IMG/VR virus record: IMGVR_UViG_3300010354_000051
Location: 54,720-118,719 of that record
Length of the DNA stretch: 64,000 nucleotides
Strand: one strand, 5' to 3'
Source of the DNA: a virus
Of the stretch, positions 1 through 64,000 are shown piece by piece. A program made the translations under genes and the position numbers. Position 1 is the first letter of the stretch. Every line of letters begins with the position of its first letter. The notes under the pieces were generated by a model. That model had not been told where the DNA came from, did not search any database, and worked only from the letters and a program-made list of their open reading frames with translations.

Positions 1-2920
1 CATAAGAAGATATTGCGTTTTGCTTAAGATTTATTAAAGTTATAAGGTTGAGGTTAGTTCTTATACTAAAAGTACCGGATAGCCTACAATTCTCTGCACT
101 GAACGAGGTTAGTTTAGTGTAGCCAAGGCGGAACCAGTTCGATATGTCAATTGACGATCTGGTAAAGTACAAAGTTGATGGTAAAGTGCCAGGTATATCC
201 GCACTTATAATAATCTCCGTGCTGGTTACTGACATTACTTTGGCTAATTCTGGGCCAGTCTCACTCGCTCTTACCGAATCATAAACCATCACTTTTTGGT
301 TAAGGGCGGTAGGCCCGGTTAGAGAGTATACGGCATCGTCGGGTGAAGAGGCCGGTACTTTTCTGGTGATTGAGAGACCGGTTAAGGCAGTGCTGGGTTG
401 TCTGCTAAGAACGCAAGCTCCTCTTAGCGATTGGACTCCCCAATCAGACCGGTAAACACTAGGCAAAGAGTTATCTAACTTTACAGAAACTACAGGGGTC
501 TCTGTAACACCTTCGAAAGAGGGCAATAATGCTCCGCCTCCACTCGGATTACAGTTATCTGCAGTTATCCTAGTTATATCTCTAGAGAAATACTGGTTAG
601 ATGTTGTAATGGACAGCGGGCTAATATCATAAAATCCTGACGAGTTTATGGTTATCGCCACATCTTTTCTCTCGGTATCTGGGAAATACCGAGAAGGGAA
701 AGTTGGGAAACGGCCGGTGAAGTTAGATTGCCTGACATCTATCGTATCTAAATAATGTAAGTTAATAAGGTCATTTTTTCTAAACCGGTAAGGGTTTGAA
801 GAGAACCCAAGTGATAGGGTTTTTAAGTTGTGTTGGTTAACTGGGCCTCGGGCCGGAGCAAAAGTCACCGGTAGGAAGAAGTCTACTCCGTTGTCAGTTA
901 CGGGGAGTAGGTTGTCGCAAGCTCCCAAGTCTAATGTAACTAAACTACCAGTTTCAGTTGCCGGATCTGTACCTAAAGACGGAACTTTACCTTCTGTAAA
1001 AGAGCTGCCAAGGGATAGAGTTGTTAACTTAGGTGCTTTTATGGAGGACGATAACAGGTCGAACTTCACCCCTCCTCTTGAGGCCGGTGCTTCAAGTGTG
1101 ACAAGAGAATCCCATTGGCCGTTTTGCAGATTTACAAAAACAGAAGTTCGGGTGAGTGAAATGCTGACCGAGCTGCTTCTCCATGCTGACCAGTCTTCAC
1201 CTACCGGGTTGTTTATGTATCCGGTCGATTCAAAAAGTGAAGCACCGCTTCTTGTAGTGCCTATGTTAAAAGACACTATACGGTATTTTGATATATGGCC
1301 GAAGTTTGTCGGGTCTGTCGAAGTACCTATTTGTGTAATATCTCCTTTGCCGCCTGAGTTATAAATATCGTAACTTATAAGAGACCCGTTATTGTTAATT
1401 TTGGGTAGATTTCCATACAAGAAGCGGGAAAACGGACGGGTCAAGTCTCTATTAGACCATGTCAACACTCTAAGGTTAGGAAATACATCATCGAGTCGTG
1501 GAGAATACCCTTTAAACCTGTCCCCTAGTACCAGCTCTTCCATCGAGCTAAATTGTCTATAATCGACATTAGCTACCCGACCAGACTCATTTAAGACATA
1601 CTTTCTAAACAGTGCGTCAGACCAGTCGTTACCTGCCTCGTTTACAAAAATTCCTTTTCTGGGTACGGTTAGATAGCTGACCGCAGTGCATTGAGGGGTA
1701 GAGGCAGAGGGTAAAAGAGTTGGGTCTCTGTAGTCAAACCAGCCCATAACTCCCGACTTCCAGACATCCCCTGACTTGCTCAAGTCTAGCCTTCTAAGTT
1801 TATTTTTTAAAGTCTTGAGCCAGAGGGGTAGTATAGTCATCGACCCGCCGACCATTGTAAAACTTTCTAGGTTATCATATCCAATCAGGCCCAGGTCTTT
1901 TCTATCCTGAGTCTCCCTTATATCTATACCTGAAAACTCAATAGCTTTTACTTTTACCGGATTGACATAGAGGTAGAGGTATAGGTCATAGATTGTTTGA
2001 TAACCTGTTGCTGTAATGTCAATATTTACCGTGTACTGTAAAGATCCGGAAGCCTGAGCTACGGACACCACAGGGAGAAAGTCGACTGCGGGTGAATTGG
2101 GTCTTTTTTGCAGAGGTTGGATCTGGAACCCGTAGAAATACGGGCTGTTCGAGTCGGTGAAAGTGAACTTAATTGTCCCGGTGGACATTCTGCAAAGCAC
2201 TTTCAGCGGTGTATTTTTAGTCGAAAGTAGCTTGAGCGGAGTACTAGTCCCGGAGTTGTTGTCGATGTACATGTCCAGAGAATGGCTAGGACTTTCCACT
2301 ATCTCCGGACGCGGCAATACACTGTTTAGAGGTAGAAAGATTCTATTTACATGAGATCTTCTGCGAACTCTAACACTTCCAGCATAACTTGCATTCTTAA
2401 AATAGCCCAGGTTGACCGGATCTCCTTCCGAGTTAAACAGGCTGTTTCTAGAGGTCGATACCGCTACTAGTTTTCTAACCGGGTTGCTAAATATCGTGTC
2501 CCCTATAGTATTAGTCAGATACTGAGCACCTTCGCACTGAATGGACCCATTGAAAATAATGACGTTTGGGTAGTTTACATACGGAGAACCTTCGCCGCCT
2601 AGTGGCAGAGACGGGGAATAATAATCCTTTGAATCGTATAAACTAGTCGGAATCTGATACACATATATTTCACTTAACTGCTGAAGAGCGGGTAGCAGAG
2701 TTTTTTCTAACCCAGAACAGAATCGAAAATCCTCTCTATCACTTAACTGCCCACTAAGACCGTACAGCGAGTCCAGAACCTCCGGGCTCAGCCCCATATT
2801 CCTAAGTGCTGTCCTTTTGTCCGACTCAAAAATCTCTGACAGGTTCTGGAACCCGTCTGAAACCAGTCCAATATCCGGACGAGCTGCTTCTCTAAAAGTA
2901 AAAAAGGACTGTTCGGCCAT
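1..2920 (-). CDS. Leucine-rich-repeat-like tail or adhesion protein, C-terminus outside window
   Basis: The minus strand stays open from an ATG at 2920 to the window edge, about 973 residues with no stop. The second half holds irregular leucine-rich-repeat-like stretches such as LKTLSLGF and APKLTTLSLGSS, spaced among beta-rich, Ser/Thr/Asn-rich sequence. This composition is typical of receptor-binding or surface proteins (inference). It is the last gene of the large minus-strand adhesion block. A late-promoter-like motif, GTTAAAAGC, lies 18 bases before the start, which supports the ATG although no clear Shine-Dalgarno is seen. The plus-strand reading frames inside it look like antisense shadows. 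Exact role and full length are unknown. Confidence 0.7.
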   Translation of the reverse strand, partial: MAEQSFFTFREAARPDIGLVSDGFQNLSEIFESDKRTALRNMGLSPEVLDSLYGLSGQLSDREDFRFCSGLEKTLLPALQQLSEIYVYQIPTSLYDSKDYYSPSLPLGGEGSPYVNYPNVIIFNGSIQCEGAQYLTNTIGDTIFSNPVRKLVAVSTSRNSLFNSEGDPVNLGYFKNASYAGSVRVRRRSHVNRIFLPLNSVLPRPEIVESPSHSLDMYIDNNSGTSTPLKLLSTKNTPLKVLCRMSTGTIKFTFTDSNSPYFYGFQIQPLQKRPNSPAVDFLPVVSVAQASGSLQYTVNIDITATGYQTIYDLYLYLYVNPVKVKAIEFSGIDIRETQDRKDLGLIGYDNLESFTMVGGSMTILPLWLKTLKNKLRRLDLSKSGDVWKSGVMGWFDYRDPTLLPSASTPQCTAVSYLTVPRKGIFVNEAGNDWSDALFRKYVLNESGRVANVDYRQFSSMEELVLGDRFKGYSPRLDDVFPNLRVLTWSNRDLTRPFSRFLYGNLPKINNNGSLISYDIYNSGGKGDITQIGTSTDPTNFGHISKYRIVSFNIGTTRSGASLFESTGYINNPVGEDWSAWRSSSVSISLTRTSVFVNLQNGQWDSLVTLEAPASRGGVKFDLLSSSIKAPKLTTLSLGSSFTEGKVPSLGTDPATETGSLVTLDLGACDNLLPVTDNGVDFFLPVTFAPARGPVNQHNLKTLSLGFSSNPYRFRKNDLINLHYLDTIDVRQSNFTGRFPTFPSRYFPDTERKDVAITINSSGFYDISPLSITTSNQYFSRDITRITADNCNPSGGGALLPSFEGVTETPVVSVKLDNSLPSVYRSDWGVQSLRGACVLSRQPSTALTGLSITRKVPASSPDDAVYSLTGPTALNQKVMVYDSVRASETGPELAKVMSVTSTEIIISADIPGTLPSTLYFTRSSIDISNWFRLGYTKLTSFSAENCRLSGTFSIRTNLNLITLINLKQNAISSY

Positions 2921-2938
2921 GAGCAACGAATCTATATA

Positions 2939-2947
2939 GCTTTTAAC
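2939..2947 (-). promoter_or_regulatory. Late-promoter-like motif variant GTTAAAAGC
   Basis: On the minus strand GTTAAAAGC is followed by TATA and TAG, 18 bases before the ATG at 2920. It has one mismatch to the recurring G(G/T)TGAAAGC element. Confidence 0.4.
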
Positions 2948-2954
2948 GCTCTGA

Positions 2955-5900
2955 TTACTGTTCTGTGTAATTCAGTGAGAGGTAGATCTCATTGTCTGAC
3001 CCGGAATGGTTAGTTAAAGATCGAGCTATGAAGAATGTCGCCAGATTGCCCTCGTCATCATTTATGATGCTCTCTGCAGAGATGTTAAAAATATCTTGTA
3101 AGTTGATTTCGGTAGAGGTATTGGCTGAGACGTAGTAGGTGGCTAGAGAGTCTCCTGAATCAGAAGTCAGCCAACGAATCGGGTACTCAGAAGGGGTGAA
3201 TATGCCAGCCGAATTGGCTCCGCCCGAAGTTAAAAAACTTCCACATTTTTTAGGGGAGTTGTGGATAGATTTGCGCGTGTTCAGGCTGTCCTCTTGCGGG
3301 TCTATAGTAGGGGCGGTAGACAGACCGAATTTGTCCTGGGCTGTGTAAGTTCGGATTGCTTTTACCACGCCATCTGTTTCAGGAACAGAGGCCCATTCAC
3401 CGTGAGAATCAACACCGGTATCGGAGATAGACAGCGTGCAGCGGTGGGGGGTAAACGGCTCTACTTTTATCCCTTCTGAGGTCTTTTGACCGATCCAAAC
3501 CCCGCCCAGACTAGCTCCTTGCCTACCCTGCAGAAACACTCGGACAAAGGGCAATGAGCCCGGAGCTATCTTTGATGTAATGATGCTGGTGACATTCAGA
3601 TCTCTATTTATGTGACCTATGTATATTGTTCGGTAAGACACACTGACTAGTGAACTGGTGGTTATGTTTGCCGGTAATGTGGTTCCTATGGGCAGTAAGA
3701 ATTGGGTGACATCTCCCACCACTCTAACAACACCACCAGTAGTTGTGACATTGCGTACAAATGAGCCCTGGGTTATAGTAACCACATAAGTTTGTGACCC
3801 GAGGTTGGGCCAGGGTGTCGCATTATCACTCAGGTAGTAGGTTGTTACAGAGGTGGCCGGATTGACTTCGGAAATAATGCTGATGTTGTCCCTGATTTCC
3901 CTACCTGCTCTGCAATACAATCCTCTGCAAGTACCTCCATCCACACCAGGAACTGATGGATAGGTTCTATCCAGCTCCGTGTCAAAATTATACCCGGAAA
4001 GCTCTCTAGTCTCGAAATTGAAAGTGTTGCGCAGTAGGTATATAGAAGTCTCGTAGTAAATTGAGTTATTGCTGTAGTCGAAGGCGAAGTCATAAGGTAA
4101 GCCCTCGTAGTAAGTTGACTGCTGGTCGTAAGTTGGTGAACTTTCAATTCCCCAGCTATTGGACAGGGTAGTAGCATACAGCGGGCTGGATACGTCTGTA
4201 CTCGGCCAAGCCAAACCAATCCTCAGCGATGAAGAGTGAGCTGGTACGACAGTAGTATCCATGTCACCCCCGGTCCAGAAAATATAAAACTCACTACTAA
4301 CCACATCTATCGTACTGAGCAAGATTTGATCTCGTCTGAAATAGTCAAATTCTATATCGTAACCGTCAGAGTAGTTGTCAACTAAGGGGAAAGTGAACGG
4401 CAGATAGACTCCATCCGGGCTGGGTAGTTGCTTACTGCTGGACAAATTTAATATCCCGCTTTTATCTCTGGTCAGTTTAACAGTTACGTTGTCTTGGCCG
4501 AAATCTTTTTGATTATCAGCACACAAGACAAACATATCTTTGCCCAGCGCTCTGACGGACTGCCCGCCTATACTCGTCCAGTTATTACTATCAAACGGGC
4601 TCCTGAAATTACCAGCGGAAGGACCGTTGTAAGTAGCTATTGCCGTATGAGTTCTGCCGTCATCGGATGCAATACCTAGTTCGGGATAGTCCAAGGTATA
4701 AAACGGAGTGATTGCAAACTTACCCCTCATACGTCTTTCTTCGGGCAAAGCATCCCAAATATACCCTTCCTGGTGAGAGAAAGCCCACTCCGGACAACCT
4801 CTTTGCCGAACGATTTTAATCTCACAGTCCTGTTGGCTCCTGACCATGAGCTTGTCGGGGAAAATCTCCTTCTTATTGAAGAACTGGTTTCCAAACCGGT
4901 TAATAATGTATTGCTTGGGTTTTATACCCAATACGGTAACCCAGTCAATAGCGTTTATGTTGGTTTTTATTTCGCTAAACTCAGGGCTGGGCAAATAACG
5001 AACACGAGACTGAGCATTTAAACTATATAAAGTCCCCTTGTCATAGCCGTCGATGTAGTAAGACGCACCGTACTTAGACAGGTTTTGATTTACCCTGATC
5101 GTGGATGAATCACTTACCTTCAGTCGATATTTGAAGTAGAAGAAGGGGTCGGCTAGACACGGTCTGCCTAATTGGTTCTCTATAACCAAAGTGTGCATAG
5201 TTACCCATCTACAATCTCCGCTTCCAGTGGGCACATACGCATAGAATCTCGCCCCGATAGCACCGTACCAGCCGAATTCAATCTTGTACATGGTAACCGT
5301 ATCCGGGTTCAGGAAATAACCACTTTTCCCCTCTCCACTAAGGGGATCACCGTTCATATACTTTTGCTCGATTACAGTCTCGTACTGAGTCAGACCGTTT
5401 ACCGTCACAGCCTTGGTATTAGCCGCATAGTTTGCATTAGCTAAGAACTCTGTACTTTCCAGGGGCACGGTAGACCGTCTGACGATAGAGAACAGTGAAC
5501 CGTTTGTCAGCCTGAACATGTAAGAATCGGTAAGATTCTCCACACCGAATTCGAGCACAGTTCCTGGCCCAGCCCCTATCTCACTAACCTTTACGCCATA
5601 AGTAAATCCGCTTATGCGCCCTGGCTGGTATCTAAAAGCCCTGATTGATTTTATAGTCACCTCACTGCTTATACCCTCTATCCCGCCTATTTTGTTGTTG
5701 TTAGTAGGCAGGTTGATTTGCTGACCGAAGGCTTGAGAAGGCCAGAAGTTGGTGAATGTGTTGTTGATTTTGTCCGGGACTAGGGGGGTGTCCAGAACAA
5801 AATACGGTAGTTTCAGGTCTTTCTCTACCTGGGTTATGGTAGACTCGTTGGCATGGACGGTAAATTCCCAATCCTTTAGATCAGATCTAATTTGAGACCA

Positions 5901-6983
5901 TCTCAGGCCGTGATAAGACGACCACAGATCTGGTGTCGGGTTTGTCTTAATCTTAAAATGACCTGTGTTCTCTGCTAAGTTTTCAGGAAAATACGTCCGG
6001 GTCGTGCTGAAAAAGAAACTGTCCCAGGATACATTGAGATCGACAGGCAGTTTGTTGGTGGACTGGTTGATAATTACTGTACTGCTGCCCCAGAGGGCTG
6101 GATTAGCTCTCCAGTTAGGTATAGTAACGTTTTTGAAGTTATAAGCTCTGCCGCTGGGTATAATGGGGTAGTCCTCGGACGATCTACCAAAACGTGACTG
6201 TTTAATGTCTAGCCAAATACTATCCCAGTAGACCCGATTGAAGACTTTTGTACCATTAGGCCCTGGTATAGTCGGGTATTTAGCCAGCAGCGGGATTAGA
6301 TTGTAGTTCAGTAGCTGCTTCTGGTCAAAGTTATTTACCATATACTCGATTAAGTACATGGCTACCAGAGTGTTTAAATACTGACCCCAGTCGTTATTAG
6401 ACAGGTCTGTAGTAGATCCAGTTAGCTGATCTTGAAGAGCAGGTCTGGTCGGCTCTAGAAAAGGTGTCGGGTATGTCAGAATAACAAGGGCGGAATTTTT
6501 CTCGTCCTCAGTGTACTTTTCAGGGAAGTAGTTGCCACCAGCCGCAGGCCTTCTAGTCCACCATAAATTTGCTCGGTCGTCACGCCCAAAAAATTCAATC
6601 TTCCAATCCTTAGAGTCTAAGCCGTAAGAAGAAACATTACTGAACAAGCTTTGCTGGGTAGTCCGTCTGTCGATACCTAGCAAAGACCGGGACGTTTCAG
6701 ACTGCTCAGGAAACTGCTCGACTATAGGTAGAGCAGCCGGGCTACCTTTACTGAAAACGTTTAAGGTGCTTTTTGCTGTGAGCAGATACGATTCGGGGTC
6801 GACTGTAACACTCAAAGCGGATTTTGAAGAGTATTCGGACGACAAGTACGAATCTTTTTCCGTCACCAGAGGCGAACCTTGCTCGGTGGACAGGGGGAAA
6901 CCCTTAACGTCCACCATCTGCTCTGTAACCTTAGTTGTTCTCGGAGATACTTTCTCCGCCCTTAGACTCTTATCGCTGGACAT
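2955..6983 (-). CDS. Giant virion structural protein, paralogue of the next upstream gene
   Basis: This 1342-residue protein is beta-rich with no membrane segment, as expected for a tail or tail-fibre component. Its middle contains FRYQPGR, then KIEFGWYGAIGARFYAYVP and KYGASYYIDG. The same landmarks occur in the same order in the gene at 6987-10043, so the two share a large domain. From memory, such motifs also occur in structural proteins of cyanophages. A strong Shine-Dalgarno (GGGAGGAG) lies 9 bases before the ATG, and the gene starts 3 bases past the previous stop, as in an operon. The N-terminal ~150 residues are Ser/Thr-rich and unlike the paralogue. Exact position in the virion is unknown. 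Confidence 0.75.
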   Translation of the reverse strand: MSSDKSLRAEKVSPRTTKVTEQMVDVKGFPLSTEQGSPLVTEKDSYLSSEYSSKSALSVTVDPESYLLTAKSTLNVFSKGSPAALPIVEQFPEQSETSRSLLGIDRRTTQQSLFSNVSSYGLDSKDWKIEFFGRDDRANLWWTRRPAAGGNYFPEKYTEDEKNSALVILTYPTPFLEPTRPALQDQLTGSTTDLSNNDWGQYLNTLVAMYLIEYMVNNFDQKQLLNYNLIPLLAKYPTIPGPNGTKVFNRVYWDSIWLDIKQSRFGRSSEDYPIIPSGRAYNFKNVTIPNWRANPALWGSSTVIINQSTNKLPVDLNVSWDSFFFSTTRTYFPENLAENTGHFKIKTNPTPDLWSSYHGLRWSQIRSDLKDWEFTVHANESTITQVEKDLKLPYFVLDTPLVPDKINNTFTNFWPSQAFGQQINLPTNNNKIGGIEGISSEVTIKSIRAFRYQPGRISGFTYGVKVSEIGAGPGTVLEFGVENLTDSYMFRLTNGSLFSIVRRSTVPLESTEFLANANYAANTKAVTVNGLTQYETVIEQKYMNGDPLSGEGKSGYFLNPDTVTMYKIEFGWYGAIGARFYAYVPTGSGDCRWVTMHTLVIENQLGRPCLADPFFYFKYRLKVSDSSTIRVNQNLSKYGASYYIDGYDKGTLYSLNAQSRVRYLPSPEFSEIKTNINAIDWVTVLGIKPKQYIINRFGNQFFNKKEIFPDKLMVRSQQDCEIKIVRQRGCPEWAFSHQEGYIWDALPEERRMRGKFAITPFYTLDYPELGIASDDGRTHTAIATYNGPSAGNFRSPFDSNNWTSIGGQSVRALGKDMFVLCADNQKDFGQDNVTVKLTRDKSGILNLSSSKQLPSPDGVYLPFTFPLVDNYSDGYDIEFDYFRRDQILLSTIDVVSSEFYIFWTGGDMDTTVVPAHSSSLRIGLAWPSTDVSSPLYATTLSNSWGIESSPTYDQQSTYYEGLPYDFAFDYSNNSIYYETSIYLLRNTFNFETRELSGYNFDTELDRTYPSVPGVDGGTCRGLYCRAGREIRDNISIISEVNPATSVTTYYLSDNATPWPNLGSQTYVVTITQGSFVRNVTTTGGVVRVVGDVTQFLLPIGTTLPANITTSSLVSVSYRTIYIGHINRDLNVTSIITSKIAPGSLPFVRVFLQGRQGASLGGVWIGQKTSEGIKVEPFTPHRCTLSISDTGVDSHGEWASVPETDGVVKAIRTYTAQDKFGLSTAPTIDPQEDSLNTRKSIHNSPKKCGSFLTSGGANSAGIFTPSEYPIRWLTSDSGDSLATYYVSANTSTEINLQDIFNISAESIINDDEGNLATFFIARSLTNHSGSDNEIYLSLNYTEQ

Positions 6984-6986
6984 GGA

Positions 6987-9900
6987 TCACTGCTCCTCCC
7001 AGGTTAGGGAATTTACAACAGAGAGCTGAGACGAAGGTTGGATAGTGGAAGATGTAGACTCCCACATTGCGTATACACAAAGTATATCTACCTCGTTTGT
7101 TAGCGGGTAGGAAATATACTCTTTGTTGTAGGAGAAGTAATCAGTCAGGTCAAATTGAGAACCTCCGTTGTTGCAGTACAGGGAGAAGATAGTATTGCCC
7201 GTATTGGCCACTGGAGACAGCCTGAAGTCCTGAGAAACCGAAGCCCCGGATAGCTGAGCTACGGATTCAAAACTACCTACTCGATCAGACTCGTTCCACT
7301 TTTTCTGGTCCTCGTACTGGCTATGGGTAAACTGACCAGTGAATAGGGTTGACAGACCGGCATTACTAAATGTGTACATTCTGACCGGCATTAGGTTACC
7401 ATACACATTATATGGTTCTACTTGAGGTTGGTAGTTTTGGATGTAGATCTTAGTGCCTTTTTTGAAGAATCTGACCAGAGCGGGGACTTCTAGTGCATCG
7501 GGGACAGAACCAAACCCGCCCGAAGGGACGGATTTTGTAGGTAGACTTCTCATATAGCAGAAGAAGTAAGACCCGGAGTTCGGCAACAAAGCACTTAGCG
7601 AGGCGTAGTTGCCACTGGTGATGTTAGTTCCGGAGACAATTTCTTTCGGAGCTGTCCCCGAACCGAGATTGAACCCTAGCCCTTGGTTAGAGCTGAGGGT
7701 GTAGATAGGATAGGAGTAGGTCTGGGACAGAGTACTATTGTCTAGGTTATTAGTAATAAGCAGAGGATTTTTAATGAAGTTTATGGTAAGGATATTGCTA
7801 TATGATGTCGAATCTACCACGCCGATGCCAAACTTAATCGGATATAGCTGGATCCGGTTTCTGATCGGGGTGCCGGAAGAATTGCTTACTTCGTCTTTAG
7901 CCCTGAGAGACATTACCGACCTTTGTTTCCTGGGAACAATCAGGTCTATAGAATCGCCATTAGAAAAGCCGCTAATCGCCCCGTTGAAGTACAGCCGGAT
8001 TTTGTCCGTACTTTCATTCTCGGCCCAGATAACTTTTAGTGTAACGTTATTCTTCAAATAAGACCCAATAAGTAGATCTTTCTCGGCCTGAGTAATGCCA
8101 CTGGAAGTGGAAATGCAGAAGTAGTTGGACAAAAGCGGAGTTGTTACAGTGGTTTTTATACCACTGAAAGCCACATTCTTTGAATAGTCTGAAGACTTGG
8201 ACAGCAGTTTAACCGTGCCTTTATCCCCACCATCAATATAATAAGATGCACCGTACTTAACCAGAATACTCTTCTGGCTAGGCAAACCGTTACTCAGGCC
8301 GGAGTGAGTTAGATAAGTAATTGGCAGTGTAGCATTACCCAACGAGGCCACATCGTGCTGGTTAGAAGATCGCATGTGGTGTACTCTGACCCACCTCGCT
8401 TCTCCACTAGATACAGGGACATAACAAAGGAATAACGCACCTACCGCACCATACCAGCTAAACTCGATCTTCCACATTGTCACTTTAGAAAAGTCAATGT
8501 TATAGACAGAAGTATCGGTCAGAACTTGGTTGTCGATTGTTACCGGATCTCCAGGTCTCTTAATGCCAGTATCTGCCGGGTCTACGTTTGCAGTGGATAC
8601 GTCGCTCCAGCGTAGAGTGTTTACTTCACCATTGAGCTGGTCGCCGCTGAACATAGCACGAACCGGACGCCACTCGTACACCATTCTGTACTGCGGAGGG
8701 ACGCAGATCTTGAACCACTCCTTCAAGGTGATGTTTTTTACGCCAGGAGTGGTGCTGGAGGGGTTATAAGCTACGGTTCGGTGGGCGGTTGGGAAAGCAG
8801 CATTATACTGAGCGCTGGTAACTTGGCTACTACCCTGGACCGATACTAGCAAGTTCCAAACTTTCACTCCACTATAAGTTTCACTAGGAGAGCTGTCATA
8901 ACCAAATCTGGAATTAGTATCGTCTACATCCAGAATTGTCAGATCGCTGCTGGTAACCACATTGATTTCCGAACTGAAGCCCGTTCCGCCGCCTCTGCTT
9001 AAGTTGGTCACAAGATGCTCCCATTTACAGTGAGCATCAAGTCTAATATATTCAGATTCGGGCTTGAGGAAAGAGTCGTTGGCTTTCCAAGTATTATAAT
9101 CGCTTAGGTTATAGGTTTCCTTTTGATCGAAAGGGAATTCGTATTGGCGATTCAGCAAGTGCTCTATCGAGTTGCCAGCAGAGTCTATATAAGCTAGTCT
9201 TACAGCATAGCCCTCATTAAAGGTATACTCTGACAAAGTGCTTGGAGACGCTTCTATATTCCGCACGTCATCAGGGCTGTAACAAAGGCTTGGATCGTAA
9301 ATTGCTGCAGCGACATAGCACAAGCCATTTCTATAAATTACCGGGTCTACACCTACCACGCCCCAGTTACCCTCTTTGATGTTGCTAACCCCGGCTGCAG
9401 TATCCCCAGTAACCGCATTCCATCTTTCCGGAGTGGCTTCAATACCGCTGGGTTGACTAGGAATCAGGGCCTGGGTACGTCTGACACAGTGGAAGTCATT
9501 CTTGTCCCCGCTATTAAAAATTTCAAAGTAATACCCGTCATACTTATCAAATATGCCCCACTTTTTGATAGTAGGAGCGCCTTTCATTATATTTCTGCTA
9601 GGTGTAGTATTTGAATAAGTTGAGCGGGTTTTATTCATCTTCACACCCATGGTAGAGGCTGATACTCTACCAGGCTGATAGCGGAAGAATCTCTTAGAGG
9701 TTAAGATGGCAGTTCTGCCACTCGACGCTACTATCTCAGCTCCGGCTTCTTGAGGGATATGGTTTACCCCGGTGCCCGTGGTAGGGTCATTCTCAATCGG
9801 GAATTGGGACCATTCGGACGGGTTTACATCATAAGTATTTACGTCAGCAAAAATACCCAGAGCTACTTCAGCTCGGGGTATACCCAATAGAGACAGAGCA

Positions 9901-10043
9901 ACTTCAGACTGAATCTTATTCTGTTCTTCTACAGGTAACGGAGCCTGATCTTCTGCGAATACAACAGGCAAAGAGTTTTGGGCCTTTTGCTGACCAAGAG
10001 GTACAGCAGCAGTTTTACCGATTATGGTCTGTCTGTTAGCCAT
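6987..10043 (-). CDS. Large virion structural protein sharing the FRYQPGR...YGASYYIDG domain
   Basis: A 1018-residue beta-rich protein. It carries RFFRYQPGRVS in the N-terminal fifth, then WKIEFSWYGAVGALFLCYVP and KYGASYYIDGGDKGT, matching the gene at 2955-6983. This suggests duplication of a virion gene followed by divergence of the flanks. N-terminal text (PLPVEEQ, ALSLLGIPRAE) also resembles the paralogue's LLGIDRRT region. It lies between the beta-helix tailspike gene and its paralogue, on the same strand. I infer a tail-surface or fibre-associated role; the sequence alone does not identify baseplate or fibre. Confidence 0.75.
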   Translation of the reverse strand: MANRQTIIGKTAAVPLGQQKAQNSLPVVFAEDQAPLPVEEQNKIQSEVALSLLGIPRAEVALGIFADVNTYDVNPSEWSQFPIENDPTTGTGVNHIPQEAGAEIVASSGRTAILTSKRFFRYQPGRVSASTMGVKMNKTRSTYSNTTPSRNIMKGAPTIKKWGIFDKYDGYYFEIFNSGDKNDFHCVRRTQALIPSQPSGIEATPERWNAVTGDTAAGVSNIKEGNWGVVGVDPVIYRNGLCYVAAAIYDPSLCYSPDDVRNIEASPSTLSEYTFNEGYAVRLAYIDSAGNSIEHLLNRQYEFPFDQKETYNLSDYNTWKANDSFLKPESEYIRLDAHCKWEHLVTNLSRGGGTGFSSEINVVTSSDLTILDVDDTNSRFGYDSSPSETYSGVKVWNLLVSVQGSSQVTSAQYNAAFPTAHRTVAYNPSSTTPGVKNITLKEWFKICVPPQYRMVYEWRPVRAMFSGDQLNGEVNTLRWSDVSTANVDPADTGIKRPGDPVTIDNQVLTDTSVYNIDFSKVTMWKIEFSWYGAVGALFLCYVPVSSGEARWVRVHHMRSSNQHDVASLGNATLPITYLTHSGLSNGLPSQKSILVKYGASYYIDGGDKGTVKLLSKSSDYSKNVAFSGIKTTVTTPLLSNYFCISTSSGITQAEKDLLIGSYLKNNVTLKVIWAENESTDKIRLYFNGAISGFSNGDSIDLIVPRKQRSVMSLRAKDEVSNSSGTPIRNRIQLYPIKFGIGVVDSTSYSNILTINFIKNPLLITNNLDNSTLSQTYSYPIYTLSSNQGLGFNLGSGTAPKEIVSGTNITSGNYASLSALLPNSGSYFFCYMRSLPTKSVPSGGFGSVPDALEVPALVRFFKKGTKIYIQNYQPQVEPYNVYGNLMPVRMYTFSNAGLSTLFTGQFTHSQYEDQKKWNESDRVGSFESVAQLSGASVSQDFRLSPVANTGNTIFSLYCNNGGSQFDLTDYFSYNKEYISYPLTNEVDILCVYAMWESTSSTIQPSSQLSVVNSLTWEEQ

Positions 10044-10070
10044 GGAAGATTAGTTAGCTAGGGTAGAAGT

Positions 10071-12326
10071 TCAATCGCCAGAGTGAACAATAACGTTTCC
10101 GTCTGCGATAAAGTAGTCCGATCTGGCAATTGATAGATTGCCACCCAAGAACTCCACTTCTTGGGACAGGTTTTGTACTTGGGAGATGACAATAGAGTTG
10201 TTGTCAACATCAATGCCTACTATCTGATAGTAGCTATTCGGGTTTAATCCGGGCAGATCGGTATTGGTAAAGCCTGATATTTGTATCCGGTCATTAGCAG
10301 TAATATCTGCAGTGGAGGAGATGCCGGAGTAGATTTGGAAACTGAGCATGTCGCTCGAGTTTAACAGCTTAATCGAGTTGTACTGGACTTGGTTAATAGT
10401 GGTAGAGGATATGGAAAGTACTCTGAAGCTGCCGAATACCACCGTGCCTTTAACTTCATACATATACCCGTAGGGATTATTCAAGTTGCCTGTTGCAAGT
10501 ATAGTTTTAGAGTCTGCGCTTAGGTTAGTCAGACCTCCGGGTAAAGTAATTGAGAAAATACCTGCACTTAGTTGGTCGGCTGTCTGCAAAACCTTAAACG
10601 AGCCGGCCAAAGCGCTCTTAGTTTTACTTAAGTCGAGGGTATAAATATCGGCACTTATGCTATTTTTGGCAATTCTGACTGATTCGCCTGCGTATGACAC
10701 GGTCATGAAGATCGGGTCTAGAGCAAACCCTTTCCGAACCTCAATAGCCGCTCGGCTGTAGTTGTTATTATACGTGTCAATAAAATCGATTATTGAGTCG
10801 TTGTCGCTATAAGCAAGGTTCCCCTGAGCGTTCCACTGGAAAGAGCTTTCCAGTATCAGACCTCTGTCCCCACATGCTCGGATAATGTTGGAGTTGATAA
10901 GGCTGAAGTCAGTCTGGGTTATTCTCGGGCTGGTTGTGGAGTGCTGGAATATGTTACCTTGAATAATAGCATTTTCGCTTTGGCTAACTAACAAAGGGCT
11001 CACCTGCTCTTCGTAAGCTCGGCCAGACCTTAGAATTTTATTAGACAGGATAGTAGGGTTATTAGAGTTAATTATTACAAGTCCGCTATTCCCATTGTCG
11101 TAAATAGTGCAGTCTGACACAACAATATTGTCCGCATTGCTGAGCTGTAGTGTTACTTCAGACGCCGAGGGGGAATTTAAGGAGAAAGACTCGTTTCTAT
11201 TACCGTTAAAGGCTAGGGATCTGATCTTCACCCCGTAGATTCGAGGGTTTTGTGACTGTCCTGAGAAGTTTAATAGACCGGGGTAAGAAGTGTTAGACGG
11301 GCTACATGGCAACCTTTTAATGACCGATCCGTCGCCCACCCCTCTCAAGGTTATGTTAGAATAGTCAATCCCAATATTGCTAGAGAAATATGTATCGCGG
11401 ATTGAGTAAACTCCGGCCGGGAAGAAAATATCCTTAATCCCGCCACCGGCCGCAGTAACAACTGCTTGCTGGAAGAATTTAGTATCGTCTATGGTAAATT
11501 TTATCTGATCGCCTGCTGACAAGAGGCTGGACTGAGATAGACCTGAGCACTGTATGAAATTAGACTGAGAACCGACAGGAAGGGGAAGTATTTCCAGAGT
11601 CTCTTTGGCTTTGAGTTTTTTAACTAGGGACGCATCACCACCACCGACTGAAAAAATATCAAACAGGAACGAGGGCAGTACCGGATCGTCTTCCCAACTG
11701 GCAATTTCAGTGTTGCCCAGATCTCTAAACTGTGCAGATAGGGAAGTATAGCCTACCTTGTTATTACCTATAACGCCTAGGAATTTAAAGCTAGTACCCC
11801 ATTGTCTGAATATGATTGGAAGGACAGAGCCAGAAGTACGGGTGAGATTTAGCTGAACATAGTTATCAATATCCCAAAGGTTAGGGTTTAAAATGCGGGA
11901 GTTTTCAGCTTCGGCAGGTTTAACTACATACTCAACTTTTGAGTTAGGTACAATACCTTTAACTTCATCCAAACCGAACACAATATATTTTAACTGGGCA
12001 AGGTTGGAGTTAGGAGCGGTTGAAGTAGAATAGTCTACATTCCCACCTATTAAATGGCTAGAGACTGTGATAGAGGGAGATTCGGCAGGCGGCAGAGAAT
12101 TATATGCAAATGTTCTTAGTTGAACTCCCGGTTTCAGATAGTCTGTAGCAGACCCTACTATATCCCCCAAGGTAACAATACCACTCTCATCAATACTCAG
12201 GACATTAGCAGTAAACTCCACATCCCCTACCCCGCTAGCCCCAACATTTTTTATGTTAATGTAGGAGTTTTTGTCCTCAGGGACCTGAGTAATTACATCT
12301 GCTGTTAGTTGGGGGATGTAGTGCAT
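10071..12326 (-). CDS. Right-handed beta-helix tailspike / pectin-lyase-fold protein
   Basis: A 751-residue protein with the hallmarks of a phage tailspike. About residue 300 is the typical helix entry IKDIFFPAGVYSIRDTYF (sugar-lyase style 'fPaGvY'), then GVGDGSVIKR. A run of short rungs rich in Asn, Ile and Val follows, such as SNADNIVVSDCTIYDNG and NNPTILSNKILRSG. Such parallel beta-helices bind or cut host surface polysaccharide. Catalytic acids cannot be assigned by eye. The start ATG overlaps the stop of the upstream gene at 12329, implying coupled translation. Polysaccharide depolymerase is a likely activity but is inferred from the fold only. Confidence 0.75.
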   Translation of the reverse strand: MHYIPQLTADVITQVPEDKNSYINIKNVGASGVGDVEFTANVLSIDESGIVTLGDIVGSATDYLKPGVQLRTFAYNSLPPAESPSITVSSHLIGGNVDYSTSTAPNSNLAQLKYIVFGLDEVKGIVPNSKVEYVVKPAEAENSRILNPNLWDIDNYVQLNLTRTSGSVLPIIFRQWGTSFKFLGVIGNNKVGYTSLSAQFRDLGNTEIASWEDDPVLPSFLFDIFSVGGGDASLVKKLKAKETLEILPLPVGSQSNFIQCSGLSQSSLLSAGDQIKFTIDDTKFFQQAVVTAAGGGIKDIFFPAGVYSIRDTYFSSNIGIDYSNITLRGVGDGSVIKRLPCSPSNTSYPGLLNFSGQSQNPRIYGVKIRSLAFNGNRNESFSLNSPSASEVTLQLSNADNIVVSDCTIYDNGNSGLVIINSNNPTILSNKILRSGRAYEEQVSPLLVSQSENAIIQGNIFQHSTTSPRITQTDFSLINSNIIRACGDRGLILESSFQWNAQGNLAYSDNDSIIDFIDTYNNNYSRAAIEVRKGFALDPIFMTVSYAGESVRIAKNSISADIYTLDLSKTKSALAGSFKVLQTADQLSAGIFSITLPGGLTNLSADSKTILATGNLNNPYGYMYEVKGTVVFGSFRVLSISSTTINQVQYNSIKLLNSSDMLSFQIYSGISSTADITANDRIQISGFTNTDLPGLNPNSYYQIVGIDVDNNSIVISQVQNLSQEVEFLGGNLSIARSDYFIADGNVIVHSGD

Positions 12327-12328
12327 GA

Positions 12329-12724
12329 TCAGATGTCGTAAGTAGACAGAGGACTGTGAAGAGTGTAGGATAGTACAGCACTTAGTGAATTAGCTGTAGC
12401 GCTGCTATGCCATACATACAACTTATCACCTTCCTTAAGGATAATTTTATTGCCGGTGATTACATCGAAGGAGAGGTTAGGGGGGATATTCTGGCCGCTC
12501 AGGAGAAAAGCTGAAGTCGTACCATTGACTATTTTCGCTGATACAGCCAAATTAGTGCTGCTTCTGTTACAAAGAACTAGAGAGGTTACCAAAGCGAAAT
12601 TTTTCTGGTAGTCGTAATCAGAATTAGCTGAAACCGGAACTTCTAGCATCAAGCCAGCTACTGACTGCTCGATGTTGTTAGGAGATGCAAAACTATTAGT
12701 AGAGTAATTGGATGGTAAAAGCAT
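12329..12724 (-). CDS. Small virion protein, related to the gene at 27562-27888
   Basis: 131 residues, predicted soluble and beta-rich. Landmarks such as SLVLCNRSSTNLAVSAKI and the later KIILKEGDKLYVWHSS resemble TLSVCNRGASATFRVAV and ATDVVTVYSSTS of the 108-residue protein at 27562-27888. I therefore take both as one small structural family that accompanies a spike or adhesin gene; here it sits directly upstream of the beta-helix tailspike. A cap, adaptor or chaperone for the neighbouring fibre is possible, but no motif proves it. Confidence 0.55.
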   Translation of the reverse strand: MLLPSNYSTNSFASPNNIEQSVAGLMLEVPVSANSDYDYQKNFALVTSLVLCNRSSTNLAVSAKIVNGTTSAFLLSGQNIPPNLSFDVITGNKIILKEGDKLYVWHSSATANSLSAVLSYTLHSPLSTYDI

Positions 12725-12728
12725 CTAT

Positions 12729-13037
12729 TCAGCTCCAGAGCAAATTGTTGATGAAAGAAGAGGCGTAGAGATTTACGAGATCTACTCTGCGAATAGCGGA
12801 GAAAGCGCTGGCGGGCTCGCTCTCCACTTCGATAAGGTTTGAGGTAAGAACCAGAGGGGCAGACGTTCCAAAGCCGTCCTGGACCCGGCCCTGGTCTCTC
12901 AGGGCCATATTTCCGGTTCTGCGGGCCGGAACCACGGCGGTAGGTAAACCGTCTGTATCCGGCTCGCCTGTTACATTAGTCAGAACAACATTTCTATACG
13001 TTTTAGAAATGTCGAACTCTGATACATTCTGCGCCAT
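12729..13037 (-). CDS. Small protein of unknown function, first gene of the minus-strand adhesion operon
   Basis: 102 residues with no recognised domain. It has mixed composition, no signal peptide or membrane segment, and the sequence AVVPARRTGNMALRDQGRV in the middle. It is the first gene of the unit that runs leftward through the tailspike and giant virion genes, starting 21 bases after a late-promoter-like element at 13059-13067. Position suggests a small virion or assembly protein. The ATG at 13037 is the first in frame. Confidence 0.55.
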   Translation of the reverse strand: MAQNVSEFDISKTYRNVVLTNVTGEPDTDGLPTAVVPARRTGNMALRDQGRVQDGFGTSAPLVLTSNLIEVESEPASAFSAIRRVDLVNLYASSFINNLLWS

Positions 13038-13058
13038 GTCGAGGTCAAACTCTAAAAA

Positions 13059-13067
13059 GCTTTCAAC
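13059..13067 (-). promoter_or_regulatory. Late-promoter-like motif GTTGAAAGC (leftward)
   Basis: On the minus strand GTTGAAAGC is followed by TTTT and TAGAG, ending 21 bases before the start at 13037. With the plus-strand copy at 13092 it forms a 9-base inverted pair (CTTTCAACG / CGTTGAAAG) serving divergent genes. Confidence 0.5.
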
Positions 13068-13091
13068 GCCATTACTCTTTTCTGAAAAACC

Positions 13092-13100
13092 GTTGAAAGT
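13092..13100 (+). promoter_or_regulatory. Late-promoter-like motif GTTGAAAGT (rightward)
   Basis: Plus-strand GTTGAAAG lies 17 bases before the ATG at 13118, with AAGGAG in between as ribosome binding site. It is the divergent partner of the element at 13059-13067. Confidence 0.45.
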
Positions 13101-13117
13101 AGGGAGAAGGAGACAAC

Positions 13118-13264
13118 ATGGACAAAAAGGATCTGGCTATGCTAATTGATGCTTATGCCGATGCGAAATCGACAAAGAATCAATACCTAATCAAAACCAT
13201 CGGGTCTCAACTTGAGCAAGTTTTAGACCAACTCTTCCCCGAAATTGATGGCGAGCAACAATAA
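13118..13264 (+). CDS. 48-residue hypothetical protein
   Basis: A short plus-strand gene starting MDKKDLAMLIDAYADAKST and ending DGEQQ. It looks like a compact helical peptide with charged termini. Real coding is supported by AAGGAG 5 bases before the ATG, a late-promoter-like element 17 bases upstream, and a 17-base overlap with the next plus-strand gene starting at 13248. No function can be assigned. It sits as a two-gene rightward unit between two leftward structural operons. Confidence 0.55.
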   Translation: MDKKDLAMLIDAYADAKSTKNQYLIKTIGSQLEQVLDQLFPEIDGEQQ

Positions 13265-13583
13265 AATATCTATTTATGTACTAAGGAAAAATCTAGACCA
13301 GTTCCCCAAAAGAGACTCGTGTAGTCTTGGGGATACTGTCATATTGCCTAGTGGGGATATGCTGGTCTGGACTAACTTAAACTGGTTCTTATTACCAAGC
13401 AGGTTCATCACTGTAGACGAGCTAAAAGAATTCATCAGGTACATTTCTTCTGGCTGGCCTGAAACCTCTGAGTTGTTTTTGGAAGATCTGGCCCCTCTGA
13501 TCTCCAATAAGGATTTCCTGGCCAAAGCTTCAGAGGTTTGTTCCCTTATCCGGCAGACAGATCAAATCGCTGAAACCGTCTGA
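13248..13583 (+). CDS. Hypothetical protein, second gene of a small rightward unit
   Basis: About 111 residues from the ATG at 13248 inside the end of the previous gene (MASNNKISIYVLRKNL...). An in-frame TTG lies one codon earlier. No recognised domain, signal or membrane segment. Its last 54 bases overlap the end of the convergent minus-strand gene at 13530-14270. An 83-codon antisense frame covers the same DNA, but upstream signals favour the plus strand. Function unknown. Confidence 0.5.
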   Translation: MASNNKISIYVLRKNLDQFPKRDSCSLGDTVILPSGDMLVWTNLNWFLLPSRFITVDELKEFIRYISSGWPETSELFLEDLAPLISNKDFLAKASEVCSLIRQTDQIAETV

Positions 13584-14270
13584 CAAAGACACCTGATCAC
13601 AAGAAGCTGATTTTATACACTTGTTCGGCTTGCCATTCTCCACACATACGACTCTTTTCCACGAGCTAACTTCCGGCGGGTTCAAAGCTATTTGATCTGC
13701 AGGTACGTTGGCAATAGCCAAAAACATGCAAGTTAAGTTGCCACAATCCGAATCAAACAGTACTATTTTCCCCGAAGAATATGAACTGGCATCAGGAGAG
13801 TAATATGGGTATTTACTGATCAGACTCTCGTAAGTATACAACTCAATCTGTTCCGCACTATCTATCGAACACACCTCAGACCATTTTGACGGATCGAGAT
13901 CTCCTGGCAAAACTTCAATATTACTAACAGCCTCATAAACGGTCAAGGTATGGCCATTGTTACTCAGGTATAGTACTTGAGTACCTTGGGGATAGCTATA
14001 CGTCGCTACAAATTTAGCAAATCCCCACCTCGGATCCTCTGATTCGTCCGTCCAAGGGACGGAACTTTCCCCCCACTTTGTATAAAACTTTCTAAGGGGG
14101 TCGTACAGTATAAGGTTAGGATCAGAAAGAACTTCTTTAACTGTCCTGCCACAGGTATTATTAACCCTGCACTTAGTACTCTTAACCCCCTCTTCGTCCA
14201 CACCGATGGACTCCAAGGCAGTAATTTGCCCTGGAGTTAAACATCCACCGGCATAGATCCTAGACCCCAT
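13530..14270 (-). CDS. Hypothetical virion-associated protein
   Basis: 246 residues, Cys-containing and beta-rich, with no family I recognise. The N-terminus reads MGSRIYAGGCLTPGQITALE. The middle has repeated aromatic, Ser and Pro-rich stretches such as YPYYSPDASSYSSGK. Its ATG overlaps the stop of the tail-tube-like gene at 14270-14698, so it belongs to that leftward operon after portal and tube. A tail-completion or fibre-attachment role would fit the position, but that is inference only. Confidence 0.55.
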   Translation of the reverse strand: MGSRIYAGGCLTPGQITALESIGVDEEGVKSTKCRVNNTCGRTVKEVLSDPNLILYDPLRKFYTKWGESSVPWTDESEDPRWGFAKFVATYSYPQGTQVLYLSNNGHTLTVYEAVSNIEVLPGDLDPSKWSEVCSIDSAEQIELYTYESLISKYPYYSPDASSYSSGKIVLFDSDCGNLTCMFLAIANVPADQIALNPPEVSSWKRVVCVENGKPNKCIKSASCDQVSLSDGFSDLICLPDKGTNL

Positions 14271-14698
14271 CAGTTGTAAGTAAAGTTGTCCATTACAAAG
14301 GTCATCTCAATGGTGCTCGGAGCACCACTGGTTCTGTCCACCGTACCGAAGTTCAGGGAGGTGAATTGAGCGTCGGGGATAATGATGGTTCTGGAACCTA
14401 GGGGTTGAGGGTCTTCGCCGCAGGTTACAGGAGTGATGGTAATGGTTACAAACTCACAACCACTTGACTTCCAGAAGTCGACCATATCGTAGTGAATACG
14501 GGGGTCGAAGGGGGTCATGATAGTGGCTTCTTGCAGAGTTTTTACACCCTTGAGCTGGAATACTCTTTGACGGATGCCGTCAGCGTATTGAGAGTTGGCT
14601 GCGGTGTCTCTGATGCCAGAAAAAGAAGTGAAGTAGTGACTCCAGGGTGAAGCCTGTACCCAGAATTGGGATTGAGTTGAAGGTCTAATCTGTAGCAT
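14270..14698 (-). CDS. Probable tail tube protein
   Basis: 142 residues, matching the usual size of contractile-tail tube subunits. The layout is typical: an N-terminal RPSTQSQFWVQASPW strand, a mid-region on a mixed effect (FDPRIHYDMVDFWKSSGCEF), and C-terminal strands ending STIEMTFVMDNFTYN. This alternating beta pattern resembles gp19-like tube proteins, though I see no signature that proves it. It lies next to the portal gene and has its own late-promoter-like element 31 bases upstream, as expected for a highly expressed subunit. The alternative is another small beta-rich virion protein. Confidence 0.5.
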   Translation of the reverse strand: MLQIRPSTQSQFWVQASPWSHYFTSFSGIRDTAANSQYADGIRQRVFQLKGVKTLQEATIMTPFDPRIHYDMVDFWKSSGCEFVTITITPVTCGEDPQPLGSRTIIIPDAQFTSLNFGTVDRTSGAPSTIEMTFVMDNFTYN

Positions 14699-14729
14699 GA
14701 TTTGTGAGAGGTCGGTCTACACCTACTCA

Positions 14730-14738
14730 GCTTTCACC
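14730..14738 (-). promoter_or_regulatory. Late-promoter-like motif GGTGAAAGC (leftward)
   Basis: GGTGAAAGC, then TGAG and TAG on the minus strand, sits 31 bases before the tail-tube-like ATG at 14698, between it and the portal gene. Confidence 0.5.
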
Positions 14739-14739
14739 A

Positions 14740-16674
14740 TTACATATAGTACGGGGCAAATGAACTCCAGTAACCCATTTCTTCCGTATCGATAACTACA
14801 CACTCCTTGTGAACCGCTACTCGGTTTAGTCTGAACGCCTTGGAATAAAGGCCGATTAGGAGAGAGACTTGGTCAGGAGTAAACCACTCATCTCTGAGGG
14901 CTTGAGACTCGTAGGTTGCCAAACTCATGTGGATTTTGTTTGCCATGTCGCAATGTTCGCCACAAGGACGGGGAATCATCTTGATTTCGTCCAGTAGACG
15001 TTTTGCAATGTAGATAATGTCGCCTGGAGAGGTGTACTCGTCCACGACAATACGGCTAGACTCAGCATCGGTGTTACTAATCCCAATAGCAACCCTCTCC
15101 CAACCAACTTCGTCAATACCCCCGTTATTAAACCGTTCGGAGATGAGCTTAGACACTCTGTCTCGGACAGATTTGTCCTTAAGATCTCCTTGCTCATCAA
15201 ACTCGGAAAAGTCGAGATTTTCATGGGAGACAGAGGCCTGATCGGACAGTAGTTTACCAATCGCTCTTTCTCCAACAATCGATTCGGAGGCTTCTGTAGT
15301 GCGCTGCTTAGTGGCTGGTTTTTCAGACATTCCTCCGGGCATTTCAGGAGGTTCGCCTTTAGCCAGCGAGGGAATTTCCAGCTTATCTCTGATCCAGTCC
15401 AGATCCGTTACATCAAAACCTAGCGCTTTAAGCTGAGACATTATCTGCACAACTTTTACCGGATCTTCTCTCTGCTCCAGGTCTTCAAAGTTACGACGAA
15501 GTCTGGGTACAGAAGCCCCAGGATAATTCAGTTCGACTATCCAGCGAATTAAGGTAGCATTGATCGTTTCATCAAGCTGTTCGCTAAATGCCTTGGCTTT
15601 GCGCATTCTGACGCTATCAGCTACGCTATCCCTAGCATAAGAACCTGTAGAGCCCGTATCCTGACCTACTGTCGATTCGCCATTAATCAAGAATGAGATC
15701 TGCTGATCGATATAGCTGATCATGTTCTCGTAAAGCTCAGGTCTGCCTGCTCCGCCTTCTAGCCACTTAACATCCATCTCATCAGGAATTACTATGGCTG
15801 TTTCTTGACCTAGTCGCTGCAAAGCAGAGAATAGAGAAGTCACTTCTTCGTCTGGAGTACCCAGGCTAAACTTACCAATAGCGGTAGGAGTGGTATGTTT
15901 GTCTGCGTATTGCAGCCAGAATGACATAAGAGTTCGGCGGAACTCGACCAACGAGTATAGTTGTCTACCTAGACCTGTACCATACGGGTCCATTGTATTA
16001 CTATAAGCCCAATGCCTATGGATTATCATAGAGCGTAGAGGTATAGCGACACCCTCTACCGGAGATTGAATAGTGACCACTCTCGGGCTCAGAGAGCCGT
16101 CCATATTTAGTACGAATTGAAAACGTCTCGGGTCTCTTAGTTTAATCTCCGCCGGAACGACATAATCTCCCTGCCTCATCCAACATATCTCGCCTACGCT
16201 AATACCCAAGATCAAACTTTCGCACATCCCTCGCACAAAAGAATTGAATCCGGAGTTAGATGAAGCTAGCATATCTCTACCACGGCTCTGCCTGGTATTG
16301 CTGCCCATGTGGTAAATAACTTGTCTGACAAACTCCGCTACCTCTTCATCCCTATCCGAACCGGAGACAGGAAAAACTTCCCATTTTCTTTGTATAATTT
16401 CCCCTACCAGTTTCTCCCAAGCTGAAATAACCGCATTGTCATTAAAAAGACGGGCGTAATGCTCAATTGCTCGAGCACCGCCCCCGCCTTCTTCGATGAG
16501 AATGTCATCTCTTCTGGGGAGGATCGTACCAGCTATGGCGCTGGGTAATCCACCCCAGGTATACGGGTCGGATTTATAGCCTGCCAGACTCCCCTGGTTA
16601 ACGCCTAATCCGTACAACCTGTCATTGTAACCAGTCTTTACGACTCGTTTAGGGGACTGTGCAGAGCCGACCAC
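14740..16674 (-). CDS. Portal protein (DUF935, Mu gp29-like)
   Basis: 644 residues with clear similarity to the DUF935/Mu gp29 portal family, which forms the dodecameric DNA channel at the capsid vertex. Support includes NAVISAWEKLVGEIIQRKWEV near residue 85, the central IHRHWAYSNTMDPYGTGLGRQ stretch, and the late FLINGESTVGQDTGSTGSYA region followed by the long KAFSEQLDETINATLIRWIV helix. The start is GTG at 16674. A late-promoter-like element lies 26 bases upstream, inside the preceding gene. The portal is on the opposite strand and about 21 kb from the protease and capsid genes, an unusual arrangement. The C-terminal ~170 residues are an extension of unknown role. Confidence 0.8.
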   Translation of the reverse strand: MVGSAQSPKRVVKTGYNDRLYGLGVNQGSLAGYKSDPYTWGGLPSAIAGTILPRRDDILIEEGGGGARAIEHYARLFNDNAVISAWEKLVGEIIQRKWEVFPVSGSDRDEEVAEFVRQVIYHMGSNTRQSRGRDMLASSNSGFNSFVRGMCESLILGISVGEICWMRQGDYVVPAEIKLRDPRRFQFVLNMDGSLSPRVVTIQSPVEGVAIPLRSMIIHRHWAYSNTMDPYGTGLGRQLYSLVEFRRTLMSFWLQYADKHTTPTAIGKFSLGTPDEEVTSLFSALQRLGQETAIVIPDEMDVKWLEGGAGRPELYENMISYIDQQISFLINGESTVGQDTGSTGSYARDSVADSVRMRKAKAFSEQLDETINATLIRWIVELNYPGASVPRLRRNFEDLEQREDPVKVVQIMSQLKALGFDVTDLDWIRDKLEIPSLAKGEPPEMPGGMSEKPATKQRTTEASESIVGERAIGKLLSDQASVSHENLDFSEFDEQGDLKDKSVRDRVSKLISERFNNGGIDEVGWERVAIGISNTDAESSRIVVDEYTSPGDIIYIAKRLLDEIKMIPRPCGEHCDMANKIHMSLATYESQALRDEWFTPDQVSLLIGLYSKAFRLNRVAVHKECVVIDTEEMGYWSSFAPYYM

Positions 16675-16676
16675 GA

Positions 16677-16919
16677 TTAATTCATATCTTCTTCTCTTTT
16701 GCTTTCAACGACATTTTTGCCTTTAAACACGACTTCTAGATCAAGGATCGAGTTGTAAAGATCAGACCGAGAAATCTGACCTTTTTCGTACATGTCAATC
16801 ACTTGTTCTGCCCCTTCTACATAGACTCCGTGCTTGGAGTCTGTGAGGATATTGATTCCTTCCACGCCCTTTGGGCCATTCTCATTCTTGTCTCTATCGA
16901 TTTTAGATTTTTTTGCCAT
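16677..16919 (-). CDS. Small hypothetical protein upstream of portal
   Basis: 80 residues from the ATG at 16919 (MAKKSKIDRDKNENGPK); a TTG at 16964 would add 15. The N-terminus is very basic and charged. The C-terminal half (EQVIDMYEKGQISRSDLYNS) is helical and resembles small helix-turn segments of assembly proteins. It overlaps the preceding gene's end by about 100 bases and carries the portal promoter-like motif within its 3' end. Neither start has a good Shine-Dalgarno, so the start is uncertain. Function unknown. Confidence 0.5.
   Translation of the reverse strand: MAKKSKIDRDKNENGPKGVEGINILTDSKHGVYVEGAEQVIDMYEKGQISRSDLYNSILDLEVVFKGKNVVESKREEDMN
16701..16709 (-). promoter_or_regulatory. 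Late-promoter-like motif GTTGAAAGC (leftward) before portal
   Basis: GTTGAAAGC on the minus strand, 26 bases before the portal GTG at 16674. The following bases (AAAAGAGAAG) fit the TAG box poorly. It lies inside the upstream gene. Confidence 0.4.
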
Positions 16920-17635
16920 AGGAGGAGTTGCGGTGGTAGATACTGAGGCCAGATCTTTTTCCAATGTTCGAGATTTTCGGGAGCTAGACCGCTAGGCGGG
17001 TTGTTTTTGAACTCTCTCCGCAGGATGTAAATCCCGGACTGGACAAATTTCTGCCCTTGTTTATTATACACATTTTCAAAGTCTCTAAGACTTATGTGTG
17101 GATAAGCTTTTGCGAATTCGGCAAACAGTGGGGAGTTGACCGCCCGGAAGTTTTGTTTATCCCTTAGCAAACTGACCTGTTCGGCTATAATCCGCAAGTC
17201 CAGTCCTTCAGAAATAGCTTCATCGCTAGCAGATAGAAAATCGGCAGGGTCGATTTTGTCAACCAGATTAGCCATGTCTTGCCGGATGGATTTAATGGCC
17301 GATTCGGCGTCTCGGGCGTTTGGCCATCTGTCCAGACGTTGACCGCACCAAGATGTGGTCAGGAAGAAAGCCTGTAGTTCGCTTTCTCCGGCCGTTGCAG
17401 AAGCCCCTGCAGCCACCTTAGACTTGGCTATGAGGCCTTCATGGCTAGAAGTACAGACCCCGCCTGAAGTGCTCTTGTTAAAGTCTGAGAGTATTTTACT
17501 ATTCGGTGACGATTTTTGTTTCGTCGACCTCATCTCCTCCAGCTCTCGCTCGTGCCGATGGTTTTCTAGAGTTTTCCACCGGTCGTGCTGTATCAGGTCC
17601 TGAACTATCTGGCTCAGCAGGCTTTCGAGGCTCAT
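16817..17635 (-). CDS. Hypothetical protein with charged N-terminus
   Basis: 272 residues from ATG 17635 (MSLESLLSQIVQDLIQHDRW); a TTG at 17656 would add 7. The first 60 residues are strongly charged (ENHRHERELEEM). The remainder is helical and Trp-rich towards the end (LEHWKKIWPQYLPPQLLLW). It overlaps its upstream neighbour by about 137 bases and its downstream neighbour by about 100, which is a lot even for a phage. Location just before the portal suggests a DNA-packaging or head-assembly accessory, but no terminase motif (Walker A) is visible. Confidence 0.5.
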   Translation of the reverse strand: MSLESLLSQIVQDLIQHDRWKTLENHRHERELEEMRSTKQKSSPNSKILSDFNKSTSGGVCTSSHEGLIAKSKVAAGASATAGESELQAFFLTTSWCGQRLDRWPNARDAESAIKSIRQDMANLVDKIDPADFLSASDEAISEGLDLRIIAEQVSLLRDKQNFRAVNSPLFAEFAKAYPHISLRDFENVYNKQGQKFVQSGIYILRREFKNNPPSGLAPENLEHWKKIWPQYLPPQLLLWQKNLKSIETRMRMAQRAWKESISSQTPSTESM

Positions 17636-18032
17636 GGCGGAGAATAGTGTGGACAACCCCTGTAATGTCTCTGTAATTCCAGGAGTGGGTGATACAGCTC
17701 AGGGAGGAGGAGGGGATGCGCCCCTGATCCATACCTAAGAATAGCACGGAATTGATCTCGCGCTCGACCGATTTCCCCGGTTCGTCAAAAAGGATAATTT
17801 TTTTCTCCGAGTCCAGAGCGAGGTGGATTGCTGACAGGGTGATGTGGTCATACCCACAAAACACCAGAACATCCGAGCCTGAGAACTTGGGGAGTGAGGC
17901 TTTGGTCAACACTTGTCGTTTGGCTTGTACGCCCTCGATCTCGTTCAAAACCTTTTCAAGATGGTCAGACATGATTGACATGTCCTTCTCAGAAAAAGTT
18001 CTTTCCGTGCCAAAAATTGAAACTTTAACCAT
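17499..18032 (-). CDS. Hypothetical protein, possible Rossmann-like domain
   Basis: 177 residues. The core (SDVLVFCGYDHITLSAIHLA and KKIILFDEPG) alternates strands and helices like a small Rossmann or TIR/LOG-type fold, but no catalytic signature is certain. The last 45 residues are Pro/Arg-rich and probably disordered; this tail is encoded in the region overlapping the next gene. It is the first gene of the leftward portal operon, beginning 20 bases after a GGTGAAAG element divergent from the 18099 gene. Confidence 0.5.
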   Translation of the reverse strand: MVKVSIFGTERTFSEKDMSIMSDHLEKVLNEIEGVQAKRQVLTKASLPKFSGSDVLVFCGYDHITLSAIHLALDSEKKIILFDEPGKSVEREINSVLFLGMDQGRIPSSSLSCITHSWNYRDITGVVHTILRHEPRKPAEPDSSGPDTARPVENSRKPSARARAGGDEVDETKIVTE

Positions 18033-18052
18033 AGCTATTTTAGTCTATTGTT

Positions 18053-18060
18053 CTTTCACC
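18053..18060 (-). promoter_or_regulatory. Late-promoter-like motif GGTGAAAG (leftward)
   Basis: Minus-strand GGTGAAAG, 20 bases before the ATG at 18032. With the copy at 18069-18077 it forms a perfect 8-base inverted pair separated by 8 bases. Confidence 0.45.
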
Positions 18061-18068
18061 GTAATAAG

Positions 18069-18077
18069 GGTGAAAGC
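18069..18077 (+). promoter_or_regulatory. Late-promoter-like motif GGTGAAAGC (rightward)
   Basis: Plus-strand GGTGAAAGC, then TCAG and TAGAG, 21 bases before the GTG start at 18099. Confidence 0.5.
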
Positions 18078-18098
18078 TCAGTAGAGCATTAGGTCGAA

Positions 18099-21000
18099 GT
18101 GGAAGTTTCTAGCCTTGTCGAAGAAAGGGTTAGCCTTATAGTTACTCGGGCTTTCGACAAGTACAGCAAATTCAATACGGGAGAGGAGTATAAAAATTTG
18201 TACTCGTCCACTGTCAGAATGACTTTGGAAATAAATAGCCGGATTAGAGATAAGAAGATACCGACAATCTTACCCCTTAAGACTGAAATACTTAAAGCGG
18301 CTTATACATTCAATTTTAACATCAGCTCGTTAAGGGAAATTTTTTCTTTGGTGGCTGAGGAGGTTTTTGTAGAGGCTGGAGCAGACTATTCAGCTTTATT
18401 TAAGGCTTATGTAGATAGGGTGATTGAGGGAATTTCAGACCTAGATCAGTTTTCTCGAACAAGCATACTAGAACACTTGCTACAGCTTGAGGCTTATGCT
18501 CCGTCTGACAGTCCGTCTCCCAGGGCAAGAAGTTCCAAGACCAGGCTGAATAAACAAAATAGACAAACCGCCAGTCCGGTTTCTTCTCGCATAGCCAAAA
18601 AATTCAACAGCATCTACTCAGAGAAAGTAGACCTTAAGATAGGGGATATTTCTAACTCGTATAAGGATATTAACTCAATAACCTCTGATTCTGTGGTAAA
18701 AGAGGACGAGATCGAGCAAACTGACATTGACTTGCTCGGCTCTACTTTTGCTGGCGAGGGAAAGTCAATCTACCAAGAATTAATAACTCTTTACAATGCT
18801 GTAGTAGAATTTAGCGGGTTTCAAGGCTCTCTGTCAGATTCGGTCGAGTACTTTTCCACCTTTAGCGAATTCATCTTGGCCATGGCCTACGGTAAAAAGA
18901 TAGAGAGTGGGATATTAGATGACCGGTTTGGTAAGTTTAACCTAATCTACGAGCAGGACGAGCTATCCGGGTTAAGTTTCCTAAACAGCTTGTTCAAAAC
19001 TCAATCAGCTAATCAAGATGGCAATTTGCATGAGAGATTTGCCAAGGGTGTGAAGAATAGATATGTAAGAGCAGATCAGGAAGTTGGCATGGCATGTTTA
19101 GTTCTTGAATCGATATATTCTGAGTGTTTGAAGATCGGGGACAGCATTCAGTCTTTAATAGCTGATCCTTTGCCAGGGATAGGAAATACCACCTATTTGT
19201 TATCAATCCTGTCCGGCATATTCCCTCCGTCTCTAGAGGGTAGAAGTAGAGAGAAAGGGTTTACGGCCGGAGTCTATAAACTTCTGCTTTCATATAGGAA
19301 ACTACTGGGCTTGTATGGGTACGAGCCAAAGCTGCCCGAATTGACGGATAACTTGGTCAAGATTTCCTCTGTACTGTTAGAGTTTTCTAATACGGTCAGA
19401 TCGGCCGGGTTTAGAGAAAGCAATTCTGCCATTGTACCGAATTTAGCGCTAACTTATTACGACCCGTCTAAAATTGGTATTAGACAGAACTTGTTAAGGG
19501 CAGGGTTTACTGAGCCCGAAGTTGAAGAGATACTGTCAGTAAAAACTTTCCCCGAATTGGTAAATAAATTCGCCCCGATTACCGATTCACAAGACGTGAT
19601 CTCTTTCTTCAGAGCTTATGAACTTACCAAACTAATTTATGAATTTGGGGGTCAGGAAGGAGTAGATGCTTATATTTCTTTCTTATACGGTACGGATAAG
19701 TCTGTTATTAGGCTACTTGGTTACTTGACCAAGAACCGGTCTTTAGCTTCTACTGTTATTGCTAGCGACTACCCCAAATTGGTAGGATATTTAATCACTC
19801 TTACTTACGCTGTTAATCCTGCCGAATTAATCAACCTGGAAAAAGTGTTGAGGAATAACAGGCTTAACTTACTAGAGTCTGTGTCTTATCTGTTAAGCAA
19901 AGGTGAAAACTCTGTCCTGAAATCTAAAGAGGATATTGACATGCTGAGCGCTGTTGCTGCTCAGATGGTTACAACGAGCAGCCTAGATTATTCTACTCAT
20001 AAACCAATGTGGAATAGGCTAATTGAGGAGTCGGCAGGCAATGCAAAGAGAGAAGAATTAGAAGGGGTGTATAATAGGTTGAGTGGAATAATTCCAGAAG
20101 AGTTGAACAGTATTCTCCACACTCCATCAGCATTCTCCCCCGTAGGGAAATTAATTGATGGGGTTAGAGGGGGCAATTTTACTTCGCTACTGCGTTACTG
20201 CAATATATTTGGCTTGCTTCATTCCCTGTCCCCATACAGAAATTCAGGGCAGTTGGTAAATAATCATGTTTCTAATTATGGCCGGATGGTTGATTTTCTA
20301 TCCAGCCTGGACAAATTATCTGAGCGTTTGAAGTTAAGCGGTGCCTTGTTGGAGTCTTATATAGATGAGACCCCTGTCACCGATATTGTATTAGTTCAGA
20401 ACAAGAAATTTTCTGCTTTTGTAAAACTAATTGACGGCACTTTAACTTCTGCCGGTAACGAGGCTATTATGCCCTCTCCGGGAATAGGGAACTCCAGAAT
20501 ACCTAATGGGGTCAGAGTTGATAACTCTCTCACCCCAGAAGAAGCCCAGGTAGTTCAGACTAAGGGGGCTGGATTAGGGCTATTCTCTCAATCTAACAGA
20601 AACTCCGAATTTAGTTCGTTTATTCGTTTCGCCCAATCAAATATACTTAGCATGGCTAATTTGTCCCAGTCCGAATTGACCGCTTTGCAAAGCACTTCGC
20701 CACAACCTGCGGGCAGTTCTGCCTCTACAGAAATCTACCCGAAAAGTGTGGACTATTCCGACACTTACAGTCCGTCTACTACCTCAGCAGTCTCTTTGCT
20801 AAACCCGCCCCGGTTTAACTCAGCAACTTCTTGCAAAAGATTTGGTGGCAGTTCATGCCCGAACGAGTCCGCATCAATATGTCGAACAGGGTATAATAAA
20901 GCTCTTGAGCCTGAGGAGGGGTATGGCAGCACTCCCGGACTAGGTTTGTCCGGTGTACCTATTGATCGACCACTAGGGGCAAAAATATCATCGGCCAGGT

Positions 21001-21233
21001 CGTATCCCGCAATTAGCCCGGACCATCCTCAAGCCTCATTTAGCAAAACCGGTCTGGTTAGTAGGATGACATCTCGATCCGTATTCAAAAACTCCGAAAT
21101 ACTTTGTGCGTCATTAGAAGACCCGTTTGATTACAGCGCTTGTATGTCACTTCTAAAGTGCAAGAGGTATGGTAAACTGTCCGGTTCGCTGAGTTTTTGT
21201 CCCGAGACTTTGATAGGAGGCAGGCTAGAATGA
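18099..21233 (+). CDS. Very large hypothetical protein (1044 residues)
   Basis: A mainly helical protein with no family I recognise. The first ~800 residues are alpha-rich with regular Leu/Ile heptad-like stretches (YSECLKIGDSIQSLI, AAQMVTTSSLDY). The last ~200 are Ser/Pro/Asn-rich, low in structure and contain several Cys. It has no membrane segment. The start is GTG at 18099; no ATG with a better site precedes the first conserved helix. It heads a three-gene rightward unit with an LRR protein and a coiled-coil fibre-like protein. A long helical protein in a tail cluster could be a tape-measure, but it lacks the usual transmembrane segments, so this stays a weak suggestion. Confidence 0.6.
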   Translation: MEVSSLVEERVSLIVTRAFDKYSKFNTGEEYKNLYSSTVRMTLEINSRIRDKKIPTILPLKTEILKAAYTFNFNISSLREIFSLVAEEVFVEAGADYSALFKAYVDRVIEGISDLDQFSRTSILEHLLQLEAYAPSDSPSPRARSSKTRLNKQNRQTASPVSSRIAKKFNSIYSEKVDLKIGDISNSYKDINSITSDSVVKEDEIEQTDIDLLGSTFAGEGKSIYQELITLYNAVVEFSGFQGSLSDSVEYFSTFSEFILAMAYGKKIESGILDDRFGKFNLIYEQDELSGLSFLNSLFKTQSANQDGNLHERFAKGVKNRYVRADQEVGMACLVLESIYSECLKIGDSIQSLIADPLPGIGNTTYLLSILSGIFPPSLEGRSREKGFTAGVYKLLLSYRKLLGLYGYEPKLPELTDNLVKISSVLLEFSNTVRSAGFRESNSAIVPNLALTYYDPSKIGIRQNLLRAGFTEPEVEEILSVKTFPELVNKFAPITDSQDVISFFRAYELTKLIYEFGGQEGVDAYISFLYGTDKSVIRLLGYLTKNRSLASTVIASDYPKLVGYLITLTYAVNPAELINLEKVLRNNRLNLLESVSYLLSKGENSVLKSKEDIDMLSAVAAQMVTTSSLDYSTHKPMWNRLIEESAGNAKREELEGVYNRLSGIIPEELNSILHTPSAFSPVGKLIDGVRGGNFTSLLRYCNIFGLLHSLSPYRNSGQLVNNHVSNYGRMVDFLSSLDKLSERLKLSGALLESYIDETPVTDIVLVQNKKFSAFVKLIDGTLTSAGNEAIMPSPGIGNSRIPNGVRVDNSLTPEEAQVVQTKGAGLGLFSQSNRNSEFSSFIRFAQSNILSMANLSQSELTALQSTSPQPAGSSASTEIYPKSVDYSDTYSPSTTSAVSLLNPPRFNSATSCKRFGGSSCPNESASICRTGYNKALEPEEGYGSTPGLGLSGVPIDRPLGAKISSARSYPAISPDHPQASFSKTGLVSRMTSRSVFKNSEILCASLEDPFDYSACMSLLKCKRYGKLSGSLSFCPETLIGGRLE

Positions 21234-22003
21234 AAAATAGATCAATGTGTTCGTTTTTCAAGACGAGCGGAAATGTAAACCTTTTGTCGTTTGGCACGTA
21301 TGGGGATTTTAACGGGGCGTTTGGGGAATCGGTCCGCAGATGTCATATTGACAAAGATTTTAACGACTCTTGCAAGGTTCATATTGAACTGGAGAATAGT
21401 GAGCCGATCGACCAGTTCAAACTAACCAATCAGAACTTGCTGACTTGGGATGACTATTGGATCGATTCAGATAGTGGGAAAATAATCGACCCGATGATGA
21501 AGTCGGTTAATTTACAAAGGAACGATTTAGTTTATGTAAATATGAGCTTGCACAGAGACAGCCTTGAGTCACTGAATCTGGAGGGGAATAACTCCCTACA
21601 GCATTTATACATTCACTCCGCTCCCAAGCTCTCCAGCCTTATTATTGACAACTGCACGTCACTCAGGTATATTTGTCTAGGGGAGAACAGATCTTTAACC
21701 CACATCAGTGCTAAGAATTGCGGATTGAGTTCGGATGCGTTAGAGCAGCTATTAAGGGATTTCCGCCCTACTATAGCTTATACCAGGCCGATAACAGGAG
21801 CAGGCCTATTTCGAAAGGCTCCGTCGACTCTTCTAGACCTGAGGGGGAATGTAATAGACTGGTCTAATCGTAAAATCTCCAGCAAAATCAGGCTACTCTT
21901 GACCAATCATTGGGAGGTCAGATGGGATAATCCACCCCCGACAGACATAATTCCGCTCCGCATGTATTCTTTTCCAGTTGAAAGCAGAATAGCATTAAAC
22001 TAA
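21230..22003 (+). CDS. Leucine-rich-repeat protein
   Basis: 257 residues from ATG 21230, which overlaps the stop of the 1044-residue gene as ATGA (coupled translation). Residues ~100-180 carry irregular LRR units: DSLESLNLEGNNSLQHLYIH, APKLSSLIIDNCTSLRYICL and NRSLTHISAKNCGLS, then LLDLRGN. LRRs form curved protein-binding surfaces; in tailed phages they are usually found in host-recognition proteins. It may share ancestry with the LRR-like C-terminal half of the gene at 1-2920, which has AENCRLSG. No signal peptide. Confidence 0.65.
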   Translation: MKNRSMCSFFKTSGNVNLLSFGTYGDFNGAFGESVRRCHIDKDFNDSCKVHIELENSEPIDQFKLTNQNLLTWDDYWIDSDSGKIIDPMMKSVNLQRNDLVYVNMSLHRDSLESLNLEGNNSLQHLYIHSAPKLSSLIIDNCTSLRYICLGENRSLTHISAKNCGLSSDALEQLLRDFRPTIAYTRPITGAGLFRKAPSTLLDLRGNVIDWSNRKISSKIRLLLTNHWEVRWDNPPPTDIIPLRMYSFPVESRIALN

Positions 22004-22009
22004 CATAGC

Positions 22010-22909
22010 ATGGCCGATCTGCGAGCTAGATTTCTTGAAGATTATGCTGGCGGATTGCTAAATGTCGCCAGACAAGAACTTTCTAGCACGGGAGAAGTAC
22101 TGGCTCAGGATGGGTTTGTAGACGGGTTAACTCTTTTCGTAGAAGACGGTAGAGGAGTTAAAAGCGGCTTAAAACTAGGGGCGGGGTTGGTAGAGTGTAT
22201 CGACCCTGAAACTGACTCTGGCGTACTAAACTTTAGAACGGCAGAAAGGACGTTTGCAAAGGTACGAGACCTGAAAACGTTTTCTACCGCATTGGCTTCG
22301 GCCCAAGCCGCTCTTTCTGAGTCAGTGGCAGAGTCGATCAGCAACCTGGAAAGCGCATTCGAATCTTTGGAATTTGACTTTCAGTCTCAGCAAAACCAGC
22401 TATCATTGTATTCCGACAGTACTAACTCGTCACTAGAAACGATTAACTCAACGCTGACCACTCTTCAATCCGACTTATCAGAAACCAAGTCGGAACTCTC
22501 CACTCTAACTTTTGAAGTAAACTCTATAAAGGAAGTGATTAATAAAAAGGGATTAGAGACACAAGAGCAGGTTATTTCTAGCACTAGCCCGGAGATAAAT
22601 AATGACGCCCACTCTAATCTAGAATTGGTAATGAGCAGATATTACGGCTTGTTGTATGTCACTACCAATGTTCCGGCCTGGGTTACAATATACACATCAC
22701 CCGCCGCTAGAGATCTCGATACCCGGACCTCAGTTACTACGGCAACAGGAGTTGTAGCTGATATTGTAACTAGCTCGGGCAATCTTATTAAACAACTGGC
22801 TCCGGCTCTTGTTGGTTACAGCAATTCGTCTACTGTCTATCTCCGTGTTCGTAACAAAAGCGGAGTTAGCAGCAAAATCTCCACAGAACTTCGTTACATT
22901 AATCTGTAG
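22010..22909 (+). CDS. Coiled-coil tail-fibre-like protein
   Basis: 299 residues. The N-terminal ~90 residues form a globular virion-attachment-like region. Residues ~95-190 are a long coiled coil (SISNLESAFESLEFDFQSQQ, LQSDLSETKSELSTLTFEV). A beta-rich C-terminal tip follows (YYGLLYVTTNVPAWVTIY...). This head-stalk-tip layout is typical of trimeric phage fibres. It begins 6 bases after the LRR gene and ends 11 bases into the convergent gene at 22899. Its role is inferred from architecture only. Confidence 0.6.
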   Translation: MADLRARFLEDYAGGLLNVARQELSSTGEVLAQDGFVDGLTLFVEDGRGVKSGLKLGAGLVECIDPETDSGVLNFRTAERTFAKVRDLKTFSTALASAQAALSESVAESISNLESAFESLEFDFQSQQNQLSLYSDSTNSSLETINSTLTTLQSDLSETKSELSTLTFEVNSIKEVINKKGLETQEQVISSTSPEINNDAHSNLELVMSRYYGLLYVTTNVPAWVTIYTSPAARDLDTRTSVTTATGVVADIVTSSGNLIKQLAPALVGYSNSSTVYLRVRNKSGVSSKISTELRYINL

Positions 22910-23294
22910 AAGAATCGGATAAGGACTCCATAACAGACTTTATAGAGGAGTCTGTCAATCTAACAGCAACAATCGGACCGATTTTTCTAAAGATATAAAA
23001 CAAAATTCCCGCTTCTCTCTCTTGTTCGGTTAAGAACAGTGAGCGGAAAGTTTTTGAGTGTATGTCCTCTCCGCCCAGCATGTCAAAAACTGTAGATTTA
23101 TCGAAAATCCAAGAGCAGGAAGATCGGTCCGCAGTCGCTATGTACAGGGCGAAGGGGTTTCGGGTATCGAGAACGTTCTGAAGGTTTTTCAGAATCTGTT
23201 CAGTTTTCCCGGTCCGCTTAAGGGTTCGGGCCAGGAGATTAGTCTCGGACGAGTTGTCAAACACGAAACGATCTGGATGGGGAATTGGGGTCAA
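22899..23294 (-). CDS. Hypothetical protein
   Basis: 131 residues with no recognised domain. It is mixed alpha/beta and ends in a Ser/Asp-rich tail. The start appears to be TTG at 23294 (no ATG nearby and only a weak purine-rich site), so the 5' end is uncertain. It overlaps the end of the upstream gene by 38 bases and forms a two-gene leftward unit with it, downstream of a late-promoter-like motif. YIFRKIGPIVAVRL near the C-terminus is hydrophobic but too short for a membrane segment. Confidence 0.45.
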   Translation of the reverse strand: MTPIPHPDRFVFDNSSETNLLARTLKRTGKTEQILKNLQNVLDTRNPFALYIATADRSSCSWIFDKSTVFDMLGGEDIHSKTFRSLFLTEQEREAGILFYIFRKIGPIVAVRLTDSSIKSVMESLSDSSTD

Positions 23295-23562
23295 AACCGA
23301 TTCTTTCGGCGATTGACCGGTTCATTAACCTTTGAATTTTTTTATCGTCAGAGGTAAGGATCACCCGATTGCTTTTGAATCCGGGGCGAGTCTTGATTTC
23401 AGGGCACCCATCGGATTCTTCTGCAGCTTTGACAACCTGTTCCTCTGATAGGTCGCTGGACTTCTGCTGTTCGGGGCAAGGGCTGCTCTTTGAGTTGGAC
23501 AGACTGTTGTCTTCTTGCCCATTCGTGCCAGGCTGCGATTTGCGATTTGCTGAAGTTGGCAT
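23257..23562 (-). CDS. Hypothetical polar protein
   Basis: 101 residues, Ser/Glu/Lys-rich and probably disordered over the first 60. A basic segment follows (DDKKIQRLMNRSIAERIGFD). It starts with ATG at 23562, 25 bases after a GTTGAAAGC element. An antisense frame on the plus strand (23369-23566) covers the same DNA but lacks supporting signals. Function unknown. Confidence 0.45.
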   Translation of the reverse strand: MPTSANRKSQPGTNGQEDNSLSNSKSSPCPEQQKSSDLSEEQVVKAAEESDGCPEIKTRPGFKSNRVILTSDDKKIQRLMNRSIAERIGFDPNSPSRSFRV

Positions 23563-23587
23563 TTGACATTCTGATACGGCTTACCTA

Positions 23588-23596
23588 GCTTTCAAC
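23588..23596 (-). promoter_or_regulatory. Late-promoter-like motif GTTGAAAGC (leftward)
   Basis: GTTGAAAGC, then TAGG and TAAG, 25 bases before the ATG at 23562. It overlaps the 3' end of the glycosyltransferase gene. Confidence 0.45.
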
Positions 23597-24659
23597 CCAG
23601 TTCATACCAACCATTGCCATACAAGGAATGGGCCTGTTTGAAGATTTTGGAATACTTCTGACCACAGACCTCCAGGCTATATTTTGACCGAGCGATATTG
23701 GCTATATTACCTCGGTCCAGATCACTGACTTTCTCAATAGCCTCTAGCCAATCTGCTAACGTATGACACCTGAACCCCATCCCATCTTGAACAGTTTCAG
23801 TCATAGCCCCGTAATCTACACTAATAACAGGAGTGCCACACAACATAGCCTCTACTGACATGCCACAGAACGGCTCGACAAATATAGAAGGGGCTAGCAG
23901 AGCTTTGGCAGAACCGAGAAAATTACTCCTGGCTCTACCACTTATAGGTGGCATATAAGTTATGTTGGGGTGTTTCCACCTATCCAGATTACCCTGTCCA
24001 CAGACAACAATAGGGACCGAGCTGTTATCAGCAATAGCCCGGATTGTGTCAAAGCCTTTAATCTCGGTTATCCTTCCCAAAAATGCCAGATAATCACCGT
24101 GGCTGGTGTTGACTTTCCAGTCATCTAAATCGTAATAATTCGGGACTACCCATTCAAAATTATGTCCGTGCCTTTTCTCCATGCCAAGATGATAGTGCAT
24201 CCAGGCATAGGACTCATAGATTTTCAAGCTAGTGGGCATTAAGGTAGTATAGCCTATTCCTGTTTCTATGTGTAGGTTATTGGGGAAAATTTCCAACAAG
24301 GTCTGATGAGCATGACCGAATGGGTGACAGATTATGTCCTCTTCCTCTACCCTGCCTATCATCTCCCTAATGAGTTTTTGCTGAAAAAGGGTGTGACCTG
24401 GACTACCAATATTAGCCCTATCTCCAAAAAACTCCTGTTCAGAATTTAGGCCATAGAACTGCCTAAACTCGTCTTCTGTCAATATCTCAATTTTCTCTTC
24501 AGCTCCTGATTCCGATCCAGCATTGCTATACTCGATGACTTGATGACCGGCTCTGGCCATCATTTTCGGGAACCTGAGAGCTTTCCCTGTGAAAGCGCAA
24601 TGGGAGTAGGAGCTGGAGTGGACGGTATGAAAAATACCGATTAGGTGGAGTTTTGGCAA
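23592..24659 (-). CDS. Glycosyltransferase, GT-B fold (GT1/GT4 type)
   Basis: 355 residues of a typical GT-B retaining glycosyltransferase. The C-terminal half holds DYLAFLGRITEIKGFDTIRA (nucleotide-sugar domain entry), VPIVVCGQGN, and the E-x7-E signature in EPFCGMSVEAMLCGTPVI, followed by DYGAMTETVQDG. The N-terminal domain opens MPKLHLIGIFHTVHSSSYS. It would transfer a sugar to an unknown acceptor; phage DNA, virion proteins or host glycans are all possible. It sits at the end of the leftward DUF285-adhesin operon, so glycosylation of a virion protein is an attractive inference. Confidence 0.85.
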   Translation of the reverse strand: MPKLHLIGIFHTVHSSSYSHCAFTGKALRFPKMMARAGHQVIEYSNAGSESGAEEKIEILTEDEFRQFYGLNSEQEFFGDRANIGSPGHTLFQQKLIREMIGRVEEEDIICHPFGHAHQTLLEIFPNNLHIETGIGYTTLMPTSLKIYESYAWMHYHLGMEKRHGHNFEWVVPNYYDLDDWKVNTSHGDYLAFLGRITEIKGFDTIRAIADNSSVPIVVCGQGNLDRWKHPNITYMPPISGRARSNFLGSAKALLAPSIFVEPFCGMSVEAMLCGTPVISVDYGAMTETVQDGMGFRCHTLADWLEAIEKVSDLDRGNIANIARSKYSLEVCGQKYSKIFKQAHSLYGNGWYELG

Positions 24660-24670
24660 TGGTTTAAGGG

Positions 24671-24853
24671 CTAGTCAATACCTGTTCCCAAGAATTCTAC
24701 CGCTTCAGTTTTAGAATCGAACCATCTCCATCCGCCAACTGGATATTGGTATGTGTCGTGGAGGTCAGAGAGCAGATTGTAATCAGCGTGGGATACTTCT
24801 GTAGAAGCGTATAGGAGTACGCCTTGGTCAAGTTTATAAAAACCGGGTTTCAT
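24671..24853 (-). CDS. Small conserved-looking protein, 60 residues
   Basis: A compact protein, MKPGFYKLDQGVLLYASTEV, ending with GGWRWFDSKTEAVEFLG. From memory, peptides of this pattern (KPGFYK..., YPVGGWRWFDS) are common near fibre genes in cyanophages, though their role is not known. It lies between the adhesin and the glycosyltransferase with 11-12-base gaps, as part of one operon. No membrane segment or metal motif. Confidence 0.6.
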   Translation of the reverse strand: MKPGFYKLDQGVLLYASTEVSHADYNLLSDLHDTYQYPVGGWRWFDSKTEAVEFLGTGID

Positions 24854-24865
24854 TGGGGGATAGGG

Positions 24866-27562
24866 TTAGAGGACCAGAGCCCAGTTTTTAAGTAGGGCAT
24901 TGGCCGTATCCAGGGTGCGGAAAGACAAGCTGCTGTTGGAGGCAGTGCTGGCGCAAGGTGTGCTTAGTGTTATGGATACGTTCGGGTTAATATTAGTAAT
25001 GTAGTTGGCATATCTGACCACTACTGTGCCGTTACTGCCAGTTAAATCTATAGCGGCTCCGTTCAAAGTAAGGGATATTTGGAATGTGTCGGCGGTTGAG
25101 TTAACAACGTAGTAAGGAGTCCAGGTACTGATGCCTGTCGTAGTACCTATTGATGAAAAACTGACCACGGTTCCGTTACTAAGACCGTGGCTGGTGTATG
25201 TAAGTGTATCGGCTGTTGTGCTAGAAGTAGCGGATATGCCAGTAGTTATACCGGTTCCAGTGCCAGAGTGTAAAATCATGCCAGTGCTGAGTCCGCTAGT
25301 ATCGCTAAGGCTTATAGTGCTAGATCTTAGTGTTAAGTTTGCTGTTTTAGTTGTTAATGTACCTACCCCATAATTACTCGCGATGGTGAGAGTTTGAGAA
25401 GTGGTTACGGTAGGCAAGTTAGAAAATACTTCTTCTAGAGCGGTTTTAGACAACCTGTTGCCTACTAAAGAGAAAGAAAAACGGAAATTTTTTGCTTGAA
25501 CTCTGCCATTAGAGTTACAGGTTAGGACAAAGTTTGTAAAGTTTGCGCTGGAGGAAACTGAAGTTACAACTAGAGCTGGGATAGAACTTAAAGATGTACA
25601 TCCGCTAAACATAGAGTTTACCGTAGTTACAGAAGAAGTATCTAGCAGAGGTACTGTTCTTAAGAATGAGCAGGCACTGAACATGCTAGCCATAGTGGTA
25701 ACTAGAGAAGTATTGAATAGGGGTACACCTCTTAGGCTTTGGCAGAAAGTGAACATATTATTCATAGCAGTAACCGCCGCAGTATTGAATAAAGGGACAG
25801 ATTGCAGCCGGTAACAGTTCTGGAACATGCTAGCCATAGAGGTTACCAAGGCTGTATTAAACAATGGTACGGATTCAATTTGAGTACAGCCAGAAAACAT
25901 GCTGGCCATGGTGGTGACTAAAGCCGTATTAAACGCTGGTATTGATTTCAAGGAATAGCAGGCGTTGAACATGGAAGACATGTTCGTTACCGATACTGTA
26001 TTTAATAACGGCACAGATTCTAATTTACCACACCCGCTGAATGTACTGGCCATAGTTGTGACCAAAGGAGTGTTCAAGGCAGGTATAGAGCGAATGGAAG
26101 AACATCCGGAAAATGTGCTAGCCATAGTGGTAACCAAAGAAGTATCTAGTTCTGGTAGTTCTAATAGGCTATTACAGTTCTGGAACATGCTAGACATATC
26201 AGTTACTTTTGAAGTGTTGAAACAAGGTATATAACTTAGCGATCTACAGCCCAAGAACATGCTAGCCATAGTAGTAACTTCAGTAGTATTGAAAAATGGG
26301 ACTGATCTCAGGGCAGTACAGCCATTAAACATACCACTCATATCCGTAACCAGACCCGTGTCAAAAAACGGGCAAGTGGTTAAGGAAGAACATGCTGCAA
26401 ACATATTCTTCATAGTTGTTACTTTGCCGGTTTTAAATTGTGGAACGTAAGACAGAGCTGACAGAACAGAGCTAGAGCAGTTAAACATGCCCTCCATTGT
26501 CGTGGCGTTTTGCGTATTGAATTCGGGCACTGTCACTAGTGAATAACAGTTAGCGAACATATTGCTGAAAATAACCCCAGATGAAGTATTATAAGCCGGA
26601 ACATATTTTAAAGGGGCACAGCCCGAGAACATAGATTGGAAATTAGTTACTGAAGACGTGTCAAAAAACGGTGCGTAATTGATCCCAGATACAAAAAACA
26701 TATAACTTACATCGGTAACATTTTGAGTGTTAGCTTCTATAGATACCGACCTTAAAGCCGGGCAATTCGCGAGTAAATAGGTGAAAGAGGTTATTGAACC
26801 CATAGATAATAGGTTTACCCTTTCTATATAAGTATGCCTTATAGCTCCTAAAGATAATGTATTGATACTAGGCCCGCTAATTGCTAAATCTAACCAGGAC
26901 GTTGTTCGGTTAGCAGCTAGAGTGTTAGACGGGTGAGTAGTGGTAAAATCAACAGAAGTTAAATTCTGTCCGGATTGTGGGGTGATAGTTACTGTTGCTA
27001 TTTTATAGGGGAGTAGGGAGGCTGAACCATTAGTGGAGAAGGTTATGACTGATCCGCCCTCTTCTAAAGAGATTTGAAATGAGCTAGAAGTTGAGTTTAC
27101 AACATAGTAGAATTGATCCTCTGTAATATATGTCGCTGTTACCAGTCGATAGAATCTTACTCTATCCCCATTAACATATCCATGCGACGCTCTCTGTACT
27201 GTACTGCCAGCACTATTAAATGTTACAGTAGCGTCATACAGATTAGCGCTATTAAAATTATATTCGTAGTCTCTTTGAACTCCGGCGGAGACGTTAGCCA
27301 CAGTCCCATCGCCTTGGTCAATTGTATAGTCTCCAGACACCAGGACCGAGAAAAAGTTCCCCAGGCCGGTAGTTCCGTCCCCTGGCAAAACAGCATAGAG
27401 TCCGGTTACGGTTTGAGAAGTAGGGTCTGGTTGAGTTAATACCGGCCAGGCCTGATTTCTAACCCAGGTATTCGTGGAGTCTATTGAGTAGACATAGTCT
27501 TCATAGCCTTTTCGTAGGTTTCTTGAATGTACTGTTAAGCCTTGAACATTCCTAGCGCTCAT
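24866..27562 (-). CDS. BspA-like (DUF285) repeat adhesin
   Basis: 898 residues. From ~280 to ~690 run about 16 copies of a 22-24-residue unit of the form 'T..M.SMF.GC..L.S.P.FNT.', for example VTTMASMFSGCTQIESVPLF. This is the DUF285 leucine-rich-like surface repeat found in BspA-type and Mycoplasma proteins, where it mediates adhesion. An N-terminal region (~110-180) and a C-terminal one (~770-850) carry related beta modules with HGYVNGDRVRFY and HGLSNGTVVSFS, plus YYVVNSTADTFQISL. These resemble FCCH-like modules. No signal peptide, as expected for a virion protein. It is very likely a receptor-binding protein (inference). Confidence 0.8.
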   Translation of the reverse strand: MSARNVQGLTVHSRNLRKGYEDYVYSIDSTNTWVRNQAWPVLTQPDPTSQTVTGLYAVLPGDGTTGLGNFFSVLVSGDYTIDQGDGTVANVSAGVQRDYEYNFNSANLYDATVTFNSAGSTVQRASHGYVNGDRVRFYRLVTATYITEDQFYYVVNSTSSSFQISLEEGGSVITFSTNGSASLLPYKIATVTITPQSGQNLTSVDFTTTHPSNTLAANRTTSWLDLAISGPSINTLSLGAIRHTYIERVNLLSMGSITSFTYLLANCPALRSVSIEANTQNVTDVSYMFFVSGINYAPFFDTSSVTNFQSMFSGCAPLKYVPAYNTSSGVIFSNMFANCYSLVTVPEFNTQNATTMEGMFNCSSSVLSALSYVPQFKTGKVTTMKNMFAACSSLTTCPFFDTGLVTDMSGMFNGCTALRSVPFFNTTEVTTMASMFLGCRSLSYIPCFNTSKVTDMSSMFQNCNSLLELPELDTSLVTTMASTFSGCSSIRSIPALNTPLVTTMASTFSGCGKLESVPLLNTVSVTNMSSMFNACYSLKSIPAFNTALVTTMASMFSGCTQIESVPLFNTALVTSMASMFQNCYRLQSVPLFNTAAVTAMNNMFTFCQSLRGVPLFNTSLVTTMASMFSACSFLRTVPLLDTSSVTTVNSMFSGCTSLSSIPALVVTSVSSSANFTNFVLTCNSNGRVQAKNFRFSFSLVGNRLSKTALEEVFSNLPTVTTSQTLTIASNYGVGTLTTKTANLTLRSSTISLSDTSGLSTGMILHSGTGTGITTGISATSSTTADTLTYTSHGLSNGTVVSFSSIGTTTGISTWTPYYVVNSTADTFQISLTLNGAAIDLTGSNGTVVVRYANYITNINPNVSITLSTPCASTASNSSLSFRTLDTANALLKNWALVL

Positions 27563-27888
27563 CAGACAATCTCCGACCCGAATAGACAGAAACTAAGATT
27601 AGACGTACTTGAATAGACCGTGACAACATCCGTAGCAGCTAAAGTTATTCCTAAGGTGAGAAATAACGAGTCATACTGTTCAACATAGTTATCATAAACA
27701 ATGTAGTGTTTGTTAGCCAGAGTTTCGCCAGCCGGCCTAACAGCCACTCTGAATGTGGCAGAAGCCCCTCTGTTACAAACAGACAATGTTGAAATTACTG
27801 AACTGGTTGAAGCCGGTACAGTGTATATATCTGAAGTGGTTGTAGCTGCAGGGGAATTCTGAGCGAGAACTTTGTAATTAATAGCCAT
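27562..27888 (-). CDS. Small virion protein, relative of the gene at 12329-12724
   Basis: 108 residues, beta-rich, with TLSVCNRGASATFRVAVRP at the centre. It resembles the 131-residue protein at 12329, and both lie immediately upstream of a large adhesin or spike gene. The shared stop/start base with the adhesin (27562) implies coupled translation. A dedicated attachment or tip protein is plausible. No enzymatic motif. Confidence 0.6.
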   Translation of the reverse strand: MAINYKVLAQNSPAATTTSDIYTVPASTSSVISTLSVCNRGASATFRVAVRPAGETLANKHYIVYDNYVEQYDSLFLTLGITLAATDVVTVYSSTSNLSFCLFGSEIV

Positions 27889-27889
27889 T

Positions 27890-28285
27890 TTATGCCCCTA
27901 TGAGTAGGAATTGATTTAGTATGGCGTCGGCAAGACCTGGGCCGGTGGGTCCGATAGGCCCGGTGGCACCAGTTGCGCCAGCCCCTGTAGGTCCGATAGG
28001 CCCGGTAGCCCCAGTTGCACCCACTCCCGTAGGTCCGATAGGGCCTGTAGCCCCGGTTATTGACGGGCCAGTAGGTCCGATAGGTCCGGTAGCCCCAGTT
28101 ACACCTACTCCAGTAGCCCCGGCAGGCCCTGTCGGGCCGATTGAACCGACTCCAGTCGGGCCAGTAGCACCAATTAGGTATTCTACTTGGCTAACTCCAG
28201 TCGCACCTAGAAAGCAATTGCTCAGATCTCTGGATTTTCTGATCCCTCCACAACCAGGACCGCTTTTGGGGGAAAATTGACCCAT
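27890..28285 (-). CDS. Collagen-like Gly-X-Y repeat protein
   Basis: 131 residues. About residues 35-120 are nearly uninterrupted Gly-X-Y triplets with [10 protein letters not shown] repeats, the signature of a collagen triple helix. Phages use these as fibre stalks. The N-terminus has a short Cys-containing head ([11 protein letters not shown]), and the C-terminus is a 12-residue tail. The repeat gives a proline-rich antisense frame on the plus strand that should be ignored. It is the first gene after a late-promoter-like motif and leads the operon into the DUF285 adhesin. Confidence 0.8.
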
Positions 28286-28306
28286 CGTGTTAGTAAGCCT
28301 CTAGAG

Positions 28307-28315
28307 GCTTTCAAC
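28307..28315 (-). promoter_or_regulatory. Late-promoter-like motif GTTGAAAGC (leftward)
   Basis: GTTGAAAGC, then CTC and TAGAG, 21 bases before the collagen-like gene's ATG at 28285. The AAGCCTCTAGAGGCTT palindrome directly follows. Confidence 0.5.
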
Positions 28316-28321
28316 AAAACC

Positions 28322-29161
28322 TTAAAAAATTAACACTCTTCTTCGAGAATAACTGTCTAGTATTGTGTCCGTGAAACTGACATAGACTGGGGAGGTATTG
28401 GCGGATAAGATACGGCTTGTGATGAGAGACGGGGCAGTAGCAGATATATTAAAATTAGCGCTGGGCGCACTTATAACCCGGTTAAATATCAAAGTGACAG
28501 AATTGACCTGCACTTCAAAATTTACCGAATTCGCTAGTATTTTTCGGCTTGCGAGAAGAGATTGGTTGGGGGTAGTCAGATTGTAATAAGAGCTTTCCGT
28601 TGTTAGTTTACGTTTGGCTGATAAGCCAATATTCTGCACACTGAGGGTATAACTGGTGCTGTTTGAAAAAAGTCTTCTGCCAGCTAGAATACCTGTAGAT
28701 GTTCCGGTCAGTGAATAGCTTCTCGTATCAGATTTTAGCCTTCTACTAGCTAACAACCTGACAGAGGAGACGTTCAGTGTAAAAATTCCCGGACTCAAAG
28801 ATAGTTTTCTATTTGCTAACAACCTTGAGTTCGACCCGGATAGTGAATAGCTTCTCGTATCAGATCTGAGACGCCTGTTAGCTAGCAATCCGGCAGCGGA
28901 TGTGCCCAGTGCAAAACTCCTCGGGCTCAGAATAATTTTTCTGCCCGCCAAAGTATCAACAGTTCTACCCGTGAAGGTAAACGACCTGACCTCTGCGGTC
29001 ATGGAGTATTGAGAGCCGCCACCAATTCCAACGAAAGGTTGAGCTAGATATGCTATGTCTAAACTCTCGCTACTTAACCCCTTAGATTCAACTAGGCAAA
29101 ACGGTTGGCCTAAGTAGACATAGTCTAAAGTACCTAGGTCATTTTTGCTTGGTAAAGGCAT
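28322..29161 (-). CDS. Virion protein with ~24-residue beta repeats
   Basis: 279 residues. After a 70-residue N-terminal region, eight to nine degenerate units follow with the pattern '(S/A)R(S/T)(F/Y)xLxxxxxxLLAxRxLxS'. Examples are RSYSLSGSNSRLLANRKL and RSYSLTGTSTGILAGRRL. Regular alternation of hydrophobic residues with a basic 'RR/RK' step suggests a beta-solenoid or stacked fibre. No similar named family comes to mind. It lies in the leftward fibre cluster between the collagen-like gene and a 59-residue gene. Confidence 0.7.
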   Translation of the reverse strand: MPLPSKNDLGTLDYVYLGQPFCLVESKGLSSESLDIAYLAQPFVGIGGGSQYSMTAEVRSFTFTGRTVDTLAGRKIILSPRSFALGTSAAGLLANRRLRSDTRSYSLSGSNSRLLANRKLSLSPGIFTLNVSSVRLLASRRLKSDTRSYSLTGTSTGILAGRRLFSNSTSYTLSVQNIGLSAKRKLTTESSYYNLTTPNQSLLASRKILANSVNFEVQVNSVTLIFNRVISAPSANFNISATAPSLITSRILSANTSPVYVSFTDTILDSYSRRRVLIF

Positions 29162-29168
29162 ATACTAC

Positions 29169-29348
29169 TTACACCTCGGGGGTCTCAAGCTCCCTGTTTC
29201 TTACAAACTCCAGAGCTATTTCTTGTATACTTTCCATTGTAGGGAAATCTTCGAACTTAAAAAATACAGACTCGTGGTCTGATATGCAAACACGGGCATA
29301 CCATCTGTTCGCCAGGTCTTGCTCTACAGAATGAACTCGGAAAGCCAT
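29169..29348 (-). CDS. 59-residue hypothetical protein
   Basis: A small minus-strand frame with ATG at 29348 and stop at 29169, starting MAFRVHSVEQDLANRWYARV. It fills the gap between two clear structural genes with 5-7-base spacers, the spacing expected of an operon member. An overlapping plus-strand frame (29149-29334) lacks this context. Composition is acidic at the C-terminus (NRELETPEV). Function unknown. Confidence 0.5.
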   Translation of the reverse strand: MAFRVHSVEQDLANRWYARVCISDHESVFFKFEDFPTMESIQEIALEFVRNRELETPEV

Positions 29349-29353
29349 GGTAG

Positions 29354-31600
29354 TTAAATTTGAGTGATAGTTAGGTCGTCTACCCAGCCAGAGAAAGTTG
29401 TACCTCCCCAGGCTTCTGCCAGTATCTCAACCACACCTATCTCAGTAGGTGTAAAAGAGATAGAAACTTGTTGCCAAGAGTTAGTAGAAGTTGCAAGGGT
29501 TGCTACGTCGTCCGGCACGCCGGAGATCTGACCCCCTTTACAAATTAAACGCAGATTTAGAGAGGCATTATCCCGGTATAGCCATACTTTGACTGTAACA
29601 AGCGAGTTAGCTGAACAAGCCACTTTAGCCAAACTTAAACATACTGGCCGGATCGAGTTTCGAAGGACTGTTGAAGTAGGTTGAAGTTTCCAACTAATGC
29701 CGGAGGGAGTTTTTCTTTGATCTGTCGCACTGGATATTAGCCCGCCGTCCATGAAGATTTTGTGGTTGCCCACTACCCCGTCGTGATTTTGTGAAAATAT
29801 TCTGGTCGGGTTATAGTTAGGAAGAAAAACTTCTAGAGTGTCAGATAGGATACAGTTGTTCAGATAGCAGTCTGTAACAGACCCGGACGCGGATAAAGCA
29901 TAGCTACCGTTATCTAGAAAAGTGATATTGGAAACAGTTGTTGCACCGATGTTAGTTGTAATTCCCGTAGCTGAGCAATTAGCTATTAGAGCGCTAGTCG
30001 AAGATGTAGATTTTACGTTATAGTAAGACTGGTTAAATGATATAGCGTTGGAGGGGATAGAAACAAGTTTATTCGTTATTTCTACATCAAGTGAAAATAT
30101 GGCAGAAGTTGAGTTTATAAAACTTACTAATGACGCCACTGAGGAGTAGTAAAATCCAACACGTAACCTGCAATTGCTAGTTGTGTTGGGTAGAGTCACA
30201 GGCTCGGTCTGAAATGCAGTTAGAGATCCAAAACTAAACTTACAAAAGCTAGCAGTTCCAGGAAAGCTCAACGCCCTGTTAAATCTACATAGAGATAAGG
30301 TTTCTATTTCTACAAACTCTCTACTAGTCAGGTTAAGAGCAAGACCGTTACCATTTCTCCCATCTAGCCATGTTTCTGAAGTCTGTGTGCTCATGTCTGT
30401 ACGATCCCAGCCACCAGAAAATACAATCGGGTTACCATCAGTGCCAGAGTTATTAACTACTTGAGAGGTGGTGGTTGTTGAGGCTAAAGGACCCAGAGCG
30501 ATAGTTTCCCTCTTCCAAGTAGTTATAGTTTCACTGATTCCATAGTAACCTCTGTTATTGGTACTGGTCAGCAGAGTATTAGTATCACAATCCAACATTA
30601 CTCTAGTTCCGTTAATACTTTGAATAGGCCACCAAGATTCAGTCGCTGTATTTTTACCTATTAGACTGGCCAAATTCAAACTGTCCGGAGAATTACTGTT
30701 CTTGCAAGCAATTATATTGTTAATAAGAAATGTCTGTGCGCCATTGTCCGTATTCACATAAAAAGCAATACTTCGTATCGAACTACCCAAATTAACACCT
30801 AAGTTGGTGGTTACTAAAGTCCATCTGCCCGTAGCAGCCAAACCTATAATACTTACAGTATTGACTGCAACTGCCCCAGCAGTATCAGAACATAGTCGGA
30901 GTTCAATAGAGCCCGCAGCACCTACCGTGCCTGCGGTCTGCTTGATCCAAAAAGAAACTTGTTGATAACCGGACAAATCTAAAGTTCCGGTAGGCCAGTA
31001 GGCTGCTAGGCCTGTAGTAAAAGCCGCCCCTATATCAATACTATCTGAATAGCTATGCTCTCTCCAGTCAGCAGTGTTCAAAGCGGTGACTACGTTAGCT
31101 GAAGCTGTCCAAGCAACCCTGTTGGGTCCAGTGCTAGCTATGCTCTGTGTAACAGGCGAGGATAAAATAATTCTTGTGTTATTTCTTAACCTGAGAGTAC
31201 CTCCACTGACTCTGTTACCGCTACCAACCGAACCATTCAAAGTGAATGTGTTAGCACCAGTAACCGTAATTTCCCATGTACCATTAGCTGCTTCATTGCC
31301 AACTACACCGCTTAAGGTAATAGTATCTCCTGTGCTATAGCCATGGTTAGAGGATGTTATAGCGATAGGGGTAGCATTAGTTGCAGCGCTGATTGTTTTT
31401 GTAGCCTGGAGGACACCAGAAGTCCACACCCCATTCACACCCAAGCTGGTAGGGCTAGGGCTAGCCATTATCCTTATAGTATCACCCGGAGCTATTCGGC
31501 CTGACGTAGCACCAGACGTTAGTGTTTTCCATCTGGTGGCGAACGTCGTCCCAGAGTTGGCATCATTACCGTTTTCAAAATCCAGGTAGTAAATGGCCAT
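29354..31600 (-). CDS. Large fibre-like protein (beta-helix style with lectin-like modules)
   Basis: 748 residues starting MAIYYLDFENGNDANSGTTF, an opening often seen in phage and bacterial right-handed beta-helix proteins. Around 75-140 there is an HGYSTGDTITLSGVVGN module like the HGY/HGL modules of the DUF285 adhesin at 24866. The middle is a jelly-roll-like SFWIKQ...GSIELRL region. The C-terminus (SWQQVSISFTPTEIGVVEIL) resembles a carbohydrate-binding jelly roll. A surface-glycan-binding fibre or spike is the likely role; no enzymatic site is apparent. Confidence 0.65.
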   Translation of the reverse strand: MAIYYLDFENGNDANSGTTFATRWKTLTSGATSGRIAPGDTIRIMASPSPTSLGVNGVWTSGVLQATKTISAATNATPIAITSSNHGYSTGDTITLSGVVGNEAANGTWEITVTGANTFTLNGSVGSGNRVSGGTLRLRNNTRIILSSPVTQSIASTGPNRVAWTASANVVTALNTADWREHSYSDSIDIGAAFTTGLAAYWPTGTLDLSGYQQVSFWIKQTAGTVGAAGSIELRLCSDTAGAVAVNTVSIIGLAATGRWTLVTTNLGVNLGSSIRSIAFYVNTDNGAQTFLINNIIACKNSNSPDSLNLASLIGKNTATESWWPIQSINGTRVMLDCDTNTLLTSTNNRGYYGISETITTWKRETIALGPLASTTTTSQVVNNSGTDGNPIVFSGGWDRTDMSTQTSETWLDGRNGNGLALNLTSREFVEIETLSLCRFNRALSFPGTASFCKFSFGSLTAFQTEPVTLPNTTSNCRLRVGFYYSSVASLVSFINSTSAIFSLDVEITNKLVSIPSNAISFNQSYYNVKSTSSTSALIANCSATGITTNIGATTVSNITFLDNGSYALSASGSVTDCYLNNCILSDTLEVFLPNYNPTRIFSQNHDGVVGNHKIFMDGGLISSATDQRKTPSGISWKLQPTSTVLRNSIRPVCLSLAKVACSANSLVTVKVWLYRDNASLNLRLICKGGQISGVPDDVATLATSTNSWQQVSISFTPTEIGVVEILAEAWGGTTFSGWVDDLTITQI

Positions 31601-31604
31601 ACTA

Positions 31605-32054
31605 TCAGGTTACAGTCAGAAGGCCGTTTACTTGGTCGAAGTCAATAGTTAGAGTTTCCCCGTTAAGCAGAGTAATCGAACTGCCATAGTCATAATACCC
31701 AATTAAAGGGTTGGCTGGAGACACCGGAGTGCTATTGTACAAGTACACATACCGGAACGGCCCGACATCACCGTTAGCTGTCAGTACAAGGTCGGAGCAA
31801 ACCAATTTATAAGTTCCGCTAGTCTGATCGCTACTTGTAGTAGTTACGTTTCTAGGGTTAGTACCGCTTAAGTTGGTATAGTCTACTTGAGTGACGTTAG
31901 CCAGAATACACGCAGCGGTAGTACTGTTCGGATTAGTAGACTCGGATGACGGAGCCGTATTGCTCAGAGCAACGACTAGCTGATTGCTGCCCAGATTATG
32001 AACACCTTCGGAGAGATGCTCTACAAACCCGTTGAGTTTATTGAAGATGGCCAT
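31605..32054 (-). CDS. Virion structural protein of a type common in cyanophages
   Basis: 149 residues beginning [20 protein letters not shown] and continuing [18 protein letters not shown]. From memory, this N-terminal pattern is shared by many small phage virion proteins of unknown detail. The C-terminal half is beta-rich ([25 protein letters not shown]). It stands 5 bases upstream of the 748-residue fibre gene in the same operon, so it probably attaches to or assembles with it. Confidence 0.65.
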
Positions 32055-32075
32055 TAGATTTTCCTATAAGGTCGG

Positions 32076-32687
32076 TTAAATTTCTACCGAGACATTGAAT
32101 TCTCGGACAGTGCCTTCTACTTGGGTGATTTTGACCCATAAGTAGTTATCCGGTGGGATAGGCATATTCTGTACTACTATTAATTCACCGGTAGTAGAGT
32201 TGGTTATGGTTTTAGGAACGCAGGCGAGGGTCCCCTGATTCGACCTGTTATTCGAGTAACGAAGTTCAAAAGTTACAGAAGGGTTGGTCCCTCTGACTAC
32301 TCCCAAAGCTTGAGTAATAGTAGTGGGGTACTGGGTATAAAAAAGAGTGAATTCGTCTCCTGCACGGGGTGAATCAATGCTTATGGCTTTGGGCGGTCCA
32401 GGATCTCCTTTAGGGCCAGGGACAAGCAATGAAACCCCATCCGGCCATTGCCCGTTTTCCTTCGGCCCAAATAAATCCCCGGATGACCGATTGATATAGA
32501 AATCTCCATTTTTACCTAAGCCAGGGGTCGGGTCTACTACACCGGATAGCAAAGTCGCTTGTGAAAAAAGCTCGACAGCCTGCTCAAGGATAAGCGGATC
32601 GTTGTCGTCTACAGCCCGTGGCAAATTGACGATACGGCTAGAGCCTTTAAAATCGTAGTTGGTATATATTGGTCTGTATTTTGACAT
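32076..32687 (-). CDS. Tail fibre-like protein with short collagen-like linker
   Basis: 203 residues. The N-terminal half has the fibre-type 'DDNDPLILEQAVELFSQ' opening followed by GDFYINRSSGDLFGPKENG, a common phage fibre module. A short PGPKGDPGPP linker then joins it to a beta-rich C-terminal domain. Its ATG overlaps the stop of the upstream gene at 32687, so translation is coupled. Probably a neck or fibre component. Confidence 0.65.
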   Translation of the reverse strand: MSKYRPIYTNYDFKGSSRIVNLPRAVDDNDPLILEQAVELFSQATLLSGVVDPTPGLGKNGDFYINRSSGDLFGPKENGQWPDGVSLLVPGPKGDPGPPKAISIDSPRAGDEFTLFYTQYPTTITQALGVVRGTNPSVTFELRYSNNRSNQGTLACVPKTITNSTTGELIVVQNMPIPPDNYLWVKITQVEGTVREFNVSVEI

Positions 32688-33385
32688 CAGAGCAGCCTGG
32701 CAAATCCGGATACAGGTGTAGTAAAATATATTATGGTTTGATAGATGCTTGGGTGAGTTACATCCGCATCTATTTCTTGGCCACTGCCATTAAATAGTTC
32801 GACTGAGGGTATAAATCCAAGGTTATGGTTAATGACCCACTCGTCAGAAGGAGCTTGTTGTTGGTGATTAAACCCGGAAGGGTTGGGGTTATTAGTACTG
32901 TAGTTGATCGATTGTAACCATTCTTGCTCCGTACCAACAAACCCATTAGCCACAGCAATCTCATAAGCACTCGCCCCGAACCTATTTGGCGGTACTCCGG
33001 GCAAAGTATACTCTTGATCGGGTATAGAAGGATAAAATCCTACCAGAAGCATTTCTCCCACACCTGGAATATCCTCTCTATTCGGGCGTTCTTTCAAGCC
33101 AGAGGCATAGGACGATGTGGTCAGGTATTCACCAGGCTCTGTCCATTTTTGCCAGCCCCACATGTCCTCAATACCTAGTAGGTGAGGGACCTGGCCCATT
33201 TGGTCGGCATGTCTTGCCCGCAAATTGCGACTAGGGCCGGGATTCACCCTGTTCCTATCCCTCAAATACTCAGCAGAAGATAGCATTTGCCGGGTAAGAG
33301 AACTCATCTGAGTCTCTCTAGACCGGTAGTCAGCAACATCCCTGACGCCGATCCACCTCTCAAATGGGTTTCTCTTGACAGACAC
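32687..33385 (-). CDS. Tail fibre / virion protein
   Basis: 232 residues. The middle holds the phage-fibre module GASAYEIAVANGFVGTEQEW, followed by WVINHNLGFIPSVELFNGSG, which matches common tail-fibre C-terminal domains ('W.i.HnLg..P.v...d..G'). It is the first gene of the leftward fibre operon. A GTTGAAAGC element lies 18 bases upstream, divergent from the tail-chaperone genes. Confidence 0.7.
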   Translation of the reverse strand: MSVKRNPFERWIGVRDVADYRSRETQMSSLTRQMLSSAEYLRDRNRVNPGPSRNLRARHADQMGQVPHLLGIEDMWGWQKWTEPGEYLTTSSYASGLKERPNREDIPGVGEMLLVGFYPSIPDQEYTLPGVPPNRFGASAYEIAVANGFVGTEQEWLQSINYSTNNPNPSGFNHQQQAPSDEWVINHNLGFIPSVELFNGSGQEIDADVTHPSIYQTIIYFTTPVSGFARLL

Positions 33386-33403
33386 TTGATAATCTCCTAA
33401 CCA

Positions 33404-33412
33404 GCTTTCAAC
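33404..33412 (-). promoter_or_regulatory. Late-promoter-like motif GTTGAAAGC (leftward)
   Basis: GTTGAAAGC, then TGGT and TAGGAG, 18 bases before the ATG at 33385. Confidence 0.5.
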
Positions 33413-33433
33413 ATGACGATTCTTGAAAAACTA

Positions 33434-33442
33434 GGTGAAATT
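33434..33442 (+). promoter_or_regulatory. Weak variant GGTGAAATT (rightward)
   Basis: Plus-strand GGTGAAATT followed by TATATG, 20 bases before the ATG at 33463 and divergent from the element at 33404. Only the first seven bases match. Confidence 0.3.
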
Positions 33443-33462
33443 TATATGTTAAGAAGAGGTTT

Positions 33463-33870
33463 ATGGCACTCAGCGCAAAACAAATGAGGGATCTGGAGTC
33501 AGTTGCAACTGAGTCAGTGACTGATTTCGACTTCGGTGAACCGGAAGTATTGAGCGTAGAAATCGCTCCGGGCAAGTTTCTTTCCCTGCAAGAACCTAGT
33601 GCGGAGGACTTAATTGAAATTGGTAAGGTAGAGTCGGCTTTGGGCAAAGAAGGTACGGAGGAAATCGAAGTTACTCTTCGTATCATTTGCATCATGCACC
33701 ACCCTACGGCAGGTCAGAGAAAACTAACCCTCAAAGATGCTAGAAAGCTGCGTTCTAAGCAAATTGCCAAACTAGCGGCGGGGATTAAGGAGCTGATTGG
33801 TGGTGAACAGGATGACGACGACACCAAAAGTGACGACGGCACCGGAAGTGACGACGAAGATAAACTATAA
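33463..33870 (+). CDS. Probable tail assembly chaperone (gpG-like)
   Basis: 135 residues with the usual size and feel of the first tail assembly chaperone: a beta/alpha core (PGKFLSLQEPSAEDLIEIGK, LRIICIMHHP) and a very acidic tail (GGEQDDDDTKSDDG). It lies just upstream of the sheath, as in many contractile phages. The next gene lies in the +1 frame and overlaps the acidic tail by at least 59 bases, the arrangement of gpG/gpGT-type frameshift pairs. AAGAGG lies 2-3 bases before the ATG. Confidence 0.55.
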   Translation: MALSAKQMRDLESVATESVTDFDFGEPEVLSVEIAPGKFLSLQEPSAEDLIEIGKVESALGKEGTEEIEVTLRIICIMHHPTAGQRKLTLKDARKLRSKQIAKLAAGIKELIGGEQDDDDTKSDDGTGSDDEDKL

Positions 33871-34285
33871 CTATACGGTAAGTTGCATAGACTCTAAAAA
33901 CAATGCCTTGGTATTCAGAGACATGCTAGGGTCTGATTTAGAGTTTTTTGACAGTGTAGTTATCAGGAAAGACAACCTACTATCTCTCAATTCGGGCAAG
34001 ATTATAGAAGTATTGCAGAGGCTACTCGTCTCTCCAACAATACGAATCGAGTCACTAACTCCTCGAGCCATAAGAGCAGTCTTCTTGTCCGTTTCGGAGA
34101 ACATAATAAAAAACTACATGCCTAAGGAGGACTGGTTAAGACAATGTTACTCGATTCAGAACGGCTCATTTCAGAATATCGCGCAGATGGAAGAAGTTCC
34201 AATGTCGAAATTTACCGCTATGTGTGTCATACACAAAGAGGCTATGGAGTTAATGAATAATGATAAGCCCGCAGAGCAAATTTAG
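33812..34285 (+). CDS. Second tail-assembly gene, possibly expressed by frameshift
   Basis: 157 residues if translation starts at ATG 33812; the frame is open from 33797. The first ~20 residues (TTTPKVTTAPEVTTK) are the +1-frame reading of the previous gene's acidic tail. The natural-looking protein begins around YNYTVSCIDSKNNALVF. It could be made by its own weak start or by a programmed shift out of the upstream gene. Domain unknown; helical, with no membrane segment. Position before the sheath suggests tail assembly. Confidence 0.5.
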   Translation: MTTTPKVTTAPEVTTKINYNYTVSCIDSKNNALVFRDMLGSDLEFFDSVVIRKDNLLSLNSGKIIEVLQRLLVSPTIRIESLTPRAIRAVFLSVSENIIKNYMPKEDWLRQCYSIQNGSFQNIAQMEEVPMSKFTAMCVIHKEAMELMNNDKPAEQI

Positions 34286-34550
34286 TGACGAGGTTACTAG
34301 CGACGAGCTTCTCTCGCTGATGGTAATTCTCTATCGAATTTGCCTTGACAGGGATATTGTCAACCTGAACCGATTTGTAGTCGTATCATCAAAAATAATG
34401 GGGGTGGAGGATTTTAACAAGCTTTTGAGGACTGTTGTGAGAATGTTGGGCGGTAGTAAGTGCGGAGATTCGCTGTGTTCGGATTGGGTTATGACGAAAC
34501 TTTATGAAATTTATACCTCATACGGGGCTAATCCAGCTCCTGATTTGTAA
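34260..34550 (+). CDS. Small tail-region hypothetical protein
   Basis: 96 residues, helical, MISPQSKFSDEVTSDELLSL. Its ATG lies 26 bases inside the end of the previous gene and is preceded at 11 bases by GGAG, pointing to coupled translation. It completes the three-gene unit before the sheath. No recognised family. A chaperone or hub-assembly role is possible only from context. Confidence 0.55.
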   Translation: MISPQSKFSDEVTSDELLSLMVILYRICLDRDIVNLNRFVVVSSKIMGVEDFNKLLRTVVRMLGGSKCGDSLCSDWVMTKLYEIYTSYGANPAPDL

Positions 34551-34566
34551 AAATCGCAAAAACAGG

Positions 34567-34575
34567 GGTGAAAGC
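34567..34575 (+). promoter_or_regulatory. Late-promoter-like motif GGTGAAAGC before the sheath
   Basis: Plus-strand GGTGAAAGC, then TAA and TAGAG, 35 bases before the TTG start at 34611. Confidence 0.5.
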
Positions 34576-34610
34576 TAATAGAGAGGTCTGTACACTAATG
34601 GAGATCAACC

Positions 34611-37439
34611 TTGGCTAATCAAGTCACCGTTAATGCAGCTACCCTAAATCGTCCGGGAGTTTTTGTTACCCAGACGGCCACTGGTGGTCTGCCACAGCCT
34701 ATCGCAAGCCATGCCGTAGCGTACCTGTTCGGTACTACTGCGGCCGATGAATACTATGAAGGCAATGCGGAAGGCATTTATTCCCCCTACCTACCTTACA
34801 CTCTAACCCAAGTAGCCTCTGAGCAGGATTTTTTGGCTAAGACTGGTGGTAGCAAACCTGTTGGTAGCCCTGGAGCACTAACTACTTACGACTCGGTCAA
34901 AGCATTTTTTGACAACGTAGGCACTAATGGGATCCTTTACTTCAGTAGAGTTACCCCAACCCCCGAAACAGTAATCGATCTGAGCCTGAGCGGTGCTGGT
35001 GCAGGATATAATGCGTTTGCGATCAAGGTAAACGGCAGATACTTCGGCACTCCGATTGGTGTGAACGATGTAGACGGCGATGAGATCAGAGTTATCTCTA
35101 CGACCGCTCTGGACGTGGTAGATAATGCTAGAGACCTTTTCGTTTTTCTGTCCGGTACAGACTCCGATGACTTCTCCAGCTTCTATCAAGTAGAGCAAAC
35201 TGCAACAGAAGCCACTCAGGCCAAGTTCAGAATCTTCTCCAGAGACAATACTCTGCTCCCTGAAGTTGAGAGATTTGTCGCTTATCAGTTTAGCGACACT
35301 TCCTACCTCAACCCGCTCAGCCTCAACACCAGCAACGTAGTAAAACTCTACACCTCGGTAAAAGAGATCAACTTCCGTTGCAATAGCAGAGAGATCGCAA
35401 CGGGTGAAGGCATCCTCTATATCGACGGTTCGGCCCTCAGCCTGTACGTCCAGGCCGCCAACGACGCTGTCTCCGGCACTTACGATCCGTCAGTAGATCA
35501 GTCAGACATTATCGTTGACTATCTGCTCGATCAGGGTGTCTATACCGCTGACACCGCTATTCCCGATGACAAGATTATCGCAGTTAGCAAGGACTTTAGC
35601 TCGGGTGCTGGCAGTGGTGACAAGTGGCTAGACGTTAATGCGGTGTACTGGAGATATGATCTGGGCACGACCACCTTTGCAAAAATCGTATCCGGTTCTA
35701 ATAGCGCTGTTCCCACCGGCTCGGTAACGACCACGGGCGGAGTTACTACTCGCACAGGCTATCTTCCCGACTCGGTTCAGGTGTTCTATGTGTCTGTGGC
35801 TGGAGAGAACCGGGCAATTATTGTCAATGGCGCCACTCCTAGCGAACTAACTGTAAACCTGAAAAACGAGCTTGTAGCTATCCTGGCCGAAAAAGGTCTA
35901 GCTCAGTATTACGACCTGGAAGCAGTAACGACCAATGCCAACTACAGCGGCACTTCCTACGCCCCTAATAATGGCTACGGAGTGAGCAACCTGATCTCAG
36001 TAGCCGGTGCGCCGTTTATCCGCCCGGATATTGAAGAGATTGCACTGTCAGGTACTTTGGCTATTTCTTCCGGTACTGTTACTGGCTCGAACACTAAGTT
36101 CACTGAAGAGCTAGGTGTAGGCAGTGTGTTTGTTGCTAACGGGACCAGATTCACTGTAACTGCCCTTACCAGCGACACAGCCCTGACGGTTACCCCGTCT
36201 ACCGTAACCGTCGCCTCTGGCTCTAGCGCTAGCTTGGACAAGTCCTTAGCCAATGGCTTCTTCTCCCATGACTATGTGCTGCGTGTCCGTATCACGGCTA
36301 AAAATGGTCTGGTAAGCCCGGTTCTGGCTGGTACTAATCGCCAGGGTCTAGTCGACCAGAACGTGGTCAAACTGACCTCGGTTGCTGAGAATGTTGGTTA
36401 TAGCAGCTATAAGCTGACTTCATCCGCCAAAGCTCAGGACTTTGTCTACGGCATTGAAAAGAGCATGACGGATACTTACTATTCGCCAGGCTTCCTGCTA
36501 GCCCCTGAGGCATATAGCTCATTGTCCTACAGCGCTGGTTCTGACATCGCTTCCAGAAGCGAAGGTATGAGAGAAAGACTGAAAGTTACCCAGTCCTTGA
36601 TCTCCGCTGCTGAAGGCCGGTTCGGTTCGACTGAAGGTATCAGCAACACTCAACATGTCGCACTGATTGACTGCGGCGGTGATTCGGAAATCCTTCCTCA
36701 TGCCCAGGAAGAGCTAGATCTGATCAAAAAGAGCGCAGGTTCATTCTATGGCCATGCCTCCTTCTTCGCTCCGTACATCAAAAACCTTGATGATAGATAT
36801 GTACCCGCTAGCGGTTTCGTAGCTGGTATCGCCTGCGGCAGATACATTAACGAAGGTTTCCAACAGCCTCCCGCTGGTGCCAGATACCCGCTACGCGGAG
36901 CTACCGGTCTCAAGTTCAACATTACTGCCCAGCAGCAGGAAGTCACCTATTCCCTAGGTCTGAACCCAATCCGGTCTCTGCCTAACCGTGGCATTGTTGT
37001 TTGGGGTTCGCGAACCCTTTCTAGCAGCCCGCTGTTCCGATTTGTCAATACTCGAGTCATACTCAACGTATTGATTGATGTGATGAACAGAAGCTTTGAC
37101 GACTTGCTGTTTGAGAATATTGATAGCGCGGGTACGGTTTACTCCAGAGTGAAATCGATCGCGTCTCAAGTACTCAACCAGTTCTACCGCCAAGGTGCTC
37201 TGTTTGGCAACAGACCTGAGCAAGCATACCTAGTCGTATGTGACGATTCCAACAACTCCACAACTCTACTCGAACAGGGTACAGTTCGTATGGATGCGTA
37301 TGTGGCTACTAGCCCGACCCTGGAGAGACTGGCTATTACAATTGCCAGAACTCCCGCCGGTCAGGTAGCCCTGTTGGCCGACTCGTTCAGTAGAAACGAG
37401 GAAAGATTTGCTGCGTTCCTGAGCGCTACTAACCTGTAA
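34611..37439 (+). CDS. Tail sheath protein
   Basis: 942 residues forming the contractile outer tail. The N-terminus (LNRPGVFVTQTATGGLP) has the 'PGVYV.E' start typical of sheaths. The C-terminal third has RSLPNRGIVVWGSRTLS, then VNTRVILNVLIDVMNRS, FENID, and the terminal strand in EQGTVRMDAYVATSPTLERL. It is larger than the common ~480-660 residues, owing to inserted domains around ~100-600, one with a GTLAISSGTVTGSNTKFTEE module. The start is TTG with GGAG 8 bases upstream. The codons look well adapted, as for an abundant protein. Confidence 0.85.
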   Translation: MANQVTVNAATLNRPGVFVTQTATGGLPQPIASHAVAYLFGTTAADEYYEGNAEGIYSPYLPYTLTQVASEQDFLAKTGGSKPVGSPGALTTYDSVKAFFDNVGTNGILYFSRVTPTPETVIDLSLSGAGAGYNAFAIKVNGRYFGTPIGVNDVDGDEIRVISTTALDVVDNARDLFVFLSGTDSDDFSSFYQVEQTATEATQAKFRIFSRDNTLLPEVERFVAYQFSDTSYLNPLSLNTSNVVKLYTSVKEINFRCNSREIATGEGILYIDGSALSLYVQAANDAVSGTYDPSVDQSDIIVDYLLDQGVYTADTAIPDDKIIAVSKDFSSGAGSGDKWLDVNAVYWRYDLGTTTFAKIVSGSNSAVPTGSVTTTGGVTTRTGYLPDSVQVFYVSVAGENRAIIVNGATPSELTVNLKNELVAILAEKGLAQYYDLEAVTTNANYSGTSYAPNNGYGVSNLISVAGAPFIRPDIEEIALSGTLAISSGTVTGSNTKFTEELGVGSVFVANGTRFTVTALTSDTALTVTPSTVTVASGSSASLDKSLANGFFSHDYVLRVRITAKNGLVSPVLAGTNRQGLVDQNVVKLTSVAENVGYSSYKLTSSAKAQDFVYGIEKSMTDTYYSPGFLLAPEAYSSLSYSAGSDIASRSEGMRERLKVTQSLISAAEGRFGSTEGISNTQHVALIDCGGDSEILPHAQEELDLIKKSAGSFYGHASFFAPYIKNLDDRYVPASGFVAGIACGRYINEGFQQPPAGARYPLRGATGLKFNITAQQQEVTYSLGLNPIRSLPNRGIVVWGSRTLSSSPLFRFVNTRVILNVLIDVMNRSFDDLLFENIDSAGTVYSRVKSIASQVLNQFYRQGALFGNRPEQAYLVVCDDSNNSTTLLEQGTVRMDAYVATSPTLERLAITIARTPAGQVALLADSFSRNEERFAAFLSATNL

Positions 37440-37441
37440 TC

Positions 37442-39001
37442 ATGGCTCGCAGATTTCGCCAACAACCCGAAATAGTTCTCAACTCTGAGAAGCCCTTGAC
37501 AGAACAACAGCCCAGACGGGTTGTATATGTCGAGATGTTTCGGGCCGGCCCGCAGATCAGTTCTACGGGTCAGAAGATGGTGTTTTCGGAAGAAGACCTT
37601 GATCAGGTAGTGAATAGCTACCGGCCAACCAAACACGAAGCACCATTAATTATCGGCCATGACCAAGATGACAGTACACCTGCTCTAGGTCATGTCCGAG
37701 AAGTTTGGCGGAAGGGCAAATCTCTGTGGGGTAAGGTAGAACTTACCCCTAAAGCAGAAAAACTAATCCGAGACGGGGTGTTCAAAAAGGTAAGTAGCTC
37801 GTTCTACTTGCCCGATGCGGACACTAATCCCACTCCGGGTAGTCTGTCCCTTCGCCATCTCGGACTTGTGTCCATACCGGCGGTAAAAGGACTCACAGCC
37901 TTTTCCGAAACCCTACCCGAAGGCTCGATTACAATAACTCCAAGGGAGTCTTCTATTTCATTTCAAGAAAATCACCCAACTATGGCTAGAAGAAAAACCG
38001 AAGCCCCCAAGCAGCAAGTTGTCGATCACGCTGACGGCAAGGGGATGACCATTAATGTGAATATTAATGGTGTTAAGGCTAATGAGCCGGACGAAGTAAA
38101 CGAAGCCGGCTTTGAAACCCAGAATACGGGCGCTGCTGCTCCGTATGACATGGAATATGGGGATGACATGAACCCTGAATCTCCCGCACCCGGTCAGGTC
38201 GATCCGAGCCTTCAGCGAACCGACATGGTCGAAGGGCCTGATGGTGGCGGCGACATGGGCGATGAGAGCGATGGCCAGGGCGACCCGATTCCGCCCGATG
38301 GCGAAGGCCCGGACGGTGACCAGGGCGATTCCGGCCCGGACGACAGCGGTGTGGACGACATGTCCGGTGACGACGACGAGAAAGTTGCTTCAGATCTCGC
38401 CTCTAAGTACACCGAAGAACAGCTCATTATGGCCCTGTACCAGCTTGCTCAGTCTTCCAGCAATATGGCTGAAGATTGCAACATGCCCGGTTATAGCGAA
38501 GAAGAGCCTGGTGAAGAAGAGGTTTACACGGCGGAGTTCTCTGAGACTCCCGACCCTCTAGCTGAGAAAGTTGCCCAGCTTGAAGAAGAACTAGCCACTC
38601 AAAAGCGTGCTATGAGACAAAAAGAAATCTCTGATTTCTGTGAGACTCTGTACGATGATGGTAAGTTGACTCCCCAGGTTGTTTCCAGTGGCGATCTTGT
38701 TCGCTTTATGGAGACCTTGAACTCCAAGAACAGTGTGAACTTTAGCGAAAGCGGCAAAGTTTCCCAGTTCGAGTTCATGAAGTCTATGCTGGACAGCCTG
38801 CCCTCCATGGTCAGCTTCAGCGAAGTTGCAACTCAAGCCAGTGCTCCGAAGAAAGCTAAGCCGGTTCGGCCCAATGCCGAAGGTTATGTTTACGACGAGC
38901 GCAATTCCGAATTGCACTCCAAGGCTCTGAGCTACGCAGAGAAGAACAATACGGACTATATGTCCGCCCTAAGACTCGTCATCTCTGACGAAATTGACTG
39001 A
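37442..39001 (+). CDS. Prohead protease and scaffold (Mu I-like)
   Basis: 519 residues. The N-terminal ~170 match the Mu I-protein/phage capsid protease family: RRVVYVEMFRAGPQIS, then APLIIGHDQDDSTPALGHV (conserved His), LWGKVELTPKAEKLIRDGVF and FKKVSSSFYLPD (conserved Ser pair). Residues ~220-330 are an extremely acidic Asp/Gly-rich linker, and ~360-420 form a coiled coil, as expected for a fused scaffolding domain. It would cleave scaffold and capsid proteins during head maturation. It starts 2 bases after the sheath stop and precedes the capsid genes. Confidence 0.8.
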   Translation: MARRFRQQPEIVLNSEKPLTEQQPRRVVYVEMFRAGPQISSTGQKMVFSEEDLDQVVNSYRPTKHEAPLIIGHDQDDSTPALGHVREVWRKGKSLWGKVELTPKAEKLIRDGVFKKVSSSFYLPDADTNPTPGSLSLRHLGLVSIPAVKGLTAFSETLPEGSITITPRESSISFQENHPTMARRKTEAPKQQVVDHADGKGMTINVNINGVKANEPDEVNEAGFETQNTGAAAPYDMEYGDDMNPESPAPGQVDPSLQRTDMVEGPDGGGDMGDESDGQGDPIPPDGEGPDGDQGDSGPDDSGVDDMSGDDDEKVASDLASKYTEEQLIMALYQLAQSSSNMAEDCNMPGYSEEEPGEEEVYTAEFSETPDPLAEKVAQLEEELATQKRAMRQKEISDFCETLYDDGKLTPQVVSSGDLVRFMETLNSKNSVNFSESGKVSQFEFMKSMLDSLPSMVSFSEVATQASAPKKAKPVRPNAEGYVYDERNSELHSKALSYAEKNNTDYMSALRLVISDEID

Positions 39002-39006
39002 AGCCT

Positions 39007-39015
39007 GTTGAAGGC
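39007..39015 (+). promoter_or_regulatory. Variant motif GTTGAAGGC before the capsid genes
   Basis: Plus-strand GTTGAAGGC, then TTAT and TAG, directly after the protease stop and 151 bases before the decoration-protein ATG. One mismatch to consensus. Confidence 0.4.
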
Positions 39016-39044
39016 TTATTAGCTGATCAGTGTAACAACGGTTG

Positions 39045-39062
39045 GGGGAGAGTAATCTCCCC
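39045..39062 (+). terminator. Hairpin GGGGAGA-GTAA-TCTCCCC in capsid-gene leader
   Basis: A perfect 7-base stem with a 4-base loop, followed only by TTAT. A second hairpin (CAGATAG-CTGAGA-CTATCTG, 39070-39089) follows. Either an attenuating or terminating structure, or RNA-stabilising leader hairpins for the abundant capsid mRNAs. Confidence 0.45.
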
Positions 39063-39166
39063 TTATCGGCAGATAGCTGAGACTATCTGTTCTGGTTACA
39101 CAGAGTAGTAGAAATACTATCAACTGATCGGGACGATCAATCTAACTCACACGGAGACTTAACTAC

Positions 39167-39880
39167 ATGGCGACTGATCCTCGTTACATGTCGTTCGACC
39201 ACCAGTATGTAGAGACCGTAACCGTCTCTGATGCTACCGCTCTACTTAATGGTGTAGAACGATGCCGGTTTGTTAAGAGAACTGGCGCTTACCCTGTTGC
39301 CGGTGGCTATGCCGCTGGCGTGAACATCTACCGTATTTACGGTCAAGGTGAACTGACTGACAAAGGCTATCAGGTTGTCGAATCTGATATGACCGCTCTT
39401 ACTGGTACTCTGTCTATCAGCACCGCTGGTGTTGTGACCGGAGCCGGTACTAATTTCGATCCGCAAATGCCTGTCGGCACTACGATCAAAATTGGTGCGA
39501 ATCTTTACCGGGTTATGAGTGTAGCTAGCGACACTAGCGCTACCGTATCTCCCGCCCCTGCTACTTCCATTTCCGGCGCTACTGCCTATATCTGGCCTGG
39601 TACTTGGGATGGTAAGTTTAACCCCAGCACTACCCCTAACAAGCCTGGCGTATTCCCGTACCAGGGCCTGATGAGTGTGGTAACGACTGGTATTGCCATT
39701 GTCGAAGTAGATTCAGCTTCTACTTTCGCTGTAGACGACGCTGTTTATTCCACCACTTCCGGTACTGCTTCTAGCACTGCTGGCTCGGGTGTAGTGATGG
39801 GTCGCTGCTTGGATGTAATCAGCGCTGCTGGTGCTGGTCAATACATTCGGGTGAAGCTCGGCAACGAGACTGGCGCCTGA
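39167..39880 (+). CDS. Head decoration / capsid-associated protein
   Basis: 237 residues, Gly/Ala/Thr-rich and beta-rich, starting MATDPRYMSFDHQYVETVTV. The C-terminal part (ASTFAVDDAVYSTTSG, then GSGVVMGRCLDVISAAGAG) matches the DUF2190/decoration-like pattern. The middle has a GTLSISTAGVVTGAGTNFDP module similar to one in the sheath. Placement between protease and major capsid gene is the classic slot for a decoration protein. GGAG lies upstream of the ATG. Confidence 0.7.
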   Translation: MATDPRYMSFDHQYVETVTVSDATALLNGVERCRFVKRTGAYPVAGGYAAGVNIYRIYGQGELTDKGYQVVESDMTALTGTLSISTAGVVTGAGTNFDPQMPVGTTIKIGANLYRVMSVASDTSATVSPAPATSISGATAYIWPGTWDGKFNPSTTPNKPGVFPYQGLMSVVTTGIAIVEVDSASTFAVDDAVYSTTSGTASSTAGSGVVMGRCLDVISAAGAGQYIRVKLGNETGA

Positions 39881-39911
39881 ATCTAATTCTTTTCACTAAG
39901 GGAAAATCATC

Positions 39912-41813
39912 ATGATGAATCTTGATCAGGTAAGGGTAATTGACCCCATCCTAACTCAGCTAGCACAAGGTTAATTGTAGCCGTGCCAAAAAGAAATTTT
40001 TGGTATTATAAAGGGGTGAATTGCTGGAAAGCCTAAATCTCTTTGGTTATGGAAACTGTGTATGAGCAATTTATCGAGCATTGTCGCTTGATAGAAGAAA
40101 CAGATAAAGTGTCTGGGGTCTATATGGAAAAACACCACATTTTGCCCAGACATTCTGGAGGAACAAATGAAAAACAAAACCTCATTTATCTCACCAGAAA
40201 AAATCACATTCTAGCTCATTACTACAGATGGATAGCTTACAACTCTAAACCTGACAGGTTAGCTTACCTTTTTATGAGGGGAGACATAACTGGAGAGGCT
40301 AAGAGAGAAGCTAGTAAACTCGCACAAAAAACCTGGACATTTGAAAAAAGGTCTGCATGCTCTAAAAAAGCCTATCAGACTATGCTTAAAAGAAAATCGG
40401 GGATTGCTGCTAGGGGAGAAACTTGGAGACAAAATGTCTCAAAAGCCTCTAAGAAAAACATCCTCCAAAACAGAAAGAGCAGATTTACGAATAAAACAGT
40501 TAGTCTGCAAAACTGTTCTTTTAGGTTTAAACATGGATCCAGGGTCCTTTTTATAAATCAAAAGGACTTTTCTGACTTTTCAGAAACTAGCAAATACCTG
40601 TGTGTTTTGTTGGGAATAAAAGTTAAGAAAAGTGAGCACTTAAAGTTTATAAGACTAGTGCGCGGCGAAAGAAAAGTATTCCATGGCATCAAAGTAGACA
40701 TGGTGATCAGCAGCCAAGCCGAGAATGGGCAAAGTTTTCTCGGAAGGTTCAGAGACTAGGAGAATGAGTCCCAACAATAATTTCTCCCACGAGTGCCCCT
40801 CAGCCTCAAGGCTGAAGATATAGTCCGAACTTACAGGAAACTGTAAGAAGTAGAAGATAAAGAGCTTCTACGATAACATTCTGTACAAGAACGCTGACGG
40901 TGTAGCTACCTTCTTCGCTCCTTCCGTTTCCATGAACGTTAGAGCGGGTAGAACTTTGGTATTCGGTAAGGAGGCTTTTGCCGCTCAGAACTTCCTACGT
41001 TCTCCCGGCACTAACATCCAGAAGATCCAGAACCAATTCGGCACTCGGAGCTTCGCTCTTCGTCAAGAAGCCATTAGCTGGGAAATTGCCGAAGAAGTAG
41101 CCGCTGAGGCTAAGAATGGTGCTGCGGCTATCGACCTTCGCGCCTATGCCGCCAAGGACGCCGCTAACCGTCTAATGCAGTCTTGGGAAATCCAAGTAGC
41201 TGCTAAAGTCCAAGACATTACTCAGTACGAGACCGGTAACGTACTCGATCTGGCCACTTACAACGGTGGTGCTGATCAGTTCAACAACCCGACCTCTGAT
41301 GTGGAAGTCCTAATGGACGCCATGAGAGAGCAAATTCGTAGCCAGATTGGTTGCTATCCCAACAAGCTCGTTCTCTCTCCCGAAGCCTTTAACGCCCTCA
41401 AGCGTAACAAGCGTATTCGTGACTTCATGCAGCGCGGTATTCTTGTCAACGAGAAGACTCTGGCCGAGATCTTTGGTCTTGACGAAATCCGCGTCGCCCG
41501 TCGTCTGAAGCTGAACCAGAACACTGGTGAACTCGAGAATATCTACAGCAATGTCGCTATTCTGTTCTACCATCCTTCCAGCTCAACTGACGGTTTCACC
41601 CCCGCCCTCGATGCGAACTATGGTAATCCGGCCTTTGGGTATACCTATACCCTGTCCGGCTATCCTATCGCTACTCCCGAGCGCTTTAACGTCGAGCGTC
41701 GCACCTTCACTGGTGACATTCTTGTCGAGCGTTCATTCGAGCTTGTTGGCATGGGCGAAACTGGCCGTTGCGGTGCCGGTGCTGTCTTCCTCAACCCCGT
41801 AGGCACTTACTGA
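39912..41813 (+). CDS. Major capsid protein, split by a group I intron (exons 39912-39971 and 40863-41813)
   Basis: Exon 1 encodes ~20 residues (MMNLDQVRVIDPILTQLAQG) and runs into a stop at 39972. Exon 2 opens as SFYDNILYKNADGVATFFAP and continues through IQKIQNQFGTRSFALRQEAI and LVLSPEAFNALKRNKRI, typical of HK97-fold capsid proteins. Joining at 39971/40863 keeps frame (60 + 951 bases) and gives 336 residues. It places a U at the 5' exon end and a G at the intron end, as group I chemistry requires. AAGGGA precedes the tandem ATGs (39912 or 39915). The gene ends before a strong terminator. Confidence 0.8.
39972..40862 (+). ncRNA. Group I self-splicing intron in the major capsid gene
   Basis: An 891-base intron. 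The first bases, TAATTG after exon GGT, match the start of the T4 td intron as I recall it. GAATTGCTGGAAAGCC at about 40018-40034 resembles the P3/P4 region. AAGATATAGTCC at 40815-40826 is the usual group IA P7 3' strand. A CTTACAG-GAAA-CTGTAAG hairpin (40830-40847) is a likely P9. The HNH gene occupies a loop between these core halves. Exact splice sites are inferred from frame and from the U/G rules. Confidence 0.8.
40049..40759 (+). CDS. HNH homing endonuclease inside the capsid-gene intron
   Basis: 236 residues from ATG 40049. The N-terminal HNH motif is clear: MEKHHILPRHSGGTNEKQNL, then IYLTRKNHILAHYYRW, with the His pair, Asn and final His in place. The C-terminal ~150 residues are Lys-rich and probably bind DNA. 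Such enzymes cut intronless copies of the gene to spread the intron. The gene's coding bias is more A-rich (many AAA Lys codons) than the flanking capsid exons, consistent with separate origin. Confidence 0.85.
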   Translation: METVYEQFIEHCRLIEETDKVSGVYMEKHHILPRHSGGTNEKQNLIYLTRKNHILAHYYRWIAYNSKPDRLAYLFMRGDITGEAKREASKLAQKTWTFEKRSACSKKAYQTMLKRKSGIAARGETWRQNVSKASKKNILQNRKSRFTNKTVSLQNCSFRFKHGSRVLFINQKDFSDFSETSKYLCVLLGIKVKKSEHLKFIRLVRGERKVFHGIKVDMVISSQAENGQSFLGRFRD

Positions 41814-41840
41814 GCCTAGCCCCTAACAAGAGCTAATTAC

Positions 41841-41866
41841 GCCCGCCCTAATAGGCGGGCTTTTTT
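41841..41866 (+). terminator. Intrinsic terminator after major capsid gene
   Basis: GCCCGCC-CTAATA-GGCGGGC followed by six T: a perfect 7-base GC stem, 6-base loop and T-run. It ends the capsid unit and abuts the promoter-like element at 41867. Confidence 0.9.
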
Positions 41867-41875
41867 GTTGAAAGC
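41867..41875 (+). promoter_or_regulatory. Late-promoter-like motif GTTGAAAGC (rightward)
   Basis: GTTGAAAGC, then AGCT and TAGAG, 24 bases before the ATG at 41900 and immediately after the terminator's T-run. Confidence 0.55.
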
Positions 41876-41899
41876 AGCTTAGAGATCTATTTAATAGAT

Positions 41900-42691
41900 A
41901 TGCCACTTTACACTCCACCTCCAGACTCTTTCGGAGTAGCTAACAACTGTACCCCGGCTACAGTTGACTACTTTATAGAGGTGTTCGGGTTTAATGAGGC
42001 TCTTGAGCTATCCAGATTAGAAGACCCGACTGCAAACACAATAAACTATAACAGAATTCAAACAGCGTTAAATGATTCTGCCGTACTGATTAATAACTAT
42101 ATCGAAACTGCTCCGCCCCAGGGGAAACTGCTAATCGCAGGGTCTTACAGAAGGACTCAGGCAACTATTGCCAGATGGTATCTAGACACACTGCGGCCTA
42201 GAGAACAAGTCATATACGCTTACGAAACCGCCCTAAAACAGCTCGAATTATGGTCTAGTAAAGCGTCTCCTTCAGCCGGATTGAAATGGCAAGAGGCTTA
42301 TCGGTACTGGACTGGTGGTTGCTCTATGGTAATGACCAATACCCAGAGAGACCGATCATTCACTGATACATCACTAGCGAGGTGGGAGATGAGATGGGGT
42401 ACTAACAACAGATGGAACCCGTACAAGAGAAAAGACGCTGTGGTTATTGATAATGTAGCTAGTAGACAACCTAGCGGATCTATTGACAGAAAAAATGTCA
42501 CGCTGATTGGTGATTCGACCCTGGCTGTAAACAGACTATTTGACGAATTGGAGACAACCAGGGACCTGGCCTCGTTCTCCGATACTCAAGACGCTGCTAC
42601 ACCGGTCGAAGGAGATGTCCTGATTGTTAAGGACACAGATGGCAACATAACCACTTATGACGGTGGTCTACAAGAATCGGACACTTTCTAA
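41900..42691 (+). CDS. Head-tail connector, DUF1320 / Mu gp36-like
   Basis: 263 residues; the first ~150 match the DUF1320 pattern. It opens with ATVDYFIEVFGFNEALELSR, then INYNRIQTALNDSAVLINNY, then LLIAGSYRRTQATIARWYL and an AYETALKQLELW helix. Mu gp36 family proteins act at the head completion or neck. The C-terminal ~100 residues are an extension with SFTDTSLARWEMRWGTNNRW and an acidic tail. It follows the capsid gene, as in Mu-like order. Confidence 0.7.
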   Translation: MPLYTPPPDSFGVANNCTPATVDYFIEVFGFNEALELSRLEDPTANTINYNRIQTALNDSAVLINNYIETAPPQGKLLIAGSYRRTQATIARWYLDTLRPREQVIYAYETALKQLELWSSKASPSAGLKWQEAYRYWTGGCSMVMTNTQRDRSFTDTSLARWEMRWGTNNRWNPYKRKDAVVIDNVASRQPSGSIDRKNVTLIGDSTLAVNRLFDELETTRDLASFSDTQDAATPVEGDVLIVKDTDGNITTYDGGLQESDTF

Positions 42692-42692
42692 C

Positions 42693-43043
42693 ATGTCACT
42701 TAACCAGCCCTACGGTTACGACCCGTTCAACCCAGCCCAGCCTGGCGGTGCCGGACTGCTAACCATACTACCAAACTCCTCCGGAAGCGCTTGCAGTTAC
42801 AACTCTTCCGGACTGCAAGGACTTAACCATTCCTCATTCGGGGTGTTTCCCGACTCGACTCCTTACAAGCAGTCGGCTAGCGAGCTGCGTCAGTATATTA
42901 TCGCACTGGAAGGGACTAGAAAGCTTAGGGATCTGTCCGATGTAAACTTTACCCGGTCTCCACAACCTGACGACCTGCTAGCGTATAACTACACCACAGG
43001 GTATTGGGAACTGGTAGATTTTATTTCAGGGGGAGAGTTTTAA
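42693..43043 (+). CDS. Small virion protein
   Basis: 116 residues from ATG 42693, one base after the connector gene ends. Pro/Gly/Ser-rich N-terminus (MSLNQPYGYDPFNPAQPGGA). The C-terminus (LRDLSDVNFTRSPQPDDLLA, then YNYTTGYWELVDF) resembles a beta module common in phage structural proteins ('L.DLsDV....p.dgd.L.yn...g.W'). Function in neck or fibre attachment is uncertain. Its end overlaps the convergent deaminase gene by 18 bases. Confidence 0.65.
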   Translation: MSLNQPYGYDPFNPAQPGGAGLLTILPNSSGSACSYNSSGLQGLNHSSFGVFPDSTPYKQSASELRQYIIALEGTRKLRDLSDVNFTRSPQPDDLLAYNYTTGYWELVDFISGGEF

Positions 43044-43439
43044 TTCTTCCCATTTGCCTCCGTCAGTCGAATAATAAACTCTTTTCACACCCGATTCGGA
43101 TATGGCCAGTTGGCATGCCGGGCAGGGCTTAGACAAGCACAACTTATTTGCCTTGTTGACTCGACCAACAATCAACGTGTCGGCCCTTACTCGAGATTTA
43201 ATCAAGGCCCTGATCTCGGCATGAAGAGAGACTCGGTAAGGTTGTCCGACTCTGGCCGCAAAATTAGATTGGATAGGATGTGTCTTACCCTCTAGGTTAG
43301 TAGTACTGACTACTACTCTACCTTTCTTTAGCAATACGCATCCTACTCTCCGAGCAGAGGGTGAGGACATTGCCAACACCCTTACCTGCTCGGACATTTT
43401 GTCAGCTACGAGCTGAACTTTTTCGCTTCGATCAGACAC
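43026..43439 (-). CDS. Cytidine / deoxycytidylate deaminase-like protein
   Basis: 137 residues. Zinc-site motifs are intact: His73-Ala-Glu75 in VSLHAEIRALIK (ligand plus proton-shuttling Glu) and Cys106/Cys109 in KPCPACQLAI. This size and spacing fit a free dCMP or cytidine deaminase; dCMP deaminase would supply dUMP for thymidylate synthesis. Residues VGCVLLKKGRVVVST form the usual first strands. The start is probably GTG at 43439, overlapping the upstream gene by 34 bases. Substrate specificity cannot be read by eye, and an RNA-editing type is also possible. Confidence 0.75.
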   Translation of the reverse strand: MSDRSEKVQLVADKMSEQVRVLAMSSPSARRVGCVLLKKGRVVVSTTNLEGKTHPIQSNFAARVGQPYRVSLHAEIRALIKSRVRADTLIVGRVNKANKLCLSKPCPACQLAISESGVKRVYYSTDGGKWEELKLSP

Positions 43440-43618
43440 AAATTACCCCAGCTAAGAATGTCCTGTTGACGGAAGTATTTTGAGACCGGGACTAGCTTCT
43501 GAAAGACGCATTCGTCTGTCTCAATATCCACCATTTTTAACACTCCGACAACATCGGACTCTTTCTCGACAAAGCAGCGCCACTTTTCATCTAAAGTGTT
43601 TTCCCAAAAGGTGGTCAT
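43406..43618 (-). CDS. Hypothetical protein upstream of deaminase
   Basis: 70 residues from ATG 43618 with a good ribosome site (AAGGGAGA). It reads MTTFWENTLDEKWRCFVEKE and ends in a helical WGNLCLIEAKKFSS. No recognised motif. It forms a two-gene minus-strand unit with the deaminase, embedded in a rightward structural region. It may be a small metabolic or regulatory companion. Confidence 0.55.
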   Translation of the reverse strand: MTTFWENTLDEKWRCFVEKESDVVGVLKMVDIETDECVFQKLVPVSKYFRQQDILSWGNLCLIEAKKFSS

Positions 43619-43653
43619 GATTTTCTCCCTTGCCAATATTTTAACAAAAAACC

Positions 43654-43662
43654 GTTGAAAGC
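43654..43662 (+). promoter_or_regulatory. Late-promoter-like motif GTTGAAAGC (rightward)
   Basis: GTTGAAAGC, then TCGA and AAGAG, 20 bases before the ATG at 43683. Confidence 0.5.
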
Positions 43663-43682
43663 TCGAAAGAGAACGAATATCA

Positions 43683-44627
43683 ATGCTCCTGGAGATTGAA
43701 AATCAGCTTCATAAACGGGTTCATACCGCGCTGGGGCAAAGCGCGGTCGTGCTCCGTCTCGCTGAGGAAATAGACAAATCCGGAAGAGTAGCCGAACAGG
43801 CAATGATAATTGTTTCTTTTGTCGGATCGAATACAGACAACCCAAACAAAGGTGCGTATATCCCGACAGTCAGAAAGCGGACAATAAACTATTCTCTGAC
43901 CCTGGTTTACAAGCAGGCGCAGCGAGAAGGGCACTCGTTCTGTTTACCCATCCTTGACCTTCTAGCGGATACGGTCACTGGCTGGGTGCCTGAAGTACCA
44001 GGGTTAGAGTTTCAAACCGGTTTTGAACTCGGTCCGGAAAAATTTGTCCAGGTTACCAAGGAGTCATCACAATTCATCTACGAGCAGCAGTACAGCATAG
44101 AAGTTCTTTTAGCAGATGGCAGATTCTACTCTCAACCCTGCGCTGCATTCGACCCCATTAAGGTGGAGGATTTCCTGCCTAAGAGAAAGTGCCTGGTCAC
44201 CCCGGAAAATAGGCAGACCGGATTAGCGGTTTGGAGGAGGTTGATTGGGGAGGGGCAGACAGAGACTTATGTAGTTGAGGATGAGAGATGTGGCAGGAAT
44301 GTAGGAGATAACCTCTCCGTATCCTGCACTAATCCGGGAGATGGCACGGCCAGCTACGTGTTTATTCCGATCACTGCTATAAGAGTTGACGGAACTGTAG
44401 ACACGACCAAGACTATTTCCGGCACGCTGAGCAATGTGTGGAAATGCACCAAAGCCGGAGCACTGGACGGAGGTGAAATACCCCCCTGGTTTAAACTGAA
44501 CATCGACATGGGGCTTTGGAGAAATTCAGTGGGGACCGTGCCCAATACTCTTCCAGGAACTAGCAGCCACCAACCTGTTGAAATTAACTTAGAAAGAAGC
44601 TATAATACTGAGAAGTCAAGCCCCTGA
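43683..44627 (+). CDS. Tail terminator/connector, DUF1834 (Mu gp37)-like
   Basis: 314 residues. The first ~165 follow the DUF1834 layout: LLEIENQLHKRVHTALGQSA, AMIIVSFVGSNTDNPNKGAY, INYSLTLVYKQAQREGHSF and PILDLLADTVTGWVPEVPGL, ending FIYEQQYSIEVLL. This family includes Mu gp37, a neck/tail-completion protein. The C-terminal half is an unknown beta-rich extension. It is transcribed from its own promoter-like motif, close to the Mu gp36-like connector, so the two probably work at the same joint. Confidence 0.65.
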   Translation: MLLEIENQLHKRVHTALGQSAVVLRLAEEIDKSGRVAEQAMIIVSFVGSNTDNPNKGAYIPTVRKRTINYSLTLVYKQAQREGHSFCLPILDLLADTVTGWVPEVPGLEFQTGFELGPEKFVQVTKESSQFIYEQQYSIEVLLADGRFYSQPCAAFDPIKVEDFLPKRKCLVTPENRQTGLAVWRRLIGEGQTETYVVEDERCGRNVGDNLSVSCTNPGDGTASYVFIPITAIRVDGTVDTTKTISGTLSNVWKCTKAGALDGGEIPPWFKLNIDMGLWRNSVGTVPNTLPGTSSHQPVEINLERSYNTEKSSP

Positions 44628-44653
44628 CTTTTCAGATTGCCCGCCCCCTACTT

Positions 44654-45070
44654 ATGGAATCCGCTTTTGTAGACGCTCTAACAGCGCAAGTTAATCTGTC
44701 CAGTTCGGCTCAACTAGCCCACTGGAACTGTGAAGGTGAACAGTTTTTCCACTTTCATCTCCTGTTCGAACGAGTTTATGAAACCGCCAGCGCAAAAATT
44801 GATACGCTGGCTGAGCAAGCCAGAGGGCAAGGAGTTGAAATCCCTGCCAAAATCTTCGGCTCGGTAGCTGAGATTGAGTGGGAGACTCTACCCGGTCTGG
44901 CCAAAGAGATCGAGAACCTTGTAGACGAACTAAGCAGCGCTCTTGACTCTTTGCACGAGCAGTGTGATAAAAAGTCTCATTACGGTACTCTGAATGTGAT
45001 CGAGGACATTATGTCCGACTGCAACACTTTGAAGTATCTGCTCGGTTCGGTTAACAAAGAGTTCGACTGA
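44654..45070 (+). CDS. dps: Dps-like ferritin (DNA starvation/iron storage protein)
   Basis: 138 residues, a four-helix-bundle ferritin-like protein. The ferroxidase residues His23, His35, Asp50 and Glu54 have the same spacing (12, 15, 4) as E. coli Dps His51, His63, Asp78 and Glu82, in QLAHWNCEGEQFFHFHLLFE and then KIDTLAEQARGQG. Dps forms 12-mers that oxidise iron with peroxide and can coat DNA. In the phage it could protect host or phage DNA from oxidative damage, or bind DNA in the virion. It is the last gene of the rightward structural unit. Confidence 0.85.
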   Translation: MESAFVDALTAQVNLSSSAQLAHWNCEGEQFFHFHLLFERVYETASAKIDTLAEQARGQGVEIPAKIFGSVAEIEWETLPGLAKEIENLVDELSSALDSLHEQCDKKSHYGTLNVIEDIMSDCNTLKYLLGSVNKEFD

Positions 45071-45092
45071 AAACCCCTCTGGTTAGAGGGGT
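45070..45092 (-). terminator. Hairpin terminator between dps and rlpA-like gene
   Basis: Read on the minus strand: ACCCCTC-TAACCA-GAGGGGT followed by TTT(T), a 7-base stem with T-run. It ends the leftward rlpA-like unit. It may also stop rightward transcripts, but no T-run exists on that strand. Confidence 0.7.
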
Positions 45093-45110
45093 AGACGTTA
45101 GTGCGGGAGT

Positions 45111-45479
45111 TTACAACCGGCTGTAGCAAACATCTGCTGTACCGGACCGCAACGGGGCGATCACTGAGAAAGCCCTCGGAGACAGGTCAAGTATTCTCCC
45201 CCCTACAAACGGACCTCGGTCATTAACCCGGACCGTAACTTCACGACCGTTTGACATGTTCCGAATTGCAATTCGGGTGCCGAACGGTAGTGAGGGGTGA
45301 GCAGTTGCCAATTCCCCAGGGTTCATCCTTTCGCCAGAGGCAGTTCTTTGCCAGGCATACCCGTCTTCACTCGTGCCGTAGTAGCTTGCTTTGCCGCAAG
45401 CTGCCATGGCAGATGGAGCAGAGACGAGTCCGGTAAACCCTAGAGCGGCTACAAGAGCGGTTGAAAAAGAATGTCGCAT
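45111..45479 (-). CDS. RlpA-like double-psi beta-barrel protein with signal peptide
   Basis: 122 residues from ATG 45479. Residues 1-26 are a clear Sec signal peptide (MRHSFSTALVAALGFTGLVS, then APSAMA before ACG). The mature part is an RlpA/DPBB domain: GKASYYGTSEDG, the LPFGTRIAIRNMSNG strand, and VRVNDRGPFVGGRILDLSPR. This domain binds or cuts glycan strands lacking stem peptides; the Asp-Arg-Gly-Pro motif is the conserved face. In a phage it probably helps at the host wall during entry or exit. A longer upstream start is possible (to 45545) but would bury the signal peptide. Confidence 0.8.
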   Translation of the reverse strand: MRHSFSTALVAALGFTGLVSAPSAMAACGKASYYGTSEDGYAWQRTASGERMNPGELATAHPSLPFGTRIAIRNMSNGREVTVRVNDRGPFVGGRILDLSPRAFSVIAPLRSGTADVCYSRL

Positions 45480-45647
45480 GATAACGTTGCAGAGGACAGC
45501 AACAAGAACTCGGTAGCCGGGTAGGAATGATAACTCAGTTCCCATTACCCCGGCTAGGCTCTTGTTGTGACGGGCGGCGAGAACGACTTGTCGAAAAAGC
45601 CGACCGGTTAAGGAGAGTTAGGAGGTGATCTCTCCCCGACAGAACAC

Positions 45648-45908
45648 TTAGGGGAACATTTCATTGAAAAAAGTTTCGGACATCCTGCACAGCAGCAAAA
45701 CAATCTCTTCTTGAGACAATTCGCCCCTCTCAGTAAGGATCTCTTTGGCTAAGAGAAAAGGAGAAGCTGACTCTGAGTCGGGATCGAAGTCGTGATAGGA
45801 CAAAAAGGCAGAAAAGAGGTCAGTCTCCCCTTTCTCTTCCGCCCAGGCAAGAACTTCCCGGTACTCCTCCCCTTCACGTAGGGCTTCCGTGATTCTGGAT
45901 AGTTCCAT
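45648..45908 (-). CDS. Small hypothetical acidic protein
   Basis: 86 residues, helical and strongly acidic (MELSRITEALREGEEYREVL; ILTERGELSQEEIVLLLCRM). Its ATG lies 35 bases inside the end of the polymerase gene, so it is likely translated from the same message. No recognised family. Possibly a polymerase accessory or an inhibitor of a host protein, but nothing shows this. Confidence 0.55.
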   Translation of the reverse strand: MELSRITEALREGEEYREVLAWAEEKGETDLFSAFLSYHDFDPDSESASPFLLAKEILTERGELSQEEIVLLLCRMSETFFNEMFP

Positions 45909-48621
45909 TCCTGGTCTGGAGTCTCTTACCCAAACATTCTAGCACGGGAACAAGGGAGACGATGGTGTGCGCTCTGCCATCCGGCTCGGGATTAGGCTGA
46001 GACACGGTCACAGTGCTGGCAGTAGCCGATTTGCGAAAGATCTTATCGACCTCGATACTGCTGAACCAGGCGTTGGCGTGGGGCATTTCACAAATCCCAT
46101 ATCGGTATCTTAGCCAAGCCCAGCTCCACAAATGGGCAATTTGGTACAGGGCGGATACTAAGTCCGCATCTTCCTCTCTGCACATGTACAAAACACTGTC
46201 ATGTACAGACATGCAGAACCGAGCTGATACACTAAATTTTCTCGTCAAGTACTCCATAGAGGTTAGGAATGCGTGAAGCATTGCACTTCCTGTAGATTGA
46301 ATCACCCAGTTATTTCTCATGGTAAAGAAGTCTTTACCGACTGAGGATGGTCGGAAAGCAGTGGACATTCTCGTACCACTTAAGGGGTTGCAAGGCGTAG
46401 TCATATTGGCTATACGGGCCATTTCGTTGTAGGCATAAGAATCACTACCGCCTATCAGGAAAGTGGAGGTTTTGCTTGCTTTCTTTCCTTTCTTTCTTTC
46501 TATAAGCCTTTTGGCTAGTTTTTCAGCTTCAGCCACCGGTATGGATTTATTACCCTTGCGTATAGTCGATGCGAGAGTTCTTACACCAGCTCCGTACATC
46601 ATGCCATAGTTACAACCCTTTGCTATCGATCTGCTTATACCAATAGTATTAGCGGTGACACTGTGCATGTCACTGCCATCGTCTTTTGATCCGGCCAAAA
46701 TACTATGGCCGAATTGTGTGCTGCCGGAGATCCGGTGGTAAGAGTCGGCAAAGATACTAGCAACTACAGCTTCTTGTCCATCATAGTCCGACGAAATAAA
46801 CGTATACGGGCTGCTAACCTGGACTCGAGTTTTAACCTCTGTCCCTATCTTTTCAGGCTTGGGGTCAGGAACAGTCAGCCAAAGACTTTCCCCTGCCCGA
46901 TTAGTAGCAGTGTTATGGGGTACGGTTTGAGGGACGATAACCGTCAGATCGGAGTCATTAGCCTTCATGGGGAGCTGAGCCAAAACCCTGCTTCTAACCG
47001 AAGTCCAGTAGGAGACTTTAATGGCCAGTTTAATAAGCTCTTTGGCCTGTGGGAGTTCGCTAGACAAAGTACCTGACTCGAAATCGGACAGGAAGTCTTT
47101 ACTCAGTACCCCTCCGACATTGACCCCTTCTCCGTTCACATGTGGAATACGCTCATAAAGGCCCTTCTCTTTGTTGAAGAAAGTCCAGCCCTGATCTGAA
47201 GTATGGACAATAGGTTGTCCTAGCCAAGTCAGCCTTAAGAGCAAGTGGCTCAATATAGTCTTAGTCGTTATAGCCTTTAGTTTAATTTCTCCCGTCTCTT
47301 TATTAATCTCACAGTTTTTCCTATACCACATAGGTACACCATACCATTTGGATTTGGGCTGACCATTCAACTTCAGCGCATAGTTAGCGGTCCAGTCAAG
47401 TTGGTTAAGCCACGGGTCGTTTTCAATATCGACTTCGTCATTTTTCCAGTCCTGAAGTAGCTGCTGAGCTAGCTCGGTGAGGAGTTGACTCTGCCGATCA
47501 ATAGATTGTCTCCAAACACTCTCGCAGTTATTCACCCAATCATGCCAATCTGGAGTGATGGGCAGAATAGAAGAGGTTTGAGCAAAATGTCCATACAGGG
47601 TGGTTAGGGACGGATTAGATTGGAGATACTTGAGGACTAGTATTGAATACAGATCGAAGGTGAGTTTTGCGTCGTTCAGGGCGTATGCGACAAGCTTATC
47701 TCTATCCGGAAGAAACTCCGACATGCTCGTAGCATCGACAAACAAGTTACGGGTCTTTTTTGTGTCTTTTTCTGCCGGGATGAGGGGCTTACAGTGAAAA
47801 TTATACGCATCGATCAAATTGTTCATCGAGCCTTTATCAGCCCAGGCCGGAAGAACCGAATCGTCCAAATCCTTGCTGACAAACAGAAACCGCTGATCAG
47901 AGGCTAATCCGCTCACATTTATATGCGCGGAGAAAGTATCGAACCACAAGTTGCCTGAGGGGGATGTGGGGTGGTAAGGATCGTGGTGAAGATCGTAGGC
48001 TTCTTGAGTGCGTTGTCGGTCAAACCCGACATTATGGGCGATAAGCAGGCTATTCTTTGTATTTAACGGGACAAGTTTAGGGGTATAGGCTATGCTAGTG
48101 TCTGCAAAAGACTCATGCATCCACAAGTAGTACGAATCGGCGGACACGACACTGGCCAAGATTGGGTGGCCGAATATCGAACCTTGTACGAAAGTCTCGC
48201 AGTCAAAAATAGCAATTGGTACATCTTTTAGACCCTTATCGCCAATCCACTCAACCTCGCCATTAAACCCGTACCGGGTCCAGCCAGCCTTGTATACAAA
48301 ACAGTCTGGTGAAGGGGGTTCGGGGACCTCAGCGCTAGAAAAATTTCTGAGCAGTCTTACCTTATCTTCTAGAATTGTTTTACTGATAGTGGCAAAATGC
48401 TGAGATATGTTTTCGCCCTCGATCTCCGGAATATAAAAATCGGGCAAGTTGGTGAATATGCCAGGGTTTTTTATAGGAAAATTAACCCCGAACTTTTTCA
48501 TTTCGTCAATAATTGAGTTGACGTTGGCACGAGGCTTGTACTCGCTGACCGGAGTCTTACCAAACACTCTCTCCGCCATATTGCTGGGGAGAATAGAGTA
48601 TCCGAGAGGGTTCAGAGTCAT
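45874..48621 (-). CDS. Family A DNA polymerase, mitochondrial polymerase-gamma-like
   Basis: 915 residues with proofreading and polymerase domains. Exonuclease motifs: FDCETF (Asp140/Glu142), AHNVGFD (Asp201), YALNDAKLT (Asp317). Polymerase motifs: A with Asp612 in ISSDYDGQEAVVA; B in SIAKGCNYGMMYG (~664-676); C in RFCMSVHDSVLYMCREED (Asp808). The N-terminus (LNPLGYSILPSNMAERVFG) and the region after motif C parallel human polymerase gamma, not E. coli Pol I. Motif C has Ser809 where the family has Glu (HDE). This is presumably the replicative polymerase. S-TIM5 has such a gene. Confidence 0.9.
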   Translation of the reverse strand: MTLNPLGYSILPSNMAERVFGKTPVSEYKPRANVNSIIDEMKKFGVNFPIKNPGIFTNLPDFYIPEIEGENISQHFATISKTILEDKVRLLRNFSSAEVPEPPSPDCFVYKAGWTRYGFNGEVEWIGDKGLKDVPIAIFDCETFVQGSIFGHPILASVVSADSYYLWMHESFADTSIAYTPKLVPLNTKNSLLIAHNVGFDRQRTQEAYDLHHDPYHPTSPSGNLWFDTFSAHINVSGLASDQRFLFVSKDLDDSVLPAWADKGSMNNLIDAYNFHCKPLIPAEKDTKKTRNLFVDATSMSEFLPDRDKLVAYALNDAKLTFDLYSILVLKYLQSNPSLTTLYGHFAQTSSILPITPDWHDWVNNCESVWRQSIDRQSQLLTELAQQLLQDWKNDEVDIENDPWLNQLDWTANYALKLNGQPKSKWYGVPMWYRKNCEINKETGEIKLKAITTKTILSHLLLRLTWLGQPIVHTSDQGWTFFNKEKGLYERIPHVNGEGVNVGGVLSKDFLSDFESGTLSSELPQAKELIKLAIKVSYWTSVRSRVLAQLPMKANDSDLTVIVPQTVPHNTATNRAGESLWLTVPDPKPEKIGTEVKTRVQVSSPYTFISSDYDGQEAVVASIFADSYHRISGSTQFGHSILAGSKDDGSDMHSVTANTIGISRSIAKGCNYGMMYGAGVRTLASTIRKGNKSIPVAEAEKLAKRLIERKKGKKASKTSTFLIGGSDSYAYNEMARIANMTTPCNPLSGTRMSTAFRPSSVGKDFFTMRNNWVIQSTGSAMLHAFLTSMEYLTRKFSVSARFCMSVHDSVLYMCREEDADLVSALYQIAHLWSWAWLRYRYGICEMPHANAWFSSIEVDKIFRKSATASTVTVSQPNPEPDGRAHTIVSLVPVLECLGKRLQTRNGTIQNHGSPT

Positions 48622-48665
48622 GGGTCGAGTAGAGTAGTGAAGTCGGAAGAATAAAAGCGGTAATG

Positions 48666-49313
48666 TTAGTAGTATAGCATGAATTCGTCCCTGTCCGAAT
48701 AATATACACCTACCGCTTCTAATTTAGTCGCATCAAGTATTTTTATGTTCTGCCGGAGATAGGGCAAACCGTAATGGCCGTGGATATAGGTATACTTCGG
48801 GTCGATTTTATGCTTGAGGCGCAGATCATCATCTTTGAACCAGGCATAGCCCGGACCGTACAAGCAGGACTCTCTGTCCTCAGGGTTGTAATAAGCGTGA
48901 GCGACTCTAAATCTCCCATCTAGTTCCAAGCTGCAGGGTGAACTAGCCAACATATTGATGTATTTGACTCGGTCAGCTAGACTAATTTGCTTGAGGCAAT
49001 TCAACGTATACTTAGCTTCCCTTTTTCTAATCTCGGCTTCGGGCAAAATAAGATGTTTAAGGATGTAGTTTTCATTATTGCCAACAACTAAAGTTGCTTT
49101 ACCTGACTGGATCAGAGAGTGAACCAGACTTAGCATGGAGATGGGAGATGTTCTCTTGGTAGTTTTAAAATGGTGCTTGTGATGTAGAATGTCTCCTGTG
49201 AGTACAAAGTGGTAACTGTTGTCTTTATCCCTACTCAGGATAAATTCAAGCAAGCTAGTACGCCCATGCAGATCACCTACAAAAGCGTACTTACGTTCGC
49301 CAGTGTCATACAT
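48666..49313 (-). CDS. Calcineurin-like metallophosphatase
   Basis: 215 residues. Metal-binding motifs appear in order: GDLHGR (Asp14/His16), LTGDILHH, and VGNNENYIL (GNNE in place of the usual GNHE), then YIHGHYGLPYL with the late His pair. This is the PPP/diadenosine-tetraphosphatase-like arrangement. Likely acts on phosphoprotein, nucleotide or nucleic-acid phosphates; the substrate is unknown. The His-to-Asn change in the third motif may weaken activity. It lies just upstream of the polymerase gene and overlaps a 50-residue gene by 8 bases. Confidence 0.8.
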   Translation of the reverse strand: MYDTGERKYAFVGDLHGRTSLLEFILSRDKDNSYHFVLTGDILHHKHHFKTTKRTSPISMLSLVHSLIQSGKATLVVGNNENYILKHLILPEAEIRKREAKYTLNCLKQISLADRVKYINMLASSPCSLELDGRFRVAHAYYNPEDRESCLYGPGYAWFKDDDLRLKHKIDPKYTYIHGHYGLPYLRQNIKILDATKLEAVGVYYSDRDEFMLYY

Positions 49314-49458
49314 CGTAAACCTTAGCGCAAGGTGCCCAGGGATTCTCGCTGCAATATGAGGCGAATCTGTCAGATGTAGGTAGGTTTTTTTGTTGGTTTT
49401 TGAGTCTGGAGATTATTTGTCCAAGCCTGTTGAAGAGGTCAGTTAATGCTTTGCCCAT
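49306..49458 (-). CDS. 50-residue protein with CP12-like C-terminal motif
   Basis: Starts MGKALTDLFNRLGQIISRLK from ATG 49458 with GGAG 5 bases upstream. It ends SYCSENPWAPCAKVYDV. That end resembles the C-terminal GAPDH-binding loop of CP12 (Cys-x8-Cys-x-x-Tyr-Asp/Glu), except that the Cys spacing is 7. CP12 genes are common in cyanophages and redirect carbon flow from the Calvin cycle. The N-terminal half does not look like CP12. It overlaps the metallophosphatase start by 8 bases. The motif could be chance. Confidence 0.5.
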   Translation of the reverse strand: MGKALTDLFNRLGQIISRLKNQQKNLPTSDRFASYCSENPWAPCAKVYDV

Positions 49459-49477
49459 AAAGCTCCAGAATTCCCGC

Positions 49478-49630
49478 TCAGTCTAGCAACGTGCATCGCC
49501 TAGAGTCGACCACTTTCGTCTCATTACAATCTTTTATGACCCATATAGCGTAATGTCCGGAAAAATCCACAATCGTGCTGAGAATAGTGTAGATTTTACC
49601 GTCGCTACAGACTACTTTTCTACCTCGCAT
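49478..49630 (-). CDS. 50-residue hypothetical protein
   Basis: Minus-strand frame from ATG 49630 to stop 49478, MRGRKVVCSDGKIYTILSTI, beta-rich with two further Cys. Its start overlaps the end of the coiled-coil/membrane gene at 49620 by 11 bases, suggesting coupled translation. No own Shine-Dalgarno is seen. It fills the otherwise empty stretch before the CP12-like gene. Function unknown. Confidence 0.4.
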   Translation of the reverse strand: MRGRKVVCSDGKIYTILSTIVDFSGHYAIWVIKDCNETKVVDSRRCTLLD

Positions 49631-50042
49631 GGGGAGCGGAAGGCTGGTCTATTCTTCCCTGATTAAACATTTGGATATTGTCGTAGTAAGCTATAAAGAA
49701 TGAAATGGCCATGAGCACTCCAGCCCATAGCCACTGCTTACTCTTCAACCCGTCTATCTCTTTTGACAGACCATTTACCCTCTGATCTACATTTTTTATA
49801 TCCTCTCCCAGGCTTTTTTCTAACCGGTCAATAACCTGAACCGTAGAATTGTTTATCTGTACAGATCGTTCAATTCTTTCCTCGTGTCGGATAAGAATCT
49901 GAGAAATTTCCCTGGTCGATTCGGAAATTTTTTCAACAGCCTGCTCCAGTTTCTCAAGCATTTGTTTAGATATTTCCTCTTGCGTCTGCTGCTTTTCCTC
50001 AAGCAGAGAGATCCTTAGCTCGGTCTGATTTCGGTTAAACAT
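49620..50042 (-). CDS. Coiled-coil protein with one membrane segment (XhlA-like)
   Basis: 140 residues. Residues ~5-110 are a coiled coil (LEQAVEKISESTREISQILI; RLEKSLGEDIKNVDQRVNGL), followed by one transmembrane helix (WLWAGVLMAISFFIAYY, ~112-128) and a short polar tail. This layout is that of XhlA-type lysis accessory or haemolysin-like phage proteins that work with holins. It has a late-promoter-like element 30 bases upstream, which fits a lysis gene. No second membrane protein next to it confirms the pairing. Confidence 0.55.
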   Translation of the reverse strand: MFNRNQTELRISLLEEKQQTQEEISKQMLEKLEQAVEKISESTREISQILIRHEERIERSVQINNSTVQVIDRLEKSLGEDIKNVDQRVNGLSKEIDGLKSKQWLWAGVLMAISFFIAYYDNIQMFNQGRIDQPSAPHAR

Positions 50043-50072
50043 CTACGCTAAGGGTCGTGACGCAGTCAAATT

Positions 50073-50081
50073 GCTTTCAAC
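50073..50081 (-). promoter_or_regulatory. Late-promoter-like motif GTTGAAAGC (leftward)
   Basis: GTTGAAAGC on the minus strand, 30 bases before the ATG at 50042. Downstream bases (AATTTGACTG) lack the TAG box. Confidence 0.4.
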
Positions 50082-50126
50082 AACCGCCCGTAATTTTTTT
50101 GTTAAAATATAGGCTAGGTGAACTTT

Positions 50127-50723
50127 ATGGCCAGTTGCGATTTAAGCCCAGAGACAATTTCCCACACTCACCACGTTCTCCCTCGGTACAGGGGCGGATC
50201 GGATTCACGCGAGAATACAGTAAAAGTGTCTGTAGCTCGCCATGCCATGTGGCACTACGCTAACTACAGATTGTGGGGTAACTTGGAAGATAGAATGGCC
50301 TGGAAGGGTTTGAGTAAACAGTACACTAAAGAGGAGATATTAAGAGAACTGTCCCCCCTCGGCAATAAACCCAAATATCTAAAGTGGTATCACAAAGATC
50401 ATGGACTGGTAACTGATATGAGCATTAACAAGTTTTGTGAGTTCTATGGTTTAGATAGGCGTAATATTCGCAGGGTAATAAAAAAAGAGCAAAAAAGTCA
50501 CAAAGGTTGGATACATTATACTGAAGAGGGGATATTAAGAGAACTGCCTCCCTCTGTCGATAAGCCCAAATATTTAAAGTGGTATCACAAAGAGCATGGA
50601 TTGGTAACTAATATGAGAATTAGCGAGTTATGTAAGTTCTATAGTTTAAATAAGCGTAATGTCTATAGGTTAATGAAAAAAGAAAGAAAAAGTCACAAAG
50701 GCTGGGTTTTCATCGATTCTTAA
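50127..50723 (+). CDS. Free-standing HNH endonuclease with duplicated DNA-binding unit
   Basis: 198 residues from ATG 50127 (AGGTGA upstream; a GTG at 50118 is possible). The HNH core is THHVLPRYRGGSDSRENT, then VARHAMWHYANYRLW. Two repeats of ~64 residues follow, each with KPKYLKWYH, HGLVT and KSHKGW; each is probably a helix-turn-helix DNA-binding module. At DNA level this is an internal duplication of ~195 bases. No intron surrounds it; it stands between the lysis-like gene and the tRNA cluster. A homing endonuclease role is likely. Confidence 0.8.
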   Translation: MASCDLSPETISHTHHVLPRYRGGSDSRENTVKVSVARHAMWHYANYRLWGNLEDRMAWKGLSKQYTKEEILRELSPLGNKPKYLKWYHKDHGLVTDMSINKFCEFYGLDRRNIRRVIKKEQKSHKGWIHYTEEGILRELPPSVDKPKYLKWYHKEHGLVTNMRISELCKFYSLNKRNVYRLMKKERKSHKGWVFIDS

Positions 50724-50724
50724 A

Positions 50725-50798
50725 CGTTCCAGGAGGGACTTGAACCCCCGACCGACCGCTTAGAAGGCGGATGCTCTATCCGGCTGAGCTACTGGAAC
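50725..50798 (-). tRNA. tRNA-Arg (anticodon TCT)
   Basis: Full cloverleaf on the minus strand: acceptor GTTCCAG paired with CTGGAAC, anticodon stem around loop CTTCTAA (anticodon TCT), and T loop TTCAAGT. CCA is not encoded. It would decode AGA, a codon that is frequent in this phage's A-rich genes. Confidence 0.92.
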
Positions 50799-50820
50799 AA
50801 AAGACAGTCGTGACTGTCAG

Positions 50821-50902
50821 TCGGAAAGACGAGACTCGAACTCGTATGCCTTTCGGCGGCGCATTTTGAGTGCGCTGTGTCTACCAATTCCACCACAATC
50901 CG
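50821..50902 (-). tRNA. tRNA-Leu (anticodon CAA), imperfect acceptor stem
   Basis: A class II tRNA with long variable arm. D region TGGTGGAATTGGTAGACAC is typical of Leu; anticodon loop CTCAAAA (CAA) sits on a perfect GCGCA/TGCGC stem; T arm ACGAG-TTCGAGT-CTCGT. The acceptor pairing CGGATTG/CTTTCCG has two T-T mismatches, so it may be decaying or need tolerance for them. Confidence 0.82.
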
Positions 50903-50908
50903 ATTAGG

Positions 50909-50981
50909 TAGGGGTCGCGAGGATCGAACTCGCCTGTGGCGGATTATGAGTCCGCTGCATTCACCAGATTGCTAGACCCCC
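50909..50981 (-). tRNA. tRNA with CAT anticodon (Met or Ile2)
   Basis: Cloverleaf with acceptor GGGGGTC/GACCCCT (one G-T pair), D arm GCA..TGC, anticodon stem GCGGA/TCCGC with loop CTCATAA, and T arm GCGAG-TTCGATC-CTCGC. The CAT anticodon means elongator Met, or Ile reading AUA if lysidine-modified. The initiator features (C-A mismatch at the end, three GC pairs) are absent. Confidence 0.88.
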
Positions 50982-50991
50982 AAGAGGGGTA

Positions 50992-51144
50992 TTACCCCTT
51001 TCCTTGCCTATTGTACTTCTTCTTCTTGCCGTTTCTGCTGCTGGCAGACCAGTCCGTGTTTTTGCTTCGACCCTGACGAGTCTTCTTGGGCTTGGGCTCG
51101 AATTTCAGAGCGCTGACGGCTGTGAAAGATGGCTTTTTGGCCAT
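50992..51144 (-). CDS. 50-residue basic phage protein
   Basis: Minus-strand gene from ATG 51144 (MAKKPSFTAVSALKFEPKPK) to stop 50992, with GGAGGAA 3-4 bases upstream. It is extremely Lys/Arg-rich, with KKTRQGRSKNT and an end like KYNRQGKG. From memory, small proteins with a 'KTRQG...RGQGK' pattern are widespread in large myoviruses, with unknown role; nucleic-acid binding is likely. A different-frame ORF covering 51008-51199 is a shadow of it. Confidence 0.7.
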   Translation of the reverse strand: MAKKPSFTAVSALKFEPKPKKTRQGRSKNTDWSASSRNGKKKKYNRQGKG

Positions 51145-51162
51145 GGTTCCTCCGGGACCCTC

Positions 51163-51510
51163 TTACCTTAGCACATCGGAGACGGAGTGGCGTCCGCATC
51201 GGAAGTAAGCGATCAGCTCGGCGACAATCCTGTCCGTCTCAACGGCCCCGCACGTAAATATATCTATAGCAGCACTGGAGTACTCAGGCCAGGTATGTAT
51301 AGAAAAATGCGATGTGGTGAGCAGGTACAGAAGAGTAAACCCTCCGTCGAATTGATGACCGGTCTGAGATAAAACTTGAGCGTTAGAGGCAAGCAACAAT
51401 CTGCTGGCGAAAGGTTCAAAAACGGCCATATCGGACAGTGTTGATTTGTCCGCGTCATAGATGTTGAGCAGGACATGGTGACCCATCTCAGGACCGTCAG
51501 AAGTTCGCAC
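51163..51510 (-). CDS. speD: S-adenosylmethionine decarboxylase proenzyme
   Basis: 115 residues, matching prokaryotic class-1B AdoMetDC. The processing/active-site motif is LTTSHFSIHTWPEYSSAAID, with Ser67 (future pyruvoyl group), His72 and Cys87 in place. The usual Glu before the cleaved Ser is Thr here. The enzyme makes decarboxylated AdoMet for spermidine synthesis; speD is a known cyanophage accessory gene. The start is GTG at 51510 (GAGG 9 bases upstream), or ATG 51486. A promoter-like motif lies inside the preceding gene. Confidence 0.9.
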   Translation of the reverse strand: MRTSDGPEMGHHVLLNIYDADKSTLSDMAVFEPFASRLLLASNAQVLSQTGHQFDGGFTLLYLLTTSHFSIHTWPEYSSAAIDIFTCGAVETDRIVAELIAYFRCGRHSVSDVLR

Positions 51511-52324
51511 AATAAAATACCTCAGAGTTTCGGTTGTTAAGGCCGTATTTACTCGGAGCTTTCAACTCGTAGTAGGTACGGGGAGTGAATAGTCTAGCAG
51601 GTAGCAGGTCCTTAGTGAAGGGGATCTCATGACCCCATTTATGGCCTGCAGTACTGACACAGACTTTATACCCGAGTTCGGCTAGCTCACAAACTTGCTT
51701 TTTTACCAGATCGACTTTACGCTTATTCCAAACACATCCACACCCGTATTGGGCAGGCTGAGCCGGAACGTGCAGATAGATTATTGTGTTATCGTCAACC
51801 AGCGAAATAGGGAAATTTTTGAGGCCGCTGTTGTGATATATTAGGTCTTTTGTTTGAAGGCCGGCTTGCCACTCCCTGATCTGTTCAAAAGGGGGTGGGA
51901 TAGGATTGTTAAATTCCATAACCAGCTTTCTTCTGCGGAAGTGATATGAAAACCCTGACTGGGCAAGCAGACAATAATACCTGGCAACTTCTGTCCAGGA
52001 CTTAAATGCCGTGCTTCTAAGTGCGCTACGGATATTAGTAGTTTGAAGTAATGCTATGGCATAGCGCACGTTTCTACCCTGGTCAAATTCATTAACCCAT
52101 ACATCTTTTAACAAGGATAATGAGGTTGATGTGGACAAGAACTTGTGCAGATCGAGAACAAATCTCTCATCGGAACAGATGATTAGCTTGCTTGATGCTG
52201 AGTAGTATGGCAGATAGGAAGATCCGGACTCTACACACAAGTAGTTATGTGAACGGGCTTGAGTATAATCACCCATGAACTGGTCATGGGTGCGCGTATA
52301 CCTGCCGGGCAGTGGTATAATCAT
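51497..52324 (-). CDS. Degenerate Dam-like (D12-class) DNA adenine methyltransferase relative
   Basis: 275 residues whose order of elements follows D12-class adenine methyltransferases. An AdoMet-site-like SGSSYLPYYSASSKLIICSD (~33-52) is followed by a CFNG/R-like centre in YYCLLAQSGFSYHFRRRKLV. The strand TIIYLHVPAQPAQ stands where catalytic DPPY should be, then LAELGYKVCVSTAG and an end NRNSEVFYCANF like 'EvliTNy'. With HVPA in place of DPPY it is probably not a methyltransferase; it may bind DNA or AdoMet. Its ATG overlaps the upstream stop. Confidence 0.45.
   Translation of the reverse strand: MIIPLPGRYTRTHDQFMGDYTQARSHNYLCVESGSSYLPYYSASSKLIICSDERFVLDLHKFLSTSTSLSLLKDVWVNEFDQGRNVRYAIALLQTTNIRSALRSTAFKSWTEVARYYCLLAQSGFSYHFRRRKLVMEFNNPIPPPFEQIREWQAGLQTKDLIYHNSGLKNFPISLVDDNTIIYLHVPAQPAQYGCGCVWNKRKVDLVKKQVCELAELGYKVCVSTAGHKWGHEIPFTKDLLPARLFTPRTYYELKAPSKYGLNNRNSEVFYCANF
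51558..51566 (-). promoter_or_regulatory. Possible late-promoter-like motif GTTGAAAGC-type (leftward) before speD
   Basis: Minus-strand GTTGAAAGC with CTCC and GAG after it, within the 3' end of the preceding gene and 47 bases before the speD GTG. Lies inside coding DNA, so chance is possible. Confidence 0.3.
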
Positions 52325-52728
52325 TCCAATTTATGCCAATTCTTTCCATCATACCAAGAAATTAGGTCTTGAGAGTAGATATGAACAGTACCTACCGGAG
52401 TACCGGTCCTTTTAGACACGATTTTAGGGTCTTCAAACAACACACTTAACTTGTAATCCATGCCTCTTACCGAATTGCATAGCAGCTTGTCGACTTTTGA
52501 CAAGACCTCGTAGTAATAGTGGTAACTTTCTGCAACTAAATTAATGCTGTACACAGGCTCCAGACTTGAATCATCTGAAAACTGTCTGTGGGAGAGCATA
52601 TACCCACCAACCGAAGCATGATCTCTATAAACTTGTAAATTCTTCAGGTAAAGTACAATCTTTTTCTCTGAAGAAACAATCGCATTAACTAACTTTTTAC
52701 CCGAACAAGAACTCTCTGATGTACTCAT
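52321..52728 (-). CDS. Hypothetical protein between bilin reductase and Dam-like gene
   Basis: 135 residues from ATG 52728 (AAGGAG 7 bases upstream). Starts MSTSESSCSGKKLVNAIVSS and ends LISWYDGKNWHKLE. Mixed alpha/beta, Tyr-rich in the middle. I recognise no family. It overlaps the bilin reductase's 3' end by 32 bases and the next gene by an ATGA, so all three are co-expressed. A role linked to bilin or phycobiliprotein handling is possible from context only. Confidence 0.5.
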   Translation of the reverse strand: MSTSESSCSGKKLVNAIVSSEKKIVLYLKNLQVYRDHASVGGYMLSHRQFSDDSSLEPVYSINLVAESYHYYYEVLSKVDKLLCNSVRGMDYKLSVLFEDPKIVSKRTGTPVGTVHIYSQDLISWYDGKNWHKLE

Positions 52729-53320
52729 CTGCAAACTCCTTGCTGAAATACGCCTTCAGTATACCATGGGCCGGGTCGTTGGCGCCCATGTACTCGTTGT
52801 AAGGAGCGTGAAGAGTCCTGTAATCGCCACCTGAGGGCAAATTACCCCCTAACAAGCCGTAATACCGGTCAATATATCGCTCTGCTGCCTCTTTAAACGG
52901 CTCATATATCTCTTTTCCACCCCTCTCATGCCACATTTTGGGCGAAAAGAAGCCATTTAGGTCATAAAAAGCCGATTTTTCGACTTTTCGATCGGGCTCG
53001 GAGGACAAAGACTCCATCACCGGGCCTAAATTACCGCCTATTGGGTGAAAATCAATAACCGCGAGAGATTTTGATGGCAATTCGATGTATTCACAACCAA
53101 ATACGGGCAGTAATTGGCCTACACAAGGGTAAATCACAAGCGTTTCCGCCCTAAATTTACCCTTTGCCTCGAAAACACACGTCCTCGCCCTATAAAAACC
53201 CGCCGATTCACCGTTCCAAGCCTTTGAAATCAGCAAAGCAGGCGGATTTTCTTTCTTTTCGTAGTAGGTTAGGTCGGGTTCTGCCCTTTGGACGAGGGTA
53301 TCAATCCAGTTTTCCTGCAA
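52697..53320 (-). CDS. Ferredoxin-dependent bilin reductase (PcyA/PebS family)
   Basis: 207 residues with the family pattern: LVIYPCVGQLLPVFGCEYIE, then LAVIDFHPIGGN (Asp90 is the likely proton-donating Asp), FFSPKMWHERG, and the end AYFSKEFADEYIREFLFG, like 'FG.ewAeryir.vLFd'. These enzymes reduce biliverdin to phycobilins with electrons from ferredoxin; cyanophages carry PebS, PcyA and PcyX types. Product type cannot be set by eye. It is shorter than usual (~230-250). The start is TTG at 53320, supported by GGAG 7 bases upstream. No heme oxygenase gene is in the window. Confidence 0.85.
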   Translation of the reverse strand: MQENWIDTLVQRAEPDLTYYEKKENPPALLISKAWNGESAGFYRARTCVFEAKGKFRAETLVIYPCVGQLLPVFGCEYIELPSKSLAVIDFHPIGGNLGPVMESLSSEPDRKVEKSAFYDLNGFFSPKMWHERGGKEIYEPFKEAAERYIDRYYGLLGGNLPSGGDYRTLHAPYNEYMGANDPAHGILKAYFSKEFADEYIREFLFG

Positions 53321-53661
53321 ATTACTTCTCCGTTGTCATTTAATCTCCAATTAATTATATCACCGGGAAAGATAGAAAGCGTATCGGATACGACTCGGGT
53401 CAGATTCAGCTTGTAATCCGGCTCGACAAGAATCTCACCGCTGATTCCTGTCTCTCTTCCACCGGATAAATTTTCCAACCCGTCACTCACCTCTTCAAGG
53501 GCCGAATCCACTAACTCTTTCAGGCCGATAAGCAAATTGGCCATTTTATCCCGGTCCAAATTTTCACCTTCCAAGTGGTAAAGGCAGGTGTCGAGAATAT
53601 GGTCGGCAGCGATAAAGAATTTATTCAAATTCTGCTGGAGATCATCTGGAGATGGATACAT
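53269..53661 (-). CDS. Hypothetical protein with AbrB-like end
   Basis: 130 residues. The first 70 are helical (KMANLLIGLKELVDSALEEV). The last 40 (LSIFPGDIINWRLNDNGEVI) look like an AbrB/SpoVT swapped-hairpin strand pattern, but with no basic DNA-binding loop seen. Its ATG lies in the arm of a perfect 10-base inverted repeat (53659-53685). It overlaps the bilin reductase start by 52 bases. Function unknown. Confidence 0.5.
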   Translation of the reverse strand: MYPSPDDLQQNLNKFFIAADHILDTCLYHLEGENLDRDKMANLLIGLKELVDSALEEVSDGLENLSGGRETGISGEILVEPDYKLNLTRVVSDTLSIFPGDIINWRLNDNGEVICRKTGLIPSSKGQNPT

Positions 53662-53685
53662 GGCGGTAAGAGTCCTACCGCCATG
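53659..53685. promoter_or_regulatory. Perfect inverted repeat over a start codon
   Basis: CATGGCGGTA - AGAGTCC - TACCGCCATG: 10-base arms, 7-base loop. On the minus strand the left arm contains the ATG of the gene at 53269-53661. In mRNA the hairpin would bury the start codon; in DNA it could be an operator. Confidence 0.55.
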
Positions 53686-53695
53686 CTAGCAAAAA

Positions 53696-53887
53696 TTACT
53701 CCTTGGTGATTTCCGATACCATTTTGAAGTATTTTTTGGGGATTACTCCACGGCGCATTTGCAGCATCTCGTAGCGGATTGCGATATAGAGCCGGATTTG
53801 GTAAGCTCGGATTTTAACTAGCAAGATCGGAGTTTTGATCAGCTTAAGGTAGAGGTAATCGGCCACGTTTCTGTCAACGTATACCAA
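53696..53887 (-). CDS. Small basic hypothetical protein
   Basis: 63 residues from TTG 53887, MVYVDRNVADYLYLKLIKTP, with a long aliphatic-basic stretch (ILLVKIRAYQIRLYIAIRYE) that could lie along a membrane. No ATG or GTG exists in this frame; the frame stays open upstream to about 53951 without a standard start, so the start is doubtful. Function unknown. Confidence 0.35.
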   Translation of the reverse strand: MVYVDRNVADYLYLKLIKTPILLVKIRAYQIRLYIAIRYEMLQMRRGVIPKKYFKMVSEITKE

Positions 53888-53921
53888 ATAGGTTAAAATG
53901 CCAAGAGCAAGATTGTCCCGG

Positions 53922-54440
53922 TCATAGAATTTCTGTCTCCGTTTCCTCAGCTTTCAACTCTAATGTTTCAATCGGTCTTAACACCTTCTTCGGTACGAAA
54001 TAGGCCGGTCGTCCACGGGCCGGATCAGACCAATACTCTTTCTTCATAACCTCTTCGGCTATGCACCAGCCCCAAATAATTATCGTGCCTTTTTCCACCG
54101 TAATCAGAATCATTTTCTTATCCGGCCTTTCATCTTTCTGAACAATAAGGTCGTAAGAGTGCTTACTCCTGGTCTTTACCTCTATGTCCCCAGGCAAATC
54201 AGAACTTCCACGGACGGAAGTTGTTGCTTGAAAAACCTGATCTTGCAAGTTGAGAAATACCGCAGCGGCCATTTCTCCCATTGCCCCTATCCGGTGCATG
54301 TTGAGAGACGACGGGCCGAAAGCCGGAGCGTTGTTACGACCTAGGAGGTTTTTCTGCTCGTTGACAGTCTGCCTCCTATTCGCCTCTTCTAAAGCCTTTT
54401 TCTTCTGGTCGGGGGTGAGGTAGATGATTCGACCTGACAT
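53922..54440 (-). CDS. PD-(D/E)XK nuclease-like protein
   Basis: 172 residues. Residues ~50-90 fit a PD-(D/E)XK fold: an IGAMGEMAAAVFLN helix with the first Glu, then the core SSDLPGDIEVKTRSK (Asp, x, Glu-Val-Lys), then the strand MILITVEKGTIIIWGW. This is typical of small structure-specific or restriction-like nucleases, including phage recombination and Holliday-junction enzymes. The N-terminus is Lys-rich. It overlaps the topoisomerase gene's end by 52 bases, a repair/replication context. Exact substrate unknown. Confidence 0.6.
   Translation of the reverse strand: MSGRIIYLTPDQKKKALEEANRRQTVNEQKNLLGRNNAPAFGPSSLNMHRIGAMGEMAAAVFLNLQDQVFQATTSVRGSSDLPGDIEVKTRSKHSYDLIVQKDERPDKKMILITVEKGTIIIWGWCIAEEVMKKEYWSDPARGRPAYFVPKKVLRPIETLELKAEETETEIL
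53950..53958 (-). promoter_or_regulatory. Possible late-promoter-like motif GTTGAAAGC (leftward)
   Basis: GTTGAAAGC, then TGAGG, within the 3' end of the nuclease-like gene, 62 bases before the TTG at 53887. Inside coding DNA, so weak. Confidence 0.3.
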
Positions 54441-56161
54441 CTTTTAGCAGCGGAGGTTTTTCTTATCCTAGCGCTTTTTTTGCTGGCCGTCTTCAATTCA
54501 GCCTTATACTTCTCCCAATTTTCCATGATTTTACCTGTTCCGGTATTAGTCCGGATCCATTTATTCAAGCCTCTGCTTGTCATCCCAAGGGTTTTACCCT
54601 CTGAAAAGATCTTTTCCTTCAAGGTTGGGGGTTTTTCAACAACGGTCTCGGGCTGGCTCAGTTCGGCCCAGACGCAGCGAGGAGTAAACTCAAGCTGTTT
54701 TTCGCTAGGCATAGAACTAATGATGTGGTTATCAAGGTCGGGACCGGCAGCGCATAACTTTTCAACACTGGACAATTCGGACTGAAGAGTGTTCAGGCGT
54801 TCGGACACCTTACCGGATTCGGTAGCGATCAAGGTGCGGATTGGTATGGAGAGCAGATGCTGACTAACAACCCTACTTAATTTCCATATCTTTTCAATTT
54901 GAGCAATAGCCGACTCGGAGTCTTTTGCCTTCCGTACAAGTTTTATAAACCTGTCCACATCGGACAATATTGTCTGGACTCCAGACAGCTTATCTATCTC
55001 AAGCTGTAGCGACTCTTTTAATTTTTTGTTCCGGCTAATAACATACTTGACCCGTTCCCCATACCAGGACCGAATTACTTCTCTCACCCCTGTCAGTACG
55101 GGTTTACCGTCAACTCCGACTGTCGTACAGTTAATATTATATATGTGCTTTAAGCCAGTAGACGATAGAAGAGCGGGCAAGATACAGCCCTTTATATCCT
55201 CTGGTGTTTTTGCCACTAGAACAATTCTAATTCCTTCCCGGCTTGAGTGGTCCGAGGCATCGACCAGATTCTGCAATCTGCCCGAATCAGCCAGGTCTCT
55301 GACTTTTTCCAGGAACTTTTCGGAAGAGCCGTAGGCTAGCCTGGTTATGATCAGGGCAGGGCGGGTTGATTTTTTCTTCCAGGCAAACTTCTCCTCTACT
55401 GACCATTCCCCCCAAACTTCCACCTGGCCTTTGCCATGGAGTATTACTTCAGACAACTTACAAGAGTTCTTGTCTACTCTGCCCCCCTGGGCAAACTCCG
55501 GGGGTGAAGAAAACTTGGACAGCAATTGCTTATCTGTTATATTTTTATTTTTTATAAAAGCCCTGGTCGCATTTACTACATCGCTGATTCGGTAAGGCAA
55601 GTGATAACAGGCGTAGCCAGAGGCTATGCCCTGAGCCCCTGTGATAAGTAGTGCGGGCAGCGAGGGAACCATCCTCACCGGTTCGGTTGTCGAATCGTCG
55701 TAGTTAGAGCGCCAGTCCCCCAGAGTCCTATCCAGATCGGCCAGGTAAACTCGCTCAACAAGGGTGGTTGATCTCACCTCTAAGTATCGTGCTGCTGCAG
55801 CCTCATCCTCACTAATGAGCTGACCTATGGCCGGACCGGTTTGTATACTTCCGCCCACATTGCCGTGAATGTCCGTAAGTGTGTATCTGGTTGAAGACTG
55901 CTGCCCGAGGTTAATAATAGTCCCGGAACATCCACCTTGAGGGTGATATTTACCCAGTACGTGCCCTTCTAGCCTGGAGACCTTGCAATACTGGGAGTTG
56001 CTGGTGAGGGATAGGTCTTTTAGGCCGAGTATAGCACGTCTCTGGGCAACCTTTAGCCCGTCGACTATGTCAGGCAAAGCCCGGTTATAAATGGCCGTGG
56101 TATAGGTTAAAAAATCCGAAACCAATTCGGATGTTAACGATACGGAAATACTCTCTGACAT
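54389..56161 (-). CDS. Type II DNA topoisomerase, A (DNA-cleaving) subunit
   Basis: 590 residues of a GyrA/ParC/T4 gp52-like subunit. DIVDGLKVAQRRAILGLKDL opens the winged-helix domain, KYHPQGGCSGTIINLGQ follows (YHPHGD-type loop), and the catalytic Tyr is Tyr126 in AAAARYLEVRST. ITGAQGIASGYACY is the usual tower-region motif. The gyrase C-terminal beta-pinwheel is lacking, as in T4 gp52 (442 aa) and other short forms; a basic tail replaces it (KKSARIRKTSAAKR). The ATPase subunit is not in the window. It acts in relieving or decatenating phage DNA. Confidence 0.88.
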   Translation of the reverse strand: MSESISVSLTSELVSDFLTYTTAIYNRALPDIVDGLKVAQRRAILGLKDLSLTSNSQYCKVSRLEGHVLGKYHPQGGCSGTIINLGQQSSTRYTLTDIHGNVGGSIQTGPAIGQLISEDEAAAARYLEVRSTTLVERVYLADLDRTLGDWRSNYDDSTTEPVRMVPSLPALLITGAQGIASGYACYHLPYRISDVVNATRAFIKNKNITDKQLLSKFSSPPEFAQGGRVDKNSCKLSEVILHGKGQVEVWGEWSVEEKFAWKKKSTRPALIITRLAYGSSEKFLEKVRDLADSGRLQNLVDASDHSSREGIRIVLVAKTPEDIKGCILPALLSSTGLKHIYNINCTTVGVDGKPVLTGVREVIRSWYGERVKYVISRNKKLKESLQLEIDKLSGVQTILSDVDRFIKLVRKAKDSESAIAQIEKIWKLSRVVSQHLLSIPIRTLIATESGKVSERLNTLQSELSSVEKLCAAGPDLDNHIISSMPSEKQLEFTPRCVWAELSQPETVVEKPPTLKEKIFSEGKTLGMTSRGLNKWIRTNTGTGKIMENWEKYKAELKTASKKSARIRKTSAAKRCQVESSTSPPTRRKRL

Positions 56162-56163
56162 TA

Positions 56164-56523
56164 CTAGTCTTCGTTTGTCGCGTATACTCCGTTGTTTCTT
56201 GAGAGAAGGAAATATCCTAGCTCGGGATTGAAGTAGTCAATGTAAGTCTGCTCGCCTTCCAATAAGAAATTGTTGTAGTAGTCTTTAACAATCTCCATCT
56301 CCTCCGGGGTTTGCATCTCGGATGGGAATGAGCTTTTTAAACACAACGTGCCGTCTCTTTTGTCGATCTCAAAGATCTCGATTGTCGTACCGAAGACGGG
56401 GTGTTCCAGAGTTACCTTATAGGTAAGGTCATTTAACTTAATTACTTCGGTGACAATATCGTCCCGCGATGTAAGAAATTCCGCCTCGACGAAAATCTCC
56501 GGGTAGCGTCTCTGTTTCTTCAA
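56164..56523 (-). CDS. Hypothetical protein upstream of topoisomerase
   Basis: 119 residues, mixed alpha/beta and acidic, MKKQRRYPEIFVEAEFLTSR. EFLTSRDDIVTEVIKLNDLT and the terminal FNPELGYFLLSRNN show no known motif. It ends 3 bases before the topoisomerase start and heads that leftward unit; transcription is divergent from the gene at 56617. Possible regulator or topoisomerase partner, but unproven. Confidence 0.55.
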   Translation of the reverse strand: MKKQRRYPEIFVEAEFLTSRDDIVTEVIKLNDLTYKVTLEHPVFGTTIEIFEIDKRDGTLCLKSSFPSEMQTPEEMEIVKDYYNNFLLEGEQTYIDYFNPELGYFLLSRNNGVYATNED

Positions 56524-56616
56524 AAGGATCCTCCTCGGGCCGCACTCTGATTCTACCCCTACTTTAAACGCCAGGAGAAACTTTTATCAACCGGCCGAAG
56601 TTTTGGTAAAATTTAT

Positions 56617-56895
56617 ATGTCCAAATGCTCGGAGTGGTCTATGACCAGCCCCAACAGCCGGCCAAAACGCGAATACTTTGGCCCGGAAGAACCCTTCGTC
56701 CACTGTCACGACGACACGTACTATCGCCAGCAAAATACTGGCCGGTGCGGAGTTTGCGGCAAGCGGACTCACTACAAGTCCCTGTACGCAGCCGAACACT
56801 GCTGCAGCGTGGAATGCAGCAACGAACTCTGGTGCGACATTACCGAACGCATCGCAACATCAACCCGATCCGCTCTAAGAAAAAGAGGTAAGTGA
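56617..56895 (+). CDS. Small zinc-finger-like protein
   Basis: 92 residues. Cysteine pattern C-G-V-C-G (GRCGVCGKRTHYKS) and later EHCCSVECSNELWC could form one treble-clef-like zinc site. Such small fingers often bind nucleic acid. The start is uncertain (ATG 56617 or 56641). Three frames overlap this interval; I choose this one because its Cys spacing looks functional and its stop overlaps the start signals of the next gene (GAGGTAAG before ATG 56898). Confidence 0.6.
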   Translation: MSKCSEWSMTSPNSRPKREYFGPEEPFVHCHDDTYYRQQNTGRCGVCGKRTHYKSLYAAEHCCSVECSNELWCDITERIATSTRSALRKRGK

Positions 56896-56897
56896 CC

Positions 56898-58388
56898 ATG
56901 GCTAATCTAGAAGCGCTTTTAGTCGAAGCCAAAGACTCCACTACGAGCAGAGAAAGGCTCAGAGAGATTTGGGATATGACCAAGTCTTCTCGAGTTAGAA
57001 AAGCTATCAGCAGCAATCCTAATCTCGATGCGAAATTGCTGAAGTTGGCTTCGCGCCTCTACATCAAAGAGGTGGTTACCAACAGCTCGGTAGAACTGGT
57101 TCAGTTGTTTACCGAGGACGAATTCATGAAGAAGATCTACTATGCGTATAACGACCCAGCCAAATTCTTCTCCGAATTCAAGATCAGTAGACTACAGCAG
57201 GTCAGTAAAGTTGAGGATAGAGTGTGCCTGGCCAGAGCCATGCTCATTTCCCCTAAACTCAACAGTCCCACGTTGCTACTGATGATCAGTGGTGCGCTTA
57301 GTACACCTGAATTTACCAGGGAATTCAACATGAATCCTGAGGCGTTCGATCGAGCAAAAAAAATATGCTCGGAGAACGTAAAAGATTTTAATCTGGGCCA
57401 GATACTGAATTTCCAAGATCGCGGATTAATAGGGGAGGATAAAGCCCGAATCGGGGTTAAAAACTCTATAAAGCTGCACTCTTATCTGACCGATGGGACC
57501 TTTGTTAGCTTTTTCCAAAAGAGGTATGAGGGGTGGCTAAAAGGGTCGACCGCAGACTACTCCTATCTCCTGGAGTTTCTGCTGGCTGCTGCTTACAAAA
57601 ACTTGGAGAATCTGGCCAAGGTCAGCAAAAAGAACAAGTTTATTCTTGGAGATGATTGTCTAAAGCTTCTCTCTAATTTGTACAGAGACATGCTGTATGT
57701 AGAAGTAGCTGCAGGGAGAATAGGTTCAGGATCTAATTCTCCTTATTCTTGGATGCACTTTAGGAATCTGGGAAGCCAATCCAAATCCTACTCCCTGTCC
57801 GAGTTGATTTGGAAGATTATCTCGATACGGAACAAAATTACCAAAAGCAGTTCGGTAAAGGATTGGGATTTGGAGTCATTTTATTCCGATATTAAGATGA
57901 TTGGGTTTAACAAGGACATGGGTCCTTGGGGAGGGTATACAGTAATGACCAGTGTGGTAAACACCCCTGATAAATTAGAGGCTCTTTGTCAGAAGCTCAA
58001 CCTGCTTGATGACGAGTCATTAATTTTTTACCTGACAGCTAATCTGGTAAATAGAGAGTACTACTGTAGGAATTCTGGAGGAAGCGAGTATAGTAAGTTG
58101 GTTGACCGTATTAACTTACTCAATCAGCATTCTTTTGAAAAGAACTACGGGATTTTGTATAGGTATTCTAGCCTAGACTCTTATCCAACTTTCTGCTTAG
58201 ATAAGGCCCACCCGGCCATTAAAACCGGGTCGGAAAGGTACACTGTAAGGGGGCAAAAACCCCCCAAGTTGTTGCCTGTAGGCTCGGGCTTTATTAGCAA
58301 GGATGATTTGGGAGGCCTGGTCGGGTTAGAAACCGGACTTTCTTATCCAGAGTCAAAACGGCTGAAAGAAGTTCTATCTGAGCAATAG
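56898..58388 (+). CDS. Hypothetical helical repeat protein
   Basis: 496 residues from ATG 56898 (GAGGTAAG upstream). The N-terminal ~70 residues (LREIWDMTKSSRVRKAISSN; PNLDAKLLKLASRL) look like variant leucine-rich/HEAT-like helices of the 'LRV' type ('vr.ala.Np.lp...l..La'). The rest is a mostly helical globular protein with no recognised domain. Its last 15 bases overlap the convergent gene at 58374. Function unknown. Confidence 0.6.
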   Translation: MANLEALLVEAKDSTTSRERLREIWDMTKSSRVRKAISSNPNLDAKLLKLASRLYIKEVVTNSSVELVQLFTEDEFMKKIYYAYNDPAKFFSEFKISRLQQVSKVEDRVCLARAMLISPKLNSPTLLLMISGALSTPEFTREFNMNPEAFDRAKKICSENVKDFNLGQILNFQDRGLIGEDKARIGVKNSIKLHSYLTDGTFVSFFQKRYEGWLKGSTADYSYLLEFLLAAAYKNLENLAKVSKKNKFILGDDCLKLLSNLYRDMLYVEVAAGRIGSGSNSPYSWMHFRNLGSQSKSYSLSELIWKIISIRNKITKSSSVKDWDLESFYSDIKMIGFNKDMGPWGGYTVMTSVVNTPDKLEALCQKLNLLDDESLIFYLTANLVNREYYCRNSGGSEYSKLVDRINLLNQHSFEKNYGILYRYSSLDSYPTFCLDKAHPAIKTGSERYTVRGQKPPKLLPVGSGFISKDDLGGLVGLETGLSYPESKRLKEVLSEQ

Positions 58389-59483
58389 AGGCTGGTAAAA
58401 AGAGTCATACTCGCCCTTCTTGAGAGAGTTAAACCTTTCAAGAGGGGTTTTATGTTCGGCCTTCCAGGTAAAGAACACTGGAAGTCGATTCACCGTGCAG
58501 GTTTTTCTCAACAACTCTTTGGTCAGATTTTCTACTCCGCCCACCCGGCTCGCCCTCTCCATAAGAATCTTTACCACTTCAGTGTCCTTATACCCGTAGA
58601 TTTTTTTGCATACGTCCGCACAGTAATTTTCAGGGGAGGGCCTGGAAGCCTCTACAATGCGCTTGAAGCGGGTGGTCAGGGACAAGGACTCACGAGGCAG
58701 GTTCAAGGCTGCTTCCAGGCGATCACAGAGGCCGATCAGGAAGGATTTGCCATAAGCGGTTTCCAGAGTTTTACTGGGTTGGGATAGGAGGGAGACGAGG
58801 TCGTTCTCCGGCATGGCCTCGGCAAGCTTGTAACCTTTCTCCCACTGATCTAGTTTTTTTAGAACGGTGGAAGTTTTGGTCGGTCGGGTGTTGTTGGAGT
58901 TCCATCTCAGGCCCTGACTCAAGGCCTGGTTTACTCTTTGCTCAAGATCGGGCGGAGGAGCGGGAGCTGGGGATGAAGCCTGGCCGGAGATTATTCTGGC
59001 CGTAGACTGTGCTATACTTTTTACAGCCATGTGGGTATAGTCTTCTCCCTGGTGGTTTTCGCTATACTTAAGGACCGTGTCGCACATGGTCTGAACAGCC
59101 TGTACGGCAGAAGCCGTCTTATACGCTTCGAGTCTCCGATCTTCCTGCCTGCTGTGGTACTCGGCCAATAGCTGTATGCACTGAAGACTTCTCTGCTGGT
59201 CGCTAAGGTCATTCAGCAGGCTGAATCGGCGGTCGAGGTTTTTCTGGCAAGCGCTGAGCGTATCGGCCAATCTGCTCACGGCAAATTGCTGCGATTTAAC
59301 GGCCTGCAGCAGTTCCTGATCGGTCAGGAGGTGGGCTGGTATGGGCGTGGTCATCACCTGGCCCATGTATACCTCCCACTCCGGGCTAGAGACGACTTCC
59401 GGGCAGTGGAGAGGGTATTCGTTCATGGTTGTGTCTCGGCCCCCGAATTGTAGCAGGTCGAGGTGGGGAATTTTTTCGGCCAC
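58374..59483 (-). CDS. Hypothetical helical protein
   Basis: 369 residues from a GTG at 59483, or 350 from ATG 59426 (GGGGG lies 10-11 bases upstream of the latter). The N-terminal half is a long helical region (LLQAVKSQQFAVSRLADTLS; RSLQCIQLLAEYHSRQEDRR). A Pro-rich linker PAPAPPP is followed by a helical C-terminal half with VLKKLDQWEKGYKLAEAMPE. No known family. It lies just downstream of the repeat-rich region on the leftward side, so a link to replication or its control is a possibility only from position. Confidence 0.55.
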   Translation of the reverse strand: MAEKIPHLDLLQFGGRDTTMNEYPLHCPEVVSSPEWEVYMGQVMTTPIPAHLLTDQELLQAVKSQQFAVSRLADTLSACQKNLDRRFSLLNDLSDQQRSLQCIQLLAEYHSRQEDRRLEAYKTASAVQAVQTMCDTVLKYSENHQGEDYTHMAVKSIAQSTARIISGQASSPAPAPPPDLEQRVNQALSQGLRWNSNNTRPTKTSTVLKKLDQWEKGYKLAEAMPENDLVSLLSQPSKTLETAYGKSFLIGLCDRLEAALNLPRESLSLTTRFKRIVEASRPSPENYCADVCKKIYGYKDTEVVKILMERASRVGGVENLTKELLRKTCTVNRLPVFFTWKAEHKTPLERFNSLKKGEYDSFYQPLLLR

Positions 59484-59628
59484 CCAACTCTAAGCACATA
59501 CAGGCCTTATATACATTTACACTTACCCTTCGGGCACAAAAAAACAAAAGGTAAAATTATGAAATTTATGACGCTGTATATCTGGCGTGGAGTTGTGCCC
59601 ATTTCCGGTTTTGGCGAAAGGTAAACCC

Positions 59629-60020
59629 CTTGCAGCGCAAGGGTTCTCATTTTTGGACAGGTTTGAGACAACGAGATTGACCCCTATTCGGCCCTGTTTC
59701 AGACTGTTTTAGGGGGGGCCTAACTGTAGTTTTGAACTGTGAAATTTATGGAAAAATCGCCCAAATTTGTGGTCGTTTTTGAAAACTACACTTAGGCCTA
59801 TTCGCTGAAACTCGTTGCGCTGCAAGGGATTACAAGGAATACCACAAAAATACCACAAAAACCGAAAATACAGTTAGGCCCTAGCTGCTTTTTCCATAAT
59901 TCCCTGAGATCGCTTCCAGCGCAAGGGATCTGAGCAAAAAACACCTAGGCCTGCGAAAATACAGTTAGGCCTATCGAAAATACAGTTAGGCCCCTAAACC
60001 CATTGCGCTGCAAGGGTTCT
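59629..60020. repeat. Four TTGC-3-GCAA boxes followed by GGGWTYT
   Basis: Boxes: CCTTGCAGCGCAAGGGTTCTC at ~59629, GTTGCGCTGCAAGGGATT at ~59814, TTCCAGCGCAAGGGATCTGA at ~59914, ATTGCGCTGCAAGGGTTCTC at ~60002. The 11-base core TTGCAGCGCAA appears in both orientations while the flank GGGttct stays in one orientation. Confidence 0.65.
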
Positions 60021-60164
60021 CAGAAACTACAGCCAGGCCCCCCTCGAACCAAATTTATGGCTGGAAAATACAGTTAGGCCCCCTGACCGCCATACTTTAT
60101 GGCTGGAAAATACAGTTAGGCCCCCTGACCGCCATACTTTATGGCTGGAAAATACAGTTAGGCC
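59864..60164 (+). repeat. Six copies of GAAAATACAGTTAGGCC
   Basis: Exact 17-base copies at 59864, 59955, 59976, 60064, 60106 and 60148. Related: an inverted GGCCTAACTGTAGTTTT at ~59718 and direct variants GAAAACTACACTTAGGCC at ~59781 and GAAACTACAGCCAGGCC at ~60022. The spacing varies: 91, 21, 88, 42, 42. Confidence 0.85.
60054..60164 (+). repeat. 42-base tandem repeat, 2.6 copies
   Basis: Units at 60054-60095 and 60096-60137 are identical and start TTTATGGCTG; a partial third runs 60138-60164. Each unit contains one 17-base GAAAATACAGTTAGGCC box. Confidence 0.85.
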
Positions 60165-60167
60165 TCT

Positions 60168-60425
60168 TCAAAAAACCTTGTGCCCTTCAAACAAAACCCT
60201 CAATCTGGCATGCTCGGCAAGCCCTTCTACCCCCATCGTGTTCAAAATATCAACAGCCTCTTTCTCATCCATCCACGACATAATTCCATATACCCCCCTC
60301 AGAGCCAAATAAAAAATCCTGTAGTTTCCTCCTACTGTCCGGGTTCCAGAGACCACAATTCGCACCCCGTATTCCACTTCTAAAGTGTTTCTTGTGCTCA
60401 GGGGAAGCCAGGGTTCTTCTAACAT
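60168..60425 (-). CDS. Small cluster protein, last of nine leftward genes
   Basis: 85 residues, MLEEPWLPLSTRNTLEVEYG. The middle is hydrophobic (GGNYRIFYLALRGVYGIMSW) and the end carries the cluster's shared motif as NTMGVEGLAEHARLRVLFEG ('G...l...l...vLF'). Its ATG overlaps the upstream stop (TAAATG). The unit runs toward the repeat region. Function unknown. Confidence 0.55.
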   Translation of the reverse strand: MLEEPWLPLSTRNTLEVEYGVRIVVSGTRTVGGNYRIFYLALRGVYGIMSWMDEKEAVDILNTMGVEGLAEHARLRVLFEGHKVF

Positions 60426-60622
60426 TTAAACAACACCGTTGTTCTTATAATTTCAACTGCTACTTCTGTCGTACAGCCGGATAGTTCGCTAATCCTCACT
60501 TTGTCCCATTCCCACCAGTCAAAGCAGAAAAAGAAATACTCCTCATCCCAACCGGAGTCTTCTATAACCTTACCTTCGTACAACAGGTCTTCGAACTTAG
60601 ATTTGTTGAATTTGCTAGCCAT
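60419..60622 (-). CDS. Small cluster protein
   Basis: 67 residues from ATG 60622, which overlaps the TAA of the preceding gene. It is acidic-aromatic (DEEYFFFCFDWWEWDKVRIS) with the short end-motif GCTTEVAVEIIRTTVLF, the cluster's G...v..Ei...vLF signature. No membrane segment. An upstream TTG/ATG would give a longer form but would run deep into the neighbour. Confidence 0.55.
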   Translation of the reverse strand: MASKFNKSKFEDLLYEGKVIEDSGWDEEYFFFCFDWWEWDKVRISELSGCTTEVAVEIIRTTVLFKC

Positions 60623-60623
60623 A

Positions 60624-60881
60624 TTAATCCGTCTCAAACAGAAATTGATATAGAAGGGTTTGAGCGCAGCATTCTGCCGATCCGGCTCTAAGCATTTCCT
60701 CATACATGTAATAAACAGTGCTATATAGACATGTAGAAGTTGCTAAGTGGGTTATTTTTACACAACAAACACGCGAGTAGCTTATCTCAGCACGTATACC
60801 AACTTCAGCTAAAGCCGGAACTAGCTCTACTTTCAAGATCTGACAGAGTTTTTCAAACTCGCCATCGTACTGCGACTGCAT
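60624..60881 (-). CDS. Small cluster protein
   Basis: 85 residues from ATG 60881, just after the previous stop (a GTG at 60923 would add 14). It has VELVPALAEVGIRAEISYSR and Cys-rich VCCVKITHLATSTCLYSTVY, ending GSAECCAQTLLYQFLFETD. This matches the cluster's C-terminal 'G...l...ll..Fl F' pattern. Role unknown. Confidence 0.55.
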   Translation of the reverse strand: MQSQYDGEFEKLCQILKVELVPALAEVGIRAEISYSRVCCVKITHLATSTCLYSTVYYMYEEMLRAGSAECCAQTLLYQFLFETD

Positions 60882-60883
60882 GC

Positions 60884-61222
60884 TCAAAAGCTCATCTCCA
60901 AAATCACTACTTGCAGAATACACTTCTCTTGAGTCAGATCATGTCTTCTTTCAGCAAGATATATCAAGTCAGACTTTGGGAGTATGCAGAGCTGAGGTGA
61001 AAAAGTTAGCACGGTCCAAGCCTCACACAAAATATGGTCGATAGATTTATTTTCGTAAGCCTTTCTATCCAGCACTTTTACGGGAGTTGTTGAGTGATAG
61101 TATGTACTATCACCCTCTAACCAAAAGATAAAATGGTCGCTGGTCACACCAAGCCTCAGGCCGTATTTTTTCTGGGCTGCTGACCTGAGCCTACGGGTTC
61201 TGAAAAGTCGGTCGAAGATCAC
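60884..61222 (-). CDS. Small cluster protein
   Basis: 112 residues from GTG 61222, overlapping the upstream TGA (GTGA); a TTG at 61240 is possible. The N-terminal half is basic (MIFDRLFRTRRLRSAAQKKY), followed by a strand pair (GVTSDHFIFWLEGDSTYYHS) and the motif SIDHILCEAWTVLTFSPQLC. The latter two elements recur in the gene at 62217 as LLFWIDGKG and NEVHTLLVFSPA. Paralogue of that family. No transmembrane helix. Confidence 0.6.
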   Translation of the reverse strand: MIFDRLFRTRRLRSAAQKKYGLRLGVTSDHFIFWLEGDSTYYHSTTPVKVLDRKAYENKSIDHILCEAWTVLTFSPQLCILPKSDLIYLAERRHDLTQEKCILQVVILEMSF

Positions 61223-61716
61223 AGGGCCAGAGCTAGACAAAGCAAGCCTAGCACGGAAACCAGGCAGTAGAAGGGCAGGTGGTTGCGAGGCATGATCACC
61301 CGGTAAATGTTACTACCCTGATTTCCAAAAACCACTTCGAGCAACAAATCGTTATAAACAGCATTGACTCCTCGCCTCCTAACAGACCTGATCAGTTTCT
61401 TCCTATCCTCCTGGTATACCGGATTCTCCCTATCTGTTATAAAAACACTATGTCGGCAATCTGTCAGCTTCAAGTTATGTTTTCTGAATCTCCACCCTAA
61501 GAGAATTAGATAAATAGAAGGCCTGTTACCTAAAGAGTACAGTAATGACTCACGGCATATACTAATAAAGAGTATTACTAACATTAAGAAAAGTTTGATC
61601 AGGTTGTAGGCTATAATACCGAACGCTATAAGAGTAGAAACTAATACATATAAAAGGCCGACTAAAAAAAGTACAAAGAGGATTAGTAACCCTATAGGGG
61701 TGAGAAATTCAAGCAT
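61219..61716 (-). CDS. Small cluster protein with three membrane segments
   Basis: 165 residues. One or two hydrophobic helices occupy residues 5-55 (LLILFVLFLVGLLYVLVSTL), then a soluble centre with SVFITDRENPVYQ and RRRGVNAVYNDLLLEVVFG (the shared motif), then a C-terminal membrane helix (CLVSVLGLLCLALAL). The soluble part probably faces the cytoplasm if both ends are in the membrane. Paralogue of its neighbours by the shared RG(V)xAV...E/D..vF motif. Confidence 0.6.
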   Translation of the reverse strand: MLEFLTPIGLLILFVLFLVGLLYVLVSTLIAFGIIAYNLIKLFLMLVILFISICRESLLYSLGNRPSIYLILLGWRFRKHNLKLTDCRHSVFITDRENPVYQEDRKKLIRSVRRRGVNAVYNDLLLEVVFGNQGSNIYRVIMPRNHLPFYCLVSVLGLLCLALAL

Positions 61717-61722
61717 GGCTAG

Positions 61723-62220
61723 TTACCTCACCTGTTTAATAATTGTTTTCACTACATAAAAGGCATTTGCAGTGTGTAAGAGCATTGCTAGTGCGAATAC
61801 GCAGGCTAGTGCTAAGTATTTAGCATGGATAAGATTCCATGAGTTGAGTGAAACCATCGTCAAATTAAATATGGCAAACCAGACTTTGTCGTAATCCAAA
61901 TAGCCTGTAATCCCTGCGTTTGAGTAGACAAGAAACAGCTCGTAGTAGTCGATTTCTTCCGTACCCGCATCAAACTCCAGGCAGGTTTTTATCTCGGCTA
62001 GTAATCCGCTAGCACCTGACGTTTGTATTTTCCTCCTCACAAACTGGTCATCCAGTCGGAACTGCCTGTTTACACCATGTGTTCTATAAAATGCAAGTGA
62101 AGATTTGAACTTGTTTGGGCAGTACCAAAAACAATAAGTGTTGCTGACTAAGGCCTTATACATCCTAACTCGGCCAAACCACCTAAAATAAGCATAAAGC
62201 AGCAGGTCTCTAACTATCAT
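61723..62220 (-). CDS. Small cluster protein, membrane-anchored
   Basis: 165 residues from ATG 62220, which overlaps the upstream TGA (ATGA); a longer upstream start is unlikely. LLLYAYFRWFGRVRMYKALV, CFWYCPNKFKSS and LLAEIKTCLEFDAGTEEID parallel the gene at 63253 (VVYAYFRFVYGVRIARM, YMWYEPNRLIS, ASEITTLLHFELDVG). Two or three membrane helices follow (LACVFALAMLLHTANAFYVV). Clear paralogue of the 63253 gene. Confidence 0.7.
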   Translation of the reverse strand: MIVRDLLLYAYFRWFGRVRMYKALVSNTYCFWYCPNKFKSSLAFYRTHGVNRQFRLDDQFVRRKIQTSGASGLLAEIKTCLEFDAGTEEIDYYELFLVYSNAGITGYLDYDKVWFAIFNLTMVSLNSWNLIHAKYLALACVFALAMLLHTANAFYVVKTIIKQVR

Positions 62221-62723
62221 TTCTTTTTCAGAATAAAGCCCGTACAAAATGCTACCGCAAACGCGATTCCCCACCCTATGCAAAGAGATACCAAAGCCCT
62301 GATGAAAGTTTCCCAACCAAAAATAATAAACAAAGCACCCATCAATAATCCAATCCACATTGAATCAAACATTAACGGGTAAGATTGAACAATTTTTATA
62401 TCCGGGCTCACTACCTCATGCTCTTCAAAGACAGCCGGAGAGAACACCAGCAGAGTGTGAACTTCGTTCAGAACAGAATTCAACCCGCGACTTTTTGCAG
62501 CCGCTTTGAGGCCCGCTAATCTAACTGATCTATACCCGATGCAATTTCTAATTCTTTCTCTTATATTCTGTCCTCTCTTCCTCCCTTTGCCATCAATCCA
62601 AAACAGAAGATTCTTCTCCCCATCTACAATTATTTCCCTTACACGAACTTTCTTACCCAGCATAAAGAGAGCGGACCGGATAAAAAGAATTTCCGGCAGT
62701 AGCGGTGAAGAGTTAGTTGACAT
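62217..62723 (-). CDS. Small cluster protein, membrane-anchored
   Basis: 168 residues from ATG 62723. An N-terminal helix precedes KKVRVREIIVDG, LLFWIDGKGRKRGQN, a basic stretch, the motif SRGLNSVLNEVHTLLVFSPA, and two C-terminal membrane helices (MWIGLLMGALFIIFGW; WGIAFAVAFCTGFILKKK). Same order as the neighbours. The stop overlaps the next gene's ATG. Function unknown. Confidence 0.65.
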   Translation of the reverse strand: MSTNSSPLLPEILFIRSALFMLGKKVRVREIIVDGEKNLLFWIDGKGRKRGQNIRERIRNCIGYRSVRLAGLKAAAKSRGLNSVLNEVHTLLVFSPAVFEEHEVVSPDIKIVQSYPLMFDSMWIGLLMGALFIIFGWETFIRALVSLCIGWGIAFAVAFCTGFILKKK

Positions 62724-63015
62724 TTTCAAAAGATAGTCGAAGGATAATGCACTGAAGTAGGTAATCTAACAAAACTTCACGACCTTTTTCGTTTAAAATG
62801 CGGACCAAATCATTATGGTCAAGTTTGTTTAACCATTTGCGTATACCAAACTTCTTCCAGAGGGAATAGTGATCGTATTCATCCAGATCACAAACAGTAC
62901 GATTGATATAAGATATACGACGGTATTCTTCGCAATGTACAAACACTTCAAACGCTGCTATCTCCCCTCTCTCTGTTAAATAATAAGACAAGTTCGTTTC
63001 TTCGTTAATCATCAT
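62713..63015 (-). CDS. Small cluster protein
   Basis: 100 residues from ATG 63015, with CCGGAG as Shine-Dalgarno; an in-frame ATG follows at the next codon. It is acidic and Tyr-rich, with EIAAFEVFVHCEEYRRISYI and DEYDHYSLWKKFGIRKWLNK. The end (EKGREVLLDYLLQCIILRLSFE) carries a version of the cluster motif. No clear membrane helix. Overlaps the next gene by 11 bases. Confidence 0.55.
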   Translation of the reverse strand: MMINEETNLSYYLTERGEIAAFEVFVHCEEYRRISYINRTVCDLDEYDHYSLWKKFGIRKWLNKLDHNDLVRILNEKGREVLLDYLLQCIILRLSFENVN

Positions 63016-63204
63016 TCCCACTCCGGGATAAGAAAAGCAGAGACGGCCTTGCTGCCCATCAGCTCAGTGCCGACTAACAAAGCATGATACGCACTGAACG
63101 CCATCACCTCGATACACTTGAATGATGTACAGACTCGGTAGGGTAGAAGCTCGGCCATCAGAGCTAACCAAGAACAACCCAATCATTCTACCACAATTCG
63201 GACC

Positions 63205-63247
63205 CTGGGGCGGGCGGAGTCCGCCCCAGCCCCTCCCGTTAGGGAGG
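63205..63247 (-). terminator. Paired GC-rich hairpins downstream of the 63253 gene
   Basis: CTGGGGCGG-GCGGAGT-CCGCCCCAG (63205-63229) and CCTCCC-GTTA-GGGAGG (63232-63247) stand just after the leftward gene's stop. There is no T-run, so factor-independent termination is unsure. They may also protect the mRNA end. The rest of 63022-63252 holds no gene I can support. Confidence 0.5.
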
Positions 63248-63252
63248 ACAAG

Positions 63253-63774
63253 TCAAATGTACCAGGGATGCCTAAATCTTAACTGTACTATTATACGAAC
63301 AATCGTTTTCGCCCCGTACACATAGGCTAAGAACCCTAGTGGCAATATAAGACCAGGGACAACATATATTACAGGTATTACTGAGATTACACCTATACAC
63401 CTTAGTAATACCGACCATACCTGGCCAATTTCGTAAAGGTTAATTCTAGCCTTTAAAGTCATAACAGTAGTTTTCCTGTTGACGGAACCAACATCAAGCT
63501 CAAAATGCAAAAGGGTCGTTATTTCACTTGCCACAGCTTTAATCCCCCTTTCTCTTACCTGTTCCCAAAAGCTTATCTCACCAGTAACATAATAAGCGAA
63601 ATCACCTTCTCCCTCAAGGGATCTCTCTGCGCTGATTAGCCTGTTAGGCTCGTACCACATATATAAGACATTAGTATCATACCCTTCCCCTACCATACGG
63701 GCTATCCTAACACCATAAACGAATCTGAAGTAAGCATAGACAACCATCAGTTTAACAAGCTTCATGTCAGCCAA
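63253..63774 (-). CDS. Cluster protein with C-terminal membrane segments
   Basis: About 173 residues from TTG 63774 (170 from ATG 63765); GGAGG lies 3 bases before the TTG and 12 before the ATG, so the start is open. It has VVYAYFRFVYGVRIARM, YMWYEPNRLIS and RERGIKAVASEITTLLHFEL, then two or three membrane helices (IPVIYVVPGLILPLGFLAYV). It is the paralogue of the gene at 61723 and the first of the leftward cluster. A TATAAT box lies at 63876-63881 on the same strand. Confidence 0.65.
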   Translation of the reverse strand: MADMKLVKLMVVYAYFRFVYGVRIARMVGEGYDTNVLYMWYEPNRLISAERSLEGEGDFAYYVTGEISFWEQVRERGIKAVASEITTLLHFELDVGSVNRKTTVMTLKARINLYEIGQVWSVLLRCIGVISVIPVIYVVPGLILPLGFLAYVYGAKTIVRIIVQLRFRHPWYI

Positions 63775-63803
63775 AAGCCTCCAGCTTTATAAAATTAAAA
63801 GAG

Positions 63804-63812
63804 GGTGAAAGC
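63804..63812 (+). promoter_or_regulatory. Late-promoter-like motif GGTGAAAGC (rightward)
   Basis: GGTGAAAGC, then CAGA and TAGG, pointing right. No start codon with a long frame follows within the window; the gene it serves may lie beyond the end, or the site is chance. Confidence 0.35.
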
Positions 63813-63875
63813 CAGATAGGCCCTAATTGTAACAACTCTTAGTAATATTATCAGACCGTCACACAAACGACGCAC

Positions 63876-63881
63876 ATTATA
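63876..63881 (-). promoter_or_regulatory. TATAAT -10-like box (leftward)
   Basis: A perfect bacterial -10 box on the minus strand, about 100 bases before the 63253-63774 gene. No -35 match stands at 17 bases. It could drive the small-protein cluster with host RNA polymerase. Confidence 0.4.
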
Positions 63882-63901
63882 CCACGGCCATCTCCCCCGG
63901 C

Positions 63902-63924
63902 GGCATGGACTCCGAGTCCATGCC
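63902..63924. repeat. Near-perfect palindrome GGCATGGACTC-C-GAGTCCATGCC
   Basis: 11-base arms around one base, in a locally GC-rich end segment (63880-64000) unlike the rest of the window. Possible operator or structured RNA. I see no gene in 63775-64000. Confidence 0.5.
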
Positions 63925-64000
63925 CCATGGCGAAGTCGTCCGGATCATGCTGTAACTTGGCCGGCCACTAAGCTCGGCCTGACCAGACGGGCGGGGGGCC

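What the first reader, a model, noticed from the sequence alone, without database searches (positions are those of the whole stretch)
2939..63812. Strand-oriented motif G(G/T)TGAAAGC-N3/4-TAG at the head of structural transcription units
About 19 sites (listed as features) carry GKTGAAAG(C) or a one- to two-mismatch variant. Most lie 17-35 bases before the first gene of a unit, on the coding strand, and most are followed after 3-4 bases by TAG(A/G). They serve portal, tube, sheath, connectors, fibres and adhesins. By eye the polymerase, topoisomerase and 56.6-63.8 kb genes lack them. That distribution fits a phage-specific late promoter with a single core element, comparable in logic to T4 late promoters but different in sequence. 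I know of no described promoter with this consensus.
Basis: partly seen in the sequence, partly recalled or inferred. Interest (0 to 1): 0.8.

Follow-up and report, generated by a model that had tools for sequence, protein, structure and literature searches.

The report
Phage late promoter with matching sigma factor
This uncultured relative of cyanophage S-TIM5 carries a short DNA signal, GTTGAAAGC, in front of many of its particle-building gene units, very probably the start switch read by the phage's own sigma factor; one letter of the signal differs between two phage lineages together with their sigma factors, so which protein part reads that letter can be tested directly.

Summary
The motif is real. 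In the 118.7-kb phage record holding the window, GKTGAAAGC occurs 26 times (2.3 expected) and GKTGAAAGC-N3/4-TAG 13 times (0.08 expected). A matrix trained only on related phages finds 33 strong sites (2.6 expected). In the window, 15 of 19 sites start 26-44 bases before a start codon. The element is GTTGAAAGC-N4-TAGA; nothing is conserved upstream and divergent cores lie as close as 1 bp, so there is no -35 box.

Relatives carry it at the same gene heads. Cyanophage S-TIM5 and its clade use GTTTAAAG, before 18 of 47 structural/packaging genes and 2 of 41 other annotated genes. Each phage tested encodes exactly one sigma-70-type protein, SigF/SigB-like and not related to T4 gp55. Across 80 sigma loci one sigma clade goes with GTTG (148 G, 2 T), the other with GTTT (119 T, 6 G): one evolutionary change.

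Best reading: single-element late promoters read by host RNA polymerase carrying the phage sigma; they work like T4 late promoters but are not members of that system. Transcript starts, timing and binding are not shown. The S-TIM5 genome paper was not available, so an earlier report of its motif is not excluded.

The parts
2939..2947 (-). motif GTTAAAAGC-TATA-TAGA, 27 before ATG 2920 (1195-aa protein, S-TIM5 gp118-like, annotated virion protein)
13059..13067 (-). motif GTTGAAAGC-TTTT-TAGA, 30 before ATG 13037 (102 aa, S-TIM5 gp008-like virion protein); divergent partner of 13092
13092..13100 (+). motif variant GTTGAAAGT, 26 before ATG 13118 (48 aa)
14730..14738 (-). motif GGTGAAAGC-TGAG-TAGG, 40 before ATG 14698 (142 aa, tail-tube-like, weak PHROG hit)
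16701..16709 (-). motif GTTGAAAGC, 35 before GTG 16674 (portal, phrog_113)
18052..18060 (-). motif variant GGTGAAAGA-ACAA-TAGA, 28 before ATG 18032 (177 aa); 8 bp back-to-back with 18069
18069..18077 (+). motif GGTGAAAGC-TCAG-TAGA, 30 before GTG 18099 (1044 aa, S-TIM5 gp140-like virion protein)
21977..21985 (+). motif GTTGAAAGC-AGAA-TAGC, 33 before ATG 22010 (299 aa, S-TIM5 gp142-like virion protein)
23588..23596 (-). motif GTTGAAAGC-TAGG-TAAG, 34 before ATG 23562 (101 aa)
28307..28315 (-). motif GTTGAAAGC-CTC-TAGA, 30 before ATG 28285 (131 aa)
33404..33412 (-). motif GTTGAAAGC-TGGT-TAGG, 27 before GTG 33385 (232 aa)
34567..34575 (+). motif GGTGAAAGC-TAA-TAGA, 44 before TTG 34611 (tail sheath); conserved at this place in nearly all sheath relatives of the clade
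39007..39015 (+). motif variant GTTGAAGGC-TTAT-TAGC, 160 before ATG 39167 (237 aa); weaker case
41867..41875 (+). motif GTTGAAAGC-AGCT-TAGA directly after a G+C-rich inverted repeat and T-run, 33 before ATG 41900 (head-tail adaptor, phrog_195)
43654..43662 (+). motif GTTGAAAGC, 29 before ATG 43683 (314 aa, S-TIM5 gp156-like)
50073..50081 (-). motif GTTGAAAGC, 39 before ATG 50042 (DUF7201 coiled-coil protein)
51558..51566 (-). motif GTTGAAAGC, nearest candidate starts 54-56 away are TTG/GTG; doubtful
53950..53958 (-). motif GTTGAAAGC inside a called ORF, no near start; doubtful
63804..63812 (+). motif GGTGAAAGC-CAGA-TAGG 197 bases from the record end; any gene it serves lies beyond

Best explanation
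Each site is a promoter with one recognition element. GTTGAAAGC is the -10-type element; TAGA, 4 bases further on, most likely holds the transcription start, giving leaders of about 15-25 bases. Host RNA polymerase is directed there by the phage's own sigma factor (record 41553-42233, + strand, 226 aa, outside the window), a SigF/SigB-like sigma-70 protein with domains 2, 3 and a 4-like C-terminus. Its region 2 reads the element, and no -35 contact is needed. The sites switch on virion genes, so this is presumably late transcription. The sigma gene lies near the end of a gene run headed by the motif, which would give positive feedback. Shown: enrichment, position, orientation, conservation at orthologous heads, structural-gene bias in S-TIM5, no upstream information, exactly one sigma per phage, joint change of motif and sigma. 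Inferred: that this sigma binds these sites, the start point, the timing, use of host core polymerase, and the feedback.
For: Enrichment over shuffles. Profile: nine strong positions, then TAG(A), nothing further upstream; the 40 bases upstream are at null level except position -1. Divergent cores 1-24 bp apart in GTTG phages, 5-20 bp in GTTT phages. Fixed 4-base spacer to TAG. De novo best 8-mer at unit heads: GTTGAAAG in four phages, GTTTAAAG in three. Same gene heads carry it: 19 of 21 in G001 and in G002 (P=6e-11 each), 10 of 16 in S-TIM5 with the other motif (P=2e-4). S-TIM5: 18 of 47 structural vs 2 of 41 other annotated genes (P=2e-4). Exactly one Sigma70_r2 protein in each of six phages, recognised by Pfam, PHROGs and NCBIfam. 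Sigma clade A loci: 148 GTTG, 2 GTTT; sigma clade T loci: 119 GTTT, 6 GTTG; all 55 loci with >=2 sites agree. No phage RNA polymerase of single-subunit or beta-prime type found.
Against: Motif and sigma change together on only one branch, so shared descent alone would give the same pattern. No transcript, binding or timing data. The sigma model has a sigma-4-like C-terminus (pTM 0.39) that could contact a -35 box, yet none is seen. A few sites have no evident gene, and some served genes are not known virion genes (in S-TIM5 one alpha-glucosyltransferase). With one mismatch allowed, 5 of 16 S-TIM5 replication/metabolism genes also match.
Confidence: 0.8

Rival explanations
1. A promoter, but read by another factor (a host alternative sigma, or a phage activator working with host sigma-70); the phage sigma serves other genes.
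For: The match of motif and sigma rests on one branch; the sigma's targets are not shown; the host of the GTTG clade is unknown.
Against: It is the only phage sigma in each of six phages. Sigma-70-like boxes are not enriched at motif heads over other genes. The motif letter splits exactly as the sigma tree does, 55 of 55 scorable loci.
Confidence: 0.11
2. An RNA-level signal in the 5' leader (ribosome binding, processing or stability) rather than a promoter.
For: It lies 26-44 bases before start codons and contains GAAAG, slightly Shine-Dalgarno-like.
Against: Too far from the start codon for a ribosome-binding site and at variable distance. Found at unit heads, not before internal genes. Shine-Dalgarno-like stretches near the start are no rarer overall in motif genes. 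Back-to-back divergent pairs 1-24 bp apart are hard to explain for an RNA signal. The sigma clade match would be unexplained.
Confidence: 0.04
3. An operator for a DNA-binding regulator of virion genes, next to ordinary promoters.
For: Some divergent pairs form near-palindromes, e.g. CTTTCAACGGTTGAAAG.
Against: Most sites are single and strand-oriented; a fixed downstream TAG element and no -35/-10 boxes near by fit a promoter better.
Confidence: 0.03
4. A promoter of a phage-encoded RNA polymerase (T7/SP6-like; the SP6 promoter also has GGTGA and TATAG, own knowledge).
For: Single element and fixed spacing to a start-like TAG.
Against: No PF00940 match in this phage, G001, G002 or S-TIM5 while T7 rings at 1e-109; no beta-prime domain PF00623, which rings in all 14 controls.
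Confidence: 0.02

Closest known systems
T4 late promoters (8-bp TATA box) read by gp55
   Same: One element of 8-9 bp about a helical turn before the start, no -35 conservation, both strands, virion genes, phage-encoded sigma-70-family protein (PMC2988020).
   Different: Other sequence (GTTGAAAGC). The sigma is not of the gp55 family: phrog_234 finds gp55 in T4 (2.5e-70) and nothing in this phage or S-TIM5; profile comparison fails. It has sigma-3 and sigma-4-like parts that gp55 lacks. Roles of gp33 and the sliding clamp not tested.
Bacterial SigF/SigB/SigG and FliA (sigma-28) group
   Same: The phage sigma's best NCBIfam matches are the SigB/SigF/SigG and SigF models. Sigma-28's -10 element GCCGATAA (PMC2859248) shares G1, G4, A5 and A7 with GTTGAAAG by eye.
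   Different: Scores are far below the curated cut-offs. Sigma-28 promoters need a -35 box (TAAAGTTT); none is seen here.
Cyanophage S-TIM5 (Aurunvirus) and relatives
   Same: Same genome plan, orthologous sigma (gp108, annotated SigF in JQ245707; 41% identity) and motif at orthologous heads.
   Different: GTTTAAAG instead of GTTGAAAGC; no clear fixed TAG downstream.
Ma-LMM01 (Microcystis T4-like phage)
   Same: Another cyanophage with virion genes expressed late.
   Different: Lacks gp55 and uses sigma-70-like promoters throughout; no phage-specific motif was found (PMC5780444).

Membership tests
T4 late transcription system (gp55/gp33/gp45) | gp55-family sigma factor | tested here: not met
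   phrog_234 rings in T4 at 2.5e-70, not in G000 or S-TIM5; hhalign probability 0.6
T4 late transcription system (gp55/gp33/gp45) | TATA-box consensus (TATAAATA, own knowledge) | tested here: not met
   consensus found is GTTGAAAGC, or GTTTAAAG in the sister clade
T4 late transcription system (gp55/gp33/gp45) | single element, no -35 conservation | tested here: met
T4 late transcription system (gp55/gp33/gp45) | sliding-clamp and gp33 activation | not tested
   no search for gp33 or clamp homologues was made
sigma-70-family sigma factor (for the phage protein) | sigma-70 region 2 | tested here: met
   PF04542 above its cut-off (31.1 vs 24 bits); in six of six phages
SigB/SigF/SigG subfamily | score above the subfamily cut-off | tested here: not met
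   TIGR02980 33.6 bits vs cut-off 234: related, not a member
phage single-subunit RNA polymerase promoter | T7-type RNA polymerase encoded | tested here: not met
   PF00940 absent, with T7 as positive control; records may be incomplete
bacterial sigma-70 promoter | -35 and -10 boxes at 16-18 bp | tested here: not met
   no upstream information; no enrichment at motif heads
promoter of any kind | transcript start at a fixed distance | not testable with these tools
   no transcriptome held

The most novel reading that the evidence does not exclude
A lineage-wide late-transcription system that arose separately from T4's: a captured SigF-like sigma reads a one-element promoter without a -35 box, and the two sister clades hold cognate pairs (sigma with S74, T76, Q78 and GTTG; sigma with C/N74, Q76, H78 and GTTT), so a few residues of the recognition helix set one base of specificity.
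Probability: 0.55. Interest if true: 0.72.

Novelty: new variant of a known kind. Interest (0 to 1): 0.6.

Why it matters
It gives a widespread, mostly uncultured phage lineage (71 sheath loci and 80 sigma loci found here) a predicted promoter map and a named reader. It suggests that T4-like late-transcription logic arose again from another sigma family. The two matched sigma-promoter pairs differ by one core base and few recognition-helix residues: a natural test of how sigma region 2.4 reads the -10 element, and possible orthogonal expression parts for the laboratory.

Tried and rejected
One-mismatch scan of the window alone: not significant. Near-identity search of the phage collection: no match. 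Sigma-70-like promoters or other motifs at heads without the motif: no clear signal, so what drives early and replication genes stays open. Terminators upstream of motifs: only a few found, no firm association. Weak upstream T/A signal in the GTTT clade: below the null's 95% level once divergent partners are removed. Cylindrospermopsis phage Cr-LKS4, the next sigma outgroup (30% identity): no related motif. Bacterial genomes: one weak sigma match only. PDB fold search gives sigma factors but poor global superposition, since domain orientation is not predicted. RNA-signal, operator and phage-polymerase readings: see rivals.

Full report
WHAT WAS CHECKED. The window is bases 54720-118719 of a 118,719-base IMG/VR virus record. 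I took the rest of the record, called genes with a simple codon-usage caller and listed every GKTGAAAG site with its context. Against dinucleotide shuffles GKTGAAAGC is 26 vs 2.3, and with N3/4-TAG 13 vs 0.08. To avoid circularity I trained a matrix on three related phages only and scanned this one: 33 sites at >=13 bits against 2.6 in shuffles, 22 of them within 85 bases upstream of a same-strand called start, a zone of 3% of positions. In the window 15 of 19 sites begin 26-44 bases before a start codon. Two (51566, 53958) are doubtful, one (39007) has a long leader, one (63804) is at the record end.

ANATOMY. Pooled over four phages of the clade (86 sites) the element is GTTGAAAGC, then 4 bases, then TAG(A). 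TAG stands at offset 4 in 32 of 79 sites and in 1-5 sites at every other offset. No upstream position carries information except the one touching the core. Motif start to start codon has median 33. Divergent units have back-to-back cores separated by 1-24 bp in this clade (8 bp in the window at 18052/18069) and 5-20 bp in the S-TIM5 clade, which leaves no room for separate -35 boxes. T4's 8-bp late TATA box sits about one helical turn upstream of the start (PMC2988020); if this core sits likewise, the start falls in TAG(A). That step is inference.

RELATIVES. The tail sheath is 54% identical to that of cyanophage S-TIM5, and most genes have S-TIM5 counterparts in largely the same order. Seventy-one IMG/VR sheath loci were fetched. 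In the clade of this phage nearly all carry G(T/G)TGAAAGC 38-48 bases before the sheath start, amid otherwise poorly conserved upstream sequence; two have GTTGAAGGC. De novo 8-mer enrichment at unit heads gives GTTGAAAG in this phage and three others and GTTTAAAG in S-TIM5 and two others (sites). In S-TIM5 it lies within 100 bases upstream of 18 of 47 genes annotated structural or packaging and of 2 of 41 annotated as bacterial-like or replication/metabolism (P=2e-4; gene lists entered by hand). The same gene heads carry the motif across phages: P=6e-11 within the clade, 2e-4 against S-TIM5.

Each of six phages has exactly one sigma-70 region-2 protein. Here it is record 41553-42233 (+), outside the window, two genes after the large terminase. 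It matches phrog_351 and, weakly, SigF/SigB-type models, not T4 gp55. The AlphaFold model shows sigma-2, sigma-3 and a sigma-4-like C-terminus with confident helices but unknown domain arrangement. PDB matches are sigma factors. The ungapped profile alignment to a cyanobacterial SigA places residues 73-80 over its W-W-I-R-Q-A-I-T stretch, which holds -10 readers of sigma-70 (own knowledge). In that helix the two clades never share a residue at positions 71, 74, 76, 78 and 79.

JOINT CHANGE. Across 80 sigma loci, upstream or intergenic GTTNAAAG sites split 148 G: 2 T with one sigma clade and 119 T: 6 G with the other, and 55 of 55 scorable loci agree; the tree needs one change. Two deeper loci with N74 still use T (L150, L193) and one with N76 still uses G (L141), so residue 78 or a combination is favoured. 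One change cannot prove contact.

ALTERNATIVES. No single-subunit polymerase (T7 as positive control) and no beta-prime domain were found. Distance, restriction to unit heads and near-abutting divergent pairs argue against a translation signal. Sigma-70 boxes are not enriched.

FEEDBACK. The sigma gene lies near the end of the gene run that starts with gene 26 here and with gp100 in S-TIM5, both headed by the motif. Positive feedback is plausible, not shown.

NOVELTY. The logic is known (T4 late); the parts are different. No held paper gives either motif as a phage promoter, but the S-TIM5 genome paper is not held, so prior description of GTTTAAAG cannot be excluded.

Noticed in passing
record 18456-21428 (-), outside the window (L009/L010): Ribonucleotide reductase large subunit of 990 aa with an intein C-terminal splicing hit above cut-off and a glutaredoxin domain; the S-TIM5 protein is 636 aa and aligns best to residues 605-990.
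   Followed up: partly
45874-48621 (-): Family A DNA polymerase with a mitochondrial-polymerase-type exonuclease domain (PF18136).
   Followed up: no
record 42226-42912 (+) and the gene after sigma in relatives: A conserved gene of about 230 aa with an HxDHxYPF-like motif follows the sigma gene in every phage inspected; no confident Pfam hit.
   Followed up: partly
34577-34610 and sheath loci L014-L072: The tail sheath leader has further conserved sequence after the motif (about GATAGG-CTGTC and GGAGA) and mostly a TTG start.
   Followed up: no
whole record: 8-mers containing ATCCGG/CCGGAT are strongly over-represented, e.g. CCGGATCG 17 vs 2.1 expected.
   Followed up: no
50724-50981 (-): Three tRNA genes: Arg(tct), Leu(caa), Met(cat).
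   Followed up: no
record 1672-2967 (-), outside the window: Phage lysozyme domain joined to a C39/C70-like cysteine peptidase domain.
   Followed up: no
G004:C1:1-480: A relative in the S-TIM5 clade carries psbA, pointing to a cyanobacterial host; no psbA in the GTTG-clade records searched, whose host stays unknown.
   Followed up: partly

Follow-up and report, generated by a model that had tools for sequence, protein, structure and literature searches.

Group I introns are an established feature of phage capsid genes. In mycobacteriophage LittleE, a group I-like intron of about 820 nt that contains an endonuclease ORF interrupts the major capsid gene, and splicing was demonstrated by RT-PCR and N-terminal sequencing (PMC3706429). 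The same paper cites lactococcal phage Tuc2009, in which a capsid subunit gene contains a group I intron; this resembles the present case as far as that description goes. Endonuclease-bearing introns of cyanophages are known in the DNA polymerase and psbA genes (PMC3428280, PMC8557907). The DNA polymerase intron of cyanophage Pf-WMP3 self-splices, belongs to group IA and encodes the HNH enzyme I-PfoP3I in an ORF spanning the P7 region (PMC3428280). Synechococcus phage S-SRM01 (MW015081, PMC8557907) carries an endonuclease in a group I intron of psbA. Phage genes with several group I introns are also known, for instance in Jug phages, where terL falls into 2-3 fragments.

Here, we describe a further capsid intron, in an uncultivated S-TIM5-like cyanophage. 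The window (the whole stretch of 64,000 nt that was analysed) covers positions 54720-118719 of a 118.7-kb linear record. We suggest, with a probability of about 93%, that a mobile, self-splicing, IA-like (P7.1-containing) group I intron lies between capsid codons 20 and 21. This reading is based on an Rfam match, the junctions of intronless homologues, covariation across eight introns, the P10 pairing, constraint on the endonuclease, the range of alleles and the exon flank. LittleE likewise has its major capsid gene interrupted by an intron with an endonuclease ORF, but it is an unrelated phage with a LAGLIDADG-like endonuclease on the opposite strand, whereas the HNH ORF here is on the same strand. 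Pf-WMP3 shares the intron class, the type of enzyme and the overlap with P7; its ORF begins in P6a, where that of the window begins in the P5 loop, and has a C-terminal HNH motif. Among named phages, S-SRM01 has the closest endonuclease, with 47% identity over residues 3-95 and 35% overall. The C-terminal half has diverged, which is consistent with the two endonucleases having different targets. S-SRM01 (L114) itself has three group I intron matches (3034-3280, 3711-3964 and 4174-4418) in and just after the split psbA.

The interrupted capsid gene and the fold of its intron

The capsid gene follows genes for a tail sheath, a protease/head protein and a small structural protein, and precedes further structural genes, after which a DNA polymerase gene lies on the opposite strand. 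Cyanophages S-TIM5 and S-TIM54 have the same gene order around a capsid gene whose product is 79-80% identical to that of the window. Capsid homology and gene order together place the phage among S-TIM5-like (Aurunvirus-related) phages. Elsewhere in the window, three tRNA genes are clustered at 50725-50981 on the minus strand. The features of the capsid gene are as follows.

39912..39971, plus strand: capsid exon 1, MMNLDQVRVIDPILTQLAQG, 20 codons, last base U; the same residues open the capsids of intronless homologues
39972..40883, plus strand: group I intron (RF00028), 912 nt, last base G; bounds from intronless homologues and eight same-site introns
40049..40759, plus strand: ORF for the HNH homing endonuclease (236 aa), beginning in the P5 loop and overlapping P4', P6 and P7 5', with its TAG inside P7
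39971/40884, plus strand: predicted spliced junction, CACAAGGT joined to TACAAGAACGCT, LAQG-YKN
40884..41813, plus strand: capsid exon 2, YKNADG to the TGA stop; phrog_1005

Exon 1 ends at an in-frame TAA that opens the intron, as the sequence-only reading had noted, and its 5' splice site after 39971 agrees with intronless homologues. The frame downstream of the intron was also correctly taken as capsid, since the protein encoded from 40932 onwards hits PHROG 1005 (major head protein) with an E-value of 6e-54. Intron_gpI (RF00028), the Rfam check proposed for the intron, matches 40545-40847 over the whole model at 46.2 bits and E 1.4e-8. The curated cut-off of 50 bits misses this intron, which was found in E-value mode. 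Introns of relatives that lack the endonuclease at this site reach 83-88 bits, and the lower score in the window likely arises because the endonuclease splits the core. With E 0.01 as the threshold, Rfam found no second intron in the window and a single one in the entire record. Both proposed core landmarks proved real: GAATTGCTGGAAAGCC (40018-40033) covers P4/P5 and AAGATATAGTCC (40815-40826) contains the 3' strand of P7.

Covariation was assessed in codon-20 introns of other viral contigs, with the endonuclease part removed and eight distinct cores aligned. The following elements were drawn.

39969..39982, plus strand: P1, exon GGU (39969-39971) with GCC (39980-39982), U-G wobble at the splice site; hand-drawn, invariant
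39975..39979, plus strand: P10 guide strand UUGUA, pairing with exon 2 UACAA (40884-40888); two-sided changes in 3/5 pairs
39984..40005, plus strand: P2 hairpin; two-sided changes in 6/9 pairs
40012..40017, plus strand: P3 5' strand, 3' strand at 40795-40800; all cells paired, one two-sided pair
40022..40026, plus strand: P4 5' strand, 3' strand at 40708-40712; compensatory change from U-A to G-C in L084
40719..40743, plus strand: P6a hairpin; two-sided changes in all 7 pairs
40754..40758, plus strand: P7 5' strand, 3' strand at 40821-40825; catalytic guanosine-binding helix; invariant, Rfam-aligned
40759..40787, plus strand: P7.1 peripheral hairpin, typical of IA introns; two-sided changes in 4/6 pairs
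40801..40814, plus strand: P8 hairpin; two-sided changes in 2/5 pairs
40830..40871, plus strand: P9 (40830-40847) and P9.1 (40850-40871); two-sided changes in 4/7 pairs each

Across the alignment, 97.5% of cells are paired and 32/71 pairs show two-sided changes; P1 to P10 were drawn by hand on the sequence of the window itself, which gives this structure an advantage in the paired percentage but a far smaller one in two-sided changes. None of 500 shuffles reached the observed count, and slid partners pair at 36-46%. P1 and P7 do not vary among the eight introns and hence lie outside the reach of covariation. The U-G pair at the 5' splice site is found in 8/8 introns. The Rfam match and the covariation together recover the group I core of P3-P4-P6-P7-P8, with P7 as the guanosine-binding helix, and support the group I intron that had been proposed. 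We call the intron IA-like rather than IA2 because P7.1 is clear and covarying while P7.2 could not be made out.

Endonuclease and alleles at the codon-20 site

The intronic ORF had been read as an HNH endonuclease, and this holds. It matches phrog_655 (phage homing endonucleases) at E 6e-17, and residues H29, H30, N44 and H53 are invariant across its orthologues and the endonuclease of the S-SRM01 psbA intron. The Pfam HNH match (E 7e-4, 20.1 bits) falls just below the cut-off of 21.4, and a search of solved structures returned weak matches only (best E 0.15). Pairwise pN/pS among four orthologues is 0.27-0.38, with synonymous sites near saturation, and by this measure the endonuclease family is one that evolved under purifying selection. 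The end of the frame varies, reaching into P8 in L087 and to the P6a loop in L083. ORFs that overlap the ribozyme core are already known in group I introns (PMC3984707; Pf-WMP3, PMC3428280). The overlap suggests that, on a given RNA, translation of the endonuclease and splicing may be in competition.

Capsid-locus alignments, from which allele counts were taken, show empty alleles coexisting with intron-bearing ones at codon 20. Introns with an intact endonuclease measure 912-914 nt. The intron of L031 (915 nt) has a frameshifted endonuclease, and those of L084, L089, L092 and L093 (266-269 nt) have none. Such a coexistence of empty, full, frameshifted and endonuclease-less alleles is as expected of a homing intron, judged from sequence comparison. 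It is unlikely, though more probable than the alternatives concerning splicing discussed below, that the intron of the window splices with an endonuclease that no longer functions, which would make it resident rather than mobile here. The frameshifted and endonuclease-less copies do show that the family degenerates, and the HNH match lies slightly below the Pfam cut-off. Against lost function stand the intact frame of the window's endonuclease, its retained HNH residues and the constraint on the family.

The exon flank points in a similar direction as the mobile intron that we favour. The flank reads GCA-CAR-GGT in 8/8 intron lineages, while GCA and GGT occur in 2/49 empty haplotypes (Fisher p about 3e-8, for sequences that are related and not independent). 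A target requirement, co-conversion and the U-G rule would each account for this bias. L003 has no intron, and its capsid protein is 97% identical to that of the window downstream of codon 36. A comparison with L003 gave no usable signal of exon co-conversion, as the two genes differ throughout at the DNA level.

The proposed mechanism would begin with ribosomes stopping at the intron-opening TAA of the precursor RNA. The intron RNA would fold from P1 to P10, and guanosine would attack after U39971. The freed exon 1 would then attack after G40883, joining LAQG to YKN in a 329-aa capsid. Few phage proteins are expressed as highly as the major capsid protein, and an intron at this location must therefore splice efficiently. 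In co-infecting relatives whose capsid alleles lack the intron, the HNH endonuclease might cut or nick these alleles near the site, and repair of the cut allele could copy the intron in, which amounts to homing. The observations underlying this scheme are boundaries set by comparison, a covarying structure, constraint on the endonuclease, presence-absence polymorphism and endonuclease loss.

The 3' splice site

The sequence-only reading had placed the 3' splice site at 40862/40863, which is 21 nt too early. That junction is in frame and obeys the U/G rule, as had been stated, but it is not the correct 3' site. The rule cannot decide between the two sites because 40862 is G as well; homologues and P10 do discriminate between 40863 and 40884 as the start of exon 2. 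Among 80 capsid loci fetched, 73 read LAQG-YKN/YRN uninterrupted and the other 7 have an intron here. LAQG is likewise directly joined to YKN/YRN in S-TIM5 and S-TIM54. The product spliced at 40884 has 329 aa, like the intronless capsid of L003, and is gapless at the junction against homologues. G40883 is then the last intron base, and a terminal G is found in 8/8 distinct introns at the site. Exon 2 starts with UACAA, UAUAA or UACCG in the eight introns, with the matching guides UUGUA, UUAUA and CGGUA and a single P10 mismatch each in L089 and L031 (2/8 sequences). P10 is the most informative of the helices: its covariation with exon 2 places the 3' splice site at 40884 without recourse to the protein alignment. 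The supported 3' splice site is thus 40883/40884, with a predicted LAQG-YKN junction.

Splicing of the same intron at 40862/40863, which would give a 336-aa capsid including SFYDNIL, is highly improbable. The stretch 40863-40884 contains no stop codon, which together with the frame and the preceding G makes the junction readable. However, SFYDNIL is missing from every intronless homologue and is what results from translating the last part of the P9.1 hairpin and the tail of the intron. The site falls in the loop of P9.1, a conserved and covarying hairpin, and the P10 pairing exists only for the 40884 junction. Relatives with the same intron have unrelated residues at the position of SFYDNIL, and L070 differs even in length. 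Equally improbable is an unspliced gene read from the internal ATG at 40932, which does start a clean 293-aa frame, with the upstream part as a decayed fragment; this start was rejected because homologues conserve exon 1 in full, the first 36 capsid residues are present in all intronless ones, and compensatory changes are kept in the intron core among relatives.

With splicing at 40884 as the preferred reading, standard annotation from the false start at 40932 truncates the capsid gene of the window by 36 residues. The truncation had been anticipated, with an overestimated loss of about 43 residues.

Capsid introns in related phages

The capsid gene of this lineage is probably an intron hot spot, with seven positions, up to five introns per gene and related cores that carry unrelated endonucleases, as far as the assembled sequences indicate. 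Introns follow codons 8, 20, 176, 194 and 287 and lie within codons 52 and 294. The endonucleases are HNH at codon 20 and GIY-YIG at codons 8 and 52. The codon-8 intron encodes a GIY-YIG endonuclease (Pfam E 3e-17) upstream of its core in L014, L096, L098, L100, L102 and L106, and has none in five contigs (L032, L084, L087, L092 and L093). Its 3' core is 83-87% identical to that of the window's intron over 93-126 nt. The codon-8 and codon-20 introns occur together in L084, L087, L092 and L093, with a 36-nt micro-exon between them that encodes VIDPILTQ(I/L)AQG. The intron within codon 52 is found in L092 (971 nt, with its GIY-YIG endonuclease) and the codon-176 intron in L087. Codon-194 introns are present in L087 and L093, the latter of 997 nt (reverse complement) with its own homing endonuclease (phrog_314). 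L089 has the codon-287 intron, and the gene of L118 is interrupted at this codon too. The intron within codon 294 is present in L087; a pattern scan for this site also picks up ordinary exon sequence, and L119 has no intron there.

The capsid gene of L087 (IMGVR_UViG_3300035670_006316, reverse complement from 827) holds five introns of 311, 913, 239, 254 and 254 nt. Rfam matches each of them separately, with E-values from 2.5e-7 to 2.9e-20. Removing all five leaves a continuous 329-aa capsid that aligns gapless over 326 residues with that of the window at 86% identity. L089, L092 and L093 likewise yield continuous capsids of 329-330 aa after intron removal. The relatives are metagenome assemblies, and any single contig could be misassembled. 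Five introns in one capsid gene are the part that a specialist would find unexpected, and no earlier report of a multi-intron capsid gene was found in the literature searched, which lay mostly outside subscription journals. If the gene is indeed a hot spot, virion production would need several self-splicing events in one mRNA.

In nature, one essential gene thus exists as alleles that are empty, carry a full intron, carry a degenerate one or carry several. This lineage makes it possible to follow directly how introns home, change site and swap endonucleases, and to test whether endonucleases that target the capsid gene affect competition between co-infecting cyanophages. Similar intron cores are also found in other phages. 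Group I introns split an annotated portal gene in Streptococcus phage phiJH1301-1 (L115, 1268-1538) and an annotated tape-measure gene in Staphylococcus phage PMBT8 (L117, 1304-1535), with 3' cores that are 85-87% identical to that of the window over about 70 nt.

Follow-up and report, generated by a model that had tools for sequence, protein, structure and literature searches.

A gene-free repeat region upstream of an orphan gene as a candidate replication origin of a TIM5-like cyanophage

What is the function of a dense set of short repeats in a part of a phage genome that encodes no protein? The question is raised by the region 59427-60167 of the DNA analysed here (the window), a stretch of 64,000 nucleotides that covers 54720-118719 of a virus record of 118,719 bases. 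Judged from its genes, the window is derived from a TIM5-like cyanophage, which is present as a fragment. Its DNA polymerase belongs to the mitochondrial gamma type (Pfam DNApol_Exo), with 55.7% identity to the polymerase of Synechococcus phage S-TIM5 (genus Aurunvirus). Among the other products of the window are a topoisomerase subunit, a protein that resembles a primase-helicase, and a ferredoxin-dependent bilin reductase (52697-53320; Pfam Fe_bilin_red, E = 3e-19). The window also encodes a BspA-like protein made of repeating 'NTSxVTxMxSMFxxC' units (24866-27562) and a collagen-like protein with GPTG repeats (27890-28285). Between positions 58000 and 62000 there is no DNA similarity to isolated phages.

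The region is 741 bases long and contains no open reading frame of 60 or more amino acids. Repeated 11-mers span 316 of the 741 bases, compared with 3.6 ± 9.2 (maximum 48) in dinucleotide shuffles, and the repetitiveness of the region ranks first of 1161 sliding windows in the 118.7-kb contig. The initial annotation was therefore correct in describing the region as repeat-rich, gene-free and unlike the rest of the window. The strand switch that it had placed at the repeats lies elsewhere: both flanking genes are on the minus strand, and the real switch (58374/58388) is 1 kb away. To the right of the repeats, the genes 60168-60425, 60419-60703 and onward are all on the minus strand. They belong to a row of small genes (60168-63774), several of which are apparently paralogous to each other; the members tested have no match in Pfam.

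Three classes of short motifs are found in the region. The box A family has 11 members, and the six exact copies of GAAAATACAGTTAGGCC reported initially are all present on the plus strand, at 59864-59880, 59955-59971, 59976-59992 (21 nt past the preceding box), 60064-60080, 60106-60122 and 60148-60164. The inverted copy and the variants described with them were also found. The former is the near-copy AAAACTACAGTTAGGCC on the minus strand (59717-59733), and the latter are AAAACTACACTTAGGCC (59782-59798), CAAAAAACACCTAGGCC (59935-59951) and GAAACTACAGCCAGGCC (60023-60039) on the plus strand and GAAAAAGCAGCTAGGGC (59878-59894) on the minus strand, the last being of a type shared with a second locus described below. 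The 42-nt tandem repeat occupies 60054-60179 on the plus strand and consists of two exact copies and a partial one (71%), with one box A per copy. When up to two mismatches are allowed, TACAGTTAGGCC occurs 13 times in the window, compared with 4.84 occurrences expected, and nine of the 13 are in the repeat region.

Box B is a palindrome with the core TTGCnnnGCAA. Four such boxes had been counted, of which three are exact: CCCTTGCAGCGCAAGGG (59627-59643, with the core at 59630) and two copies of TTGCGCTGCAA (59815-59825 and 60003-60013). The fourth, TTCCAGCGCAA (about 59914-59924), is imperfect. The exact core occurs three times in the whole 118.7-kb contig, every time inside the region. Box C, TTTTCCATA, is present at 59747-59755 on the minus strand and at 59890-59898 on the plus strand, and these are two of its three copies in the contig. 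It differs by one base from TTTTCCACA, the consensus of the cyanobacterial DnaA box (PMC4674748), and the exact consensus is absent from the repeat region of the window. DNA stability in the region is lowest over 80 bp (59505-59584; 69% AT, 99.2th percentile of the contig), which lie between the array and the gene to its left and represent a candidate unwinding segment. A search for sigma-70-like promoters in the repeat region of the window found none. A structured RNA was considered and dropped because all the Rfam matches of the region were sub-threshold chance matches.

The gene to the left of the repeats (58374-59426, minus strand) encodes an orphan protein of 350 amino acids, called P1 here, which is a candidate box-binding initiator or regulator. 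Its paralogue and its homologues in related phages also lie beside repeats. Alignment to a homologue makes the ATG at 59426 a more likely start of P1 than the GTG at 59483, and the gene-free stretch is thus taken to begin at 59427. The array is then positioned about 290-470 nt upstream of the P1 start.

The association of the boxes with the P1 family is not limited to this locus. By profile search, the contig has two genes of the P1 family (E = 5.7e-188 and 2.9e-154) and no third, and a scan of the whole contig found exactly two box clusters, each upstream of one of these genes. The chance of each cluster preceding a P1-family gene is about 2e-4. The second cluster contains five boxes (31.25-31.37 kb of the contig) and is directly upstream of the P1 paralogue, which is 26% identical to P1 across 330 residues (E = 3e-25). 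No box scoring as high is present in the 118.7 kb outside the two P1-family loci. A search for GAAAATACAGTTAGGCC elsewhere, as the initial annotation had advised, found no scattered identical repeats at unrelated sites of the contig, the only other cluster being the one that precedes the paralogue.

Searches with P1 and its homologues gave no Pfam, PHROG, PDB sequence or PDB fold match and no relation to a Rep or initiator family (Rep, O, RepA_N). Neither P1 nor its C-terminal part resembles a PDB structure in fold searches, neither an HTH-type fold nor a winged-helix Rep family was recognised in P1, and its sole fold match is the homologue in S-TIM5. The AlphaFold model of P1 (mean pLDDT 67) consists of helices throughout and has a long coiled coil at residues 36-124; for the C-terminal part, a model based on a relative has a pLDDT of 78. 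P1 has a basic pI of 8.5 and its homologue in S-TIM5 an acidic one of 5.0, and charge thus gives no obvious case for DNA binding by P1.

The gene that follows P1 (56892-58388, plus strand) is convergent to it and conserved, being a homologue of S-TIM5 gp004 (E = 1e-25). Searches for further close relatives of P1 and of this neighbour found a single IMG/VR contig, L031, which carries one exact 17-mer of the window and is independently the nearest relative by its topoisomerase. The other two of the three exact 17-mer matches in IMG/VR (L013 and L014) are single copies in unrelated contigs and were set aside. The topoisomerases of L031 and the window are about 60% identical and the P1 proteins 45% identical. 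Upstream of its P1 homologue, L031 has nine boxes, eight with the core TACACGAAGG in place of the window core TACAGTTAGG and one exact GAAAATACAGTTAGGCC. The boxes run head to tail in places, every 20-21 nt, and the divergent box order is common to L031, the window and the second locus. The palindrome TTGCGCTGCAA is confined to the P1-upstream region in both genomes (three of three copies in the contig and three of three in L031), as are all four L031 copies of TTTTCCATA; TTTTCCATAAA is present in four copies in the L031 region. In the 18-kb L031 locus, too, the least stable 80 bp (100th percentile) are located between the array and P1, and the single perfect DnaA box TTTTCCACA of L031 lies inside them, in the P1-upstream region. 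The layout is therefore conserved while the letters have changed.

Comparison of the 25 boxes of the three arrays (window, second locus and L031) reveals 7-8 invariant positions, comprising an A-run, CA and AGG. Such a pattern looks like that of a protein which touches the DNA sequence-specifically at three points, together spanning about one helical turn. In the three arrays, most gaps between boxes on the same strand measure 20-21 or 41-43 nt. A Rayleigh test for a period of 10.5-10.6 nt gives a p of about 1e-4, but the gaps are non-independent through tandem duplications, to which part of the regular spacing is due, and gaps of 47, 71, 74 and 128 nt do not fit.

The arrangement of genes extends to cultured phages. 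In S-TIM5, S-TIM54, S-TIM61 and S-TIM66, a P1 homologue, the convergent gene and the topoisomerase follow each other in the same order. A repeat-rich region is present upstream of P1 in these phages too, but its repeats are unrelated to those of the window. A AAAATGKGACAGGGG-type repeat occurs five times in the S-TIM5 region, with one further, weak copy in 172 kb, and the S-TIM54 region has a 98-nt unit, broken up by runs of N. Between S-TIM5 and S-TIM54, 187 nt on one flank are 92% identical and the repeat core has no similarity. The topoisomerases of the two phages are 97.6% identical, compared with 61% for P1 and 60.5% for the convergent gene. The divergence of P1 thus appears to go along with that of the repeats; the convergent gene behaves likewise, so that this is not unique to P1. 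Perfect DnaA boxes are concentrated in the P1-upstream regions of S-TIM5, L031 and two further relatives, L023 and L026. Of the four TTTTCCACA boxes in the 172 kb of S-TIM5, two fall within the 847 nt that precede the P1 homologue (P = 1.4e-4), and the single one of L026 lies in its P1-upstream region. In two relatives (L022:2-352 and L027:2-391), a small gene (YIIIKDGLGKFGITKK...) is found directly upstream of P1, at the expected place of the repeats. Its product has a likeness to GIY-YIG-type nucleases, as judged by eye; the L027 copy has no Pfam or PHROG match.

Iteron-type origins combine iterons in helical phase with an AT-rich unwinding element and DnaA sites (PMC5043065). The repeats with their partly helical spacing, the opposite copies on the side of the gene, the melting segment, the DnaA-type boxes and the linked gene favor the interpretation that the repeat region is an origin of this kind. 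We consider it somewhat probable that the region is the iteron-type replication origin of the TIM5-like cyanophage, with P1 as the candidate initiator. The region would work like an iteron origin, and it is called iteron-like, and not assigned to the class outright, because P1 matches no known initiator and because we infer both P1 binding and origin activity.

It is possible to describe how such an origin might function. P1 would bind to box A (RAAAMTACASNNAGGCCCC), whose tandem copies are about two helical turns apart. The host DnaA would assist, and another protein might possibly act at the palindromes as well. The AT-rich segment nearby would then melt, allowing the phage primase-helicase and the gamma-type polymerase to be loaded. 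The boxes in the opposite orientation, which are located on the P1 side of the array (and, in the case of the paralogue, across the start codon), could serve in the autoregulation of the adjacent gene.

GC skew, whether plain or calculated for third codon positions by strand, has no replication-type pattern in the contig or in S-TIM5. As such skew is found nowhere in these genomes, the missing skew switch at the repeats is uninformative. Two other sources of the repeats were considered. A plasmid-derived origin was rejected because the region has no match in plasmids. A host repeat element was rejected as well: the palindrome CCCTTGCGCTGCAAGGG is scattered in unrelated bacteria, with no cyanobacterial concentration among the matches listed.

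An iteron-like origin, a packaging site and a multi-operator region were the main options of the initial annotation. The first is the best supported of these, and the multi-operator region retains some support. In that case, P1 and its paralogue would be transcription regulators which, bound to box A, govern both their own genes and the adjacent array of small genes, and the region would not be an origin. The second cluster is what would be expected of such regulators: one of its boxes overlaps the first ATG of the paralogue, and the cluster is positioned between divergent tail-gene transcription units. It contains neither palindromes, DnaA-like boxes nor an AT-rich segment, which means that boxes alone need not signify an origin. 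The link between boxes and P1 family may thus be regulatory at the second locus, and the origin function, if real, would need the full set of elements present in the window. Promoter-like sites are found in S-TIM5, where TTGACA-N16-TAACAT on the plus strand and, inside the P1-upstream region, a perfect TTGACA-N17-TATAAT on the minus strand face each other upstream of the array (L015:95-200), so that overlapping opposite transcripts are possible. The P1 array of the window, however, lies well upstream of P1 and not across a promoter, in a region where no sigma-70-like promoter was recognised. Furthermore, nine to eleven sites, three motif classes and a melting segment are more than an autoregulatory operator needs, and P1 has no recognisable HTH-type fold. 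A purely regulatory function of the window's repeats is therefore rather unlikely.

The repeats could also mark a packaging site or a physical end of the genome, with P1 resembling a small terminase and the boxes being its recognition sites. Small terminases have a coiled coil, as does the P1 model. The records of S-TIM5, S-TIM54, S-TIM61 and S-TIM66 and eight of ten metagenomic contigs end 0-850 nt upstream of P1, and three IMG/VR contigs begin at GGCGCCCCGCGACG. This shared start, however, is the outer edge of an inverted repeat of S-TIM5, in which nt 1-90 are an exact inverted copy of 161,513-161,602 (L015:1-90; L035:11513-11643, equivalent to 161,513-161,643 of the record). An assembly break would largely explain the shared start, other ends are at different positions, and the published linear S-TIM5 record may itself be broken at the inverted repeat. 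In L023, L026, L031 and the window, the sequence continues straight through the region. In the contig, about 73 kb separate P1 from the terminase large subunit gene (about 40.1-41.2 kb, L011:106-1185, with the boxes at 114.4-114.9 kb), and in S-TIM5 about 60 kb of the record lie between that gene and the P1 homologue. A role in packaging is improbable. The notion that the repeats are functionless, either selfish or produced by recombination, for example at an inversion hot spot, is in keeping with the wholesale swap of the array core between S-TIM5 and S-TIM54 and with the inverted repeat and the inverted ~5.5-kb segment adjoining the array (the latter contains a Dda-like helicase, at about 166.5-172.4 kb of S-TIM5, and is inverted relative to S-TIM54 and S-TIM61; L017, L019 and L190), but it is very improbable, as at least seven invariant positions in three diverged arrays and in both orientations, the preserved layout and the confinement upstream of P1-family genes are hard to explain without selection.

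The candidate origin can be compared to known systems. It shares with the iteron-type theta origins of plasmids F, P1, RK2 and R6K the tandem direct repeats of 17-22 nt, which may be in helical phase, the copies in opposite orientation towards the gene, the AT-rich segment, an adjacent gene linked to the repeats and, in the relatives, DnaA-type boxes. It differs in that the phage P1 protein is no recognisable Rep, that the replicon is a large lytic-type phage and that the spacing is only partly regular. The lambdoid O origins, such as ori-lambda, similarly have several iterons and an AT-rich tract, with a phage gene adjoining or containing the array. The repeats of the window, however, are upstream of the gene and not within it, and its boxes are asymmetric, whereas those of lambda are inverted repeats to which O binds as a dimer. 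P1 was unrelated to O in every search made. The gene-free region upstream of S-TIM5 gp003, which is not annotated as an origin, has the homologous gene, the synteny, gene-free repeats and DnaA or DnaA-like boxes in common with the window. The order of repeat region, P1, convergent gene and topoisomerase is thus common to the window and the TIM5-like cyanophages, but the repeat sequences (AAAATGKGACAGGGG type in S-TIM5, 98-nt unit in S-TIM54) are unrelated.

No description of an origin or initiator of the gamma-polymerase (TIM5-like) cyanophages was found in the openly accessible papers that were searched, although an earlier mention may exist. What appears new here is an iteron-like array with an orphan, helical and co-diverging partner protein in these phages. 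The finding gives a precise candidate origin for a lineage that has cultured members (S-TIM5 on Synechococcus WH 8102). Near relatives differ by exchange of the repeat core, and P1 has diverged in parallel, which suggests that the repeats and P1 form a specificity module under fast turnover. More tentatively, and with more doubt than confidence, P1 might be the founder of a new phage initiator family, unrelated to the known Reps and co-evolving with a rapidly exchanged iteron array. The specificity of replication would then lie with the box-P1 cassette, in analogy to incompatibility in plasmids, and the cassette of boxes and paralogue would act as a second origin or as a decoy.
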